Shown: positions 1 through 64,000 of the stretch, one piece after another
How positions within the stretch are numbered: position 1 is the first letter of the stretch
Layout: every line of letters starts with the position of its first letter
Assembly: GCA_019671135.1 (NCBI GenBank)
Contig: JAHRHY010000001.1
Location: 4,092,001 to 4,156,000 of the forward strand
Source of the DNA: Linnemannia hyalina
Lineage: Eukaryota; Mortierellomycota; Mortierellomycetes; Mortierellales; Mortierellaceae
Length of the DNA: 64,000 bases
Direction of reading: 5' to 3'
Translations under genes and position numbers: made by a program
Notes under the pieces: generated by a model
The model's input: the letters and a program-made list of their open reading frames with translations, nothing else
Database searches by the model: none
What the model was told of the DNA's origin: nothing

Positions 1-577
1 GGGTCAAACACTCTTGGGTCTGCGTCAGTATTGCCTAGATACTTTTCAAGACGATGACGGCGAGGTCGCGACTTTGGAACTAGAACAGTTGCAGTGTTTT
101 GCAAGACCTCTGATACCGCCACCTCTGTCGCTGGCAGTCTCAATTCTTACCTTGCATGAGATGCACCAGGACAGACGGATGACAAGAGCAACAAGGTTAG
201 GATCAGTCTCTCCGTGACGGGGTTCGAACCTCGCGAGGATGTTGCCGACGAGTTTTGGAAAGACAAGGCACGGATTTTAGTCATTAGCGAGAGAACCAGA
301 CCTCGTGTACTATTGTGGAATCGTTGGTCGATCCTGCGCGTATCCCCCTGCTATTGTTGTTTTTCTCTGAAAGGATACGCCAGAGTTATACATCAACTCT
401 CTCTCTCCCATTCCTCATCAACTCGACAATCTCTCCTGTTCAGTCTATCGACGACATCATCATCCGAACTATTAAAGTGAACAATTTCATTGTGCATGTC
501 AGTTCTTGCGTTTCTAGTGCTTTTGGTTCATTTTCTTACCCTGCTTCGCCCGACAAGAAACATTGATCAGCAATCGC
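1..577. other. Unannotated left edge, no supported gene
   Basis: No open frame here carries a recognisable domain or a convincing exon structure. Around 218-235 there is a B-box-like stretch that resembles the T-arm of a tRNA on the minus strand, but no matching acceptor stem or A box could be built around it. The right end runs directly into the 3' end of the outermost LINE copy. Confidence 0.5.
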
Positions 578-1380
578 GTACATAATTGTATTTCTCTAAC
601 AAACAGCATAGAGAAGTTATTTGGAAGTAAAAAGGGACTACAGACCAAACTCTTCAGTGCACCATCCACCAGTTGCAGTCCGGTCCGGAACCTGGCTCTG
701 CGCAACAATTGTCGCTGCTCCTCACAGCTTAAACGGAAGAAAATAAAACTAGATACGAATGGAGGGGATTCTTCCCATCCTCTCCATCATTGACAACCTC
801 CTCCTTCCTAACAAACTCTCCAACAACCGCTCGTCAGCAGCGCGTGGGTCCTTGGTCGCCCCAGGGCACCTTCCTTCACAATGTGTGGCTAGCGAAGCGC
901 CACACGGACAGAAACCATCGTGCGTGATGTAACCGTATCCTTGACTCCAGTCACCTCGGGGGCCTGTGTACTTGGATGTCTTGTCCTTGGCAGAGATGCC
1001 CTGGCTTTGTTCCCACGCGATCGTCGCGGAGCACCGAGGTTTCCAGATCAGCTCCGAGGCCTGCGCCTCCAGGTAGCCAACAAATTTGTGAAGGACTGTC
1101 TTGGCGATGGACATTGGGGTTCGGAAGACCGCGGACCATTCAGTCAACATGCTCAAGGGGGTGATGCCGCGGAGGAGATCCGACACATTCCACATCGGTT
1201 TCTCGTCTCGATCGAGAGCTGGACTACCGCTGTGCACGGCTCGAGCTCCACCGATGGAGGAAAATCCTCGTACATGATCTGCATCCGAAGGGGGCCACCA
1301 GTATATGGGTACTGGCCTCGGTACCTGACGATCTCTGTCCACCGCGCGTTTGTATTCTCGCTTCCTGGCCGCGTTGTGTC
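578..1380 (-). mobile_element. LINE copy 1, 5'-truncated, oldest in cluster 1
   Basis: This is a 3' fragment of the RNase H-bearing LINE family on the minus strand. It carries the 3' UTR, with the AATAAA-containing terminal segment near 578-600, and about 200 codons of the C-terminal domain ('GDWSQGYGYITHDGF...'). Unlike the other copies it has lost its poly-T, and it has several substitutions, which suggests it is the oldest copy. Its native sequence is recognisable up to 'gcgttgt' at 1377. Copy 2 inserted at 1380/1381, and copies 3 and 4 stacked further right, so the original right flank of copy 1 now lies at about 6786-6900, beside tRNA-His. No target-site duplication could be found for this copy. 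Confidence 0.85.
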
Positions 1381-1848
1381 TTTTTTTTTTTTTTTCGTAC
1401 ACAATTTTATTTCTCTAACAAACAGCATAGAGAAGTTATTTGGAAGTAAAAGGGAACTACAGACCAAACTCTTCAGTGCACCATCCACCAGTCGCAGTCC
1501 GGTCCAGAACCTGGCTCTGCGCAACAATTGTCGCTGCTCTTCACAGCTTAAACGGAAGAAAATAAAACTAGATACGAATGAAGGGGATTCTTCCCATCCT
1601 CTCCATCATTAACAACCTCCTCCTTCCTAACAAACTCTCCAACAACCGCTCGTCAGCAGCGCGTGGGTCCTTGGTCGCTCCAGGGCACCTTCCTTCATCA
1701 TGTGTGGCTAGCGAAGCGCCACACGGACAGAAACCATCGTGCGTGATGTAACCGTATCCTTGACTCCAGTCACCTCGGGGGCCTGTGTATTTGGATGTCT
1801 TGTCCTTGGCAGAGATGTCCTGGCTTTGTTCCCACGCGATCGTCGCGG
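1381..1848 (-). mobile_element. LINE copy 2, short 5'-truncated insertion in copy 1
   Basis: The copy opens with a 15-base poly-T (1381-1395), the complement of its poly-A tail. The conserved 3' UTR and the extreme C-terminal coding part follow, and it breaks off within the native sequence 'cgatcgtcgcgg' near 1848. It is flanked by a 14-bp target-site duplication GGCCGCGTTGTGTC at 1367-1380 and 1847-1860, which overlaps the element by two ambiguous bases. The duplicated target is native sequence of copy 1, so copy 2 is nested in copy 1. It is too short to encode an intact domain. Confidence 0.85.
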
Positions 1849-2065
1849 CCGCGTTGTGTCTTGAGCTCGCATCGTCTTTTTTTTTTTTTTTTTTGTACAC
1901 AATTTTATTTCTCTAACAAACAGCATAGAGAAGTCATTTGGAAGTAAAAGGGAACTACAGACCAAACTCTTCAGTGCACCATCCACCAGTCGCAGTCCGG
2001 TCCAGAACCTGGCTCTGCGCAACAATTGTCGCTGCTCTTCACAGCTTAAACGGAAGAAAATAAAA

Positions 2066-5000
2066 CTAGATACGAATGAAGGGGATTCTTCCCATCCTCT
2101 CCATCATTGACAACCTCCTCCTTCCTAACAAACTCTCCAACAAACGCTCGTCAGCAGCGCGTGGGTCCTTGGTCGCCCCAGGGCACCTTCCTTCACAATG
2201 TGTGGCTAGCGAAGCGCCACACGGACAGAAACCATCATGCGTGATGTAACCGTATCCTTGACTCCAGTCACCTCGGGGGCCTGTGTACTTGGATGTCTTG
2301 TCCTTGGCAGAGATGCCCTGGCTTTGTTCCCACGCGATCGTCGCGGAGCACCGAGGTTTCCAGATCAGCTCCGAGGCCTGCGCCTCCAGGTAGCCAACAA
2401 ACTTGTGAAGGACTGTCTTGGCGATGGACATTGGGGTCCGGAAGACCGCGGACCATTCAGTCAACATGCTCAAGGGGGTGATGCCGCGGAGGAGATCCGA
2501 CACATTCCACATCGGTTTCTCGTCTCGATCGGGAGCTGGACTACCGCTGTGCACGGCTCGAGCTCCACCGATGGAGGAAAATCCTCGTACATGATCTGCA
2601 TCCGAAGGGGGCCACCAGTGTATGGGTACTGGCCTCGGTACCTGACGACCTCTGTCCACCGCGCGTTTGTATTCCCGCTTCCTGGCTGCGTTGTAGCTGT
2701 TTGTCGCCTGCACACCCCACTCATTAATCTTGCCCATGGCCTCCTTCCAGATCTCAGTGGTGGTCTCAGCTGCCGAAGGGCATTTCCAGACGTGATCGTT
2801 ATCCTCCTTCTCGAGCTCGCATCGTCGGCACACGCATGTTGGGTACAGGTTGGGCTTGCGAGCCTGCATGGAGTTCAGAGTGGGCAGCATTCCATGCAGC
2901 TTTTTGATGTGATGTGTTCTTTGATGGGAGTCCTTGCTGTTGCTGTAAAAGGTGAAGACTGCGTGCCTGTCGTGGACATAAGCCAAGGTCGAGTTCCATT
3001 CCACGTCCTCGATGTCAGGGATCGCCCTCTTGACCCGCCTCTGTGACGTCCAGGCCTGATGGTGACGGATTGTCGATTGTTGTTTGAGGAGCTGACGTAG
3101 ATCGATTTCAACAATCCCGCCGTAACAATGTGCAAAGGTCGTGATATCCGTCTGTTGAGTGAGATCCACCATCCAGGGCACTGAACCACTCTGTGCTGCC
3201 ACCTTCGCCGCCTGATCCGCAAGTTCGTTTCCGTGGATGTTGCTGTGACCTTTGATCCACACCACCTCAACCCCGCCTGGCCGAGATTCCACAACCTGCC
3301 AAAGCACCGCCCAGATACCCGCATATGTACTCCTGAATCGCTTCCTCGGTAAGGTGTCCCGACGATTCTTCACCAGGCGACTATACTGTTCCACCACTGA
3401 CTGATTGTCCAGCTTGACCACAATGTCCTGTTCCGGTGGTGCTGACAAGACTGCGGCTAATAAGGAGGCCTTTCAAGTCCAAATTATCATATGGTGTTTG
3501 TTACATCTCTGCAGATCTTGACGATATCCACCGCGTCCATTAGAGGAGAGTGTATGTATGATATCAACCATTTAAAACAACCACTGTAACATTCCTTGCG
3601 CGATTATCCTACTAAACACAACTACATTCTCCAAACAACAAAGTCTTCTTATTTTTCGCACACCAAACTCTTGAATATGTCCATCTACTATTAACCTGTA
3701 ACCCTCACTGCAAGATTCGACAGAGTAGTTCTTGTATGTGATCATCTAAAGCACTTGTATTCCCAACTGTATCTTTGTCGTGAAATACAGGGGAGAGATT
3801 ACATTTTAAAAATTCTTGTGCTGTCTATTGCTATTTTATTCTGTGTTCTGTTGCCCACTATGAAGAGATATGCCAGTTATGGAAGTCAACACTCCGTTCC
3901 TTGGACTTTGGATATTTTTTATATGCCTTTTTATATCCTCTGCACATGAAGGGGCCGCTAAGCCCATGAGCTCGGCCTTAGCCGAGGATGCGTGACCGTC
4001 CGTTCGTCCTTGTACTGTCAGAGGGTTGTCCTGAGTGAGATCCACCACTCCAAAGGCCTGGGATACTTCTAGCGTTCCCGAGTTCAGAAGAGATCCGTCA
4101 GAGTACAGGGCGCGAGGGGTGGAGTTGTCGACGTGTGTGTCCTGAACTACGCGCATGGACGCCGCCTCTACTGGAGACAGGCAAAGGGGGCCGATCTGTG
4201 TGGTCGGGGGTCCTGGTACTGGCGGTGGTTGGACTTGATGGCGTTCTTGCAAAGGAAAGCTAGCATCTGTGTCAAAGGCTGGCTTGTATCGTGGTTTCGT
4301 TTCCTTGAGGCTGGATAGGATCTCTTTTAGGCGGGCGACGACCAAGCGGTGTTGTTGACGGAGTGCTTCCTTTTCCTTTTTTTGCTGCAGTCTCCTGGCT
4401 TGGGAGGATTCCAGCTGTTGCACCCTCAGTCGATAGTCCTCTGCTTTCCTGATCAGCCTGATCTCCAAATCCGAGCGAAGAGAGACAAGGCGATGAGCAC
4501 GGTATTCGTTGACGGCCTCGGTGGCCCGGCGACGTATCCCAAGGGCGACGGTCTTGCGACGACTAGAAATGGACTTGATGCGGGCGGCTGCGTTGTCGGC
4601 CTGAGTATTGGTCATCAAAAGAATGGCAGCCAGTTCTTGTGGTTTCCTGGCAAGTTGACTCCGGTATCGGCTTCTGAGTCCATCATACTTTGTGTTGTCT
4701 GCCGACTGTTTTTTCCTGGTGTCGCTGTTGATGCGAAGGATCTCGGCATCGTATTCGGCCGCGGGACGGAGGAGACGCTCTCTGCAAGCGTCGTCCAGTG
4801 TGTTGACTGCTCGCTCAAAGACAAGATCGGTTGTATCAGGCGGGAGAGGTGAGGGGATGGCGAGAGTTGCTGGAGTGGGGGTGGTGAGAGTTGCTGGAGT
4901 GGGGGAGAATGTTGGAGTAGGGGGACATGTTGGAGTGTTAGGAGTGTTGGGTGGTGGAGTACCTGTCAGAGAAGGGCCGGGACTCAAAACTGGAGTTGGA

Positions 5001-5270
5001 ACAGTGACAGGCGAAAGAGCCGGCGATGAGACGGGACTCGAGACTGGAGCAGGAACGACGACCTGCGAAAGGACTGGAGACGATAATAGCGAAGGAGGAG
5101 TGGATGAGAGTGAAGGAGATGGTGACTGAGGAGAAGGTGACTGAGGAAAGATTGACTGAGGAAAGATTGACTGAGGGAGAGAGAGGAGAGAAGGAAGAGA
5201 AGAGAGAGAAGAGAGAGAAGAGAGAGAAGAGAGAGAAGAGAGAGGAGAGGGAGAAGAGAGAGAAGATAGA
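2066..5270 (-). pseudogene. ORF2 3' part of LINE copy 3, split by a MITE
   Basis: Minus-strand coding sequence reads from about 5270 down to 2066 and is split by the MITE at 3464-3958. The upper half gives a Ser/Pro/Thr-rich linker, a charged coiled coil ending in one QARRLQQKKEKEALRQQH-type unit, and the start of RNase H with SDGS and KAELMGL. The lower half (2066-3448, 460 codons) gives the rest of RNase H (KLDNQSVV, WIKGHSNIHGNELADQAA), a CxCxxC...HxxxxC zinc-binding motif and the C-terminal domain. The MITE interrupts the frame between the RNase H motifs, and the reverse transcriptase is missing, so this copy cannot be autonomous. Copy 6 has the same domains uninterrupted. Confidence 0.85.
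3464..3958. mobile_element. MITE copy M1 (PIF/Harbinger-like), inserted in LINE copy 3
   Basis: This is a 495-bp AT-rich non-coding insertion. The empty site is preserved in LINE copy 6 (gcggctaataagccc). Comparison shows an exact 3-bp duplication TAA at 3461-3463 and 3959-3961. The ends GGAGGCC...GGCCGC form imperfect terminal inverted repeats, about 11 of 17 positions matching. A 3-bp TWA duplication is characteristic of PIF/Harbinger transposons. Two further copies, in inverse orientation, lie at 16230-16723 and 18559-19052 with the same length. No transposase is encoded, so it would be mobilised in trans. Confidence 0.8.
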
Positions 5271-6770
5271 TTTTTTTTTTTTTTCGTACACAATTTTATT
5301 TCTCTAACAAACAGCATAGAGAAGTTATTTGGAAGTAAAAGGGGACTACATACCAAACTCTTCAGTGCACCATCCACCAGTCGCAGTCCGGTCCAGAACC
5401 TGGCTCTGCGCAACAATTGTCGCTGCTCTTCACAGCTTAAACGGAAGAAAATAAAACTAGATACGAATGAAGGGGATTCTTCCCATCCTCTCCATCATTG
5501 ACAACCTCCTCCTTCCTAACAAACTCTCCAACAAACGCTCGTCAGCAGCGCGTGGGTCCTTGGTCGCCCCAGGGCACCTTCCTTCACAATGTGTGGCTAG
5601 CGAAGCGCCACACGGACAGAAACCATCATGCGTGATGTAACCGTATCCTTGACTCCAGTCACCTCGGGGGCCTGTGTACTTGGATGTCTTGTCCTTGGCA
5701 GAGATGCCCTGGGTCTGCTCCCACGCGATCGTCGCGGAGCACCGAGGTTTCCAGATCAGCTCCGAGGCCTGCGCCTCCAGGTAGCCAACAAACTTGTGAA
5801 GGACTGTCTTGGCGATGGACATTGGGGTCCGGAAGACCGCGGACCATTCAGTCAACATGCTCAAGGGGGTGATGCCGCGGAGGAGATCCGACACATTCCA
5901 CATCGGTTTCTCGTCTCGATCGAGAGCTGGACTACCGCTGTGCACGGCTCGAGCTCCACCGATGGAGGAAAATCCTCGTACATGATCTGCATCCGAAGGG
6001 GGCCACCAGTGTATGGGTACTGGCCTCGGTACCTGACGACCTCTGTCCACCGCGCGTTTGTATTCCCGCTTCCTGGCTGCGTTGTAGCTGTTTGTCGCCT
6101 GCACACCCCACTCATTAATCTTGCCCATGGCCTCCTTCCAGATCTCAGTGGTGGTCTCAGCTGCCGAAGGGCATTTCCAGACGTGATCGTTATCCTCCTT
6201 CTCGAGCTCGCATCGTCGGCACACGCATGTTGGGTACAGGTTGGGCTTGCGAGCCTGCATGGAGTTCAGAGTGGGCAGCATTCCATGCAGCTTTTTGATG
6301 TGATGTGTTCTTTGATGGGAGTCCTTGCTGTTGCTGTAAAAGGTGAAGACTGCGTGCCTGTCGTGGACATAAGCCAAGGTCGAGTTCCATTCCACGTCCT
6401 CGATGTCAGGGATCGCCCTCTTGACCCGCCTCTGTGACGTCCAGGCCTGATGGTGACGGATTGTCGATTGTTGTTTGAGGAGCTGACGTAGATCGATTTC
6501 AACAATCCCGCCGTAACAATGTGCAAAGGTCGTGATATCCGTCTGTTGAGTGAGATCCACCATCCAGGGCACTGAACCACTCTGTGCTGCCACCTTCGCC
6601 GCCTGATCCGCAAGTTCGTTTCCGTGGATGTTGCTGTGACCTTTGATCCACACCACCTCAACCCCGCCTGGCCGAGATTCCACAACCTGACAAAGCACCG
6701 CCCAGATACCCGCATATGTACTCCTGAATCGCTTCCTCGGTAAGGTGTCCCGACGATTCTTCACCAGGCG
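5271..6770 (-). mobile_element. LINE copy 4, 5'-truncated insertion nested in copy 3
   Basis: This 1.5-kb LINE copy begins with poly-T at 5271-5284 and is truncated at 'cttcaccaggcg' (6770), inside the RNase H domain. A perfect 14-bp target-site duplication AGAGAGAAGATAGA flanks it (5257-5270 and 6771-6784). The duplicated target lies in the GA-rich 5' end of copy 3, so this is the youngest insertion in the cluster. It is nearly identical to copies 3 and 6. The left end is about 1.6 kb from the tRNA, but before insertion the target was only 116-130 bp upstream of tRNA-His. Confidence 0.9.
5457..6770 (-). pseudogene. RNase H C-terminal half and C-terminal domain of LINE copy 4
   Basis: The frame is open on the minus strand from the truncation point at 6770 to the TAG at 5457. 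It encodes the last part of RNase H (WIKGHSNIHGNELADQAA), the zinc motif CVCRRCELEKEDNDHVWKC and the C-terminal cysteine-rich domain. The first three catalytic acidic residues of RNase H and all upstream domains are missing. The open frame continues upstream by chance through flanking DNA and antisense to tRNA-His. That extension is not coding. Confidence 0.85.
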
Positions 6771-6900
6771 AGAGAGAAGATAGAGGAGCTCGCATCGTCG
6801 GGAGAAGGTCCAAAAACGTTCTGAGGGGCCCCAGGAGGGTCCCAGACGGTTCCCGAGTTTCATAGTATTCAAATAGGTCACAAAATTACGATTTCCACAA

Positions 6901-6972
6901 GCCAATATAGTATAATGGTTAGTATATCTCGTTGTGGCCGAGACGATCCTGGTTCGATTCCAGGTGTTGGCA
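6901..6972 (+). tRNA. tRNA-His (GTG)
   Basis: This is an intronless 72-nt tRNA. The acceptor stem GCCAATA pairs with TGTTGGC, the D-arm region is TAGTATAATGGTTAGTA, and the anticodon stem TCTCG/CGAGA encloses loop TTGTGGC with anticodon GTG. The T-arm is CCTGG-TTCGATT-CCAGG and the discriminator base is A. The B box GGTTCGATTCC is canonical. A run of seven T at 6998-7004 is a plausible Pol III terminator. The LINE stack ends about 100 bp upstream. A TGTCAGAATA-type repeat begins about 60 bp downstream. Confidence 0.95.
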
Positions 6973-7029
6973 GAGCTTTCATCTTTTGAATTTTCAATTT
7001 TTTTCACTCATTGTCCTAAAGGAAGGATG

Positions 7030-7570
7030 AAGATGACACCATGCTTTTGCAAACATGTCAGAATAGCTGCTGTGTTGACACACAATTCGAGATGTTAAGA
7101 ACTTTCCAATAGTCGCGTGTATTCGCACACCGAAGAATATAAACAAGAACCGTTCGGTGCTACAAGACCGCGTGGATACTTTTTCCTTTGGATGAATCTA
7201 TTTGACAACATAGACCATCTGCCTTGCCCTGTATTCAAGATACCGCAATGGAACTCCCATTCTTGGTGGTATTACATCGGTGCGTTTCCTGAGTACCCCG
7301 TTCGTCAAAGTGGCCCTTTTCAAACAAAATTAACACTGACGGTTGTAAGAGGTATTTACTACACACTCTCCGGTGCTTAAAACAACGTTTACATCTAGTT
7401 TATTACGGTCGGACAGGTTTTTACAAAGAGCGCCATATGAGTATTACATGTCAATATATCCAGATAATCTGACATGGCAATGTCAGAATAGTTTTTCTTG
7501 AAAGAGATAATTTGACAGCACATGTTAGATAATCGAAGAAAACGTTAGTTATTCTGACATCTAATAAAAA
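7030..7570. repeat. Dispersed AT-rich repeat with TCTGACA motifs (copy R1/R2)
   Basis: Positions 7039-7105 resemble 15797-15890 (shared core 'atgtcagaatagctgctgtgtt'). Positions 7222-7570 align by eye over about 330 bp with 19053-19440, including 'ttcaagataccgcaa', 'ggtgcgtttcct' and 'agcgccatatgagtatta'. The right part holds several copies of the motif TGTCAGA/TCTGACA in both orientations. No protein is encoded. Copies at three other places show it is a repeat family, probably the ends of a non-autonomous element, but terminal boundaries and a target duplication were not found. Confidence 0.6.
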
Positions 7571-9183
7571 TAATATAAACATTGCTCGTTATTGGTGCCT
7601 TATACGGTGCCCCATAGTATTTCCCTCTCATTGCCCTCGGTTTAGAGTTTAGGCGTTGCCAAGGGTTGATATACACGCCGCCTTCTCTAACTGTTGCTCA
7701 CCCCTCCCTCACCCAGCCTGCCCTGGGCCGCGGCAACACTGTCAATGGGGCTTGCATGGCACCGGATGCATGGCTCTATATGGATCTTAGCAAAGGTTAA
7801 GGAGAAGCAGGGGAGGTGAGAAATGGAATGTGATTGCGTGTGCAGGCGGTTCACGGCTAGCACTCGACGTTGAATTCCGAGTCGCGAACCTCGAACTTCT
7901 TGCTGGCACTTTCGCTGAAAATCCTTACTTAAGATTTCAGCCGTTTGTTGCGAGGCCGAGCTTTGGCGTCACCACGTTGAGCTCCGCGAGCGCTGGCAAC
8001 AACTATTATCCAATGATGGGCAACGATTGTCGATAAACCGTGGCAATGGTTAAATAAAGTTGAAAATCCAATGGCGCCGTTTAACGGCAATGAGAGGAAA
8101 ATACTATTGGGCACCGTAAAAGGCGCCAAAAATGGGTGGGCAGCATATTAAACATTGTCCAGGGGCAATATTTATATATTTCCTTGCCTAAATGAGTGGA
8201 CCAACCCGTCGGGTAATGGTCACCAAGTGAAGGCAGTGATGAGGATGACTTAGCGTGAATTCTGATGAGAGGGACAAGTGCAAGATGAACTATGTATGGT
8301 ATCCAAAAAAAAAATTGGCTGTTGGACCCCCTGACTGCTATTTTTTTTTCGTTTGTGTTTGTGTACAAACCCCGTGCAAAGGTGGTCACTGAATGAAGGC
8401 GACGATGGATATGGCCAGCTTTTTTAAGCATGGTGAGAAGAATGGGATCCCAGACAGGCATTCGCAGTTCACTTTGCATCTGGTTTATGTTAGTAGCATC
8501 AATACCTTCCTCTGTTCGCTCCCCATTCTAATGCTTAAAGAGCCATACCTTCTTTTTGCAACTTGTTATAGAAATATCGAAAAAAGTGAGCACTAACACC
8601 GTCCTTGAATTTTTCAGGTTTAGTGGCGTTCATATCTTTACCTCTTTCTATTCATTGATACATTTGAACAGGTATCCATGAGTGAAACGGGTTCACCGGT
8701 ATTGATAAGCTAAGTGAAGGCGGAGTAAAAGACCATGTTTGTCTATTTTCCTCTGAATGACAAAAAAAAGAGTGTAACTTTGGAAAAAAATGTTAGGTGG
8801 CATGCTGACAACATCAACGTTCATTGATCATTCTTACTTTCTCGTCGCTGTGAAAGTGCACATCTTTCACAGACGAACGGAAAGCAATTACTCTCATTTC
8901 TTCCTTCTCTCTACAACCTGCATTGCCGCTGAACTACTGCAAGCAAAACGGCTTGTGGATGGGAAAACAACAACATTAGTCAAAAAAAATTCGGCCCTCA
9001 ACAACAAGAATCTCGCTGTCAAACCCAATTGCAACATCTTATTTTTGTAAGCTCAATCGTAACATGAACACAATATCCTTTCTCGCCTCCCGAGATGAAC
9101 TTCGATAATCCTGAAGGCTGACATCCAACAACGCCCTTTCTACCACATGGTATGCGAGCTTTATGCGCGCGTTCTTTACGCAC
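7571..9183. other. Gene-free stretch between repeat R2 and LINE cluster 2
   Basis: Only short open frames without recognisable domains are present. The sequence is AT-rich after about 8090, with scattered homopolymers. Nothing was recognised as a gene, RNA or complete element. Confidence 0.5.
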
Positions 9184-9444
9184 TTTTTTTCTGCTTTTTT
9201 TTTTACCTGTACACAATTTTATTTCGCTGACAAAACAGCACAGAAAAGGCATTTGGAAGTAAAAGGGAACTACACACCAAACTCTTCGGTGCGCCATCCA
9301 TCAGTTGTAGTCCGGTCCAGAACCTGGCTCTGCACAACAATTGTTGCTGCTCTTCACAGCTTAAACGGAAGAAAATAAAACTAGATACGAATGAAGGGGA
9401 TTCTTCCCATCCTCTCCATCATTGACAACCTTCTCCTTCCTAAC
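9184..9444 (-). mobile_element. LINE copy 5, short old 3' fragment split by copy 6
   Basis: An interrupted poly-T (9184-9204) precedes a divergent version of the LINE 3' UTR and the last codons of the C-terminal domain. The copy is interrupted at 9444 by copy 6 and resumes at 15307-15321 ('aaactctccaacaaa'), where it stops. It therefore totals only about 275 bp. It is more diverged than copies 3, 4 and 6, so it is older than the element inserted in it. Its right border lies about 104 bp upstream of tRNA-Thr. No flanking duplication was found. Confidence 0.8.
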
Positions 9445-9630
9445 TTTTTTTTTTTTTTCGTACACAATTTTATTTCTCTGACAAACAGCATAGAGAAGTT
9501 ATTTGGAAGTAAAAGGGAACTACAGACCAAACTCTTCAGTGCACCATCCACCAGTCGCAGTCCGGTCCAGAACCTGGCTCTGCGCAACAATTGTCGCTGC
9601 TCTTCACAGCTTAAACGGAAGAAAATAAAA

Positions 9631-12600
9631 CTAGATACGAATGAAGGGGATTCTTCCCATCCTCTCCATCATTGACAACCTCCTCCTTCCTAACAAACTC
9701 TCCAACAAACGCTCGTCAGCAGCGCGTGGGTCCTTGGTCGCCCCAGGGCACCTTCCTTCACAATGTGTGGCTAGCGAAGCGCCACACGGACAGAAACCAT
9801 CATGCGTGATGTAACCGTATCCTTGACTCCAGTCACCTCGGGGGCCTGTGTACTTGGATGTCTTGTCCTTGGCAGAGATGCCCTGGGTCTGCTCCCACGC
9901 GATCGTCGCGGAGCACCGAGGTTTCCAGATCAGCTCCGAGGCCTGCGCCTCCAGGTAGCCAACAAACTTGTGAAGGACTGTCTTGGCGATGGACATTGGG
10001 GTCCGGAAGACCGCGGACCATTCAGTCAACATGCTCAAGGGGGTGATGCCGCGGAGGAGATCCGACACATTCCACATCGGTTTCTCGTCTCGATCGAGAG
10101 CTGGACTACCGCTGTGCACGGCTCGAGCTCCACCGATGGAGGAAAATCCTCGTACATGATCTGCATCCGAAGGGGGCCACCAGTGTATGGGTACTGGCCT
10201 CGGTACCTGACGACCTCTGTCCACCGCGCGTTTGTATTCCCGCTTCCTGGCTGCGTTGTAGCTGTTTGTCGCCTGCACACCCCACTCATTAATCTTGCCC
10301 ATGGCCTCCTTCCAGATCTCAGTGGTGGTCTCAGCTGCCGAAGGGCATTTCCAGACGTGATCGTTATCCTCCTTCTCGAGCTCGCATCGTCGGCACACGC
10401 ATGTTGGGTACAGGTTGGGCTTGCGAGCCTGCATGGAGTTCAGAGTGGGCAGCATTCCATGCAGCTTTTTGATGTGATGTGTTCTTTGATGGGAGTCCTT
10501 GCTGTTGCTGTAAAAGGTGAAGACTGCGTGCCTGTCGTGGACATAAGCCAAGGTCGAGTTCCATTCCACGTCCTCGATGTCAGGGATCGCCCTCTTGACC
10601 CGCCTCTGTGACGTCCAGGCCTGATGGTGACGGATTGTCGATTGTTGTTTGAGGAGCTGACGTAGATCGATTTCAACAATCCCGCCGTAACAATGTGCAA
10701 AGGTCGTGATATCCGTCTGTTGAGTGAGATCCACCATCCAGGGCACTGAACCACTCTGTGCTGCCACCTTCGCCGCCTGATCCGCAAGTTCGTTTCCGTG
10801 GATGTTGCTGTGACCTTTGATCCACACCACCTCAACCCCGCCTGGCCGAGATTCCACAACCTGACAAAGCACCGCCCAGATACCCGCATATGTACTCCTG
10901 AATCGCTTCCTCGGTAAGGTGTCCCGACGATTCTTCACCAGGCGACTATACTGATCCACCACTGACTGATTGTCCAGCTTGACCACAATGTCCTGTTCCG
11001 GTGGTGCTGACAGGACTGCGGCTAATAAGCCCATGAGCTCGGCCTTAGCCGAGGATGCGTGACCGTCCGTTCGTCCTTGTACTGTCAGAGGGTTGTCCTG
11101 AGTGAGATCCACCACTCCAAAGGCCTGGGATACTTCTAGCGTTCCCGAGTTCAGAAGAGATCCGTCAGAGTACAGGACGCGAGGGGTGGAGTTGTCGACG
11201 TGTGTGTCCTGAACTACGCGCATGGACGCCGCCTCTACTGGAGACAGGCAAAGGGGGCCGATCTGTGTGGTCGGGGGTCCTGGTACAGGCGGTGGTTGGA
11301 CTTGATGGTGTTCTTGCAAAGGAAAGCTAGCATCTGTGTCAAAGGCTGGTTTGTATCGTGGTTTCGTTTCCTTGAGGCTGGATAGGATCTCTTTTAGGCG
11401 AGCGACGACCAAGCGGTGTTGTTGACGGAGTGCTTCCTTGTCCTTTTTCTGCTGCAGTCTCCTGGCTTGGTGTTGTTGACGGAGTGCTTCCTTTTCCTCT
11501 TTCTGCTGCAGTCTCCTGGCTTGGTGTTGTTGATGGAGTGCCTCTGTTTCTTTCTGCTGTTGCAGTTTCCTGGCTTGGGAGGATTCCAGCTGTTGCACCC
11601 TCAATCGATAGTCCTCTGCTTTCCTGGTCAGCCTGATCTCCAAATCCGAGCGAAGAGAGACAAGGCGATGAGCACGGTATTCGTTGACGGCCTCGGTGGC
11701 CCGGCGACGTATCCCAAGGGCGACGGTCTTGCGACGACTAGAAATTGACTTGATGCGGGCGGCTGCGTTGTCGGCCTGAGTATTGGTCATCAAAAGAATG
11801 GCAGCCAGTTCTTGTGGTTTCCTGGCAAGTTGACTCCGGTATCGGCTTCTGAGTCCATCATACTTTGTGTTGTCTGCCGACTGTTTTTTCCTGGTGTCGC
11901 TGTTGATGCGAAGGATCTCGGCATCGTATTTGGCCGCGGGACGGAGGAGACGCTCTCTGCAAGCGTCGTCCAGTGTGTCGACTGCTCGCTCAAAGACAAG
12001 ATCGGTTGTATCAGGCGGGAGAGGTGAGGGGGTGGTGAGAGTTGCTGGAGTGGGGGTGGTGAGAGTTGCTGGAGTGGGGGAGAATGTTGGAGTAGGGGGA
12101 CATGTTGGAGTGTTAGGAGTGTTGGGTGGTGGAGTACCTGTCAGAGAAGGGCCGGGACTCAAAACTGGAGTTGGAACAGTGACAGGCGAAAGAGCCGGCG
12201 ATGAGACGGGACTCGAGACTGGAGCAGGAACGACGACCTGCGAAAGGACTGGAGACGATAATAGCGAAGGAGGAGTGGATGAGAGTAAAGGAGAAGGTGA
12301 CTGAGGAGAAGGTGACTGAGGAAAGATTGACTGAGGGAGAGAGAGGAGAGAAGGAAGAGAAGAGAGAGAAGAGAGAGAAGAGAGAGGAGAGAGAGAAGAG
12401 AGAGGAGAGAGAGAAGAGAGAGGAGAGAGAGAAGAGAGAGGAGAGAGAGAAGAGAGAGGAGAGAGAGAAGAGAGAGAAGGATCAAAGAGAATAGAAGAGA
12501 TTGGCGCAGAGAAAAGATCAAGAGGGTTGAAATTGGAGAACGAAGAGAGGGGAAGCAAAGAAAGAGGGGCAAGGGAAAAAGAAGTAGAAAGAAGAGGAGG

Positions 12601-15294
12601 AAATATAGGAGGAGAAGAAGATATAAAGAGGGAAGACGATTGATTGACAATAAAAGAAGAAACGTCAAAAATAAGAGAGGTATCGGAAGAGAAAGGTACA
12701 CCCAAGTGGGGCACAGACGACAAAAGAGAAGATAACAAAGGATTGGAAGAGAAAGAAGAAGAGGAAGAAGAAGAGGAGGAAAAAGTAACAAGTGGCTCAC
12801 AAGGCAAGGCAGGACAAACATCCGACTCTGCGGCAGCGGGAAAGGAAAAAGAAGAGGAAGAGGACGCGTAAAAGGAATCATAAAAGGACAGAGAAGAAAG
12901 AAAAGAAGATGAAGAAGAACCAGAGCATGACCCTTGCAGGCAACACTCCTTACCCCACGCCCTCTTATCGTTAACAAAACCTGCCTTGCCAATAACAAAC
13001 CCATTCCCACGCTCATCTATGCGTTCAATTGCGCGTGTCGTTTTTGTCTTGGTCGATAAAAAAATTTCTTGTCCTTTTTTCTTTTTGTCCCTCAAGGATG
13101 TGTCCGGGTATAATAACCCCCTGTTATCGCGCTGGACCTTTTTTCTTTTTGTGTTTTCTTTATACACACCCTCAAGTCTCACCTCATCACCTCCATGGCT
13201 TTTCTTACCGCGACCCTCGCCAACATCAGCACCACCACCACCTTCAGCAAAAACTGATGGAGCTGCAGTCGCCAAAGGTTGGAGGCATACCTGTATGGGG
13301 TCGACAGACGTACCAAGGTCTAGTACTGTCGTTGCGGTGGTTCTGTTAAACGCAAAGGCACGAGCTGGAGAAACGATCTCCACGCCTCTTTGTTGCCCTC
13401 GTCGGCGTTCGATGGCCCGATTGATCAATGGCTCTTCCTCGGAGGAGTCGCCGTCTTCGTACAACACCTCTGGACTTGCAGGCGTAATAGAATGGCCCTC
13501 CTCGACGATAAGGGAAGACGCCGGGGCGTCGACGGAGGCAGCAGCTGGCATAGCCAAGGTGACGACTTTCACCAGTTCCTTGAACCAACGGCGGACAGGA
13601 CCTTTCAAATTGTACTGTGCTCGGATATCCTGCCATGGAGCCAGAGATTGGCCATCGTCTGTCGACACATCATCCAGAGTGACAACTCCGTCCACAAAGA
13701 GTCGGTGGGCGATTTTTGGGTATCCGCCTGGGGGCATAAGGAGGCCGATGTATCGAGAAACGTTGACAGGGATCCCTGGCGACTGGAAGGTGATACCCCT
13801 CTCGACCATGAGGCGGCAAACGTGTCCGAAGAAATTGTTGCGAAGGAATTGAGCTCCAATGGTTGGTACGTCAAAGGGGGATATCGTAAGGCGGCACTCT
13901 GCTTGATGGGCTGTTGCTCGAGACGCCATCACCATGCCCAGCAGCTCCTGGTCGTTTAGCCGCAGATGTGCAGTTGAAACTTGCTCCTCGATCATGGCAT
14001 CTTCAAGGTCTCGGAGACCGTACAGTCGACGATGGAACAGGATGCTGGCCGGCGAGCCGAGGGGCAGCCCCACCTTCTGGCGAACGACGTTGGTGTACTG
14101 GCTGACAATGGTCTTTGTCTCGCGAGGGCTAAGGATTGTCACTGACAACCGGTAAAGTATCCGTGGCAGTAGAACATTATTGAAGATGTAAATGCACTGC
14201 TTGTCGGTGATAGCCTTCCGCGAGAGTATCTGACACATCGTTGACACCTCCTCCTTCACTAGCCGGCGTGTATGGGCTCCCTTTCCGTCAGCAGAGAACC
14301 ACACACCCAGGACCCTGGCAGCAGTGCCAGGAGGTAGAGCGGTCACCGTATCCGCACCGAGTCTAATAGAGGAATCAGCAGAGGTAGAATTGACCACGAT
14401 TAGTTCTGATTTTTTTGGGTTAATCTCAATACCATGTAATTGAAAGAAACTCATCGCTTTGTTTGTGATCTCTTGTAGCTTAGCCTTAGACGGTGCTATC
14501 CAGTCCGTGTCGTCCATGAAGGCAAGGCAGGCAATGCGGAGCGGGGTGTCAGGATGCAGTGAGTCGAACGTTGGGATCTTGTGGAACGCCTGCAGGTCAG
14601 CCCTGTTAACCATAGGGTAGCCGAGGTTGGACTGCCAGATCTGGGCGAGGAGTACTTCATAGACGATGCGCCAAAGTAGGGGACACTCTACTCCACCCTG
14701 ATCCAGGCCGCAGAGAGGAGAGTATTCTTCCGTAAGTCCGTATGCGGTGATGATACGATTGGTCTTGTTTCTCGCGACGTAAAGGCACAGGTCGATGAAC
14801 CCCTGTGGGATCTTGAGATGTCGCAGACCGAGTTCCAGCATTCCACCTCTCTGACACGATACCGAATCAAAGCACCGCTTCATGTCCTGCAGCAGCACCC
14901 AGACCTCTTTCTTGTACTCTCTGGCGTCCTCGAGAACCGCGTTCAGGATATGGATCGGGTCCTTGGTCATGGTTCCCTTGAGCACTGAGAAGTTGGGGCC
15001 GCGAAAGATGGAGTGGCGAGACAGCACCACGGTAAGCCGTTTCACCATGATGGAGAAGAATATCTTCCTGCCGTGCTCCAAAAGTGTGATAGGGCGTACC
15101 TCACTAATCCTTCCCGACCACACCGGCCCTTTCGGTATGCAATAGATCACCCCCTTCAGCCAATCCTCCGGCATCGCTCCTTGTACAAAGCACGCCTGAA
15201 CTAGGACGACAAAAAGTGCTTGGGCAAGGGGGCCAAGCCGCTTCAAAAGATCTCCTGACACCTTCGAATGTCCTGGTGCCTTGCCTGTTGGATC
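9631..15294 (-). CDS. LINE ORF2 polyprotein, N-terminally truncated (RT, coiled coil, RNase H, zinc motifs)
   Basis: The frame is open from the truncated 5' border to the TAG at 9631, about 1885 codons, with no native start. Residue numbers below count from the GTG codon at 15261. Domains in order: reverse transcriptase 1-300, with KAPG just upstream, LLQDMKRCFDSV (motif A Asp about 126), GLDQGGVECPLLW, and FMDD (248-251) as the catalytic motif; a Ser/Leu/Pro-rich low-complexity linker about 760-1100; a charged coiled coil about 1110-1330 with three QARRLQQKKEKEALRQQH-type repeats; RNase H about 1360-1510 with all four acidic residues (SDGS, KAELMGL, KLDNQ, HGNELADQ); a CxCxxC...HxxxxC zinc motif near 1627; and a second CPC...H...C cluster near 1829. 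RNase H downstream of RT fits the I/Tad group of LINEs. The exact clade was not determined. It would reverse-transcribe its own RNA at the target, but this copy lacks the endonuclease. Confidence 0.88.
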   Translation of the reverse strand, partial: DPTGKAPGHSKVSGDLLKRLGPLAQALFVVLVQACFVQGAMPEDWLKGVIYCIPKGPVWSGRISEVRPITLLEHGRKIFFSIMVKRLTVVLSRHSIFRGPNFSVLKGTMTKDPIHILNAVLEDAREYKKEVWVLLQDMKRCFDSVSCQRGGMLELGLRHLKIPQGFIDLCLYVARNKTNRIITAYGLTEEYSPLCGLDQGGVECPLLWRIVYEVLLAQIWQSNLGYPMVNRADLQAFHKIPTFDSLHPDTPLRIACLAFMDDTDWIAPSKAKLQEITNKAMSFFQLHGIEINPKKSELIVVNSTSADSSIRLGADTVTALPPGTAARVLGVWFSADGKGAHTRRLVKEEVSTMCQILSRKAITDKQCIYIFNNVLLPRILYRLSVTILSPRETKTIVSQYTNVVRQKVGLPLGSPASILFHRRLYGLRDLEDAMIEEQVSTAHLRLNDQELLGMVMASRATAHQAECRLTISPFDVPTIGAQFLRNNFFGHVCRLMVERGITFQSPGIPVNVSRYIGLLMPPGGYPKIAHRLFVDGVVTLDDVSTDDGQSLAPWQDIRAQYNLKGPVRRWFKELVKVVTLAMPAAASVDAPASSLIVEEGHSITPASPEVLYEDGDSSEEEPLINRAIERRRGQQRGVEIVSPARAFAFNRTTATTVLDLGTSVDPIQVCLQPLATAAPSVFAEGGGGADVGEGRGKKSHGGDEVRLEGVYKENTKRKKVQRDNRGLLYPDTSLRDKKKKGQEIFLSTKTKTTRAIERIDERGNGFVIGKAGFVNDKRAWGKECCLQGSCSGSSSSSFLSSLSFYDSFYASSSSSFSFPAAAESDVCPALPCEPLVTFSSSSSSSSSFSSNPLLSSLLSSVPHLGVPFSSDTSLIFDVSSFIVNQSSSLFISSSPPIFPPLLSTSFSLAPLSLLPLSSFSNFNPLDLFSAPISSILFDPSLSSLSPLSSLSPLSSLSPLSSLSPLSSLSPLSSLSSLSSLPSLLSLPQSIFPQSPSPQSPSPLLSSTPPSLLSSPVLSQVVVPAPVSSPVSSPALSPVTVPTPVLSPGPSLTGTPPPNTPNTPTCPPTPTFSPTPATLTTPTPATLTTPSPLPPDTTDLVFERAVDTLDDACRERLLRPAAKYDAEILRINSDTRKKQSADNTKYDGLRSRYRSQLARKPQELAAILLMTNTQADNAAARIKSISSRRKTVALGIRRRATEAVNEYRAHRLVSLRSDLEIRLTRKAEDYRLRVQQLESSQARKLQQQKETEALHQQHQARRLQQKEEKEALRQQHQARRLQQKKDKEALRQQHRLVVARLKEILSSLKETKPRYKPAFDTDASFPLQEHHQVQPPPVPGPPTTQIGPLCLSPVEAASMRVVQDTHVDNSTPRVLYSDGSLLNSGTLEVSQAFGVVDLTQDNPLTVQGRTDGHASSAKAELMGLLAAVLSAPPEQDIVVKLDNQSVVDQYSRLVKNRRDTLPRKRFRSTYAGIWAVLCQVVESRPGGVEVVWIKGHSNIHGNELADQAAKVAAQSGSVPWMVDLTQQTDITTFAHCYGGIVEIDLRQLLKQQSTIRHHQAWTSQRRVKRAIPDIEDVEWNSTLAYVHDRHAVFTFYSNSKDSHQRTHHIKKLHGMLPTLNSMQARKPNLYPTCVCRRCELEKEDNDHVWKCPSAAETTTEIWKEAMGKINEWGVQATNSYNAARKREYKRAVDRGRQVPRPVPIHWWPPSDADHVRGFSSIGGARAVHSGSPALDRDEKPMWNVSDLLRGITPLSMLTEWSAVFRTPMSIAKTVLHKFVGYLEAQASELIWKPRCSATIAWEQTQGISAKDKTSKYTGPRGDWSQGYGYITHDGFCPCGASLATHCEGRCPGATKDPRAADERLLESLLGRRRLSMMERMGRIPFIRI
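11415..11590 (-). repeat. 54-bp tandem repeat in the LINE coiled coil
   Basis: About three head-to-tail units of 54 bp encode variants of QARRLQQKKEKEALRQQH. Copy 3 has a single unit at the same place (about 4345-4400). The unit keeps the reading frame and a coiled-coil-like charge pattern. The copy-number difference between otherwise near-identical LINE copies shows recent expansion or contraction. Confidence 0.8.
12340..12480 (-). repeat. GA-rich microsatellite coding for Ser/Leu repeats in the LINE
   Basis: A purine tract of agagagaagag-type units encodes an in-frame Ser-Leu-Ser repeat on the minus strand (SLSSLSPLSSLSPL-like). The corresponding tract in copy 3 (5165-5270) differs in length and was the insertion target of copy 4. 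In-frame GA expansion explains the low-complexity protein segment. Confidence 0.8.
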
Positions 15295-15425
15295 CTCCTT
15301 CCTAACAAACTCTCCAACAAATATACTGCTTGGACTACGTCACCGCTTCTCTTGATCGCTGCTGCTCAAGTTGGTGGCGTCAGATGAAAAGTAGATCGTT
15401 TCTGTCATCCATTCATATCCACTTT

Positions 15426-15497
15426 GCCCGCTTAGCTCATTGGTAGAGCGTCTGCCTAGTAAGCAGAAGGTAGCAGGTTCGATCCCTGCAGTGGGCA
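15426..15497 (+). tRNA. tRNA-Thr (AGT)
   Basis: This is an intronless 72-nt tRNA. The acceptor stem GCCCGCT pairs with AGTGGGC (one G-T pair), the A box is TAGCTCATTGG, and the anticodon stem TCTGC/GCAGA encloses loop CTAGTAA with anticodon AGT (A34 is normally converted to inosine). The T-arm is GCAGG-TTCGATC-CCTGC and the discriminator base is A. A TTTT at 15536-15539 could terminate Pol III. LINE cluster 2 ends 104 bp upstream. An array of TCTGACA repeats starts about 90 bp downstream. Confidence 0.95.
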
Positions 15498-15582
15498 CTT
15501 TCATATCATCTCATCAATCAAGTGATGAGTTCTTGTTTTGTTCCTCTTCGGAGCAAGGGACGACTGACAGCTCGTAGTGCAC

Positions 15583-15870
15583 GGATGAAGATATTCTGAC
15601 TGTAATGTCAGATTACTTATTCTGACATTACAGTCAGATTATCCAGATATTTTGACAGCGTGTCAGATTAACTAGATATTCTGACATTACAAAAAGATAT
15701 TCTGACAATGGATGTCAGAATATCTTTGCCTCACAGAAGCTAATCTGACAGCACTAATGTCAGATTATCCACCTACAAAAAGATATTCTGACAACATGCT
15801 TTTGGAGACATGTCAGAATATCTTTTTGTGCTGTCAGAATAGCTGCTGTGTTCTCATACAGTTAACGACG
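15583..15870. repeat. Array of TCTGACA/TGTCAGA motifs (R3)
   Basis: Within about 260 bp roughly fourteen instances of the heptamer TCTGACA or its complement occur, usually extended to ATATTCTGACA or TGTCAGATTA. The two orientations alternate, forming many small dyads. Spacing is irregular, so it is not a CRISPR or simple microsatellite array. The end of the array (15797-15870) matches 7039-7075 downstream of tRNA-His. No coding potential was seen. Confidence 0.65.
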
Positions 15871-16229
15871 TTAAGAGCTTCACATTGGCTTTGACAACAC
15901 CATCGTGATCGTGTGCATGCTTTCTTTCCTCTACACGGCCGTTTCGACGCCGTCAAGAGGTGACGGCAAGACTAAAAATTAGTAACCATCGTTCAATCTA
16001 CAAATATTATTGTATAACTTCTCCATCTTTATTTATGTATTTTGATACGTGTGTGAAGGATGGAGGAAACAGGATTGATCGTATTCAATAAACGGCACCG
16101 CTCCATGGTTGGAACGCTTCCTTATTATTGGTGGGGCTTGCGCTGGACGCTATTTTGATTCTTGAACATGGGATATAATCTCTCGAAAGTATTGTCAATA
16201 TGCAGCATGTCGTTCAAGGGGAGCACATT
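15871..16229. other. Intergenic, nothing recognised
   Basis: AT-rich sequence without domain-bearing frames. It separates the R3 array from MITE copy M2. Confidence 0.4.
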
Positions 16230-16723
16230 GCGGCCTCTCCATGTGCAAAGGAGATAACAAGGCATATACAAAATATCCAAAGCCCAAGGAATACAGTGTT
16301 GACTTCCATAGCTGATGTATCTCTTTAAAGTCGGCAATAGAACATGAAATAAAATAGCAATAGATAGCACATGTTTTTTTAAAATGTAATCTCTCCCCTG
16401 TATTTCACGACAAAATACAGCTGAGGATACAAGTGCTTTAGATGATCACATACAAGAAGTACTCCCCTTGATCTTGCAGTGAAGGTTACAGTTTAATAGT
16501 AGATGGACACATTCAAGAGATTGGTGTGCGAAAAATAAGAAGACTTTGTTGTTTGGAGAATAGGTTGGTGTTTAGTGGGATAGTTATGCAAGGAATGTTA
16601 CAGTGGTTGTTTTACATGGTGGATATTATACATACACTCTCCTCTAATGGTCGTTGTAGATATTGTCAAGGTCTGCAGAGATGTAACATATACTATATTA
16701 CAATTTGGACTTGAAAGGCCTCC
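16230..16723. mobile_element. MITE copy M2
   Basis: This is a 494-bp copy of the same family as M1, in inverse orientation, starting GCGGCCTCTCC and ending AAAGGCCTCC. The flanking trinucleotide ATT is present on both sides (16227-16229 and 16724-16726). It is not the TWA expected for PIF/Harbinger, so mutation or chance is possible. Small open frames within it are not conserved in M1 or M3, so the element is non-coding. Confidence 0.75.
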
Positions 16724-17104
16724 ATTATTGTTGTTGTTGTTGTCATTTTGCCTACAATCCGCTGAAGATTTCGTAACTGACTGGCGAGTTCATTTTGTTG
16801 GCATCTCTGATCAAAGATGACCTGCTGCTACCCAAGCATTTGATTCTGTTGAAATTGAATTGGGGTCCAGAAAAGGATTCACGAAAAAGCATCAAACTCG
16901 CACAATGGCACTGGAATAGCATTTGACGAGCCGGGCTCCTTCTTAGGATGAGAACACACCCTGTGTCTGGAAGGGAAATCACCACAGGCGTTATCGAATG
17001 CACTCGACGAATATGGTCCTTCTCTTTTTTCATCAATACAGCGCCGGCGTCACCCTTATCTACTCTCTGCTTCTTCTCAATCAACCCCTTGACACACAGG
17101 AAAT

Positions 17105-17275
17105 ATGAGCATCGGCCTTGCCCTCGGCTTTTTCGCTGCCTTTGTTACTGCCTTTGATATTGGGGTTGTTGGCAAGTGGTTTTTTAGGATCAATGGCGGG
17201 TGGCGCATGAAGATTTTCGCATGGCTGGTGGGAGGGATTGTCATATGCGTGATTGGGAGGATTGTCGTATATTAA
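17105..17275 (+). CDS. Possible 56-residue membrane microprotein
   Basis: A short ATG frame of 56 codons ends in TAA. The predicted product starts MSIGLALGFFAAFVTAF, has a short polar middle around 'GKWFFRINGGWRMK', and a second hydrophobic stretch ending IGRIVVY, so it could form a two-helix hairpin in a membrane. No family was recognised, and no splice sites or related copies were found in the window. It lies among repeats, and chance is a real possibility. An alternative is a fragment of a larger membrane protein. Confidence 0.25.
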   Translation: MSIGLALGFFAAFVTAFDIGVVGKWFFRINGGWRMKIFAWLVGGIVICVIGRIVVY

Positions 17276-18558
17276 GTGATCGTGGGGTGGGGTAATGTTG
17301 TGCAGGTGGTAGGGAGGATTGTTGTGTAGCGGGTAACGGTGGGGTGGGGATAAGGGCGATAAGTGGGTGTTGTGTGAAGGCGACCAAGGGACGGACCACT
17401 TGAGGATGGGCCCTCAGAAGATGGGCCATCAGCGGACGAGGGGATGGAGGACAATGCTATAGGGTGAGCGCCAGGCCATGGTATATAGGACCGATAGTGG
17501 AAGTGTGGTGGAGTGGATTTAAAAGGAGATAAGGAGCTTGAGTAATTTGACAAAAACTAAACAGCGCTCTCAAGCAACGTTAGCATGTTGACAATAACCT
17601 GTTCTTGTTCGCCATGCGTTTTGTTCGGCTCGCTTCCATCCATTTCATATTACGAGGGTTGGAAACTTTTGGATGGAAGCGAGCCTAGCGTTTTGTCCTC
17701 TTTTTGGACAAAGCTGTTGGCGTGTTGGGACTCCCATATTCTGTTACCTCTACTTGTTTCACATGTATGCATGTATATCTTTCTTGCCATTTTTCCTTCT
17801 ACCACCTCTCTCTGTGTTCCATGTTTCATGTCTTTCTTCGTGCTGCAGCGCAAGCAGCTACTGCCGGCCGTAGGTTGGTCGTTTCCATAAAAGTAAAATA
17901 GGCAAAACGACCAATCTCCATAAAAGTAAAATTAGAAAAACGGGCACCTTCCATGAAAGTAAAATTAGGCCAAAACGACCAGGCGAATTCAGACTTGAGA
18001 TCTTTTTTTACATCAGCAATAGCTTTTCTCACAGGCATCCGAATGCGATGGGAGTAGTTGTATTGGATAGAAGGCCATCTACGCTTTCTCCCTGTATCAC
18101 TCTCAGGGCGCCAGGCTGGGTAGATCTCATTCGGCAGCCAGAAAACATCATTTTGGACACTAGACTCGGCCTGAGCACTATAGCTAAATAATTTTGGTGG
18201 TGGTAACGTCATGATTATTTTTTGTTGGTCGTTTCCTTAAAGGTACAGTCGAAAGTGGTTTTTATGGTCATTTCCACTATCAAACTGACCGCAAAAACCA
18301 CTTTCGACTGTAAAGGCTGGGTCTTCCTTTAGTTGTAAATTGGGAAGGATATGAACTATGTACGCGTGAGTTTTCTTATCCTCTCCATTAAAGATAGACG
18401 CGTTACCACCTTAACTACATCTCCACCAGCACTAGTAATCGGGCCTTCCTTCCTTCCTTAATTATGCCCCCTGTGTAGTAATATAATCTTTCTCTCTTTA
18501 TGGCTCGCCCATCCCTCCTTTTCAGTACCCTTCGTCCTTGGGCATTTCATCTTTTTTA
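17276..18558. other. Repeat-rich gene-free stretch with hairpins
   Basis: It contains a perfect 16-bp inverted repeat (17627-17642 and 17670-17685), three near-tandem CCATAAAAGTAAAAT units (17885-17970), direct copies of TTGGTCGTTTCC near 17876 and 18224, and a long hairpin at 18245-18311. A minus-strand frame at 17990-18212 (DVFWLPNEIYPAWRPE...) lies between the TTGGTCGTTTCC copies and may be a fragment of a mobile-element protein, but no family was recognised. Confidence 0.4.
18245..18311. repeat. 24-bp imperfect inverted repeat (hairpin)
   Basis: The arm beginning ACAGTCGAAAGTGG at 18245-18268 is complementary to 18288-18311 at 22 of 24 positions, with a 19-base loop. It directly follows a TTGGTCGTTTCC repeat. 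It may be the two ends of a very short palindromic element or a replication or recombination hairpin. Confidence 0.7.
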
Positions 18559-19052
18559 GCGGCCCCTCCATGTGCAGAGGATATAAAAAAGCATATAAAA
18601 AATATCCAAAGTCCAAGGAACGGAGTGTTGACTTCCATAACTGACATATCTCTTCATAGTGGGCAATAGAACACAGAATAAAATAGCAATAGACAGCACA
18701 AGATTTTTTAAAATGTAATCTCTCCTCTGTATTTCGCTCCAAAGATACAGTTGAGAGTACAAGTGTTTTAGATGATCAGATACAAGAACTACCCTGCTGA
18801 ATCTTGCAGTGGGGGGTACAGTTTAATAGTAGATGGAGACATTCAAGAGATTGGTGTGCAAAAAATAAGAAGACTTTGTTGTTTGAAGAATATCATAGTA
18901 TTTAGTAGGATAGTTAACAAAAAATGTTACAATGGTTGTCTTACATGCTTGGTATCATATATACATTCTCATCTCATAGTCGCTATGGATATCATCGAGA
19001 TCTACAGAGATGTAACAAACACCATATGATAATTTGGACGTGAAAGGCCTCC
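18559..19052. mobile_element. MITE copy M3
   Basis: This is a third 494-bp copy of the M1/M2 family, same orientation as M2, starting GCGGCCCCTCC and ending AAAGGCCTCC. The left flank is TTA, the expected PIF/Harbinger target. The right flank is CTT and does not match. It abuts the R4 repeat, so the right side may have rearranged after insertion. M1 and M3 share long identical stretches. Confidence 0.75.
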
Positions 19053-19515
19053 CTTGCATTCAAGATACCGCAACAGAACTCGCGTTCTTGGCGGCATCAG
19101 ACCGGTGCGTTTCCTAAGTGCCTCTTTCGTCATATCGACTCTTTTTAAAAAAAATTGACACTGACGGTAGTAGAAGTATTAAGCACACACATTCTCATTT
19201 ACGTCAGTGCTTAAACAACCCTTAGATTTCACTATATTACAGTCGAGCAGCTCTCTAAAAAGAGCGCCATATGAGTATTACATGTCAGAATATCCAGATA
19301 ATCTGACATTAGTGGAATGTCAGAATAGCATTTTCTTGAAAAAGATAATTTGACAGCTCATGTCAGATTAGCCAGGAAAACATTATTCTGACATCAATGT
19401 CAGATTAGTTATTCTGACATCCAATGAAAAAAATATGGTTAAGTCAGATTATCTCATATAAGCTTATTCTGACATTACAGTCAGATTAGTTATTCTGACA
19501 TCTAATGTCAGTTTA
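19053..19515. repeat. Dispersed AT-rich repeat with TCTGACA motifs (R4)
   Basis: The repeat aligns by eye with 7222-7570. The left 210 bp carry the 'ttcaagataccgcaa' to 'agcgccatatgag' segment, and the right 250 bp carry about a dozen TCTGACA/TGTCAGA motifs. It encodes nothing recognisable. The right edge adjoins a possible Tc1-type remnant. Confidence 0.6.
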
Positions 19516-19517
19516 TC

Positions 19518-19815
19518 TTATTCCCGTAGTGCACTTCGACGAGTATCTGACATACTCTTTTGTTTGTCATTGAAGCCTGACGATTGTGTTTTTTGTTCTT
19601 TTATTCTTACGCTGTAGGCAAAGTTCATCACATTCATTTTTTTGTCGCATCGCAAGCCAGCAATACCCGATTGTGAGTTTGAGATGTTATTTTGAACATG
19701 GCTTTCACAGCGTGTTGCCGTCATGTCATTGATCGTTAACCATTGATAAAAAGTCGTTTGTCTCAAAAAACCATTAATCAACGTGTAGGGGATCAAATAC
19801 TTTTGTCAATGAAAC
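19518..19815. mobile_element. Possible Tc1/mariner remnant
   Basis: The sequence GGGGATCAAATACTTTTGTC at 19789-19808 resembles the inner part of many Tc1-type terminal repeats (complement: caaaagtatttgatcccc). The rest of the stretch is AT-rich and has no intact transposase. No partner terminal repeat was found. This is a weak call based on one motif. Confidence 0.25.
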
Positions 19816-20086
19816 GGACCTCATATGAACATCATTATAGCGACGTGTTTGGAGGCGCATTGGCGATGCCCTTCTTTTTATTTCGCGTTATTCCTTTTTT
19901 TTTTTCTGCTTTTCTACCCTCGGTTCAATTTCATACACCACACAACGTCGAACCTCCCCGACAATGTCGCCAGACAGACAGCCATGAACGCGAAGCTCAG
20001 GACCTCAGGATCTTATTGGATTGTTGCATATGCATGAGTCCTGCCAAGCATGGAACTACATAACAAACTTGACTGGATCCCAGGAC

Positions 20087-20323
20087 TCATGTTATCCTCG
20101 AACGCACTTTCCCCCCTTTATCGAAGAAGTGGATAAAGTCAATGGTATACCATATCAACGAAGTGAAATCCTTGGACCAAGCCTTGCAAACGCGAACGCA
20201 GGAGATGGCATCCTCCAAGGAGACTAAGCTACTGACCCGGGCTTTGATCTCGGGGATTTGGAGTGGATTCTTCTCGACTGAAGGGTTTATCATGATTGAG
20301 GTGTAAATAGGTGCAAGCGACAT
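20087..20323 (-). pseudogene. Truncated F-box-like protein, N-terminal exon only
   Basis: The frame starts at the ATG at 20323 and encodes MSLAPIYTSIM, then 'NPLQIPEIKARVSSLVSLE', then 'DAISCVRVCKAW' and 'FTSLIWYTIDF'. This is the IPEI...VCKxW pattern of the F-box-like N-termini of large Mortierella LRR proteins, which recruit substrates to SCF ubiquitin ligases. The similarity stops after 'FIHFFDKGGK', where a GTGCGT could be a donor, but no following LRR exon was found. The downstream DNA resembles mobile-element remnants. It is probably a truncated gene, or less likely a first exon whose partners were not recognised. Confidence 0.5.
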
Positions 20324-20734
20324 AATCAAAAGGACTCAATGAGAGAGGATGTTCATTTTATATGCAAGGAAAGAGAAAGGGCAGAATGAAGCCCCAAGAT
20401 GTTGTCTTTTTTTATGTTAAAGGCGCGTGTTTGTACGTATGCGGCATATTCAAAACACAAATTAAGTGACACATGCTTGACTCTATCCCTTCGATTGTCA
20501 AGAAGACACAACACAGGTAGTGCGGACTGAATGAAGATATATAGCGATTGAATAGAAAAAATTGTCAGTTAGTGGCTTAGAATTAATCGGACAGTTTTTT
20601 GCGTCTTTCCAGGGAAAAGCTGGAAGGAAGCCCCGCAGCCGCAGGGGGAAAAAAATAAAAAGCCTATGGCGAACACAATAATCACGTAAGAGTGTTTGTG
20701 TTTATGTCCTATCTTCCTCACTCCGTACGCATTG

Positions 20735-23700
20735 ATGGACGAGGAGGAGGAAGAGCAGGGAGAGCGACTTCTAGAAGAGGAACGACTTCAAGCACAGGGG
20801 GCCGACGAGGAAGAGGAGGTGTATCATGATGGACCGAAGCCGTTTGATGAGGCCAACTACCCTCTTCATTTTTTCTACGAGCATTACTTCGCACAGTTCC
20901 CAATGGATAAGACACTACAAGACACTGATAGCGATTATAGCGCCAGTAGTGCGGATGAAGATGACTCCGAGAACGATGAGGATAAACCTGCAGAGGCAGC
21001 TCATACCCATACCTCTATCATGACACGCAGAAGAAAGGCGCAGGGATGGGTCCAACCACCAGTGAAGAAGTCACGGTTAGACCAGCGTACAAGGGTGAGG
21101 CCAAGTCGACTTCAAGATGTCGGGGACGTCGAGGATGTTGAGAGTGCTGAGGGCGGTGAAGGACTGCAAACATCATGATCAGGATCAGTCTACCGCAGCG
21201 ACGGTATCGATGCAGAGGTCGGGAGAATCTTTTGAGAAGTACCAACAGCGTATGAGATGGGACCGAGAGCTTGATGCCATGAAGGCGAGTTCCCTGAACA
21301 AGGCCAAAGAATCCAATCCCAATAAGGTCAAGCTCAACAAGAAGGAGTTGGATGCCGTTCATTTGAGACACAGGGAAAAACTTGCCCTATACGAGTCGTC
21401 AGACTTGCGAATTCAACAACATGCGAGAGGCACCAGGACGGCATATGGTCAATTTCATCGGCATTGGAGGGTAGGTACTATTTCTTAATTATTGCTTCTA
21501 ACATTTTCATGATTTATCGGTTTTGATTTTAACTTTATTTATTGGATTCATATTATCTACTTTACCCGTAGAGATGGTGCAAGCGGAAAGGATACCGGAT
21601 GGAAGAGAGTAGGAAGGTCGATTTTCGAGTCCAGTACGAGAAGTTCTTTCTTTGGTTGAGAGAAGGCACGGCAGTGGAAGGATATGATGGTGAGGGGGAT
21701 CGTAAGATGGCAGTTTTGCCTTTCTTTGCGACGAGCAATGTCCAGGTCTCTGAGTACAGTGCCAATGGGAGGGGAAGGGCCATATCCAGGCGTATTAGGT
21801 GAGCTATAATCATGTGTATCACCTAGACGAGGAGTACAAATGGGCTCTTCGTCCCTGAATTAAGCAGACCCCTTTCTTTGTTTCATTGTTCACTTTTTCC
21901 TATGCTAACACTACCCATCACTATCATTACCCTGGTTAATATTTTCTATTAGAGATCTGCCCAGCCTATCAACACTACTCCAACATATCAACGGCGTTAA
22001 CGACCTTCGCATGTCGCAAGGGAACAATGGATTTTTGAAGGAAGGAGGAGGTCCCATAAGTGCCATACGTGGTGCAGCAGTCGATGCAATCACCAGCGCT
22101 TACAAAACACGAATTGCCGGCGACCCAAGGACGGAATCAAAGAAATACGCTACCATCAATCATGCAGACGGAAGGGAACTCGACAAATTGCAGGATGTAA
22201 TGAAGGCGGCATGGATGGATCGATACCCCAAGGACGAGGACAGCAAAGGCGGCAAGAATCAGCCCCATAAGCTCACCAGTCTCCGCGCCCGTCTGATTGT
22301 CTCTTGGAAGCATTTTATGATGATGCGAGGAGAGAACATTCGAATGGCCCAATTGCCTCATATCAATTTCCACCACTTCGCAAACTTGACTGGTGCAATC
22401 ACCGGGCCCCGACCGAGTACTTTCGCCATTGTCCTGATCATGACACAAGGAAAAACTCTACGACATGGTGGCTGCACCTACGGCGTTGCTGTTAGGAATT
22501 CGGAGGTGGGAATTTGTCCAGTTGGGTCTCTTGCATTTTACTTGTTTTATCTTTGGCAGTCGGTAAGTACGCATGCTATCACAATCGTTTAATCTTCTTT
22601 ATTATTTAATATTTGAATTCAAACTTACCTACCTTTAATTTCTCTCTCTCTCTCGCTTCTTTTTACAGCAGGAGGAGGGTAAACCCGATTTCAACGACAG
22701 CAGATGGCGCAATATTTACTTGGTTCATGGAAACGGCAAAAAGAAACAAAACAAACAACTTTCACCAAACGCACATTTGGACGGCATGGCTCGATTATTC
22801 AGGGCGACAGGAATTGTGACGAATCAACCTACATACTTCTATCGCCACTCAGGAGCCAACCATGCGCACGACGCTGGAGCCTCTCTATCAGCCATTCAAA
22901 TACATGGCGGCTGGCAACCTAACGGCGGCAGCCGCCTCAATACCCACTACCTGCATCCCCTCCCAAAAGGCGTCGCATATGCTATGGCTGGTGCTTTTCA
23001 ACCTGGTCTACCTCCATGGATCAAGCGCGATTGTCTCACACCGCCGGTCGAGCTTCAGCAACATATCTTTCCTTTCATTGAGGAGGACTACTTTACGGAA
23101 TGCCCAGACTGGCTTCTATGGACCAGGAATATTATGGAGGGCAGGAGCGAGCTTGATGGCAGACCCAACCCTATGCCAATGCCGGACGAGTCCAACCGAT
23201 CTGCCGTTTTACGACTCAAGTTTTTACTCCTTCTTGTACACCTAAGAAAGGTCCTGCTACAGGATGCAGCAGCCCTTCTGGAACTCAAACCCAAGGATGG
23301 AGTCCTGTACGGCCATCACCACGTCTTCAACCTCCCTGTCTTCAAGAGCCCCGAGTTTCTCGTATTCAAGGAGCGACTTGTAGCAAAGATGCTCACCCTT
23401 GCACCTCCTCAATCGGACAGTCTACGCCACAACGCTCCATACTTAGAAGCAGAGTTTCGACTTTTAAATTCGGTGATGGCAGAAGGACTCCAAACAATCA
23501 AACGACGACTCGACCAGGCAACAAAGGAATTTTCGGCAGAATTTAAAGAGTTACTTCGAAACAGCACCAACACCATCACCAACACCATCAAAACAGTATC
23601 ATCTGCCCAGTCGGCCACCCATCTAGCTGCTATCGGGGACGACCAGGATCTACACGCCCAAGCCATGCTTATGGTACTACAGGCGATGCCAGGTCTCTAT

Positions 23701-24468
23701 CGCCAGAGTCTCCTCCAGTTGAAGCGGCTTAAAAGTCCGGCAACAGCTGCCACTACCGTATCAGCACCACTTCAACCCGAACCTATTCCTCTTCCCCAGC
23801 GAAACCAACAGTCAAATCTAGCCACACCACTGGAGAATCATCTGGACGACACGGACGATTATGCAGTGGAGGCTGTAGAGTTGGAGACGCCGTCATTCGA
23901 GCAGCTGGATGCGATGGATGTGGTTGAGAATTTGGCACAGGCGACACAGGATGTTGCTCCTCAGCTACTATCAATGCAAGTACAGTCGGCACCTTCTTCT
24001 AGACCCAACTTGAGCTTGGAGGAGCGACTAGACATGCTGGCAGTTGAGGTAGCTGAGAGTCGTTGCATTATCGAGTTTGACGTTTCTGGTGGGTTTACCT
24101 ATGAGATGATTTCTCGATCAAGACCGCTGGAGGAACACTGGGAGGAATGGTTCTATGGTTTGAACCGAGATGGCCTCCAACAACCTTCGATCTATTGGTT
24201 GAATGGGGTCCACAGGCGTCACACTTTTGCCAATAGCCATATTGCCGCTACGGCTTGGAGATATGTCGACCCAACCAAAAACAGAAATATCTATAACGTT
24301 TTATGGACCTTCAAGAAAGCCGTCGTGCGAGGTGTTCTGAAGATTATGTTGGAGCGTGAGGGCGATATCAGGGACAGGGAGAAAGCAGCTCTCGCGGAGG
24401 TGGCGGCTTCAATCCAACATACCACCACAACATTGAACCAGTTTCAAAAAATGAATAGAAAGAACTGA
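20735..24468 (+). CDS. Crypton-type tyrosine recombinase (NDC10_II-like plus GCR1_C domain), 5 exons
   Basis: Proposed exons are 20735-21118, 21183-21470, 21572-21798, 21953-22562 and 22669-24468, about 1102 residues. Introns 2-4 have clear GT-AG ends (GTAGGT, GTGAGC, GTAAGT) and keep phase. The first junction lacks a good donor and may be a frameshift. Seen: acidic N-terminus (about 1-100); SAM-like core-binding part with 'TRTAYGQFHRHWR/RWCKRKG' (about 210-260); catalytic half with 'MMMRGENIR' (Arg about 424), 'GKTLRHGG', 'FYRHSGANHAHDAG' (about 562), 'IHGGW' and 'THYL' (nucleophile Tyr about 595); and a C-terminal 'YEMISRSRPLEEHWEEW...WR' block (about 980-1080) typical of GCR1_C. YR plus GCR1_C is the Crypton plan, and the core resembles Ndc10. 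It would cut and rejoin element DNA in the nucleus. A second ATG lies upstream at 20696. Element ends were not found. Confidence 0.75.
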
Positions 24469-25179
24469 TATGAAATAAACTATAGTATTTAAGCGTACGT
24501 TAGTATCTCTCAGTTTGTTATTGTTACCTCGACTTATTGTGTTATTGTGCTTTGCTTTTGGATTTGTATCTCCTTCACCCCTCCCACCTTCGCCATCCCT
24601 AGACACAACATCTCCCCTCCCCAGCTCCAGCCATGCTGCCTACTAGGTGTACATAAATACCCTTTTCCACAATAGTATCTCCCAGCCCTGGAACGACATT
24701 TCCAACAACACTATCAAGGGAATTCAAACTGTCATAGCCCAGAACGACCACTCGTTACTCTTAAGTCGTATGCCTTCGAAATAAAATAATACTTCTGGTC
24801 TGGATTTGTGAAGTACGTTGAATTGCACTCTCAAGTTAATTGAATTGACTAGCCACGTGAGGAATAAAAAAAATGAAATTGTCTACTTTGTCGTAGGCAT
24901 AAGTGTCAGGGCGGTGATTTTATTATGGGCTTCATTCAGGGTTTGCTACTGTAGAATAGGGGCAGTATGACGAACGCAAGTGAACAAAGCATCACAACGC
25001 GACCTTGAATTCTAATGAAGCAAGAATTGAAAGAGCCGACATCGGAGAAAAGCCAAAATCACATTAAACGTTACCACTAGCCAGGTATGTTTCACTCGCT
25101 ACCATTTACATCATTTTTTCTGGGAGTGATGTTGTTATTACAACTTATGGACGCACATGTGTAGCTCGATTGCTTTCCA
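24469..25179. other. Intergenic, nothing recognised
   Basis: AT-rich sequence after the Crypton stop codon. It presumably includes the 3' UTR and right terminus of the element, but no repeat matching the left side was seen. Confidence 0.4.
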
Positions 25180-25186
25180 TATAAAT
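25180..25186 (+). promoter_or_regulatory. TATA-like box upstream of F-box gene
   Basis: TATAAAT lies 80 bp before the ATG at 25266 and only 2 bp before an earlier in-frame ATG at 25188. This spacing favours 25266 as the translation start. Confidence 0.3.
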
Positions 25187-25265
25187 TATGGGTCAGTATG
25201 ATCGGAATCTTCCGCTTCTTTTTTTTTCTTTCATACACTTCTCATATTATCATTATCCTTCCTTG

Positions 25266-26027
25266 ATGTCCAGCTCCAAGGCCACTCATGTATGCCGCTT
25301 CAACGTGGGCATCAAACCCCAGATGAAAGTCCGAACACACGACCAGATAGACAAGCGAGTGCCTCCAGAAATCTGGGAACAAATCTTCAGTCACCTCTAC
25401 CCATCGCAGCTCTCCCGGATGTCGATGGTCAACAATAACTTGAACGTGATCGTATCATCATTAGAGGTCTGGCCGCGGATGTTTTATGCAGCTCATGGAC
25501 CCAAGGCACAATTGCGACCGCTTATGTCTATCCCCAGGTTCAAGAGCAGCTACATGATGTTCATGTGTGCATTGAGTCTTCTCGTCTGCGAAAAGTGCTT
25601 TGGTCTGACACGACACAACGCCGACAAACTCTACAAGCTGCCCCTTCCTATTCCCGTCCTGCTCCCGAGACGATCCACAGACGCGATCAAGTACGTGGGT
25701 GACAGGTTTGATCCAAACTGGACCATTCGGATGTGCCTCCCGTGCCGACAGGGCCATATTTCGGACTTGGAGGAACCTGTCCCACAACTTGATTTAGAAG
25801 ATCGGATAAATTGGAACAGCTTGCTCAACAAATATCCCTGTGCAGAGGAGACGCCGGAGTTACCTCGTCGACATTTCCACAACCAAGGGATTTGTGAATT
25901 AGATGCCTTAAATCGTATGCGACGACACTTTGGCGGTGATATTGGGATCAAGGCTTTTAAGGTCTCCACAAAAGCATATGATGAGACGACAGAGACCAGG
26001 GTTCGCTGGTATCAACTCCAAGAGTAG
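25266..26027 (+). CDS. F-box domain protein with CxxC pairs
   Basis: This single-exon frame has 253 codons from the ATG at 25266. An upstream in-frame ATG at 25188 abuts a TATA-like box and would add a hydrophobic leader unlikely to be translated. Residues about 30-75 (VPPEIWEQIFSHLYPSQL, then 'RMSMVNNN' and 'EVWPRMF') are a recognisable F-box, the Skp1-binding module of SCF ubiquitin ligases. Two cysteine pairs follow, CEKCFG and CLPCRQGH, spaced like a zinc-binding ribbon. The C-terminal third has no motif that I recognise. The gene stands alone between the Crypton and small frames of unknown status. Its substrate cannot be told from sequence. Confidence 0.75.
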   Translation: MSSSKATHVCRFNVGIKPQMKVRTHDQIDKRVPPEIWEQIFSHLYPSQLSRMSMVNNNLNVIVSSLEVWPRMFYAAHGPKAQLRPLMSIPRFKSSYMMFMCALSLLVCEKCFGLTRHNADKLYKLPLPIPVLLPRRSTDAIKYVGDRFDPNWTIRMCLPCRQGHISDLEEPVPQLDLEDRINWNSLLNKYPCAEETPELPRRHFHNQGICELDALNRMRRHFGGDIGIKAFKVSTKAYDETTETRVRWYQLQE

Positions 26028-26192
26028 AGGCTGTTATATCAAAAAAAAATAAGAAATGAGTATACACGCGTGCGCACGCACTAGTCAGTGGTTTCACGCA
26101 AAGTGGTCGCAACACTTAAACGAAATAAAAGTTAGTACAGGTAATGAAGCAAGGATTGGAACAGTGACATCAAGAGTCAAAAAGCAACGTCG

Positions 26193-26510
26193 CTATGAAC
26201 GCTTGGCTGCAACAAGCCAGTTACCCCACAATGGAGACAGGGGTACATACATTCGAGGGTATCTTAGAACTTCAGTCGCGTCAAGATGGTGTTGGCCACG
26301 TGACGACCCAATCAAATTCCATGTCGCGTTCGCGTTCGATCCAGAGGGTAAAGGATCATCTAGGTCCTGGTCGGCCATGTCAATGTCCTCAGCGATAGAA
26401 GCAGAGGACGAGGATGAGGTGATGACAAAGGCGTCAGTGGCATTGATGTCCAGCTGTTGAAGAGTGGGGAGCTTAGCATTGTTGCTGTTGGAAGTAGTCT
26501 TGATTGACAT
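26193..26510 (-). CDS. Hypothetical small protein, uncertain
   Basis: This ATG frame of 105 codons begins MSIKTTSNSNNAKLPTLQQL and is polar and Ser/Asp-rich in the middle ('SSSSSASIAEDIDMADQDLD'). No domain was recognised. A long TTTTTA tract (26523-26561) lies just upstream, as expected for an AT-rich promoter or 5' leader. The last third could be intronic, and the true C-terminus is unknown. It could be a non-coding frame. Confidence 0.25.
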   Translation of the reverse strand: MSIKTTSNSNNAKLPTLQQLDINATDAFVITSSSSSASIAEDIDMADQDLDDPLPSGSNANATWNLIGSSRGQHHLDATEVLRYPRMYVPLSPLWGNWLVAAKRS

Positions 26511-27054
26511 GGTAAAGGATGTTTTTTATTTTTTTTTATTTTTTATTTTTTATTTTTTTTTCTCTGTTATGAGTGTGTGAGCAAGTTCTTAGAGTGATAT
26601 CTTTCCAAAGATAACCTGGTTATCTGTTGCCTACGATCACGAAATAAACGTAGAGACATTCACTCATGCTGACAAAGTAGAGTCTCGTCAATAGAGGCGA
26701 ATCACCCTGCGCGTACATCTGTTCAAACCGTATCGCTTGATGGATGTACTTTGATCTCGCAATAATAGCAATATTGTTGATCCTAGAGAAAGAAAGAAAC
26801 AAACATTGTTGGTTTATATCTCCAAATGTTTGGCACGCACAGTAGAGTAAAGGTACCGCACTCAAGGTGCATCATAGCTCAGTAGAATGTCATGCGGTGA
26901 CACTCAGAGCCGCTCCATCCGATGATGCATAGGAACAAACATGCTATGACGGGGGAGTATATTTTATCGTGAGAGAAAAGACTGTAGATTCAGTTATTTA
27001 TTCTGAGTTTGTCCCAGATCAAATGTGTGCCTACCTGTATTCTTGTCAGGGGTA
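26511..27054. other. Intergenic with one possible orphan exon
   Basis: On the minus strand a CTCTAG acceptor-like site near 26783 precedes a frame (INNIAIIARSKYIHQAIRF...) that ends at 26620. It reads like protein, but no donor in the right phase joins it to the frame at 27055-27534. Otherwise this is AT-rich intergenic DNA with an A/T homopolymer tract near 26523-26561. Confidence 0.3.
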
Positions 27055-27534
27055 TCATGATATGATGTTCTTGACGACCTGGATTTTTGTCTCCATCATA
27101 TGATTGTATGACCAGTACTCATGGTCCTGGGGGTTGATGATGGTACCGTTGTCGATGGATGGGTCGGTTGCCGTGTCGAGCATGCCAGGCGTTTCGCACG
27201 GTCGGTGGATGGCTTGAGCAGCAGCATATGTTTTCGAGGATTGAAGGTGCACAAGAAGGGATTGGGCGTTTCGTATTGCTACAGAGCCTATCTTGCCTTC
27301 ATCGCGTTGAATCGCCCATAATTGAGGTGGGACAACATCACAAAGATAATTATGAGTCGATCGCTGGGGCGTTATAGTGCTGTTCCTCCTGTCAACGTAT
27401 GGGTGCGCGCGTTTGGGCGATGTCCTCCGTGGCGGTGTTCTGCAGCTGTCGCCAGTAGAGCAAGGAAGGGACAGGGTGTTGTCTCCTTGGGAGGGACCAG
27501 ATGAGGAAGCAGGGGAAGCATTGTCGTTGTTCAT
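27055..27534 (-). CDS. Hypothetical protein, 159 residues
   Basis: The ATG frame (MNNDNASPASSSGPSQGDN...) is Ser/Pro/Arg-rich for its first 65 residues. A more structured part follows with 'LCDVVPPQLWAIQRDEGK' and 'EYWSYNHMMETKIQVVKNI'. No family was recognised. The codon pattern and the polar-then-helical composition suggest coding, but there is no independent support such as splice sites. It lies 200 bp from a Fanzor-like fragment on the other strand. It may be an exon of a larger gene. Confidence 0.35.
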   Translation of the reverse strand: MNNDNASPASSSGPSQGDNTLSLPCSTGDSCRTPPRRTSPKRAHPYVDRRNSTITPQRSTHNYLCDVVPPQLWAIQRDEGKIGSVAIRNAQSLLVHLQSSKTYAAAQAIHRPCETPGMLDTATDPSIDNGTIINPQDHEYWSYNHMMETKIQVVKNIIS

Positions 27535-27741
27535 GATGTGTGGGTTTTTGTTGTGTTGTCGAGAAGGAGAGTTGTTGGGAGATGAGTGAATGAGTGAATG
27601 AGTGTCATTAGAAATGAATACGTAAATCCATGTTGTGAATTCGTTAAGAATATTCGGTGTAAAACTGGCGAATAGCGAAATTAAGAGAGGGATCTGTTAA
27701 ATTCTGGGCGAAGAGTGGATAATGTTTATGAGAATAACTAA

Positions 27742-28128
27742 TATGTATACTACACCTCCAAGAAGTGCCCCGAATGTGGTCTCTTTGTGGCTCAGGTTAA
27801 CATACGCCGCTTCTATTGCTCGCACTTTCTTGTTTGCCATCACCGGGACGTGGTGGCCGCGGAGAGTATGGCTAACGTCGTGCAGGGCCATCTTCTCAAG
27901 CAGGAGAGGCCGGAGTACCTCCAACCCATGGCCCAAGACGGATCGCTTCCTTGGAAGAAGAAGCGCGAAGTTGGACCAAGTACGAGCTTGATCAGTACCG
28001 GGACCAGCATTCCCACCACCACCTCCTCCAACGAAACCACAGGACGCCACAAAAGGGTCCAGTCTGTCAGTAAACATAGCATTATTAGTGCTGATATGCA
28101 GTGGGTCTGTTGCAGTCTGTTTCACTGA
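27742..28128 (+). pseudogene. Fanzor/TnpB-like C-terminal fragment (RuvC end and zinc ribbon), decayed
   Basis: Following an in-frame stop at 27739, the frame reads YVYYTSKKCPECGLFVAQV, then 'RRFYCSHFLVCHHRDVVAAESM', then 'QERPEYLQP' and 'GSLPW'. The pattern TSxxCPxCG...RxFxC...HRDxxAAxxM is that of the OrfB_Zn_ribbon of TnpB and its eukaryotic relatives, the Fanzor RNA-guided nucleases. It covers the end of the RuvC domain, including the last catalytic Asp (in HRD), and the zinc ribbon. The expected fourth Cys is Phe (CSHF). Everything N-terminal is missing, so the fragment cannot act as a nuclease. Antisense frames over the same bases look like shadows. Confidence 0.6.
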
Positions 28129-28611
28129 TACAATATTCGCACAGTTGGAGAGTCAGGTGATTGGTCATGGGACCATTGATCGGGCTGTGTTCTGTGATGT
28201 GATGTCAACGTTGGGTTCTGTTCGCGTGGGAATTCGATCACGGAATCGATAGCCCCGACATACGAAGGCCGTTGACCTGTGCAGGCACCTCTGTGTTCGG
28301 GGCATTTTATAGGTATAATGTCAGTCCGACCTCGACCGTGAGCATTGTAGGACTGGTGGGTTTGAACTATATGACCATTAAGTTTGCGAAGCTGTAGGCT
28401 CTCCTTCTCTGCAAGGAGGCTAACACTCGATAGCATGAAAAAACAACTTGGACAAGGTGTCGCTCAAAATGTTATGGTTGTTTCGTTTTATTTAATGGAG
28501 AGAGTGACAGCTATATACATGGCGCCTCCTCTTTAAAAGAGGGGCATTCCTGTGTTATTCTGGTTAGCGCCCTGCTTTCGGAGCAGAGGGGGAAGAGAGA
28601 GAGTAGGGCTT
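28129..28611. other. Intergenic, one unassigned minus-strand frame
   Basis: A 104-codon frame (28122-28436, MLSSVSLLAEKESLQLRKL...) has no recognised domain and partly overlaps the end of the Fanzor-like fragment. It is not called as a gene. Confidence 0.3.
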
Positions 28612-28785
28612 CTATTCGATGGTGTGGCGAACATGATGGCGAAGCGATGGATCGGTTCTGAGCTTGTGCAGAGCGGTAAATAGACCGAAAGCGAGACCAC
28701 CAGACACGAAGGTAATAAGAGGCACGATGTCCTTGGACGGCTTCATGCCTCGAGAGGCTTGTTGGAGGAGTCGAGCAGTATGCAT
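28612..28785 (-). CDS. B12D / NADH-ubiquinone reductase MLRQ-subunit-like small protein
   Basis: This 57-residue protein starts at the ATG at 28785 (MHTARLLQQASRGMKPSKD). The open frame extends further upstream, but that part is a poly-Phe shadow of a T-rich leader. After a short basic N-terminus comes 'DIVPLITFVSGGLAFGLFTAL', a single membrane segment, then 'HKLRTDPSLRHH'. The PL...G...F...R.DP.LR pattern fits the B12D/MLRQ (NDUFA4-like) family of single-span inner mitochondrial membrane proteins tied to complexes I or IV. Fungal members are usually 60-100 residues, so it is at the short end. No intron is needed. The role in the respiratory chain is inferred from the family. Confidence 0.65.
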   Translation of the reverse strand: MHTARLLQQASRGMKPSKDIVPLITFVSGGLAFGLFTALHKLRTDPSLRHHVRHTIE

Positions 28786-29473
28786 GTTTGGACTGTTTTG
28801 ATAGAAAGGAGTGTGTGGGCGAACGCTGTTAGCTGTGGTAATAAAAGAGAATATGAAGAAGAAAAGGAAAAAGAACAAGAAGGTGTTTGAGGGTGCTGTA
28901 ACAAGCAAAAAAAATTAATTGACAAAGGGTCACGTCTGACGCCCGTCAATCACAATCGTTGCATAGTTGTAGGTAAGAACCGTGGGTTGAGACCGGAATC
29001 GCCAGTTAGGTATAGTCGGTGACGTGAAGAAAGAATAATAATATCAAGTGCTCAAGCTGAGTAACGTTTTCTCTTTTGACATATCCAGGGGATGCCTTGG
29101 GCCAGCTGGGGAAAGGTATCATATGGGCGGCCAGTTTTTACATGACCTAGATCAGCCACATGGGCGTAGATCATGGTTTACAAAAGTCCAGCCAGAGTGG
29201 GCCCATTGCAAGTGAACAAAGTCCAAGACAGAGAAATCCGAGCTAGACGAAAATCCAAGTCAAAGAGAAGTAACGGCGGTTGTCGTCTCAGTAGTAGGCT
29301 TTTGTGAATGAGTTTATTTGCTGTGCGGGAATGAGGTGTGGGTTGATAGAGTGAATGCAAAAAGTAAGGAAAAAAGGTTCGATGAAAGAAAACGGAGGAA
29401 GGGAGCACGAAAGAGGTCCTTGCGTGCAACGAACGTTTTACCGAGAAAAAATAACCAGCACGCCCCCACTCGC
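28786..29473. other. Intergenic between two minus-strand genes
   Basis: This presumably holds the promoter of the B12D-like gene and the 3' UTR of the HTH gene. Open frames here have no recognisable domains. Confidence 0.4.
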
Positions 29474-30121
29474 TCAAGCCATACCAGAGTCCCTCATGTC
29501 GACAGTCTCAGCTTCCTTCGCCTTGACATTCTCTCTTTCTTCGATTCCAACCACAGACTCCACCTGTAAACTCGTTGTCATCGTAGTCGTTGTCATTGTA
29601 GTTGCGATCACAGATGTATCATCCCTCTCGACCATAACCGCTGCGTCTGCTCCAGGAGCATCGACCATGAGGATAGGATGTGGAGCAATCAAGATAGGCA
29701 CCGGGGGCGCGACAACAGGACCCTTCTCGCGTTTCTTGTACGGCCCTCTCTTCCCTCGCTTCTTAATCACCTTCCCCGTCTTCTTACTAACCATCGTCTC
29801 CATGCCATCCGCCAGCGCTGCCGTCGATGTCGTCGGTGCATGTGTCTCAATAGCAATATCCATCGCTCCACCCTCTCCCTCCTCTGCGCTTCCTCCTTTG
29901 TTAGCAGCACTAGCAGCAACATCTTTGGAAGAGGGAGGCCGGTCAGAGTGACGAGGTCGTCCAGGGATGGGTTTGGGTGCGAGGGTGCCTCGTTCCTGAT
30001 ATCGTTTAATAATCGCACGGACGGTCCTGTCGTTGACGGCCAGATCCAGTGCGATCTTGCGGCTCTTAAGTCCTGCCTTGTGCATCCCGATTATCTGTCC
30101 TTGTAGGAATGGGTCCAGCAT
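29474..30121 (-). CDS. Helix-turn-helix DNA-binding protein, Tc1-transposase-like N-terminus
   Basis: This intact 215-residue frame starts at the ATG at 30121. Residues 1-45 (MLDPFLQGQIIGMHKAGLKS, then RKIALDLAVNDRTVRAIIKRY) form a homeodomain-like HTH as in the N-terminus of Tc1/mariner transposases and Psq-type proteins. It is followed by a GRPR minor-groove hook (about 54-57). A second basic block, KKTGKVIKKRGKRGPYKKRE (about 113-132), resembles an AT-hook or nuclear localisation signal. The remainder is Ala/Thr/Met-rich and ends ETVDMRDSGMA. There is no DDE catalytic domain. It is either a domesticated transposase-derived regulator or a truncated transposase. The clean frame and long non-transposase tail favour a host gene acting in the nucleus. 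Confidence 0.55.
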   Translation of the reverse strand: MLDPFLQGQIIGMHKAGLKSRKIALDLAVNDRTVRAIIKRYQERGTLAPKPIPGRPRHSDRPPSSKDVAASAANKGGSAEEGEGGAMDIAIETHAPTTSTAALADGMETMVSKKTGKVIKKRGKRGPYKKREKGPVVAPPVPILIAPHPILMVDAPGADAAVMVERDDTSVIATTMTTTTMTTSLQVESVVGIEERENVKAKEAETVDMRDSGMA

Positions 30122-30583
30122 CTTTGTTGTCGTTATATTTTGGGGAGGTGTTCAAGGAGGAGGATGAGGGGAGAGGGGATGTTATGTGCGGGAAGATGCG
30201 AGAGAAATGGGAGAAAGAGGGAGAAAGAAGAAAAGACGAGAGAAAAAGTGGGAGATGGGAAATTTTTTATCAGGGGTGGGCAATTTGTTTTGATGGAGAC
30301 GCAGGATTCGCTGCAGTAGGAAGTTAGAATGATGACGAAAGCGATTCAGGCATTCCCATAGTCAGGAAAAAAAATGTTTATTTTTTCGTAGTTGCTATTG
30401 ATGACCTCGCCGCGTCGTTGAAGGAAAAAAAAATGCAGACAGTCAGGGCTACTTTCGTTCACTTACTTGTAAGAAAAGAAGAGGCAAGCAGCCTGCAGCA
30501 AAGAAGCGTACCAAGGCGAACGAAAAAAAGACGTGCCTTTCACTCCACCAACAGCTAAAAGTAAAGAAAACACAAAAAGAGAA
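30122..30583. other. Intergenic between HTH gene and tRNA-Phe
   Basis: Purine-rich on the plus strand up to about 30265, consistent with a pyrimidine-rich 5' leader of the minus-strand HTH gene. Beyond that it is AT-rich with A runs, and a stretch of five A at 30574-30578 is the Pol III terminator of the minus-strand tRNA. No LINE was seen on this downstream side of the tRNA. Confidence 0.45.
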
Positions 30584-30608
30584 TGCGACCTGTGTGGATT
30601 GAACACAC

Positions 30609-30649
<41 letters not shown>

Positions 30650-30656
30650 AGGTCGC
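30584..30656 (-). tRNA. tRNA-Phe (GAA)
   Basis: This is an intronless 73-nt tRNA on the minus strand. The acceptor stem GCGACCT pairs with AGGTCGC, the A box is TAGCTCAGTTGGG, and the anticodon stem TCAGA/TCTGA encloses loop CTGAAGA with anticodon GAA. The T-arm is TGTGTTCAATCCACA and the discriminator base is A. TTTTT follows 5 bases past the 3' end region (plus-strand A run at 30574-30578). A LINE copy starts 154 bp upstream of its 5' end, in divergent orientation. Confidence 0.95.
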
Positions 30657-30809
30657 TTAGAAACTTGATCTTCAAGCTCGATGATTTCTTAGATTCTCTG
30701 ACCTATATGAACTCACAATACAGCAATCGATCACGTGCATGCACGTGATATTTGCGCCACCAAAATCGGGTGGGAGGCTGGGCTGGGCCGTAAGGAAAAG
30801 ATGTCCATC

Positions 30810-32475
30810 TGGTGGATCTCACTCAGGACAACCCTCTGACAGTACAAGGACGAACGGACGGTCACGCATCCTCGGCTAAGGCCGAGCTCATGGGCTTATT
30901 AGCCACAGTCTTGTCAGCACCACCGGAACAGGACATTATGGTTAAGCTGGACAATCAGTCAGTGGTGGAACAGTATAGTCGCCTGGTGAAGAATCGTCGG
31001 GACACCTTACCGAGGAAGCGATTCAGGAGTACATATGCAGGTATCTGGGCGGTGCTTTGGCAGGTTGTGGAATCTCGGCCAGGCAGGGTCGAAGTGATGT
31101 GGGTCAAAGGACACAGCAACATCCATGGAAACGAGCTTGCGGATCAGGCGGCGAAGGTGGCAGCACAGAGTGGTTCGGTGCCCGTGATGGTGGATCTCAC
31201 TCAACAGACGGATATCACGGCCTTTGCACATTGTTACGGCGGGCTTGTTGAAATCGATCTACGTCAGCTCCTCAAACAACAATCGACAATCCGTCACCAT
31301 CAAGCCTGGACATCACAGAGACGGGTCAAGAGGGCGATCCCTGACATCGATGACGTGGAATGGAACTCGACCTTGGCGTATGTCCACGACAGACATGCAG
31401 TCTTCACTTTTTACAGCAACAGCAAGGACACCCATCAACGAACACATCACATCAAAAAGCTGCATGGAATGCTGCCCACTCTGAACTCCATGCAGGCTCG
31501 CAAGCCCAACCTGTACCCAACATGCGTATGCCGACGATGCGAGCTCGAGAAGGAGGATAACGATCATGTCTGGAAATGCCCCTTGGCAGCTGAGACCACC
31601 ACTGAGATCTAGAAGGAGGCCATGGGCAAGATTAATGAGTGGGGTGTGCAGGCGACAAACAGCTACAACGCAGCCAGAAAGCGGGAATACAAACGCGCGG
31701 TGGACAGCGGTCGTCAGGTACCAAGGCCAGTACCCATACACTGGTGGCCCCCTTCGGATGCGGATCATGTACGAGGATTTTCCTCCATCGGTGGAGCTCG
31801 AGCCGTGCACAGCGGTAGTCCAGCTCTCGATCGAGACGAGAAACCGATGTGGAATGTGTCGGATCTCCTCCGCGGCATCACCCCCTTGAGCATGTTGACT
31901 GAATGGTCCGCGGTCTTCCGAACCCCAATGTCCATCGCCAAGACAGTCCTTCACAAATTTGTTGGCTACCTGGAGGCGCAGGCCTCGGAGCTGATCTGGA
32001 AACCTCGGTGCTCCGCGACGATCGCGTGGGAACAAAGCCAGGGCATCTCTGCCAAGGACAAGACATCCAAGTACACAGGCCCCCGAGGTGACTGGAGTCA
32101 AGGATACGGTTACATCACGCACGATGGTTTCTGTCCGTGTGGCGCTTCGCTAGCCACACATTGTGAAGGAAGGTGCCCTGGGGCGACCAAGGACCCACGC
32201 GCTGCTGACGAGCGGTTGTTGGAGAGTTTGTTAGGAAGGAGGAGGTTGTCAATGATGGAGAGGATGGGAAGAATCCCCTTCATTCGTATCTAGTTTTATT
32301 TTCTTCCGTTTAAGCTGTGAAGAGCAGCGACAATTGTTGCGCAGAGCCAGGTTCTGGACCGGACTGCGACTGGTGGATGGTGCACTGAAGAGTTTGGTCT
32401 GTAGTCCCCTTTTACTTCCAAATAACTTCTCTATGCTGTTTGTCAGAGAAATAAAATTGTGTAGGAAAAAGAAAG
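30810..32475 (+). mobile_element. LINE copy 7, 5'-truncated, near tRNA-Phe
   Basis: This plus-strand copy starts abruptly in the RNase H N-terminal part ('tggtggatctcactcagg') and runs through the C-terminal domain and 3' UTR to 'aaattgtgtaggaaaaagaaag', a degraded poly-A. Several residues differ from copies 3, 4 and 6. No clean target-site duplication was recognised. The truncated 5' end faces the tRNA-Phe 5' end, the same geometry as clusters 1 and 2. Confidence 0.88.
30812..32293 (+). pseudogene. RNase H and C-terminal domain of LINE copy 7, with nonsense mutation
   Basis: The frame covers most of RNase H (KAELMGL, KLDNQSVV, WVKGHSNIHGNELADQAA), the zinc motif and the C-terminal domain. 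It lacks the first catalytic Asp (SDGS), which is upstream of the truncation. A TAG at 31610-31612 replaces the Trp codon of 'TTEIW' found in the other copies, splitting the frame into 30812-31612 and 31622-32293. This copy is defective in both truncation and nonsense mutation. Confidence 0.88.
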
Positions 32476-33208
32476 ACGGGCCGTTGTTCGAAAAAAAAAG
32501 GCTTGGTCGCCATTGATTAGGATTCGATTCAAGCTATCAAGGTAGTTATTGTTCTTTAAATGAAGGCTTGGTCGATTACTTCTCTCAGTGGAGCCCCTCA
32601 ATCGTTAAGGCGATGATTGATCAGTGTTAAACCGTCGCTGCTGAAAAAAGAAAAAGTAGTCAACTTGAAAAAATATACATGAGAATTGGGCGAAGTCTCA
32701 ATTAGCTGCAAAAAGTCAAAAGAGAGAGCTCATATCCACTTATTTTTCGAACAAGCTGAATAGATCGTTCCGTCGTCTGCATAGACCTGCAAGCGAAAAT
32801 AAAAAGAAGTGGGGTGCAGTAGCAAAAGAGAATAACTGAGCCCTTCGGATCTGCATTGCTTGAAATAAAAGGACAAATTGATGAAAAGAGGTCATCCGAA
32901 AAAAACTTCAGCATTATGACGTTTTGTGCCTGGATGAGCCTTGAGGAATGGGTGGAAAAAGTGAGGCAATTGAAACAAATAAAAATAAAAATGCGTCAAG
33001 AAACATGTGCTTTGCTAGTGCAAAGCGCACGTTGCTGATGACCCACGCAGAGAGGGGAATGGCACAATACGACAGGGGTGCAGACTGCAAAATCGAATCT
33101 TTTTAGTTTTTTTCCACGCTCTGTCTCAAGAAACTGTCTGCCATATCGACCATGTATGCTCACAATTCCAAGTAAAAGTAGAATAACAAAAAAATACAAA
33201 GTGATAAT
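32476..33208. other. Intergenic, nothing recognised
   Basis: AT-rich DNA between LINE copy 7 and the alpha-arrestin stop codon. It includes the presumed 3' UTR of the arrestin gene. Confidence 0.4.
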
Positions 33209-34726
33209 TTAATATGATACATGGTCATCGTGGACGACCTGGATATTAAAGCGGGCAATGGCATCCTCAGCCAACGACGACGACGATGGTGATGACGAAG
33301 ACGACGATGAAGAGGAAAACTCACTGTCTGCAGAAGGAATATGGGAATGACTATGACTATGATTAGGTCCAAGATGATGCGCATGCCGACACCTTGGGGA
33401 GGATCCTGTTTGCTGTTCGTCGCTGCTAGTGCTGCTGACGCTGTGGATAGAAAACGTCTCGACAGAATCGGTGGGTGAAGGAGAGACGACCTGTTCGTAA
33501 GCCGGGAGGTCCAATGTGTACTGAGGCGGGCATTGGTCGGCATCATAGAGCGGCAACGGTTGCATCGGGATCTCTGTGAGGAAAGTGGGCCGGTCGACGC
33601 TGGGTTCGCACCAATCCAGTCCCTCGCAAGTCGAGTTGTCGCACGAGGGGAGTGTCCTGATGGCAATGGGGAAATCAAAGTTATGACTGTCCGTCTTGAA
33701 AAAGAACCGCTCGTTCCAGATCGAGACCTGAACCGAATAAGTAATCTTCAACGCACTCGACGACTCTGTGGTGGGTGGGGTGATCTTGGGGATGGGTAGG
33801 ACCAGCGAGAGTTCGCCCTTGGGGATCGATTTCCGTTCGTAATGACAAATAGTCTCGTCCTCCTGGTAAAGGGTATCGTTGATCCTGGCCCGTATATGCC
33901 TCGTCAATGCAAACTGACACCGGTCGATCGCAGCTGCCGCGGTTAGACGGACATGGACTCGTCCTCCAGGGGTCAGATCCGGATGTGAAAGTAACAGAGC
34001 GGTGCCCATCTTGGGACACGATTCCTGAATGGGTCCATGTTCTACTCCTGTGGTCGACAGCGGCATGAAATGAATCGGCTTGGCCTTGGATTGCCATTTA
34101 GAAAGCCCATTAGGTCGTCGGTAGTAAGCCGTGAGAGTGTACTGGTTCTTGAGCCATGGGTGGTCAAAAGACGCTGGCAAGTTCTTGTCAGGCAACTGAA
34201 CCGTGAAGGGGAATATATGGTTTCCAGCAGGGAGTTGACCCCATTGATCCTCTGGCAGCGCTTCCCGGGATCCCCAGAGGGTCATGGCGACACTGAATAG
34301 CCGACGCATATGATGATCGAGGTGGTCCTGCTGTTTTGAAGACGGGTAGTTGGACTCGCCTCGGAAAACGATCTTGAGGGCGGGGAGGGTCATGGGCTTG
34401 TCGAGGGTGAGGTAGACCATTCCATGAATGAGATCACTTGGGTAGAAGATGGGACATGAGCCTTTGTAGTCGCCATTGTTTGCAATCTCGACCTTGAATA
34501 GTTTGGGCATGGGACTTGAGGTGACGGGAGACGACAGGTGTGAACTTGAGGAGGAGGATGTTGAGGGGTTGGAGGCGTGTCGATTTGAGGAGGAAGTAGT
34601 AGGGATGAGGGGAGAGGTTGATACGGCGAGGGTGTGGGGGTGCCTTGGGAGGGTGGGCATCTCAGAGTGGGAGGTATGGACGTTGGCGTGAGCGTGGGTA
34701 TGTGGGTGTGTGTGTATGTCTGTCAT
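33209..34726 (-). CDS. Alpha-arrestin (arrestin-related trafficking adaptor) with PPxY motif
   Basis: This 505-residue single-exon frame starts at the ATG at 34726 (MTDIHTHPHTHAHANVHTS). The upstream extension is a poly-Phe shadow of a T-rich leader. The first 70 residues are His/Ser/Thr-rich and disordered. An arrestin-like beta sandwich follows: 'SDLIHGMVYLTLDKP', 'ALKIVFRGESNY', 'GNHIFPFTVQLPDKNLPASF' and 'YTLTAYYRRP' (N-lobe), then 'GGRVHVRLTAAAAIDR', 'KGELSLVLPIP' and 'LKITYSVQVSI' (C-lobe). Near residue 400 is PPQY, a PY motif that binds WW domains of Rsp5/Nedd4-type ubiquitin ligases. The tail is Ser-rich. By family, it recruits the ligase to plasma-membrane transporters and drives their endocytosis. 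Length and layout fit fungal ART proteins. Confidence 0.85.
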   Translation of the reverse strand: MTDIHTHPHTHAHANVHTSHSEMPTLPRHPHTLAVSTSPLIPTTSSSNRHASNPSTSSSSSSHLSSPVTSSPMPKLFKVEIANNGDYKGSCPIFYPSDLIHGMVYLTLDKPMTLPALKIVFRGESNYPSSKQQDHLDHHMRRLFSVAMTLWGSREALPEDQWGQLPAGNHIFPFTVQLPDKNLPASFDHPWLKNQYTLTAYYRRPNGLSKWQSKAKPIHFMPLSTTGVEHGPIQESCPKMGTALLLSHPDLTPGGRVHVRLTAAAAIDRCQFALTRHIRARINDTLYQEDETICHYERKSIPKGELSLVLPIPKITPPTTESSSALKITYSVQVSIWNERFFFKTDSHNFDFPIAIRTLPSCDNSTCEGLDWCEPSVDRPTFLTEIPMQPLPLYDADQCPPQYTLDLPAYEQVVSPSPTDSVETFSIHSVSSTSSDEQQTGSSPRCRHAHHLGPNHSHSHSHIPSADSEFSSSSSSSSSPSSSSLAEDAIARFNIQVVHDDHVSY

Positions 34727-37700
34727 TGTTGGATGTATGATATCTGTATTATTAGGGGGTGTAGAAAAGGGTATCGACGTTAGAAAACGGTAGAGTGGAG
34801 TGGGAGGGGGTATGTAGAGAATAGAAGATGAAGAAAGAAAGAAAAGAAAACTGAAGAAGAAGAAGAAGAAGAAGAAGAAGTAGAAGAAGAAGTAGAAGAA
34901 GAAGGTGATGTAGTGGGTCAAAGGTTGTTTGTTTGTGTATGTGGGGGAAGAGGGGGAAAAAGTAATAATGAAAACTTTCTACAGTCAACAAAAGAAAAGG
35001 CGGAGTGGGAGAGTCTCCTTGTTGAGTCAACGACGAGGACAACGGTGACATCAGGGCAAAGGACACAATTACAAGACAGACGCAGCGACTGGAGCGGATG
35101 TCCATTTTAGAAGAAGGTAATGTATGACATGACTGGTCTGTCGCTTAGAGTTTGGCCCGGGGGACCATTACCAAACACAACTATGTGCGCTGAGGCCATG
35201 CGCCCATATTTTACTTTTTATTCCACTCGCTCGCTTGCTCGCCTCAATTTTACCCGCTCCTGGGGAAAGAGCGAGCTAGTGAGGGTGCCTGAAATCATAC
35301 TACAATAATTCTCTTCTCTCTTCACTTCCATATTTTCCCATGATCATAATGAGCTAATGAACCCCCCCCATGCGCGGCATTCATAGATGTAATATCATCA
35401 CATTATTGCCGTCTTTTCTTTTTCTGAAATGGGGATCCTTGATGATGCGGGGGATGCACTTTCTTTTTGTTTGGTCAATTGCCCAATGGACCAATGATGG
35501 GTCAAAGGGTCGATGGTCAATGCAAGGCAAGAGCAGCAGCAAGAACAAACCAAACGATTGTTAATTCCCTCCCTTGATGCCTTCATCGTATCATTTTCAA
35601 GGAAAAAAAGAAAGGACGCAAAAAGACCATCATCCATCCATCCACCCCTTTTTTCTTCAGCCCTTTGCTTGTTCTTGTTTTTGTGCTTGAAAATGAACAT
35701 CGACTTGAGCTTTTTGATCTGCGCGATTTCTTTTCCAGTTTATGTTGTGTGGTGATTACCCGAGGAGCTGAGAAGGTCCTTGTCCTTAAACCAAAAAAAA
35801 GTTTTCATGTACTGTTACTTTACTTTGTTGATGTTGCTGAGTGGAAGCGTCGGAGTGGAGAAAAAAAAAAGGAAAGACACAACAAACAAACAATAGCAAA
35901 ATGAGGATCATATGGCCTACTCCTGCTCGTTGTTCAATATTCTGGCTAGGTTCCCTCTCGCTCTTGCTAATGTTGGAGGTTGTTTCGTTGAGCAGGGACA
36001 GCCTGCATTGTTATCCGATGGATCATCAGTATCCGCTTTCATCGACCTACTCCTTCGTCCAAGTAAGAAAGAAGAGGCGAGAAAGGGGCAATAAAAAAAG
36101 TGTGGAGAAGACAAGAAAAAATTTGGCATAATGGCCCGTCCCCCCTCCCCGACTCGCCCAGGTCTGTCCATAGGATCAACAAACAAACAAATAAAACCAG
36201 TCGAGATTATTCGAGCAAAGATTATCGCCGCACGATTAAAAATAAAGGGCTTTCCCATCGGCTATTGAGATGGAGGCGTGAACAATCGGTTGGTTGGTAT
36301 TGGAGCAAAGAAGGATCATGGAGAAGTATGGAAGATTGAGAAAAGGGTGGAAAAGTCAACTTTGACTGGGTTTGATGCTTTCATTCGACTGGGAGGGTGT
36401 TTGTTATGCGAGTGGATGTGTGGAGGGAATTGGGTGGAGGGGTGAAGAAAATCCTCGAGCCTGGGCGACTTGAACCGTTCGTTCACTGTCGACTAATGCA
36501 AAAAAAGTGGGAGGGGGTGCAAGTGCCCACCCCAATGTTTTTTTTGTGGAGAAACAGAAATGGCACAGAGCCCTTCCTTCTTTTACTTTTAGTGTTTTTG
36601 TCTCTCGTTCCATTTGGTCACAAAACAACAAAAAGTGTGGGAGAAAAAATTATTATAACTGTAATGCGGGAAGGGGGAGGACAGGGGTGGAAAAAGAGAG
36701 AGAGACGGAGAAGATGAAAAGAAATGAGGAGGAGGGCGTGAGTAACTGAGGCAGTGACAAAGGCGTGGTTAGGATATTGTACCTTGTGCTTATGTGTGCT
36801 GGTTGTTTCGTGTTGCTGATCGTTTGTTGCTCGGATATCAAGGAATAAGAGGAGAGTTGTAGTTGGTCGAAAAGAGAGTGAAATGTTGTATGCAGTGGAA
36901 AAAACGGGAAGTGCAGTTTGACGTATTATATGGAGAAAACAAAGAAAGCAAGAAAAACAAAAAAGAAGACAGCGGCGCAAATAAGAATCGAGAGAAGCCA
37001 GACAGGGTTCTGTCTGCATTTGCCTCCTGACCCCGACGGCAGACCCGGTGACGCTACCCCCGCCGCCTTTTGGGCTTTGGGCATTAAAGTTCTCCCTTCT
37101 CGTTCTTCTTTCCTCCGAACAGCCAGTGGGGAGAAGGAGGGAGGAAAAGGAGGGAAGGAACAACCCTGGGAGAGTTTCCTAAACAAGGAGGCAAGTCTGT
37201 CTACTTTTCTTCTTCTCAGACGGTTGTGCATTGTGGTCGGTCATGTTTCTCCTCTTCTTTTTGAACCCTCGACTCGATTCAAGTCTGGTGTCTGACTTTT
37301 TGTAAAGGTTTTCTTTTAAGAGGCGGAGCGAGAACTTCGAGAGCGGAGGCTTCCTGAGAACAAAAAACGAAGGCAGAAAAAGATCGGAAAGTCAAGTATT
37401 AAAAAAAAAAAAGAAAGAGCAAAATGAAAGCTTTGGCTTCGCTCAGCCCAACCCACCTCTAGACACAGACACAGGGAAAGGAGAAAAAAAAAAAGCATGT
37501 TGACAATACTTTACTTTTTCTCACGCTCACGTAGGACGTATTATGGTTAGGAAAAGGGACCCGCGAAGAAGAGGGTTATGCTGCACGTCATACGACCTAG
37601 GGATGTCAATCATTCCGAGTCCGTTGTGGTCAGTCACCTTGTTTCAACATAACACAACACAACACTCTAAAACAATGCGCGCCAGTTTCTCTATGCATTG

Positions 37701-37980
37701 TTTCTCAAGTTACCGAACTCATCCCTTCCTTCCCCGCCCGTATCTTGGATTCCTTCTTTTGTTCTTTTCACACCTTCCATTGACCCTCCCCCCCTTATAG
37801 TATCCACTTTTTCACACCATTTTTCATGATCCATAATCCACATACGTTTATTTTTTGGTATTTGCTTCACTAGTTGTGCTGGTAAGTGTTTATGTTTAGA
37901 AAAAAAAAAAAAAAAGGCCGAAATAAAAATACAAGGGAGAGGTGCATAAAAAAACAAATCATAAAAAGCAAGAGTCTGCC
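34727..37980. other. 3.2-kb gene-poor intergenic region
   Basis: It holds the 5' leader and promoter of the arrestin gene, including a (GAA)n tract at 34853-34905 (TTC-rich on the gene strand), followed by low-complexity DNA with many A or T runs. A plus-strand frame at 35912-36064 (MAYSCSLFNILARFPLALAN...) ends at a GTAAGA donor-like site, but no second exon was found, so it is not called. No RNA genes or repeats were recognised. Confidence 0.45.
34853..34905. repeat. (GAA)n microsatellite
   Basis: Imperfect GAA repeats, interrupted by TAGAAG, lie about 125 bp upstream of the arrestin ATG. Probably part of its pyrimidine-rich leader when read on the gene strand. Confidence 0.85.
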
Positions 37981-40824
37981 TCAATGAAGGGCATGGGGAC
38001 GAGGAGACAAAGAAGAAGGAGGTGACAGACACATATCCTCCGTAGACGAAACAACAATAAACCGACTACTCTTCGTAGGACTGGCAGGCGGTAAGGTCGA
38101 TTGGCGTTCGACGGTGAACATCCGGCCCTTGGCGCTCTTTTTCACCATCACCACATCGCTTAATTCTCCTCCTCCATGGATATGAGGTGAAACGGAGGAA
38201 GAGGAGGCGGAGGCGGGAGGGGTTCCAGTATCGAAGGACCGGGAATGAGAAGACTCCTCGCGTTGCATGGCTGTCCGGTCAGCCCATGACAGCTGCTGGT
38301 GCAGACTTGGGGTACTTCCATTATTGGTCCCGACAGAGTCCAGATTCGTCGCTGAGAGGGAACGAGGACGGAAGGATCCAGGAGACGTGCGATCAAAGTA
38401 CCCAAATCCTCCACTCTCATACTGCTGCTGGTGAGCGTTATCCGAGGCGCGACGATCAGGCAGGCCCATGAAGGTACCAATGCCACCCACACGACTGTCC
38501 AAGCTGCTGCTGCTTTCAGAACAGCCGGGGGAATCGACAAAGTCCTGGTCCAGGGCCGGGTGTACGCGGTTCATAGTCTGGTGAGTCCTGATCAACCCAT
38601 TCTCTCTCGCGACAGCGCTACCAGTAGTAGCAGGGGTTGTCGAGGCCGATGCTGCGAGATCCTCATCCAAGGGGTGGACAGGTGTTGGTTCACGTTCATA
38701 CTCCAGTGTCCGTCGACTCGCCCGACTGCTGTTCCTCGACGTCCTGTCAGCGTCAACGATCTGAATAGACAAGTTCCTGATATTGTTGCTTCCACCAGAG
38801 TTGTTGGGCCTCTTCTCCGTCACTAAAGAGTCGCCAGTGGAAGACGCCGCCCAGGTGGATGGTTCTACAGTAGGAGAAGCAGAGGGTACAGAAGGCCGAG
38901 GGGGGGACCCAACGGAGGAAAAGGACGCAAACTGGAGTGAGGCAGCCGATGCAGGTGGAGGGATAATGACCTTCGAGAACCTGGATGAGGACGTTGAGGA
39001 CGTGTTCGATTGTGAGCGCTGGTGAGATGATCGACCAGTGGGCGAGGAAACGGGAGAGGACGCCCGAGATGGAATCGAGATGGGAGACGACGTCGTGTTG
39101 GTACTGTTACTGCTGTCACCGTTGCTGTTGGTATAATCCGCAGACAGGGGAGAGAGGCGAGGTGAGGGTGGGAACAAGGGAGAGTGGAGGGATCGTGAGG
39201 AAGGAAAAGAGTGGGACAGTTTTGGTGAAGAAGGAGTTACTGGGTACGACGCCGTCCTGTCCATCCGTCTTGGAGACATCCCACGATCCTGAAGTCCTCC
39301 TGAAGACAATGTTGACGACGGTGTGAGCGAGGATGAATATGATGATGAATACGACGATGACTCTTCATAGTTCAACGCGGTTGCAGAGGCGCAGCTCAGA
39401 GTACGCGTCCTAGCAGGACTAGGCAACGCCGACTGAGACTCGATAGTGAAACGCCCCCTTGTCGTCTTGACCGTCGCCGGTGTTGCCTGTGCTGAAGATG
39501 AGGGTGTATCGACAGTGATGACCGATCCTGAAGACACCCGATGGTTGGGCGAAGACTCCATCACGGGCTTGTTAGCCGCACCACTCGAGGGCGCAAGAGT
39601 GGCCGAAGAGTCCAAGGAGCGCTGCCGCATATTATTCCTCAACGACTCTTTCAAGGGTACAATCTGCGACTGGATGACCGCTGACGAGAGGGTCTTGGGT
39701 CGGTTCTGTTGGAACAGTTCCCGGGCGTCGTCTCCTAGCGCTAGTTCACATACAGAACTCTTCTTGTGCAGTGTCTGTTGCGACCTTGGATGCAGGGTCG
39801 ATGTGGAGGGATCAGGATGAGGAGGAAGTCTTGTTCCTGCTGCCGCTCCTTCTGCTACTGCTGCAGAGGAGGGGAGTCGCGTGCGATTGCTAGAGGAAGG
39901 CCTGTCCTCCTTCTTCAGTCGAGGGCCCAATCCCGGAAATATCGGTGGCTGTTGTTGTTGCTCATCCTGCCAATTGACTCGTGGAAGTGTCGCGTAATGA
40001 GGAGGGGTGTTGAGGTCCGCACGCGATAAGCCCGAGAGAATACTCTCCAGCCAGACAGAAGGCAGTACCGGTTGCAAACGGTCCATCGGTTCAGGGTTCT
40101 CCACCAAATGCGAAGGCAACAGTGGTCCTCCAAGTGGAACAACACCTCCTGTTACTCCTTTTGGTGCTGCTGCTGCTGTAGAAGGCGCCGCTGCTGTCGA
40201 AGAGTGTCTTGAAGGCAAGGAGGGGCCGCCCTGCTGCATGGCCCTGGACTTTGACGAGGATGAAGAAAAATTTAACCCCCAACTGGCAGGAAAAACCGAC
40301 CGCCGTTGTTGTTCCTTGGGTCGATGTGTCTCCGACGACATCTCGCTGCCACCTCCTCCACTATTGTTGCGTCCTCCTGGAGAATGGGCAGCCAATAGTT
40401 GGCCCAAGATGGACTGTCCGATACGACTGCCGCCAGACTTGCGAGGTGGGGCCGGGATATTAAAGATGGCTGTGGCAGTTGTTGTAGAGGATCCGCGAAC
40501 CTTGGCGGGGAGGGTGCGTGCATTGTCAAGGATCGCTTGCTGCTGTTGCTGTTGGAGTTGTTGTTTCTGCTTGATCAGGTGTGCAGCAGCAGCACCGGAA
40601 ATGGTATGATACGAAGAAGACGACGTGTTGGTTGCTGTCGAAGAGGTGGTGGAGGTAGAATAAGATAGAGGGGAAGAGGGTGGATGGTTGTGGTGTCGGG
40701 TTGGAGATAGAGAAGGGGACGTGGATGGGGTGGGATAGGGATCGGAAAGAAGGTGGTGTTGGTCGTTCAGGGCTGAGTCTGGGTGAGTTGTTGTTGCTGT
40801 AGAATGACGCTTTGGGTGAGACAT
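37981..40824 (-). CDS. Large disordered Ser-rich protein with repeated GRFT-like motifs
   Basis: This is a 947-residue frame from the ATG at 40824 (MSHPKRHSTATTTHPDS). The open frame upstream reads a pyrimidine-rich leader. The protein is almost entirely low-complexity: Ser, Pro, Thr and Gln runs (QQLQQQQQQ), Ala runs and many SP sites. Short ordered-looking stretches are 'LPSVWLESILSGLSRADLN' and 'KKSSVCELALGDDARELFQQ'. A motif occurs twice: 'TTRGRFTIESQSALPSPA' and 'AKGRMFTVERQSTLPPASP', the second followed by 'SSRFIVVSS'. RFxI/V tripeptides resemble docking sites for the CCT domain of OSR1/SPAK-type kinases. That link is inference. The protein is probably a phosphorylated scaffold or regulator, and no established family was recognised. 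Confidence 0.7.
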   Translation of the reverse strand: MSHPKRHSTATTTHPDSALNDQHHLLSDPYPTPSTSPSLSPTRHHNHPPSSPLSYSTSTTSSTATNTSSSSYHTISGAAAAHLIKQKQQLQQQQQQAILDNARTLPAKVRGSSTTTATAIFNIPAPPRKSGGSRIGQSILGQLLAAHSPGGRNNSGGGGSEMSSETHRPKEQQRRSVFPASWGLNFSSSSSKSRAMQQGGPSLPSRHSSTAAAPSTAAAAPKGVTGGVVPLGGPLLPSHLVENPEPMDRLQPVLPSVWLESILSGLSRADLNTPPHYATLPRVNWQDEQQQQPPIFPGLGPRLKKEDRPSSSNRTRLPSSAAVAEGAAAGTRLPPHPDPSTSTLHPRSQQTLHKKSSVCELALGDDARELFQQNRPKTLSSAVIQSQIVPLKESLRNNMRQRSLDSSATLAPSSGAANKPVMESSPNHRVSSGSVITVDTPSSSAQATPATVKTTRGRFTIESQSALPSPARTRTLSCASATALNYEESSSYSSSYSSSLTPSSTLSSGGLQDRGMSPRRMDRTASYPVTPSSPKLSHSFPSSRSLHSPLFPPSPRLSPLSADYTNSNGDSSNSTNTTSSPISIPSRASSPVSSPTGRSSHQRSQSNTSSTSSSRFSKVIIPPPASAASLQFASFSSVGSPPRPSVPSASPTVEPSTWAASSTGDSLVTEKRPNNSGGSNNIRNLSIQIVDADRTSRNSSRASRRTLEYEREPTPVHPLDEDLAASASTTPATTGSAVARENGLIRTHQTMNRVHPALDQDFVDSPGCSESSSSLDSRVGGIGTFMGLPDRRASDNAHQQQYESGGFGYFDRTSPGSFRPRSLSATNLDSVGTNNGSTPSLHQQLSWADRTAMQREESSHSRSFDTGTPPASASSSSVSPHIHGGGELSDVVMVKKSAKGRMFTVERQSTLPPASPTKSSRFIVVSSTEDMCLSPPSSLSPRPHALH

Positions 40825-41534
40825 GACTTTGTGGGTGTGGGAAGAAGGAGCACGCAAGAGGGAGCCAAAACATGCACCATAACTCTCTCTGTTCAGACTA
40901 TGGTATGTTTCGTTCAAAAAAATATAAAGGGTGTCGCGAAGAAGTGGAGAGAAGGAGAGAGAGAGGTGGTAGTCGGTTACCTTTTGTTGTATCGGGGTTC
41001 GCTTGTTGCAGGCTGGCCGAGGACAGAATAGAAAGAAAAAAAAAAGGAAAGGGGAAACGCTACTGCAATCCGGGTGAACGAAAAGGGAGAAAGCAGGAAA
41101 AAGTAGAACGAAGAGAAAGGAAAAAGGAGCGGGAGGGAAAGGAAATAGAAAAGTAAAAAAAGGATGCAGGGAAGAGTAAACCACCGAAAGGCAAGAAAAC
41201 AAGAAAGGAAAGGAGATGAGAGGTGGACAGGATGACGACGATAGCGATGCCTTTTGTTGCCCTTGCTCAGAAAAAGGGAGAGATTGAGGATGGGTCGCTT
41301 CTTTGGCTATTGTTGGATATCTGGATGTTTCGATAGTTGTATCGTATCGTATCGGGTTATTGGTTGGACAACGAACGGGGCAGGAAAGGTTGCCGTTGCC
41401 GGTCGGTTGAACGGATAGATGGACAGAAGAATATGAAAGAGTTAAGATCTGAAGGAAAGGGAAAGGGAAGGAGAGAGATCTTGTGCCTTGAGAAACTGAT
41501 TTGCTTTAGACCTTGAACCGAAATGGGCTAGGGA
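40825..41534. other. Leader/promoter region of the disordered-protein gene
   Basis: Purine-rich on the plus strand from about 40900 to 41220 (AAAGGAAAGG and AGAGAGAG types), which is pyrimidine-rich in the sense of the minus-strand gene. No separate gene was seen. Confidence 0.45.
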
Positions 41535-41680
41535 CTAGAGGCCGTAGTTGTAGATGTTGGCGTCGACAGGAACCTTGCAGCCGCCGCTGAGACTGACAGC
41601 AAAGAGAAGCACGTCAAGTTCGTCTTGGGAGAGGAACACTTGGAAGAAAAGGGTGATTGTCGGTTCTTGATAGGACGGAC
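41535..41680 (-). CDS. Possible 3'-terminal exon of an unidentified minus-strand gene
   Basis: On the minus strand the frame ending at the TAG (41535-41537) reads 'VEILYGPSYQEPTITLFFQV', then 'FLSQDELDVLLFAVSLSGGC', then 'KVPVDANIYNYGL'. Its composition is protein-like, unlike the low-complexity DNA around it. The 5' border is uncertain. It would have to be spliced near 41680, where 'aaagag' precedes a GAGAGA run. No matching upstream exon was identified and the family was not recognised. It may be a chance frame. Confidence 0.3.
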
Positions 41681-44600
41681 CATATAAAATCTCGACTCTC
41701 TCTCTCTCTTTGTTTGTTGCTTTGTTGACGATGGGATGTGTTTGTTGTTACCAAGGCGTTAAAAAAGAGATATGGCGTCAACTGCGAGAAAACAGAGGGT
41801 GCGAAGAAGAAATAGGATAAGGAAAGTAGGGAGAGGATGGACGGTCTGGGTTGTGTCTGTGTGGAGTGGGTGAAATAGAGAAAAAGGGGGATGGGTGGAT
41901 GGAGAAAGAGAGTAGCGCAAGTGCTGGTTGTTGTTGTTGTTGACGTAGACTAAAAAGCAGGGGACAGGAAAAGGAGGGAGAAGACATAGAGAAGTGTTAG
42001 AAATGGATTGGCCAGCAAGACAACAATACAAACATGCACATTTTTTCCAATTGATAACAACGGATGGGGCGAGAGTGGAGCAATTGAAGTATTGAGCCAC
42101 TGAAGGCAGGGGTGGATGGCCGGTACTCCATGGGTGAGGGGTAATTATAGGGGATGAAAGGGATGGATAGGGATGGATGCAAGTGGCAGCGATGAAAATA
42201 TTCCCGGAGGATGTGTGTACTGTAGAGGGAGAGAGAGAGGGAGGGAGGGAAGAGTATATGTGAAAGGGTAGAGAAGCAGCAGCATGTGCAAATGGGGCAC
42301 AAGGAAGAACGAGGAAGAGACGAAGAGAAGGGAGAAGAAAAGACGCCGGTTGGCTGTGTTGGACCACAGTACATCCTTCGCCGGATGTTTTTTCCTACTT
42401 TCCCCTGAGTAATTGGGACATCGAAGTGTTGCTCACCTTTAGGGCTAAAAATGAGTGGAGTGGGAGTGTAATCCTTTTTTATTGTTTACAAGGAGGAGAA
42501 GGAGAAATGGTGCCTTGGAATATCTACGTGCTGAATGAATGTAAGTATGTGCGTTCGTTTGCTTTGGCGGATGGAAGAGGGTGGAGATGGAATAGAGGAC
42601 GATAAGGGGCGATGAAGAAGGAAGGAGTAAGGGGAAGGAAAGGAGGGGGATGTGAAAAAGAAGAGATAATGGTGAAAGATGAAAGATGAGGAAGAAGAAG
42701 AAGAAAGAAGAGAAGTGGAAGAAAGAAAGATGAGGAGATATAGTATCAGAAATAAGAGGTGTGGCGGTTGATTGCCCACCCCTTCTCCCCCTTCAGACCC
42801 ATCTCGACATCGCTCTCAACCCGCATCTCTCCTATTATTCATTCAGGGCAATCAATGGGTAGGTGATACATACACGCCATCGTGCCATGCCATTGCCATT
42901 GCCATTGACACATTTTTTATTCTGAACCAAAACACTCAAATTGCTCATGCTCCTTCTTCCTCCCTTCTTCTCCCACTAGCCTTCTTTGTCCAAATCCCCA
43001 TTCAAACCTTTCACACACCTTTGTATTTCATTTTTCTCTTTCACTTTTCATTCAACCCCTCTCTTCATTACCTTTTTTTTTTCTTTCACGTTCCCACAAC
43101 ACGCGCACAACGGGGCTAATAACAAGGGGTCAACAATTGGCAACACAGATATGCAAAAACAAGAGTTGGATGGTTGGAGGATGAAAACTTATGGCAAGGA
43201 AAAAAAAATAGTGTTCCTTTATTATTATTTTTCTTTGCCACGCCGTCGCACAAACGAGAGAGTCTGATGGTGTTTATTTTCTTCCCTCCTTCCTGTTTTT
43301 TTCTCCCTCCGCAACATATGGCGGTATCTTTCTTTTTGGCTAGGCGGACACATGACTACCCAGCAGTGCATCATCGACCCATTGTCGGACAAAAAAATAC
43401 TCTATAACCTTACTTTGTCCCATTTTGCTCGTTCCTACCCCTAGACAACCTACTCCTTTTTCCTCGACCCTGTTTTTTTTTTTCTTTCCCCATGGCTTTT
43501 CTTGAAAACCTTCTCTCTACATCTCTCTACTGTTCCCTTGTCCCTTTTGTCTTTGTTGTACTCATTTTCTCATGATAAAAACCTCGTCATAGTCAGAAAC
43601 TAAAAAAAAACCATTGAAAGAAAGAAAAAGAAATGGCACTATGGGGATCTCACCTCACCACAAGCGTGGGCAAGCGGAATAATAAAAATGGATAAGCGAT
43701 GATGTCGTATGGGGGATACTTTAATCCTCATACTCACTCCCCTACTTGCCCCATCCGACATTAAACATGGAAGGAAATGGAAAGAAAAGAAAAAGAAATC
43801 CAAGACGACAAAGGAAAGAGGAGAAACAAGCGCACGCGATGATGTCCACGAGAAAAAAAAGAAATTGAGACATTCTCACAGCAAACACCAGGGTTGAAAG
43901 GTCGGTTGTTTGCCCATGGATGCACCCCATTTTCAGCCATTTGATCCTATTTGGAAGAGAAAGAGGGATGGAGGATGGACGACCATGGGAAAACTAAGGG
44001 GGAAAATAGACGAGGAACGAATTGATGAAAGAGGAAAAGAAAGTTGCCCTGAAGTTGAGTAGGGGTTATCCGACCCATGGATGTGACAAATAGGCCTGGT
44101 CTCAACAAAAAAAATATTCCCATTCCTTCCCTTCCCTGAATCCTCTCAACCCCCCCTTCTTCCATGGTTCCACCATCCTCCCCCGTCTTGCATTTATTTT
44201 TCGAACAAATCGACCCAAACATAAACAAAGTGTGTGTGAGCAAACAACCAACGACTATCACAGAAAGAAATAGGTGCGTGAGAGCAGAATTGCTTTCCAA
44301 ATGATGCAGTGTTACTTTTTTTCCCTTTCTTTCTTTCCCTCCAACCCAATAGTGTGAATGGGCTAGGGAGTGTGAGTTATTTCTGAAAAAAAAAAGAGAC
44401 AGGATAAATGAGCTGCCAGAGCCAATAATAAGGATAAGAAGAGCGCACACTCCAATGGTGGTTAACAAAAGATATCAATAATGCATGCTTGAAGGGTGGA
44501 TGGTGAGGATTGACACTACACACACAAAGAGATATGTGGATTGATAATGGTGTTTAGTGTTATTGCTACAAATATGATGGATGGATTAAAAGCGAGAGTA

Positions 44601-44844
44601 TTATTGTCTGTTGTCTATGGGTTTTTTTGGGTACCGTAATGCAATGGATGGTAATGGTGATGGTAATTATCGCTGTGACGAATGATAAGGACTGTTTGTT
44701 TGTTGCATGTGTTGCGTTTTGTTGGAGTTGGAGCGGATGGTGGTCATGTTATCGTGTCCATCGAAAAACGTGCTCCTCCTCCTGCCTCTTCCCACTCTCC
44801 TCCAAAAAGAGGGAGAGAGTAGATGAGATCTCTCTATCGCCTCC
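41681..44844. other. 3.1-kb gene-poor intergenic region
   Basis: Low-complexity DNA. The plus strand is A/G-rich to about 42760, then C/T-rich from about 42770 to 43600. Open frames are Ser/Pro/Leu/Phe-rich shadows of these tracts. No gene, RNA or transposon was recognised. Confidence 0.45.
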
Positions 44845-46983
44845 CTACCATAACTTGAGATGGGTCCTTGCAGCCCTGAGCATCTTCCACGGCTCCGAAT
44901 GCCGAATCAACTGGCGACACCAAAGTCTAGTCAAGTTGGGTGTATGATCCACCAACCACCTCACATCATCCACATCCACCTCCCTCGCCAAATCATCAAT
45001 ATACAGATTCTCCAATTGATGGCCCAAGCCGTTGAGGATCGAGAGTTCGAGTTGGGAGCCACCAATGTGGAGGGCTTTGAGATTAGAGAGTTCGCGGAGG
45101 CGGGCGTTGAGGAAGTGGGTTTGGGAGGAGTTGATGGTGTTGAGGTTCTTGATTCGGAGGAGTTCGAGGGATCCTTGGCACGCCCATGATACTGAAGGTG
45201 TGGTAGTTGTTGTTGGCGTGGGAAGGGCGGTGGTGGTGTCGACAGCAACTTCGGGTAATGGGTATACTGTTGCTGCGACAGTGGTGGACTCGTCCTGTTC
45301 CTGGTCCTGTTCGGTGGTGGTAGTGGTAGAAGGTGCGGATGGGTTCTCCTCCAGCTGCTGGTCGTCGTCATCGTCAGTCTCAAGAGTATGAGGGAACAGA
45401 CTCTCGGGCATGATCTCGGGCTGCTGGAACTCCAAGCTCCTCAACCGCCCGCAAGTCATCAAGATGTGATGGATCCCCTGCCCTGTCAACTCTGTGCAGT
45501 TTGAGACCGACAGACACTGTAACCGACGGTTCTCATACCGTTCCTGCACCGATCCATCCTCCGAGTTGTTGTTGTTGTTGTTGTTGTTGGTAGAAGAAGA
45601 AGAGGAAGTGGGGCGAGGGTGGGAGAGCATGTCGCGGATGCCCTGGTCAGTGATCTGGAAGCACCCATCCAAGTTCAGATCCGTCAATCCCAAACACTGA
45701 TGACCCAGGACCGCCAACGCAGCATCATCGACGTTGGTCTGAGGGATGTCAAGGTGGAGGAGGTTGGGTGAAGCCTTGAAGATCTCCTTGTATCCATGTC
45801 CGTCCAAAAAATGGCATCCTGACAGGATCAATGTCGAAAGCTGGGTCATGCAAAGGGAAGGGTCGAGGTGGAAATCTGTGAGATACAAGGGAGTGTTTTG
45901 GCCGAGGTTCAGTTTGACGAGTTGCGGGGTGCGGGCGAACAGGGCAGTGAGGGTGGATCCGGAGATGGCGGTCGCATGGAGGTTGATTGTTGTAAGGTGC
46001 TGCATGGAGACCCAGTTAGGGGCAACCTTCTCCGACAATGTAAGTTCTTCCAGCTCATGGTCCTGGTCCTGGTCCTCCTGGTCCCCTTGATTATCGGAGA
46101 CGACAACAGCTGATGTGGATGCACCCGGTGAAGGAAGGGGCAAGTCCAGGATCTCAATCATCCTCAATTGGGGGCAAGCATCCATCAAATCGGGCAAGGA
46201 ATCGGCACTGGTAACCTGCTGCACCAACTCCGCTTCTTCTTCAGCTCCCTCCGAGTCAGTGGGCAAAGCCGAAGCCAAAACCAGAGAGCCCACCGAAGAA
46301 GCATTAGACCGCTGACGGTTATGGTTATGACGATAGGAATCCCGATCGGTTAAGGACAGCGTAAAGTGACGGAGTTGTGGAAGAGTTCCAGCAACCTTCA
46401 ACAGATCCCCCCGGACCTGCGCCATATTATACATCTGCAACGCCGAGAGTCGATGTGCTGAGGACTGGGTGAACCTTGAGAGTGTTGCAGCATCGAGTTC
46501 AGTGGTCCAGCTAGAAAGAAGGATTGTCTCGGCGTTCAAGTTGGAAAGATCGATTGAGTCCAGAATCGAGTCCCCTGTGGAGGAGGGCGACGAAGAAGAA
46601 GAGGATGAAGAGAGATGGATCCATTCGAGGTGGCGGATATGTTGGCTGAGTTGAGGAAAGGCCTGCAACATCTCCCGACTCTTGTCGGCTACTGTTCCTG
46701 ATTCGACTCGGACTCGTCTCCAGAGATGCCGGATCCAGTGAGTGTACCAGTGAGACGAGACCTGGACGACGACCGTGAGGGTGTGTCTGTCAAGGTGGCG
46801 GGCGATCTGATCGCAGATCTCGGGGATATCGAATGGGTTGTTGCCTTTGTTGTTGTAATTGTCTCCGAGTCCGAGTCCAAGTCCGAAGGAGAGTTGTTGT
46901 TTCTTGCAGCGTGAGGAGTCTGTAGGGAGGATGGTATGAGCAAGAGGCTCAGCCAGTGGGGCCGAGCAGAGTAGTGCAGGCAT
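44845..46983 (-). CDS. F-box / leucine-rich-repeat protein
   Basis: This 712-residue single-exon frame has its ATG at 46983 (MPALLCSAPLAEPLAHT). Residues about 48-92 (NPFDIPEICDQIARHLDR, then 'VVQVSSHWYTHWIRHLWRRV') are the F-box-like segment found in the large Mortierella family. Leucine-rich repeats with AMN1-like spacing follow from about 340 to 510: 'LTTINLHATAISGSTLTALF', 'LVKLNLGQN', 'LSTLILSGCHFLDGHG', 'LLHLDIPQTNVDDAALAVLG' and 'LTDLNLDGCFQITDQGIRDM'. Two low-complexity inserts (Asn/Ser and Glu/Thr/Asp-rich) interrupt the repeats. The C-terminus returns to LRR style ('LRELSNLKALHIGGSQLELS'). By family, it is the substrate-recognition subunit of an SCF ubiquitin ligase. The target is unknown. 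Confidence 0.8.
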   Translation of the reverse strand: MPALLCSAPLAEPLAHTILPTDSSRCKKQQLSFGLGLGLGDNYNNKGNNPFDIPEICDQIARHLDRHTLTVVVQVSSHWYTHWIRHLWRRVRVESGTVADKSREMLQAFPQLSQHIRHLEWIHLSSSSSSSSPSSTGDSILDSIDLSNLNAETILLSSWTTELDAATLSRFTQSSAHRLSALQMYNMAQVRGDLLKVAGTLPQLRHFTLSLTDRDSYRHNHNRQRSNASSVGSLVLASALPTDSEGAEEEAELVQQVTSADSLPDLMDACPQLRMIEILDLPLPSPGASTSAVVVSDNQGDQEDQDQDHELEELTLSEKVAPNWVSMQHLTTINLHATAISGSTLTALFARTPQLVKLNLGQNTPLYLTDFHLDPSLCMTQLSTLILSGCHFLDGHGYKEIFKASPNLLHLDIPQTNVDDAALAVLGHQCLGLTDLNLDGCFQITDQGIRDMLSHPRPTSSSSSTNNNNNNNNSEDGSVQERYENRRLQCLSVSNCTELTGQGIHHILMTCGRLRSLEFQQPEIMPESLFPHTLETDDDDDQQLEENPSAPSTTTTTEQDQEQDESTTVAATVYPLPEVAVDTTTALPTPTTTTTPSVSWACQGSLELLRIKNLNTINSSQTHFLNARLRELSNLKALHIGGSQLELSILNGLGHQLENLYIDDLAREVDVDDVRWLVDHTPNLTRLWCRQLIRHSEPWKMLRAARTHLKLW

Positions 46984-48052
46984 CGTTACTGTTGTTGTGT
47001 AGTTGCTGTGGTTGTTATTCCTGAGGCTGAAGAGGCTGTTGGAAGGGATAACAAAAGGCTTTGTTTGTGTTCCTTGTTCCTGAATAATGCTAAAGATAAG
47101 AATAGACGAAGGAAAGGAAATAAAAAAGGGTCAGCGCTTGGATCCCTGAGTGTCACAGAGGTAAGAGAGAGAGAGAGAGAGAGAGAGGCAATTCAAGGGA
47201 TCGGATCGACAGTTGTATCTTGCAGTTGTTACCAATTGACGACGAAGAGACAACTCGGTGGATGGATGTGAGAGTGGAGAGAGCGGGCGAAGAGTGGGGA
47301 GGGAAGGAGGAGGGGATAAAGGTATAAAGGGGAGTGAGGAAGGAAAGAAAGAAGACAGAGAGGGAGAGGTGAAGGAAAGATAATAAAAGTTTTTTTTGTC
47401 TTCCTGCCGACTTATCGCGCAATTTCAAAGAAAAGAAAAAAAAAAGCAGGCACCATTACCTCGGCCAGACACAGAAAACTTTTTTTTTCTTTTTTTTTTT
47501 GTTGTCCGATCCAATTTGAGAAGAGGAAAATGAAGGCTGGGAGGCCAATTACTCACCCTGAGTGAAGTGAAAGAAGGAGGCCTATTTGCCGGCCCTTGGT
47601 GGGGGAATTGAGCAACAGCTAGCCAGTCAGTGGTGAAGCTGTAAGACACAGGGCATGGGTGTATCTGCTATTAATGACTGAGAGTAGTGGGTACAGTAGC
47701 GAGTACAGTAGCTGCTGTCGTCGTGATAGATGCGATTGGCCGGGATCGATCCACTGGAGTGTCCGATCCTGTGGTTGTGTTAGAAGGAAGCAAGAGTTGA
47801 GAAAAAGGGGGAGAGCAGAGAACAGCAAAAACATGGGCGGGGCACGGACAATTGAACACTCGTTTTTTTTTGTTGTTGCGACCAATGATATTGCACGTGT
47901 GACTGTTGTTTTCTTATTTCTGCTTGGTTGATTTTGCTCCAAAAGAGACACAGGGACAGGGACAGGGACAGCGAAAGGAGGTGGATGGGCAAAGTAAAAA
48001 GAAAGTAAGAGAAGGAATGTGATATATCGCACGAGAGAACATATCTTCCCCT

Positions 48053-48116
48053 TGTCTATGTCTATGTCTGTGTCTGTGTCTGTGTCTGTGTCTGTGTCTG
48101 TGTCTGTGTCTGTGTG
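48053..48116. repeat. (TGTGTC)n hexanucleotide microsatellite
   Basis: About ten units of TGTGTC with TGTCTA variants at the left end. On the minus strand it reads as an in-frame Asp-Thr repeat, but the frame around it has no other coding signs. Confidence 0.9.
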
Positions 48117-50665
48117 CCTGTCTACACTTAATTGAAACCACTTCCTTTTCACAACGCACATCGACGCAAATAGCATTGACCCTTTCGTTCTTTCTTACTC
48201 TCCCTCATTTATTATTGCATTAGCACACGAATTGCTATCAATTGGCCCCTACACACTTCCACATCCAATGTGAACGATAAGACTTTGTATTTCCTTCAAC
48301 ACATGCAAATGAAAGAAAGTGTGATAAAAAAAGAATTGCTATTCACGGAAACGGGAAACCTGTCTGGACGTAACTCTAGTTCTACAGGCAAACATCACCC
48401 GAGTACGAGTAGGGGTCCAACTCCCTAACTCCACCTTAGACCCGGGGCTCACCTCTTCTTTGTTTTAATCCTGCTGCTGGTTGTATCCGTGGCCCAGAAG
48501 AGCCTATATGAAATGAAATTTCAACACAGGAAAAAGAAGACTTTTTTTGGGCGAAACCAGAAGAGGCCAACTTTCCTTTCTATTTGTTCGAATGTATGTT
48601 TGAATCTTGAAGTATGATTTTTTCTTAGAAGACACTGTATCACTACCACTGGGGTTCATGATTATTTTCTCCCCGATCATCCGTACTAGCACCGTACAGA
48701 TACATATCCAGATGCAGATACAGGTACAGAAACAGAAACAGGTACAGGTACATAACTAGCAGCTCATACTCAGGCTCCGATCCCCCCACATGATCCGATC
48801 GCTTGCTTTTTTGCGCTTTTTTTCTTTTCCTTCCTGGGACCTTGCTTGTTGTTGGTTTCTTTTTTTACTTTCCTGTCTGACAATAGATCGGCATTTGTGG
48901 TATGGAAGGTGGTACACGCTGTTCAATTGGTATCAGTCTGTCGAATTTGGATGATCAGGGAAGAGAGAAATAAAAGAAAAGAAAGAAAGAAGCGTATGTT
49001 TTGATGAACACGATATGTTGATGAGCGTCAAACAAACAAAAAAAGTGCGATGAAGGAAAAAATAAAAATAAAATAAAAAAGAATGCTAAAAAACAATTGC
49101 GGACATGGCTAGCGTAGGACCTTATTTTCCACGCGCCTGCCTACCTGGACCCGCCATTGACACCATTGCGTATTGCGATACACATGCAATAGCTGCTCTG
49201 GAAACAATTAAAATCACGGCCAAGGTTGTCGAGAAGAAGAAGGGAAAAAGCGCCTTCCCTCTGTCTTCATTCATCCATTCTTTTCTTACGCCGGCTCAAG
49301 TCAGCACATAGCATTCCAATCCAGCGCCTCCTGTCTTGCCTTCTCCTTCTCGCTCATTGTTACTGTTCTAACCTTCTTTTTGCCCAGGAGTAATGATGAT
49401 TGAATGAAAAGAGTCAACATATGTTTGTTTTCTTGGTGTTATTCATCGGGGTTCGTTGAAGAGTGTCAGCCCGTGAGGGGGAGGGGCAGCAGAGAGAAAA
49501 AAATAAGAGTGAACAATGTGAAGAAAGGAGGCGGAGAGGGGGCAAACACAAATATTGGAGAACCAACACGGAGCCTCCTCTTTTTCTTCTCTCTCCTCTG
49601 TCTCCTCAGGGACAAAATATAATAAGAAAGCTCCTAGAAAACATAGAATGGCGGGTTGTTTGTCCTTTTCTATTATTTTATACAGGGACATGCACACATA
49701 CATGGTTTGTGTCGAGAACAGTCTGTTTTGCTGGTTTGCCGCTCATAAAGTGCTATTGAGCCAATAGCGTGTTGTTCCCGTTGCCTGTACTTGTAGCATG
49801 AGATCGCTGGATAGGTAAGAGTAAAATTGCAAGGACCTTTTTTGTTAGAGGGAGACGAGGAGAGGAGGAGTAGGAGGAGGAGTAGGAGAGGAAGGAGAAG
49901 TAGGAGTTAACTGTGTGGGATTTAGACATTCAAGGTAGATGATTATCGCATGCATGTACATAATACACACGACCTGACTCCCTCGGGCAGAGCATGGAGG
50001 CGAGAAATCGGATTGAATTGGTGAGGAATAAATGAGCCGGTGGACGGACGGATGGATGGAAGCTATTGTTGTCGCCGCCGTGGACTAAAAATATTGAGCG
50101 AGAGTGTAGAGAGAATGGATGTGTGTGTAGCACGAGAGGAGAAGGGAGCGAACAATGCGAGAAGGGACGAAGGAGGGCGCTCATTTTGGCATGACAGAGC
50201 ACTACTGACTAGTCGGGCTGTTTGGATGTGATTCGGTGTGAACAGTGGATTGTTGTTATCGACGATGGGATCGGACACAGACAAGAATGGGACGCCAGTT
50301 CATTCATTCTTGCGCCCGCTCTCAGGTCTCGGGTGTCAACACATATGTGTGTCTGGATCCCATTTCATTTTTTATAGACACATGAGCAGTAAGGGGCGAG
50401 GATGGTGATGGTGATGATCCTGGTGCTGGATGCTACAGCTGGGTATAGGATAATGTGCCTCTTTTTATATCCTCGCATTATTGTTTCTTTGTCACCTTCT
50501 TTCCTTCTTTGTCCTCTTTGTCTTCATCCGGGTCATCCTGCCACCTCCTCTCGAACAGTTGCTTTACATTACATACGCCACTTCTTCCTTGTCCTTTCTT
50601 CTATCCGTCCTTCCTTCACATCCATTCTTCTCTCTCATTCTCTCTCTTCTTTATTTCTTCTCCAC

Positions 50666-50696
50666 CCTTCCTTCCTTCCTTCCTTCCTTCCTTCCT
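50666..50696. repeat. (TTCC)n microsatellite
   Basis: Seven units of TTCC within a long C/T-rich stretch upstream of the PH-domain gene. Confidence 0.9.
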
Positions 50697-51950
50697 CCAC
50701 TTCCCTTTCCTTTCCTTTCCTTTGACTCTCGCCAACTCGCTTCCCCTTTGTCGTTGCTCTTATTCTCACTCTCAATCCCATTCCTTTCTCTTTGTTTGCT
50801 CTCTTTCTTTTCTTCTTACTCCTCTTCCTCCACAGCACCACCCTTGTTGTTATAACTGTGCGCCGACGACTCTCCTGCACACACGCCTTGCCTCGGCAAA
50901 ATATATCCCTTCCCTTCCTTCATTCACTCAACCTTGCCTCCTTCGTACTCTCCCTCATACTCTCTGGACTCTCCTTCCTTCATTCATTCATTCATTCATT
51001 CATACACTCAATTATACAACGCTTTCCTCACTTGCTGGCTCTGTACCGTACCCTTGGTTCGACAGCGTCCTTCTCTTTCGTTGGTGAGTAAACACATCTA
51101 CAGATAACTCACCATTGGATAACAACAGCAACAACAACATCAACTTGGAAACACGCTCGACTCCTTTATTTTTCCCTTTTGTTGTGTTCTCCACGTTCTC
51201 GTTGGTTTGTTTTTGCTTTTTTGTTTTGTTTGTCCTTTCTTTTCCTCCTCTTGAACTTTTTCACACTTCATGTTCCTTCGTCCCCAAGCATTGAATGGAG
51301 GGCCCTGAATGACATCGACTGAATGACAATCACTCCACTCTCTTTCATTCTACAACAGCAACAACCCTAACGACATCACAATCACACTCCTTCGAGCAGT
51401 TTCATTCCCTTTTTTATTTTTTATTCTATGCTTCGTCTTTGACTCCACGGTAAAGAACCAACTCCAGGAACAACGAGGAAGTAGTACACACGGACTTTTT
51501 ACCGGCAAATGACAAACCCCCGCTCTATTACTTTCTGTTCAGATAAACAACGCACTTGGCCACAAACAACAACAACACATACCTCACAGCAAAGTTCAAT
51601 TGGCTGTTGTGGTTGTTGTTGGGGGCTCTCTTTTTTTTTTCTTCCCGTTCTTGCCCTTCTCGTCTGCTCTCTTCCAATCCCACTTGAACGTCTTACCCCA
51701 CATCTCAGACGCATGCCTCTCTCACACTCACACGAGAGGAAACCCTCTTTTTGTTTTCAACGAGATATTAATGCGTACATTTATCCTTTTGTTTGTCATC
51801 CAGCTAATATTACCCCCATAGTCGATCGCAAGCACCCACTCTACTTCTATTACCCATCCTGTCCTTCCTCGAGTCTTTCCTACGACGGATAGTCTCTTTC
51901 TCTTCAACAGCAACCAACAACAACAATAGACACTAGCAAGAACAATAACA

Positions 51951-54900
51951 ATGGCAGCAGCTGATGTTCAACAAGGTAAAGTGGAGTGAGGTGAAAACCA
52001 AAAGTGTGCCTGAATGATTTCCACAGCTGTGGTTTATATTAGTGTTCACCCTTTTTTATTTTCCCATGGTCATGGCCATGGCCATGGTATGTATCACCTA
52101 CTCATACATGCCCACCCTTCCTTTTAAATAATATAGAATGGCGCTCGGAGGATATGCTCGACCATGATCAGGATCGCTTCGCAAAACCACCACCTTCCGC
52201 CTCATCCCTCCTTCCCGCCCTACCCGTCGACACCTCCTCCAACAAGGATCATGATCACCATAACGACTCTGGTCTCGATGGAATCGATACCCAGGTCGAG
52301 AACCTCGGATTCCGCTCCCCACCCGCCTCAACCACCATCTCCCGCTCCTCCACTGGCGTTTCCTACCCGTCCCCACCCCCTGCATGTAATACCAACAAGA
52401 ACTACAACCCACCACATCCGCCAACATCCGACCCTCGACAGTCCAACTCACCCCCTCAGGCTGCACTTTTCACCGACCAGGTCTCTTCGATCAATACCAA
52501 GATGCGCGAGGCTAACCTCCCGACCCCACTGCAGACACAGTCGCTTGACAGCCGGGTCCCACGCCATGCCCAAGCCCCCCTCGCCAGTCCTTCCTACATT
52601 CATTCTCCGTCCGGCAACTCGGACTCGCCCATGACCTCCAACTATGGTCAGCAACACCAGGCCCCGTGGATGAATTCACACCACCCTCTCCAACAGAGCG
52701 CCTCGCCTCGACATGGACCTCTCCTCACCCCCGGTGCTTCCTCGCCTGCGCTCTCCCCTCACCCTTCCTCAGCAGCCTCGCTCAGAGGATCGTCCAATTC
52801 GCTCCCTCTGCCAGGCCCAACCTCCCGGAAAAACTCTGTAGCGAGTCTGTCAGGCGGCATAGCCCGAGTTTCACCTGGCTTCCGAGGCGCCCCTCTTGGC
52901 CAGACTTCCGACACCGACTCTGTCCTGAAGCAGTTTGACGTCTATTTTGGAAAAGTCTATCTCCGTGGACAACTGCAGAAGAAGAACGACCTGGGTCTGG
53001 ATGGATTCAAGCTGCAGGGAGAGCAGTGGGCGGCCTACACTGCAGAGCTGATCGGGCCTAAGCTGAGATTGACGCCCATGCCCGGTTCCACCGGAATGGG
53101 TGGTCGTGCAGAGGAAATGAACATGGAGGAGGCGACGGTCGAGATGCTGGATGGACCCAATGGTGGCACGTTTACGGTCAATTGGATGGGCGCCAACAAG
53201 GCGTGCTTCCAGCCCGTGCAGCAACTCTCATTGGGCGCACCCGAAATCGGATCGGCTGTCCAGGATTGGGTCTGTGCTATTCGTCTCAGTTGTTACGAGT
53301 GCTCTCGTCTGCAAGAGATTTACACTTCGACTTTGTTGCGTCGACCAAAGTTCCGTGACCAGGTCGCAGCGACGATCGAAGGACCCATGAAGGCTGAAGG
53401 TATGCTCCGTGTCAAGTTTTGGGCGGGCGAGGATTGGATGCGTCTGTGGGTCGTGGTCTCGGACCAGCGTGGCGAGGAGGTCAAGAAGAAGAAGCAAGGC
53501 AAGATCCTTCAGGCGGCACCTATCCGTGGTCAGATCCATTTCTACGAGAACCAAAAGTCAAAACGACCCTTCATCTCAATGTACAACGTCAGTCAAGCCT
53601 ATGCCGTCTGCCCTAGTCGTTCGTCCATCAACGCCTCCAAGGACAACAAGGTCGATGAGGAGGGTTCCTTGACGATCAAGTTGGAGGGAGATGTGGTTCT
53701 TCAGCGCGAGAATTTGTTTGCTCCGCGCAAGGGTTTCTTCAGCAGCCCCTCTGCTCCTTCGACTGTTGCCCGGGATCTTCAGGCCCTACTCCCTACAGGA
53801 AAGTCCATGTTTGCGATGTTCCAAGTCCCCAACGCGGTCGAGCGTACAAAGTTCCTTTTGGGAACCAGTGAGGCCTTCAGGATCTATGGCAAGCCCGGTC
53901 CACTGCTATTCGACTCGCCTACTGACCCTGCTGCGATGAACTTTGGATGCATGGCGTCGTCCTTGCTCCAACAGGAGCTCTTGATCGGATTGGACGCTGT
54001 CTTGCACTTGCCCCAAAAGGGTGAGTCCCTGGCCGATGTCAAGTTCTCGTTCGGAGAAGTCCTTCGCAAGCGCCTCATGGCCGAGAATTCACCCCCACAG
54101 AGTCACCAACGCCGGTTCTCGAACCAGTCTGGAAGCAGACGTCAGAGCACGTTGCCCTATGGTGTCCCCGAGGGAATGGTCGCCCCTTCGCCCATGATGG
54201 CCATGGCCATGCGGTCACGCGCCAATTCTGGATCTGGATTCTTGGTCCCTCAGCCGTCGCCTGGTCTGCACCCTGCTCACATGTCACCCTGGGCTGGTTC
54301 GCCTTACTCGCCTCAGTTGGGTCCCTATGCCATGTCCTACTCGCCCAGACAGGGGCCTCTCCATGCTTCGCCATATAACCAGCACTTGACACGGCCTGCC
54401 TATGCGACCTCCAACGCTAGCACGGACGAATATGACGCCAATTTGGTCACGGATGAAGAAGGAGAGGATGAAGAGTACCCCGACAGCCCCGTGGACGAGG
54501 ACGACGGACTCCAGACACCCTTTCGGTCACGCGCAGGATCTCTCATGGCTCCACCAGCTCTCCCTGGCGGGTACGGACAAGCCCGTAAGGGATCTGTGGG
54601 GGCTCTCAGTCTGCAGAGTGGCAGCGTTGGATCATCGATGTTGGGTCGATCTGGTCGGAGCGCCAGTTTCACTAGCAACTACGGCGTGCAGGTCGTGACC
54701 CCCGAGTCCGCCGCCGCCGCTGCAGCCGCCGCCAAGAAGACTGTTCTGGAGTTACCATCGTTGAACTCGTTCTCGGACGATTTCGGTATCCGTTCTGAAG
54801 CCAACAAGGAGAAGCAGCGAAAATTGACCGCTGTCGTGTACCCGACCCAGATTGTGATCCCCAAGAACAAGAAGCGGAAGGATTCGACGACGGGAGAGAC

Positions 54901-55039
54901 GCTGTCTCCAGGAGGACCTGCAGGTGCAGGTGGGTTGAGAAACGCGACCTCTTTGGCGTCGCCTTCTTTCCCTAGCGCCGGAGGTGCACCCAGCCCGTCG
55001 ATCAAGGTCAGTGGTGAAGATGAGCTTGAGAGCAAGTAA
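51951..55039 (+). CDS. Skg3/Caf120-like PH-domain protein (2 exons)
   Basis: Exon 1 is 51951-51975 (MAAADVQQ plus one base), intron 51976-52136 (GTAAAG...ATATAG), exon 2 52137-55039, for 975 residues in phase. The N-terminal 270 residues are disordered (Ser, Pro, His, Gln). A PH-like module follows: 'DVYFGKVYLRGQLQKKNDLG', 'EQWAAYTAELIGPKLRL', 'AVQDWVCAIRLSCYECSRL'. A second begins 'EGMLRVKFWAGEDWMRLWVV', with 'GQIHFYENQKSKRPFISMYN' and 'TKFLLGTSEAFRIYG'. This is the pattern of the fungal Skg3/Caf120 family. In yeast Caf120 associates with the CCR4-NOT mRNA deadenylation complex, and Skg3 is linked to polarised growth. The tail is Ser/Gly-rich with acidic 'DEEGEDEEYPDSPVDEDD' and a poly-Ala run. 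A second ATG at 52154 lies in exon 2, but the spliced start is better supported. Confidence 0.85.
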
Positions 55040-55974
55040 TTCTGCTTTTGCGTTCTTTTTCCTCCCACTTCCCCCTTGTATATTTTTTTCGACATTTTTT
55101 TTTCTCCTTTTACCCAAACAACACACACGCCCAACCCCAGGAGAGCAAAAAAGATCGTTCAATGGGAGGCATAAAAAAAAGATACCACAACTGCCAACAG
55201 CAACAACACGCCCATCTAATGACAACCAAACACACACCACTACCACCACTATGATCTCACGACCACTCACAACGGCCTCGTCTGCCGTCCCATTTCTCTT
55301 TAGCTATTTCGTTTCTTGTTTATTGCATTTCAGTAGTTCCGTTTTGTTTTGTTTTCATTCGAACAGTTTTTACCCACATACATACATACCATTGCTTGAA
55401 ATATAAAGCAGATTCAAAAATCATTCGGTGCTTGTACAGGACGGAATAAGGTCCGAAAATCGATAAGAAAAAGTAGACGACGATACGACAATGAGACGAG
55501 TACGTCTTCACCAGCTCTTCCAATTAATAACTACGTTATTTGAGGGTGGGTGTGTTCATAGGGGGGGGGTTTTTTTAACAGAAGGACCTTGTTGAACAGA
55601 TGCTTCGCTTCACTTCTTTCTATCGCCCATCAAGATTATTGCCCTGTCGCTCCAATATGTCATGAGAGAGCCATCATTACATTAACCTGTCCACCATCGA
55701 CACGCCTTTTTTTATACTGCATCCGTGTGCCTTGACCCTTGACCCTGCTTGAAGTAGGGAAGAAGTTGAAAGGACTAAGGCCGATCTAGGATGATAAAGT
55801 CGGGGTTGCAAAGGAAGACCATCATAGCCATACATGTTGTGTAGGTACCGCAGTCTCTTTTTCTCTTACATCGTGCCAGTTCAACCGCATCGGCTTTGGA
55901 TATAGTACAATAGTGGACACATAATAAAACCCAGCTTTTATTGACATGCATGAAATAATGACACTCTCAACCGA
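55040..55974. other. Convergent intergenic region
   Basis: Lies between the stop codons of two convergent genes, so it holds two 3' UTRs. T-rich on the plus strand just after 55040. No further gene was recognised. Confidence 0.45.
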
Positions 55975-58553
55975 CTAGGCAGCGAGTTGAACCCACTTTG
56001 CTTCAGTCACAGGGACGCCATCCAACAAGACAACAATCATATAATGACCAGGCGGCGCTAACCCGTTTGTAGCAGGAGCCTTGACTCGAACCAGTCCAGC
56101 TTCCTTGTGTGCCTCTCCCGTACCAGCGACCATCTTTTCTCCACGCTTGGAAACTTCTAGCCCGACATAGCGCTGGCTCATATGAGTCGAGTGGGTGATG
56201 AATCCAGGTTGGATCAAGGCCACACGGACAGTTTCGGGGTAGTGGTTGTACCACTGCAGGGACAGGTCAAACGTCTCGCCGTAGGTGATCAAGGTCGGCC
56301 AGCCAACAATATCGCCCTGAGCGATTTGAGAGATACCTCCTCCGTGCTCGTTGTCAACTCCGCTGGGAGCAGCACCACCGCCACCACCAACGACTGTTCC
56401 TTCCAAAGTGATCTCGTCCGACCCTTCAAGGCCAACCGCCGCAGCCTCAGAGAGTCTATGAGGGAAAAGATAAGGAGGGCTGAACCGCTCGACACGGAAC
56501 TCTGTTGGAAAGTCGCCCTCTCCGTATTCAACAGGACGACCGTTAGGGTTTGATCCTGCGACCAAAAGACTCGAGTCGGGCAAGATAAATGCGACAGAGT
56601 GGTACATGCGCGCAATCACACTTGGATTCCAAACACGGAAGCGACGGCCTTTACGCTCGTTAGGCAGGTACTGGACAGGGTGGAGGACAGGATCTGAAGC
56701 ACGGTCGAATCCGGCAGTGCCGGTATCGGCCCCATTGACAATCACAATCGAACCGTCGGCCAGATGCGCCATATCGGGCATCATCCTCCCAAACGGCATG
56801 TCTTCCATCTCCCAGGTGGGGTTCTTTGACAGGGGTGCAATACGACCGCATGAGGCAACACCCTTGGCCCGGGTCGAGAAATCAGTCGCGCCTCCACAGA
56901 CCAAAATCTCGGGCTCAAAGTTGTTCTCGGGCGTGAGCGGGAGGATGACAGACCCGCCCGTGAGGGGGTAGTTCCGGGGGGGCCCAGGGATATCAGGAAG
57001 GCGCTTGATGATTTTCCAGGTTGAGGTCGAGAGGATGATGGCTTGGGTGTTGGCGAGGATGAAGAGGTTTTTATCGGGAAGGAGATGGACGATGGGGTAG
57101 AGGTTGTGGGGCAAGGTTTCGACTAGAAAGGGGAAATCAATGGTCTTTCTTGCCCCGGGTAAGGGTGGGAAGGTTTCAAAGTTGGGGACGTTGACACGCT
57201 CGTTGTTGATGGATGCTGCATGGTTGGATCCACCTAGGATGAAGAGGTCGCCGTTGGCCAGGGATTCTATAAATAATGGATTAAGAAAAAAAAAAAAAAA
57301 AAAAAAGGTTCAGTTCCACCAGGTTGTATACCTCTAGAGTATGATCAATAGAGCCGAAACAATCTGCTTCACTCCATGTGGCAGAGCCATCGATGCGCCC
57401 ATCAGATGTTTGTTTCAGAACAGTTTAGATCAAGGTCCGTGCTTCCAAAGATAAAAAGCCCTACCGACTGTTGGGTACCAGCGTTTCTCTTGTAAATGCA
57501 CGTTAAAGTCTTGTTTCCAGTCGCATCGCGTGCCATTGCAGGGCTTGTACAGTCGGATGCCGTCATAGCCTTGCTGCACCTCATCCGAAGGTTGTCCCCC
57601 TGCAACAGAGACAATCGTCTATAAAATCCAGTCAGACAGAAACATGGTGAGTGACAAGAAAAGCGCAGTAAGTACACAACCATGAATGCAACCCTCCCCA
57701 CACACTTGTACAACAAAAAAAAATGACAACGTACTCCGTCGGGAAGGTATCCTCCAGCACTGCAGAACATATTACTCTTGACGTCTAGCGCGCGCCACTG
57801 ACCATCATTAGCCGAAAACTCTGTAGACCAAGCAAAGTGTTCACCCTTGTTGCCATTCTCACTCGTCCCCTGCATCCTTGCATAAGTCGAAGCCTGAACA
57901 CGCTCCAGGAAGAGAATGCTGTCCGAGAAGGGTCGCATCACAGCATGCATCGCAGATACGCCCGAGTGGCCAATCAGATCCCACTGTCCACCCAAGCTCG
58001 CTCCAGATACTGTCCTGCCCCCCACACCTGCATCAGCATAGTTCAACACGTTTGGCCCACCAGCCTCGTTGACGGCTGCATCGCTGCCAGAGTGAAAGCT
58101 GGGCAGAAAAGTTGCTCCAATAAGAGTCGTGGCCAAGATGGCGGTGAGGGAACAGCGTTTGAGGGAATAGTAACGAGGCGATTGAGGGTAAGGAAACTGG
58201 GGCCCTTGTTGGTGAGGTGTTCCTGGGGTTGTCAAAAGTGGAGACTTTGCATCTCTAGAGTAGAGTCGCTGCGTAGGAGATCCACCTGAAGAAGTTGGGG
58301 AGCGAGTGGTATGGCTATGGATTGAAGACGATCGCGAGTGTGTGGAGGAAGACGAAGAGGAGGAGAAGGCGGAGGAGGAGGAGGAGGAGTGAGTGGATGC
58401 TGGAGAAGATACAATCCCATCCTGAGACAAGACAGTATTATTTGTCTTCTGAAGGCGGGGACCCTTGCGGCGGCTCCTAGGGGCTGTTGACGAGGTAGTC
58501 TGAAGTGGGGCATAATAACCGCCGTGATTGTTGTTTGTGTTGAATGGGTTCAT
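55975..58553 (-). CDS. Membrane-anchored glyoxal/galactose oxidase family protein (at least 3 exons)
   Basis: Exons: 58553 to about 57731, 57599-57465 and 57266-55975, about 749 residues. Intron 2 (GTAGGG...TATAG) is clear and contains an A run. Intron 1 does not keep frame with its best donor (GTACGT at 57734). A donor 4 bases later or a micro-exon is needed. The N-terminus is Ser-rich with a single membrane span 'CSLTAILATTLIGATFLPSF' (about 135-155), giving a type II anchor. The kelch-type oxidase domain follows: 'VSAMHAVMRPFSDSILFLER', 'SNMFCSAGGYLPDG' (Cys), 'QEKRWYPTV' (Tyr of the Cys-Tyr cofactor), 'RMYHSVAF' (axial Tyr-His), 'HSTHMSQRYVGL' (second His), and a DUF1929-like C-terminus. 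The copper radical ligand set looks complete. By family it oxidises aldehydes or alcohols to give hydrogen peroxide at the cell surface. Confidence 0.85.
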
Positions 58554-59137
58554 ATTATAAAATGGTATGAAGATTGCTATTGCACAATAGATGAGTGGGG
58601 GGAGAAGGCGGAGGGAAAAGGCGGAGGGAAAAGGAAAGCGAAGTGAAAGTGGGAAGGTATTTTGTTCACGAGCTCGATTCTTTGTCTTGTCTTTTATTGG
58701 CGCAGCCTGTTCAATATGCACTTGAACATGCTCCTTTGAACGTGCACGTCAATCTCAGGGCAGATCAGAACCCCAATTCCGTAACATTTTTGTTTGTTTC
58801 GTTTTGTGTAACAAACAACACCCATGCATTTGTGCAGTTAGTGGGCAAGGATAATTACCAGTGAGCCTGCACAAGTTCATTCCGACTTGTCTTCAGACAG
58901 AGCCAACGACCTTCTTTCTTATTGAACTATATCATTCATGGATAGTAACAACAAACAATAAACGCAAACGAACAAACAAACAAGCAAAGAGAGATGAGCG
59001 GTCAAAGCTAAGGGACTATGGTACATTTAGTAAATTGCTATGTAAAGATAATAAATACGATGATGTTACGAAAGAGTACTAGGTTGAAAATGTGTGAGAG
59101 AACAATGAATAAGAGAGAAAAAGGAAAGAGGGTTGGC
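58554..59137. other. Intergenic between two minus-strand genes
   Basis: It holds the oxidase promoter and leader, purine-rich on the plus strand to about 58660, and the 3' UTR of the UNC93-like gene. A CAAA-rich run near 58960-58990 is low-complexity. No gene was recognised. Confidence 0.45.
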
Positions 59138-60460
59138 TTAGAACTTCTCCAAGTTGTGGCTGTCCTTCTTGGGTTCAATATCCTCATCAGAGTAGTCCTG
59201 GATTCTGGAGGCCAGGAAGAGAGCGCCGGGAATAGAGAGTCCAAGGAGGGCAAAGCAGATGATCAACTCGGTCATGTAAGGGGTGCCAACGGCGTTGATT
59301 CTCCAGGAGATGGCAGCTCCACAGGACTGAATGCACTTGTAGAAACCGGCGTAGCGGGAAAGGACAGTAGCGTCATTGGACATGGCGCCCATCATCCAGT
59401 AAATGTATGTCTGCCAGGCAGCGTCGTTGAGTCCGAAGAACATGTACAGGAAAAGAGGTCCGACGTAGGAAGAACCTTCCTTGAAGTCATGGTTGAGCTT
59501 TGGCATGTCAATGGTATAAGTGCGCTGGAAGAAGATGCCTCCGATCCAGGTGGCGATAAAGGCGGTCGAGATGATGGCCAATCCCCAGAGAGCGCGAGTG
59601 CGACGTTTGACGCCCTGGTAGTCGAGGACGCGGGCAAAAGAGTAGGATCCAAAGATCTGGGAAGCCCAGTAGAGGATGTTGTTCAAGGACTGGGTGCGGA
59701 TGGAGAAGTAGCGTCCGTTGATCGTCGAGAAGTGGTAGGAGTAGTACCAGTTAGAGGACAAGAACATGGGGATGAGGACGACCATTCTCCACTCGAGGAA
59801 CAACATCAAGATAGCCTTAATTTCGCCGATCCAGGTGGGGAACTCTTGGATCTTGATGTGGTCGCCGTTGGAGTGGGTGACGGAAGAAGGAGGGGCGAGG
59901 GAGAGGGCGGTCAAAGTACCGACGCCCATGATGACCAAAAAGACAATGTAGGTCGAGTCGCCCAAGGACTGGACTTCGGTGACGTTGAAGTTGATGGCGA
60001 GGGCGATGACGGATCCGAGGACGGCACCCATGTTGAAGATGGCCCAGAAGTATCCGATGAACTTGCCCTTGTCCTGTTCGCGGGGGTAGGCCATCATCAT
60101 GGCGCCCTGGGCGGTCCAGAGCATACCGGCACCAATACCGAGGATACCACCAGAGACAATGGTGAAGGCACCGGCCTGGGTGTGGTTGTAGCAGAGGAGG
60201 GATCCGACGTAGAGGGCGTAGGCGAGACAGCCGATGAAAATGGTCCACTTGGGTCCGAGCTTGTTATGGATAGCACCGGAGAGGAGGCCAAAGATTGCGA
60301 AGCAGGTGTAGAGGGCGACGTTTGCGTTCTGACCGACCTTGGAGTCGACCTGGCCGCCTCCACCGAGGGAGTTGAGAGCATTGAACATGCCGGGGCAGCA
60401 GAAGCAGATGACGCCGACGGCGAGCACCTGAGCCAGGGGTGAGGTCCAGCGGAAACCCAT
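59138..60460 (-). CDS. UNC93-like (DUF895) multi-pass membrane transporter
   Basis: This 440-residue single-exon frame has its ATG at 60460 (MGFRWTSPLAQVLAVGVIC). Upstream codons read a T-rich leader. It has about eleven hydrophobic segments, beginning 'PLAQVLAVGVICFCCPGMFN', then 'NVALYTCFAIFGLLSGAIHN', 'IVSGGILGIGAGMLWTAQGA' and 'FIGYFWAIFNMGAVLGSVIA', with later spans after a cytoplasmic loop 'SVTHSNGDHIKIQEFPTW'. 'GMLWTAQGAMMMAYP' and 'DAAWQTYIYWMMGA' are hallmark segments of fungal DUF895/UNC93-like major facilitator proteins. The C-terminus (YSDEDIEPKKDSHNLEKF) is hydrophilic and cytosolic. Substrate is unknown for the fungal family. Length matches the usual 430-480 residues. Confidence 0.85.
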   Translation of the reverse strand: MGFRWTSPLAQVLAVGVICFCCPGMFNALNSLGGGGQVDSKVGQNANVALYTCFAIFGLLSGAIHNKLGPKWTIFIGCLAYALYVGSLLCYNHTQAGAFTIVSGGILGIGAGMLWTAQGAMMMAYPREQDKGKFIGYFWAIFNMGAVLGSVIALAINFNVTEVQSLGDSTYIVFLVIMGVGTLTALSLAPPSSVTHSNGDHIKIQEFPTWIGEIKAILMLFLEWRMVVLIPMFLSSNWYYSYHFSTINGRYFSIRTQSLNNILYWASQIFGSYSFARVLDYQGVKRRTRALWGLAIISTAFIATWIGGIFFQRTYTIDMPKLNHDFKEGSSYVGPLFLYMFFGLNDAAWQTYIYWMMGAMSNDATVLSRYAGFYKCIQSCGAAISWRINAVGTPYMTELIICFALLGLSIPGALFLASRIQDYSDEDIEPKKDSHNLEKF

Positions 60461-60627
60461 GATGGAAGGAAGGTGAAAGAGAAAGAGAGGAGTGAGTGTG
60501 CGGAAGGGGAAGAGGAGATGGATGAGTTTAGATGGTGGGGATAGAAGAGAGGAGGAAGGCCGATGTGTGGAAGAGGATGAGATAAAAAAAAGAAAAAATA
60601 AAGTGGGGTTGAAAGAGGGTACGTTAA

Positions 60628-60635
60628 TATATATA
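60628..60635 (-). promoter_or_regulatory. TATA-like element upstream of UNC93-like gene
   Basis: TATATATA lies about 170 bp upstream of the ATG at 60460, followed on the gene strand by a C/T-rich leader. Position and context fit a core promoter, but no start site was determined. Confidence 0.3.
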
Positions 60636-60640
60636 CACAC

Positions 60641-62178
60641 AGAAGCGTACGGCGGAGTGCTTTGTGTGTCTTGGGGAAGGAGAATAGGGGATAGAGGAAG
60701 GTGAAAGGGGAAGAGAGAAGATGAGAGATGAGATGGAGCGATCGCATTGAATGGAATTGAATTGAAAGGTGGTTGTCGCCCTTTCTTTTACAGAGGCCAT
60801 TCATCCGTCCTTTCTTTATCCTCCTCTCCTTCTCTTTCTCTCCAACACTCTACTCTGTCCTTTGTTCTCACACCCACGACAGCAAAACTCAGCAACCAGG
60901 AAAGAGAAAAACACCAAAAACACCAAACACCAGATAGACGAGAGATACACAGGGACAGGCTCAAAGCCGACGAAGAGACAGTGGTTTGATCTACTCTTTT
61001 TGGCCCATCTCCAAAAAAAACCCTGTCATATTGCGTTCCCTTTTCTTGTGTCTTCTCATCCACATATACGTTCGTTCTGTTCTGTTCTGTTTTCTGCTAC
61101 TTCATCAACATACGCATCGATGAGCGAACTATGCACTGCAACTTAGGGGTAAAAATAGAGCCTTTATTTTCTTCGTCGTCCGATTCGCATATTGTTAGTC
61201 GTCTCCGATCCCTCTTACAGGGGCAATTGATTTGCCAGGAAAGTTGTGTCTTATTCTCCCATTGCCTGTCTGTCTTCTTTAAAGGACCCCCTCTATAAGT
61301 GTGTTCATTTGTTTGTCGGTTGATGTTGTGTGCTCATTGTCCGGTTGTTGTCGACAGGCACTAGGGTACAACTCCGCCATTGCGAAAAAAAAATATTGAT
61401 ACAAACGGCTTTCGATCCATGGCCGACTGTTGTCCCCAGAAAACACTAAAACCCTCTCCTTGCACAGTATTGTCTGATTCCCTCTGTTGGTTGGTGAGAG
61501 AGAAAGAGAGTGAAAGTGTGTAGGCTATGCGATGTGTGTTCTTATTGTCTTTTAGGATGATCCTCCGACCTGCTTCTCCACTTTTGTTTACCATTTTCAC
61601 AGCACGTACTCGTTTCTAGAGACTACGGCCTAGGAAATAATAAACAAGAAATGACACTAGTGTGAGCAAAGGAAGGAGAGAAGTAGGGGTAAACAAACAA
61701 CCAAATAACCAACCAACCAAGCAAACAAACAAACAAACAAACAGGTGCGCAAGAAAGAAGGAAGGAGTACAGACGTATCGTTGCTGTATGTTTTTCTTCT
61801 TTTTCGCCTTCCTGACAGTGGGAAGAGAAATAATCAAAGAGTGAGACTTTATCAACCTTAACAGGGCAGAGGGCGCAGATTAGATGCTTCTGACGTCGGG
61901 CGTGAACAATCATGTGTAACATCGATATGATATCTCTACCTGGCTCACACTTTCATTCCTGTACCGACAGCGGACAACAACAACAGCAACAGCTACGCCA
62001 ACAACAACAAACATACAGCATCCCCTCATACCAGTCATGTTTCCCCTAACGGGTCTCGTACCTTATTGGTCATTTGGAGATGTCCCTTTTGGCATTCCCT
62101 GGGACACCGGGACTCTAGGAACTGTCGTTGTCTTTGCGAGTGTATACGAGCCTGATTCATAGGCTAGGTCCGATTCAT

Positions 62179-62209
<31 letters not shown>

Positions 62210-63441
62210 TCGCCATTTACTCCTGAAGGAATGAAAGAAAAAAAACAAGCTGCTGATTGTTGTGTTGTGGTGGGAATGCACTTCCTCCTCGGTTAAGACC
62301 AAGACTAAGACCACAATGACACGGAAGCGTGCGCTGATACGACAAACGTTAGTTTTTATCATGTTTCCGATCTGTACTTGGCGTTGCAACAGGGCCAATG
62401 GTAGGGTGTGTTCTCTCTGCCCTCTCCAGCTGAGTTGTTGTTGTTGTGTTACTTTTTGTTTTTCTTTCTCCTCTTCTTTTAGAAAAGCATTCGTTACTTT
62501 TACATGGGTTAGTCCATCGTCGGAGCACACCCTCCTTTTGGTGCTCTCTTTTTCTGTTTTTTTCCTCTCCCTCTCTCTCCCTCTTACATACACGCACACA
62601 CGCCCTCTGCCTATGTCCATCGGTAGGGAATCGAGTTTGGTAAAGGTGTCCGTTCGTCCACACCATCTCAGTCCATAGACCTACTCTATACCATTCACCG
62701 CTCACCACAACTTCTCCGACAAGCTGACTTTCATCTCTGAAGGATCTTCATGCTTCATTGACAACAGTATTTTTCTACCTTTCATTTGTGAAGTATATTC
62801 ATGCCATGGGGAAAACCTCGCCCAGTTTAGCTTTCACCGATTATCCGGACGAGCGGGATGACATACTCCAGCCTTCCTTCTTCCCCCCACTTTGCACTTC
62901 ACCTGCCCTTCCCCGCCAATTTGATCTGCACATGAGTGCAAGCTAATTTGTAAAAAGGAAGCAACTAGAATGATCCTCTGCCTCTGCGCTATTCCTTTCT
63001 TGCACAATCCTTTCCCTCAAGCCTATGACGATTCCTTACCGAATAAAATGGGGCATTATCATGAGTGACAAACTGTATCCAACGATCTTGAGATTTGTTA
63101 GCGTTGGATATTTTCATCTTAGAGAGCTTTCACACCCAAGAAATAAAAAAAAAAAAGAATCGTGAAACCGAGCTTGACTACAGCGTATGCACGAAACTAG
63201 CAAACATGATCCGTTTGCCAATCCATGCACCCATAGTGAGCCACCTGAACTCTCGACGCGGTCAAAATTGATCAGAACAATAACTGGATGTGAGGTGTGA
63301 CTGCGTAGTGGCTTAGATGTTGACATCAGGCACGGGACATTCGTGCAACGCCCCAAGACTGCCCCCGAACTACCAGTGCCGTGCCTCTACTCGGCTGAGT
63401 TGCCATCGAATCCTCCCTCCCTCAGCACCACACCCTACACC
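60641..63441. other. 2.8-kb gene-poor intergenic region
   Basis: Low-complexity DNA with a (CAAA)n tract near 61720-61743 and a (TC)n run at 62182-62210. Open frames are hydrophobic or Ser-rich shadows. The last 100 bp are the promoter and leader of the gene starting at 63442. No RNA gene or transposon was recognised. Confidence 0.45.
62182..62210. repeat. (TC)n microsatellite
   Basis: About fourteen uninterrupted TC units in intergenic DNA. Confidence 0.9.
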
Positions 63442-63927
63442 ATGTTCGGCGCATTGAAGACCGCATTCCGCACACACCAGCCTGTCTCGACCTTCAAGAG
63501 GTACCGCCCCCTCATCTCTTCAGTCTCAACACTCTTGACAACCTTCAATTGATTCAGAAAGGAACAATATACTGGACCACACGATCACCTTGAGAACCCC
63601 TGGAAAGGCGCAACACCATGTTGACAACGACGGCGGCACTAGACAAAAGAAAATAACTCGGGGTGTTGCAAACAAGAAAAGAAAACACCTATAGGACCGA
63701 TCATGTGTCTCTCAGCGACTAATCGATTTCTTTTGTGATATGTGGCACATAGCTTGACTCAGTCGACTCCTCGCTGCTTCCACGCCGTGGCCCTCAGATT
63801 CGCTGAGCAAAAGAACACCATGAACCCCATCAAGCCCGAGCTCGGCGCTTCTTCTTTGTTCGGAGATGTCAGCGCACATGTCAATGAAGTCCCTGTTGAG
63901 CAGGGTGGAAAGGCAACAGTCAAGGAG
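63442..63927 (+). CDS. First two exons of a gene with a mitochondrial-looking N-terminus (runs off the window)
   Basis: Exon 1 is 63442-63500, 'MFGALKTAFRTHQPVSTFK' plus two bases, ending at GTACCG. An acceptor CACATAG at 63746-63752 joins in phase to exon 2 (63753-63927), which encodes 'LTQSTPRCFHAVALRFAEQK', 'NTMNPIKPELGASSLFGDVS' and 'AHVNEVPVEQGGKATVKE', followed by a GTATGG donor at 63928. The first 40 residues are rich in Arg, Lys, Ser, Thr and hydrophobics with no acids, as in mitochondrial presequences. The rest of the protein lies beyond the right edge. No family was recognised. The exon 1 donor is weak, so an alternative start in exon 2 (Met before NPIKPEL) is possible. Confidence 0.45.
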
Positions 63928-64000
63928 GTATGGCATTCAAGGCGAGATTTACAATTGCAGTGGATACTCATCAGGATCGATACAGGACTTGAGACGTTTC

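Follow-up and report, generated by a model that had tools for sequence, protein, structure and literature searches.

A fungal LINE found at a fixed place upstream of tRNA genes very probably targets Pol III genes

The 64-kb window (the whole stretch of DNA analysed) holds three tRNA genes and three clusters of LINE copies, and it raises the question of whether this closeness is accidental or the LINE is directed to such genes and, if so, what it recognizes there. A gene of the window matches Linnemannia elongata best (95%), in line with a host from the Mortierellaceae. The original prediction had paired the clusters one to one with tRNA-His, tRNA-Thr, and tRNA-Phe and placed every copy 5′ of its own tRNA, with the 5′ end of the LINE toward the gene. 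Both claims were borne out when we called the tRNA genes of the window with ARAGORN and Infernal and searched it by BLAST with the copy at 9458-15301 (copy 6, the reference). The search found seven LINE copies, copies 1–6 on the minus strand and copy 7 on the plus strand, and all seven were arranged as described. The features are as follows:

6901..6972, plus strand: tRNA-His(GTG), target of cluster 1 (ARAGORN, Infernal)
15426..15498, plus strand: tRNA-Thr(AGT), target of cluster 2 (ARAGORN, Infernal)
30584..30656, minus strand: tRNA-Phe(GAA), target of cluster 3 (ARAGORN, Infernal)
577..1377, minus strand: LINE copy 1, outermost of cluster 1, 5′-truncated, 97% to the reference copy (BLAST)
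1395..1848, minus strand: LINE copy 2, 5′-truncated, 97% (BLAST)
1847..1860, no strand: target-site duplication of copy 2, 14 bp, second copy at 1367-1380 (sequence)
1895..5270, minus strand: LINE copy 3, 5′-truncated, 96-99% by piece, split by a 494-bp repeat at 3465-3958 (BLAST)
5284..6771, minus strand: LINE copy 4, youngest in cluster 1, 99.8% (BLAST)
6770..6784, no strand: target-site duplication of copy 4, 15 bp, second copy at 5256-5270 (sequence)
9209..9444, minus strand: LINE copy 5, outer, 94% (BLAST)
9458..15301, minus strand: LINE copy 6, the reference, 5844 bp, 5′-truncated in the RT region
15295..15306, no strand: target-site duplication of copy 6, 12 bp, second copy at 9433-9444 (sequence)
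15293..15321, minus strand: older LINE copy, remnant, with its border 104 bp from tRNA-Thr
30810..32463, plus strand: LINE copy 7, 97%, border 153 bp from tRNA-Phe (BLAST)

The border distances first proposed, 101, 104, and 154 bp, stand for tRNA-Thr (104 bp) and tRNA-Phe (153 bp), but the aligned border of copy 4 lies 129 bp from tRNA-His, the earlier 101 bp including about 16 bp more of LINE-like sequence recognized by eye at about 6786-6801. The duplications of copies 4 and 6 have their near edges 116 bp from tRNA-His and 119 bp from tRNA-Thr and give pre-insertion sites of 116-130 and 119-130 bp, in agreement with those derived before.

The element has the makeup of a LINE. The ORF2 part of copy 6 (9631-15261) contains an RT domain (RVT_1, E=4.8e-16) and an RNase H domain (RNase_H, E=4.5e-11), with a very long linker between them. 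The translation of L053 aligns with residues 2-601 of P0002 (E=1e-117), on which Exo_endo_phos lies at residues 42-275, and by way of this alignment an APE-type endonuclease is predicted upstream of the RT. The copies show a 3′ poly(A), varying 5′ truncation, and target-site duplication; in 27 of the 74 copies examined by script, which required an A-rich stretch ahead of the duplication, the poly(A) tail is followed by a duplication of 11-16 bp.

The arrangement seen in the window holds across the genome, at tRNA genes of 12 isotypes. The 5′ edge could be assessed in 42 clusters, and 32 of them have an intact tRNA gene beside them, which they adjoin on its upstream side in divergent orientation. 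In 30 of these 32 the LINE border is 104-223 bp (median 148) from the intact tRNA, with 25 of the 29 borders measured by script at 119-160 bp and the thirtieth, in L045, 115 bp from an intron-bearing tRNA-Lys. Of the other clusters, two are turned toward a tRNA-Ala gene that a different insertion has interrupted and two toward a degenerate tRNA-like gene, which brings the clusters in divergent orientation upstream of a gene of these kinds to 36 of 42 (tallied by hand from the output of the script). For the 18 innermost duplications located by script, the near edge has a median distance of 136 bp, falls at 116-146 bp in 15, and is never closer than 116 bp. Two flanks fetched afterwards had the predicted tRNA (tRNA-Ala at 149 bp and tRNA-Asp at 129 bp; two of two correct). 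The fixed spacing of the original prediction is thus upheld, with its "about 100-155 bp" corrected to about 116-146 bp for the duplication edge and 104-223 bp for the LINE border; 6 of the 42 clusters have no fitting canonical tRNA. The clusters are a non-random sample, taken from the best 3′ matches and then mostly in coordinate order on C1-C6. They include a lone opposite-strand fragment (L017/L038), the LINE at tRNA-Lys (L045), and a non-autonomous copy at tRNA-Arg (L039), and leave out C4, C8, C15, C22, and C23:468834, where the 5′ edge fell outside the sequence examined (for C8, coordinates alone put the border at ~120 bp).

A pattern of this kind could also be made by duplication of a few units of tRNA plus LINE. 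Some loci are indeed paralogous: C29, C42, and C44 have one insertion in common, which we counted once, and the tRNA-Ala flanks of L032 and L034 are similar. At most loci, however, isotypes, truncation points, and duplications differ, and we consider this origin of the pattern highly improbable.

The original prediction also held random insertion to be an unlikely source of the pattern, and the genome-wide numbers agree. If all 1552 first-look tRNA candidates are counted as genuine, the chance that a random border has a divergent tRNA at 100-225 bp is 0.19%, and at least 30 of 42 has a P of about 1e-71 when the clusters are treated as independent, which some are not. In a coordinate-only test of 63 tRNAs picked by score, a LINE 3′ end within 8 kb was upstream and divergent at 12, while the other three arrangements occurred 3, 1, and 1 times. 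The proposed comparison with shuffled positions pointed the same way: on 16 contigs, random placement gave a mean of 0.73 and a maximum of 5 in 1000, against 11 observed.

Six clusters do not fit. L001, a copy of 99.7% with a duplication, has no tRNA within 1 kb; L012, a copy of 100%, lies 344 bp past the 3′ end of a tRNA-Arg; L024 lies past a tRNA-Ala, about 100 bp from its 3′ end; at L050 there is no tRNA within 7.6 kb; the 225-bp fragment L017/L038 has none in the 644 bp examined; and the misfit of L040 may be explained by a later LTR element. By eye, the flank of L001 is helicase-like in look. The young copies L001 and L012 are what one would look for if insertion were random and copies survived only in gene-free tRNA neighborhoods, and some copies should indeed be lost because selection acts against the disruption of genes. 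Survival of this kind as the source of the pattern is nevertheless very hard to credit, as 8 of the 10 youngest innermost copies (at least 99.4%, the reference included) already fit, L001 and L012 being the other two, and the remaining arrangements around tRNA genes are nearly empty.

What the distance is measured from is seen most directly where the local sequence has been exchanged. At three tRNA genes an LTR starts 8, 11, or 16 bp from the gene, and LINEs have entered that LTR at distances of 124, 138, and about 120 bp (the third value is based on coordinates alone). Since the distance is kept inside a flank-replacing LTR, targeting is measured from the Pol III gene and not from local sequence. 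The same observation, repeated inside older LINE copies, counts against an endonuclease that reads a DNA motif or structure in the tRNA flanks (e.g., TTGGTGGCG, CACGTG, or T-tracts), as does the span of the targets over tRNAs of 12 isotypes. GGTGGCG/CGCCACC and CACGTG do each occur in 10 of 31 flanks, against 0.2 and 0.6 expected from mononucleotide shuffling, but each is absent from the other 21, for which reason we rejected them as the target; recognition of a motif or structure in general appears improbable.

Evidence from genes other than canonical tRNAs suggests a wider target. A non-autonomous relative of ~1 kb, whose 3′ tail resembles that of the LINE and which is probably carried by the LINE proteins, has inserted upstream of a 5S gene at a distance of 113 bp and shows a 14-bp duplication. 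The degenerate tRNA-like genes (L013 and L016), which by eye contain A- and B-box-like stretches, have insertions about 141 and 150 bp away. On the strength of the relative at the 5S gene and the two insertions facing a tRNA-like gene, the target is better named Pol III genes. The idea that 5S and other Pol III genes might serve as targets is thus upheld at one 5S gene but not at the others considered: the 5S-like gene on C21 (L055), predicted to carry a LINE, had none, and among the LINE 3′ pattern matches listed (100 of 143) no LINE was near two U6 hits. Rfam at gathering score returned only tRNA hits and no other Pol III genes in the scanned loci, and a relaxed scan of the eight loci then lacking a canonical tRNA found no new tRNA.

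We conclude that an APE-type, RNase H-bearing non-LTR element very probably uses target-primed reverse transcription to enter the genome at a set position upstream of Pol III genes. The LINE proteins would attach to the Pol III initiation complex once it is assembled (to TFIIIB, perhaps via TFIIIC), and the endonuclease would then nick the DNA one fixed step off, about one nucleosome length upstream; the gain for the LINE would be safe landing places. Alternatively, the target could be the open or nucleosome-phased chromatin beside Pol III genes, with no contact to TFIIIB or TFIIIC. Ty1 is said to target such chromatin, and the preferred site of the fungal LINE is about one nucleosome upstream. 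The spread of 104-223 bp is also broader than the range of 44-54 bp that PMC5911963 reports for TRE5. However, we see one dominant position, side, and orientation, with 25 of 29 borders within 119-160 bp and without an apparent ladder of sites, and rate targeting by chromatin alone as rather unlikely, though the most credible of the alternatives.

The arrays are ordered by age. In 26 of 28 neighboring pairs compared by script, which took in copies of 150 bp or more that include the 3′ end, the copy nearer to the tRNA is the younger, and one of the two exceptions arose because the script wrongly chained the His and Thr clusters together; a hand count gave 31 of 34, with reversals at C4, C9:137184, and C17:537974. 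Each new copy enters between the tRNA and the older copies, and the arrays therefore order insertions in time. Arrays on tRNA genes are in this sense datable stratigraphic records and can be read like tree rings, the most recent copy being the one next to the gene.

The LINE is not alone on these genes. An LTR element lies 6-16 bp upstream of tRNA genes, at four places seen. A second LINE, which encodes an RT, sits inside tRNA-Ala(AGC) after nucleotide 25; its end has no poly(A) and is flush with tRNA nucleotide 1, and a 25-bp duplication restores a complete tRNA gene at the LINE 3′ end. As the duplication rebuilds the tRNA, the insertion would heal itself and leave the gene open to repeat hits, a further route to harmless insertion. 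It is likely that at least three unrelated types of retroelement share the Pol III gene as a landing pad in this fungus, each with its own ruler: the LTR element, the LINE with its non-autonomous relative (about 115-150 bp), and the self-healing second LINE.

Comparison with known systems places the fungal LINE beside, but not within, several described groups. Inside tRNA-Ala genes, the sections of PMC3706591 consulted describe the Dada-tA DNA transposons, with a 6-7 bp duplication, whereas the second LINE encodes an RT and makes a duplication of 25 bp. Ty1, Ty3, and other yeast LTR elements use the 5′ flank of Pol III genes (PMC7175516 and PMC5911963); these are LTR elements that carry an integrase, whereas the element described here is a LINE and relies on target-primed reverse transcription. 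In Candida albicans, Zorro3 is likewise a targeted non-LTR element of a fungus, but it is directed to poly(A) sequences and not to Pol III genes (PMC7175516). The closest counterparts are amoebozoan. TRE5-A of Dictyostelium discoideum is a non-LTR element that keeps a constant distance on the upstream side of tRNA genes and is oriented opposite to their transcription, as the fungal LINE is, and TRE5 is also found at 5S genes (PMC5911963). As described there, TRE5 inserts at 44-54 bp and has an APE–RT–zinc finger layout without RNase H, whereas the fungal LINE has its duplication edge at 116-146 bp in 15 of 18 cases and carries an RNase H domain. NLTR-A and NLTR-B of dictyostelids share with it both the location upstream of tRNA genes and the combination of APE, RT, and RNase H domains, but according to the excerpts of PMC5006619 and PMC5911963 they insert 2-6 bp (NLTR-A) and ~50 bp (NLTR-B) upstream, and the fungal LINE differs further in its very long RT–RNase H linker and its host. 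Within the CC-licensed literature, tRNA-gene targeting by LINEs has apparently been described in one amoeba group, and no fungal LINE with such targeting was found, in line with the original prediction. An apparently independent fungal case that differs in both domain layout and distance would demonstrate that such targeting evolves repeatedly, and comparison of the systems would help to explain the way in which a LINE protein recognizes the Pol III complex.

Seven copies of the first LINE were found by BLAST of the window with the copy at 9458-15301 (minus strand; copy 6, our reference) as the query, and they are clustered at three tRNA genes on which ARAGORN and Infernal agree.

Features of the window
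6901-6972, plus strand: tRNA-His
15426-15498, plus strand: tRNA-Thr
30584-30656, minus strand: tRNA-Phe
3465-3958, 16230-16722 and 18558-19051: 494-bp interspersed repeat, ~87-89% identical between copies and present in other loci too
~7056 and 15618-15860: TGTCAGAATA motifs, starting 84 bp 3' of tRNA-His and 120 bp 3' of tRNA-Thr
22720-24468: ORF with an NDC10_II match

As originally observed, all seven copies lie on the 5' side of the tRNA with the LINE 5' end toward the gene. The claimed spacing was also recovered: the innermost aligned borders are 129, 104 and 153 bp from tRNA-His, tRNA-Thr and tRNA-Phe, respectively, and, from the duplications that follow the poly(A), copy 4 (5284-6771, minus strand) and copy 6 inserted at 116-130 and 119-130 bp from the tRNA. 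LINE copy 3 is interrupted by the 494-bp repeat, and the TGTCAGAATA motifs are scarce in the remaining loci. The ORF at 22720-24468 is perhaps a Crypton-type tyrosine recombinase element. A 961-aa protein (52154-55039) shows 95% identity to a Linnemannia elongata protein, its other named matches of at least 48% being from Linnemannia, Mortierella, Podila, Dissophora and related genera; the four named genera belong to Mortierellaceae.

Across the genome (51.5 Mb, 50 contigs), a 37-base 3'-end pattern allowing up to three mismatches gave 143 matches (76 and 67 by strand) and its reversed control none. The 100 listed of these matches and six further positions make up our set of 106 LINE 3' ends in 78 clusters. 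Sequence was examined in 42 contiguous stretches, the window included and two extended afterwards, chosen nonrandomly from the 30 best 3'-end matches and 20 clusters, 18 of the latter in coordinate order on contigs C1-C6. The 5' edge was judgeable in 42 clusters and not in five more, a common insertion on C29, C42 and C44 being counted once. In 29 of the 42, an intact tRNA lies 104-223 bp from the LINE border (median 148, quartiles 138 and 157), and these represent 12 isotypes (Ser, Ala, Arg, Lys, Leu, His, Thr, Phe, Tyr, Asp, Val and Ile). A thirtieth cluster is 115 bp from an intron-bearing tRNA-Lys, and two with a non-autonomous relative innermost face tRNA-Glu at 140 bp and tRNA-Arg at ~215 bp. 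The facing gene is a tRNA-Ala, represented by its first 25 nt, in two others (L034, 139 bp; L044, 131 bp) and a degenerate tRNA-like one in another two (L016, ~141 bp; L013-L015, ~150 bp). By hand tally, 36 of the 42 judgeable clusters thus face a tRNA, a cut tRNA-Ala or a tRNA-like gene, and the remaining six do not fit. When the next 300 bases were fetched at two short-ended loci, both revealed a tRNA (tRNA-Ala at 149 bp, tRNA-Asp at 129 bp). On contig C16 of the host genome, LINE 3' ends are spaced ~342 bp apart in a mirrored pair of groups (195406-196126 and 198462-199523), one of them facing a tRNA at 199900.

The predicted genome-wide association was further borne out by coordinates alone. 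We compared the 63 best-scoring tRNAs (63 of 1,552 first-look candidates scored) with the 106 LINE 3' ends: 12 of the 63 had a LINE 3' end upstream and divergent within 8 kb, the other three arrangements occurred at 3, 1 and 1, and 47 had none. In 1,000 random placements on the 16 contigs of known length, the count averaged 0.73 and never exceeded 5, against 11 observed there.

A script requiring an A-rich stretch before the duplication found duplications of 11-16 bp in 27 of 74 copies examined. For innermost copies by an intact tRNA (n = 18 duplications), the near edge was 116-213 bp away (median 136), with 15 at 116-146 bp. Insertions are stacked toward the gene: a new copy enters between the tRNA and its predecessor. 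Within 16 script-defined arrays, the nearer copy was closer to the reference in 26 of 28 neighboring pairs (sign test, 1.5e-6), pairs within an array being nonindependent and identity to a single reference a rough clock. Of the two reversals, one is an artifact, the script having wrongly chained the window's His and Thr clusters. The first copy exceeded the last in reference similarity in 16 of 16 arrays, and in a wider, hand-typed list the nearer copy looked younger, that is, more reference-like, in 31 of 34 pairs.

The reference copy loses its 5' end within the RT region; its ORF carries RVT_1 and RNase_H matches separated by ~1070 residues with long serine-rich, low-complexity stretches. 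The 5' portion of ORF2 lost by this truncation is supplied by locus L053 and matches the endonuclease half of a homologous protein (P0002; Exo_endo_phos, RVT_1 and RNase_H) at 35.8% over 620 residues; read by eye in that alignment, the end of an upstream frame and the ORF2 start appear to overlap in TAATG. Among the 26 homologues listed, the closest is 54% identical, the majority are on short contigs and two carry organism names (Entomortierella parvispora, 44%; Linnemannia elongata, 37%). LINE copies in L042, L043 and L004 share a nearly identical 5' truncation point (reference 4872-4873), perhaps an RT pause site.

Features of other loci
L034:7460-7484: orphan tRNA-Ala 25-mer
L018:649 onwards: LTR element, LTR starting 8 bp upstream of tRNA-Leu
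L043:7406 onwards: LTR element, LTR starting 11 bp upstream of tRNA-Thr
L040:3796-4524: LTR element sequence (full element with two LTRs, C1:3488049-3494496)
L045:4520-5576, L039 ~2434-3504 and L054: non-autonomous element upstream of tRNA-Glu, tRNA-Arg and a 5S gene, respectively

The first 25 nt of tRNA-Ala(AGC) have 24 exact matches in the genome, only 14 of which run on into the gene. The ten orphans each share strand and contig with an intact tRNA-Ala and lie to its 5' side, ~3 to 52 kb from it, and in L044 (4053-7248) the DNA between the two encodes an RT with no RNase H match. The 3' part of this second LINE has 12 genome matches, 11 of them flush with the first base of the tRNA-Ala 25-mer and without poly(A), and six intervals from its 3' end to an orphan measure 2.6-7.2 kb. 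The flush ends and orphans indicate that the second LINE enters the gene behind nucleotide 25 and duplicates 25 bp, by which a whole tRNA is restored at the 3' end of the element itself. The proteins related to it are of the EN-RT kind; many carry a zf-RVT domain (PF13966), PF00075 is absent from all 120 listed, and this layout makes the second LINE of another type than the first.

The LTR element bears on what sets the distance. By coordinates, the same LTR lies 16 bp upstream of a C8 tRNA and 6 bp upstream of a C22 5S gene, and for a C2 copy the closest known tRNA is ~513 bp from its start; the LTR spacing comes from four places, flank sequence covering few of the other copies. LINE insertions inside the LTR are 124, 138 and ~120 bp from the tRNA (the last from coordinates), so that replacement of the flank leaves the spacing from the gene unchanged. 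In L040, a LINE lies 118 bp past the end of the full LTR element, as if the latter had displaced a putative tRNA away from it. The non-autonomous element (~1.05 kb, 13 tail matches genome-wide) has a tail that is in part ~81% identical to the LINE tail. The suggested extension to other Pol III genes held in part: one non-autonomous copy, with a 14-bp duplication, is 113 bp upstream of a 5S gene, but a second 5S-based guess, at L055, failed. Taken together, these observations suggest that the distance is measured from the Pol III initiation complex. Of 31 tRNA-LINE flanks (those at ~15373 and ~30755 in the window included), 10 contain GGTGGCG/CGCCACC and 10 contain CACGTG, against means of 0.2 and 0.6 after shuffling; the motifs lie mostly 50-105 bp 5' of the tRNA and are a possible host tRNA upstream element.

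Our search of the openly licensed literature, with subscription papers mostly outside its scope, turned up no listing that describes Pol III gene targeting by a LINE in fungi. It did list tRNA-targeting LINEs in dictyostelids (PMC5911963, PMC5006619) and LTR elements at tRNA genes in yeast (PMC7175516, PMC5911963). By analogy with TRE5-A of Dictyostelium (PMC5911963), the proteins of the first LINE may touch TFIIIB or TFIIIC directly.
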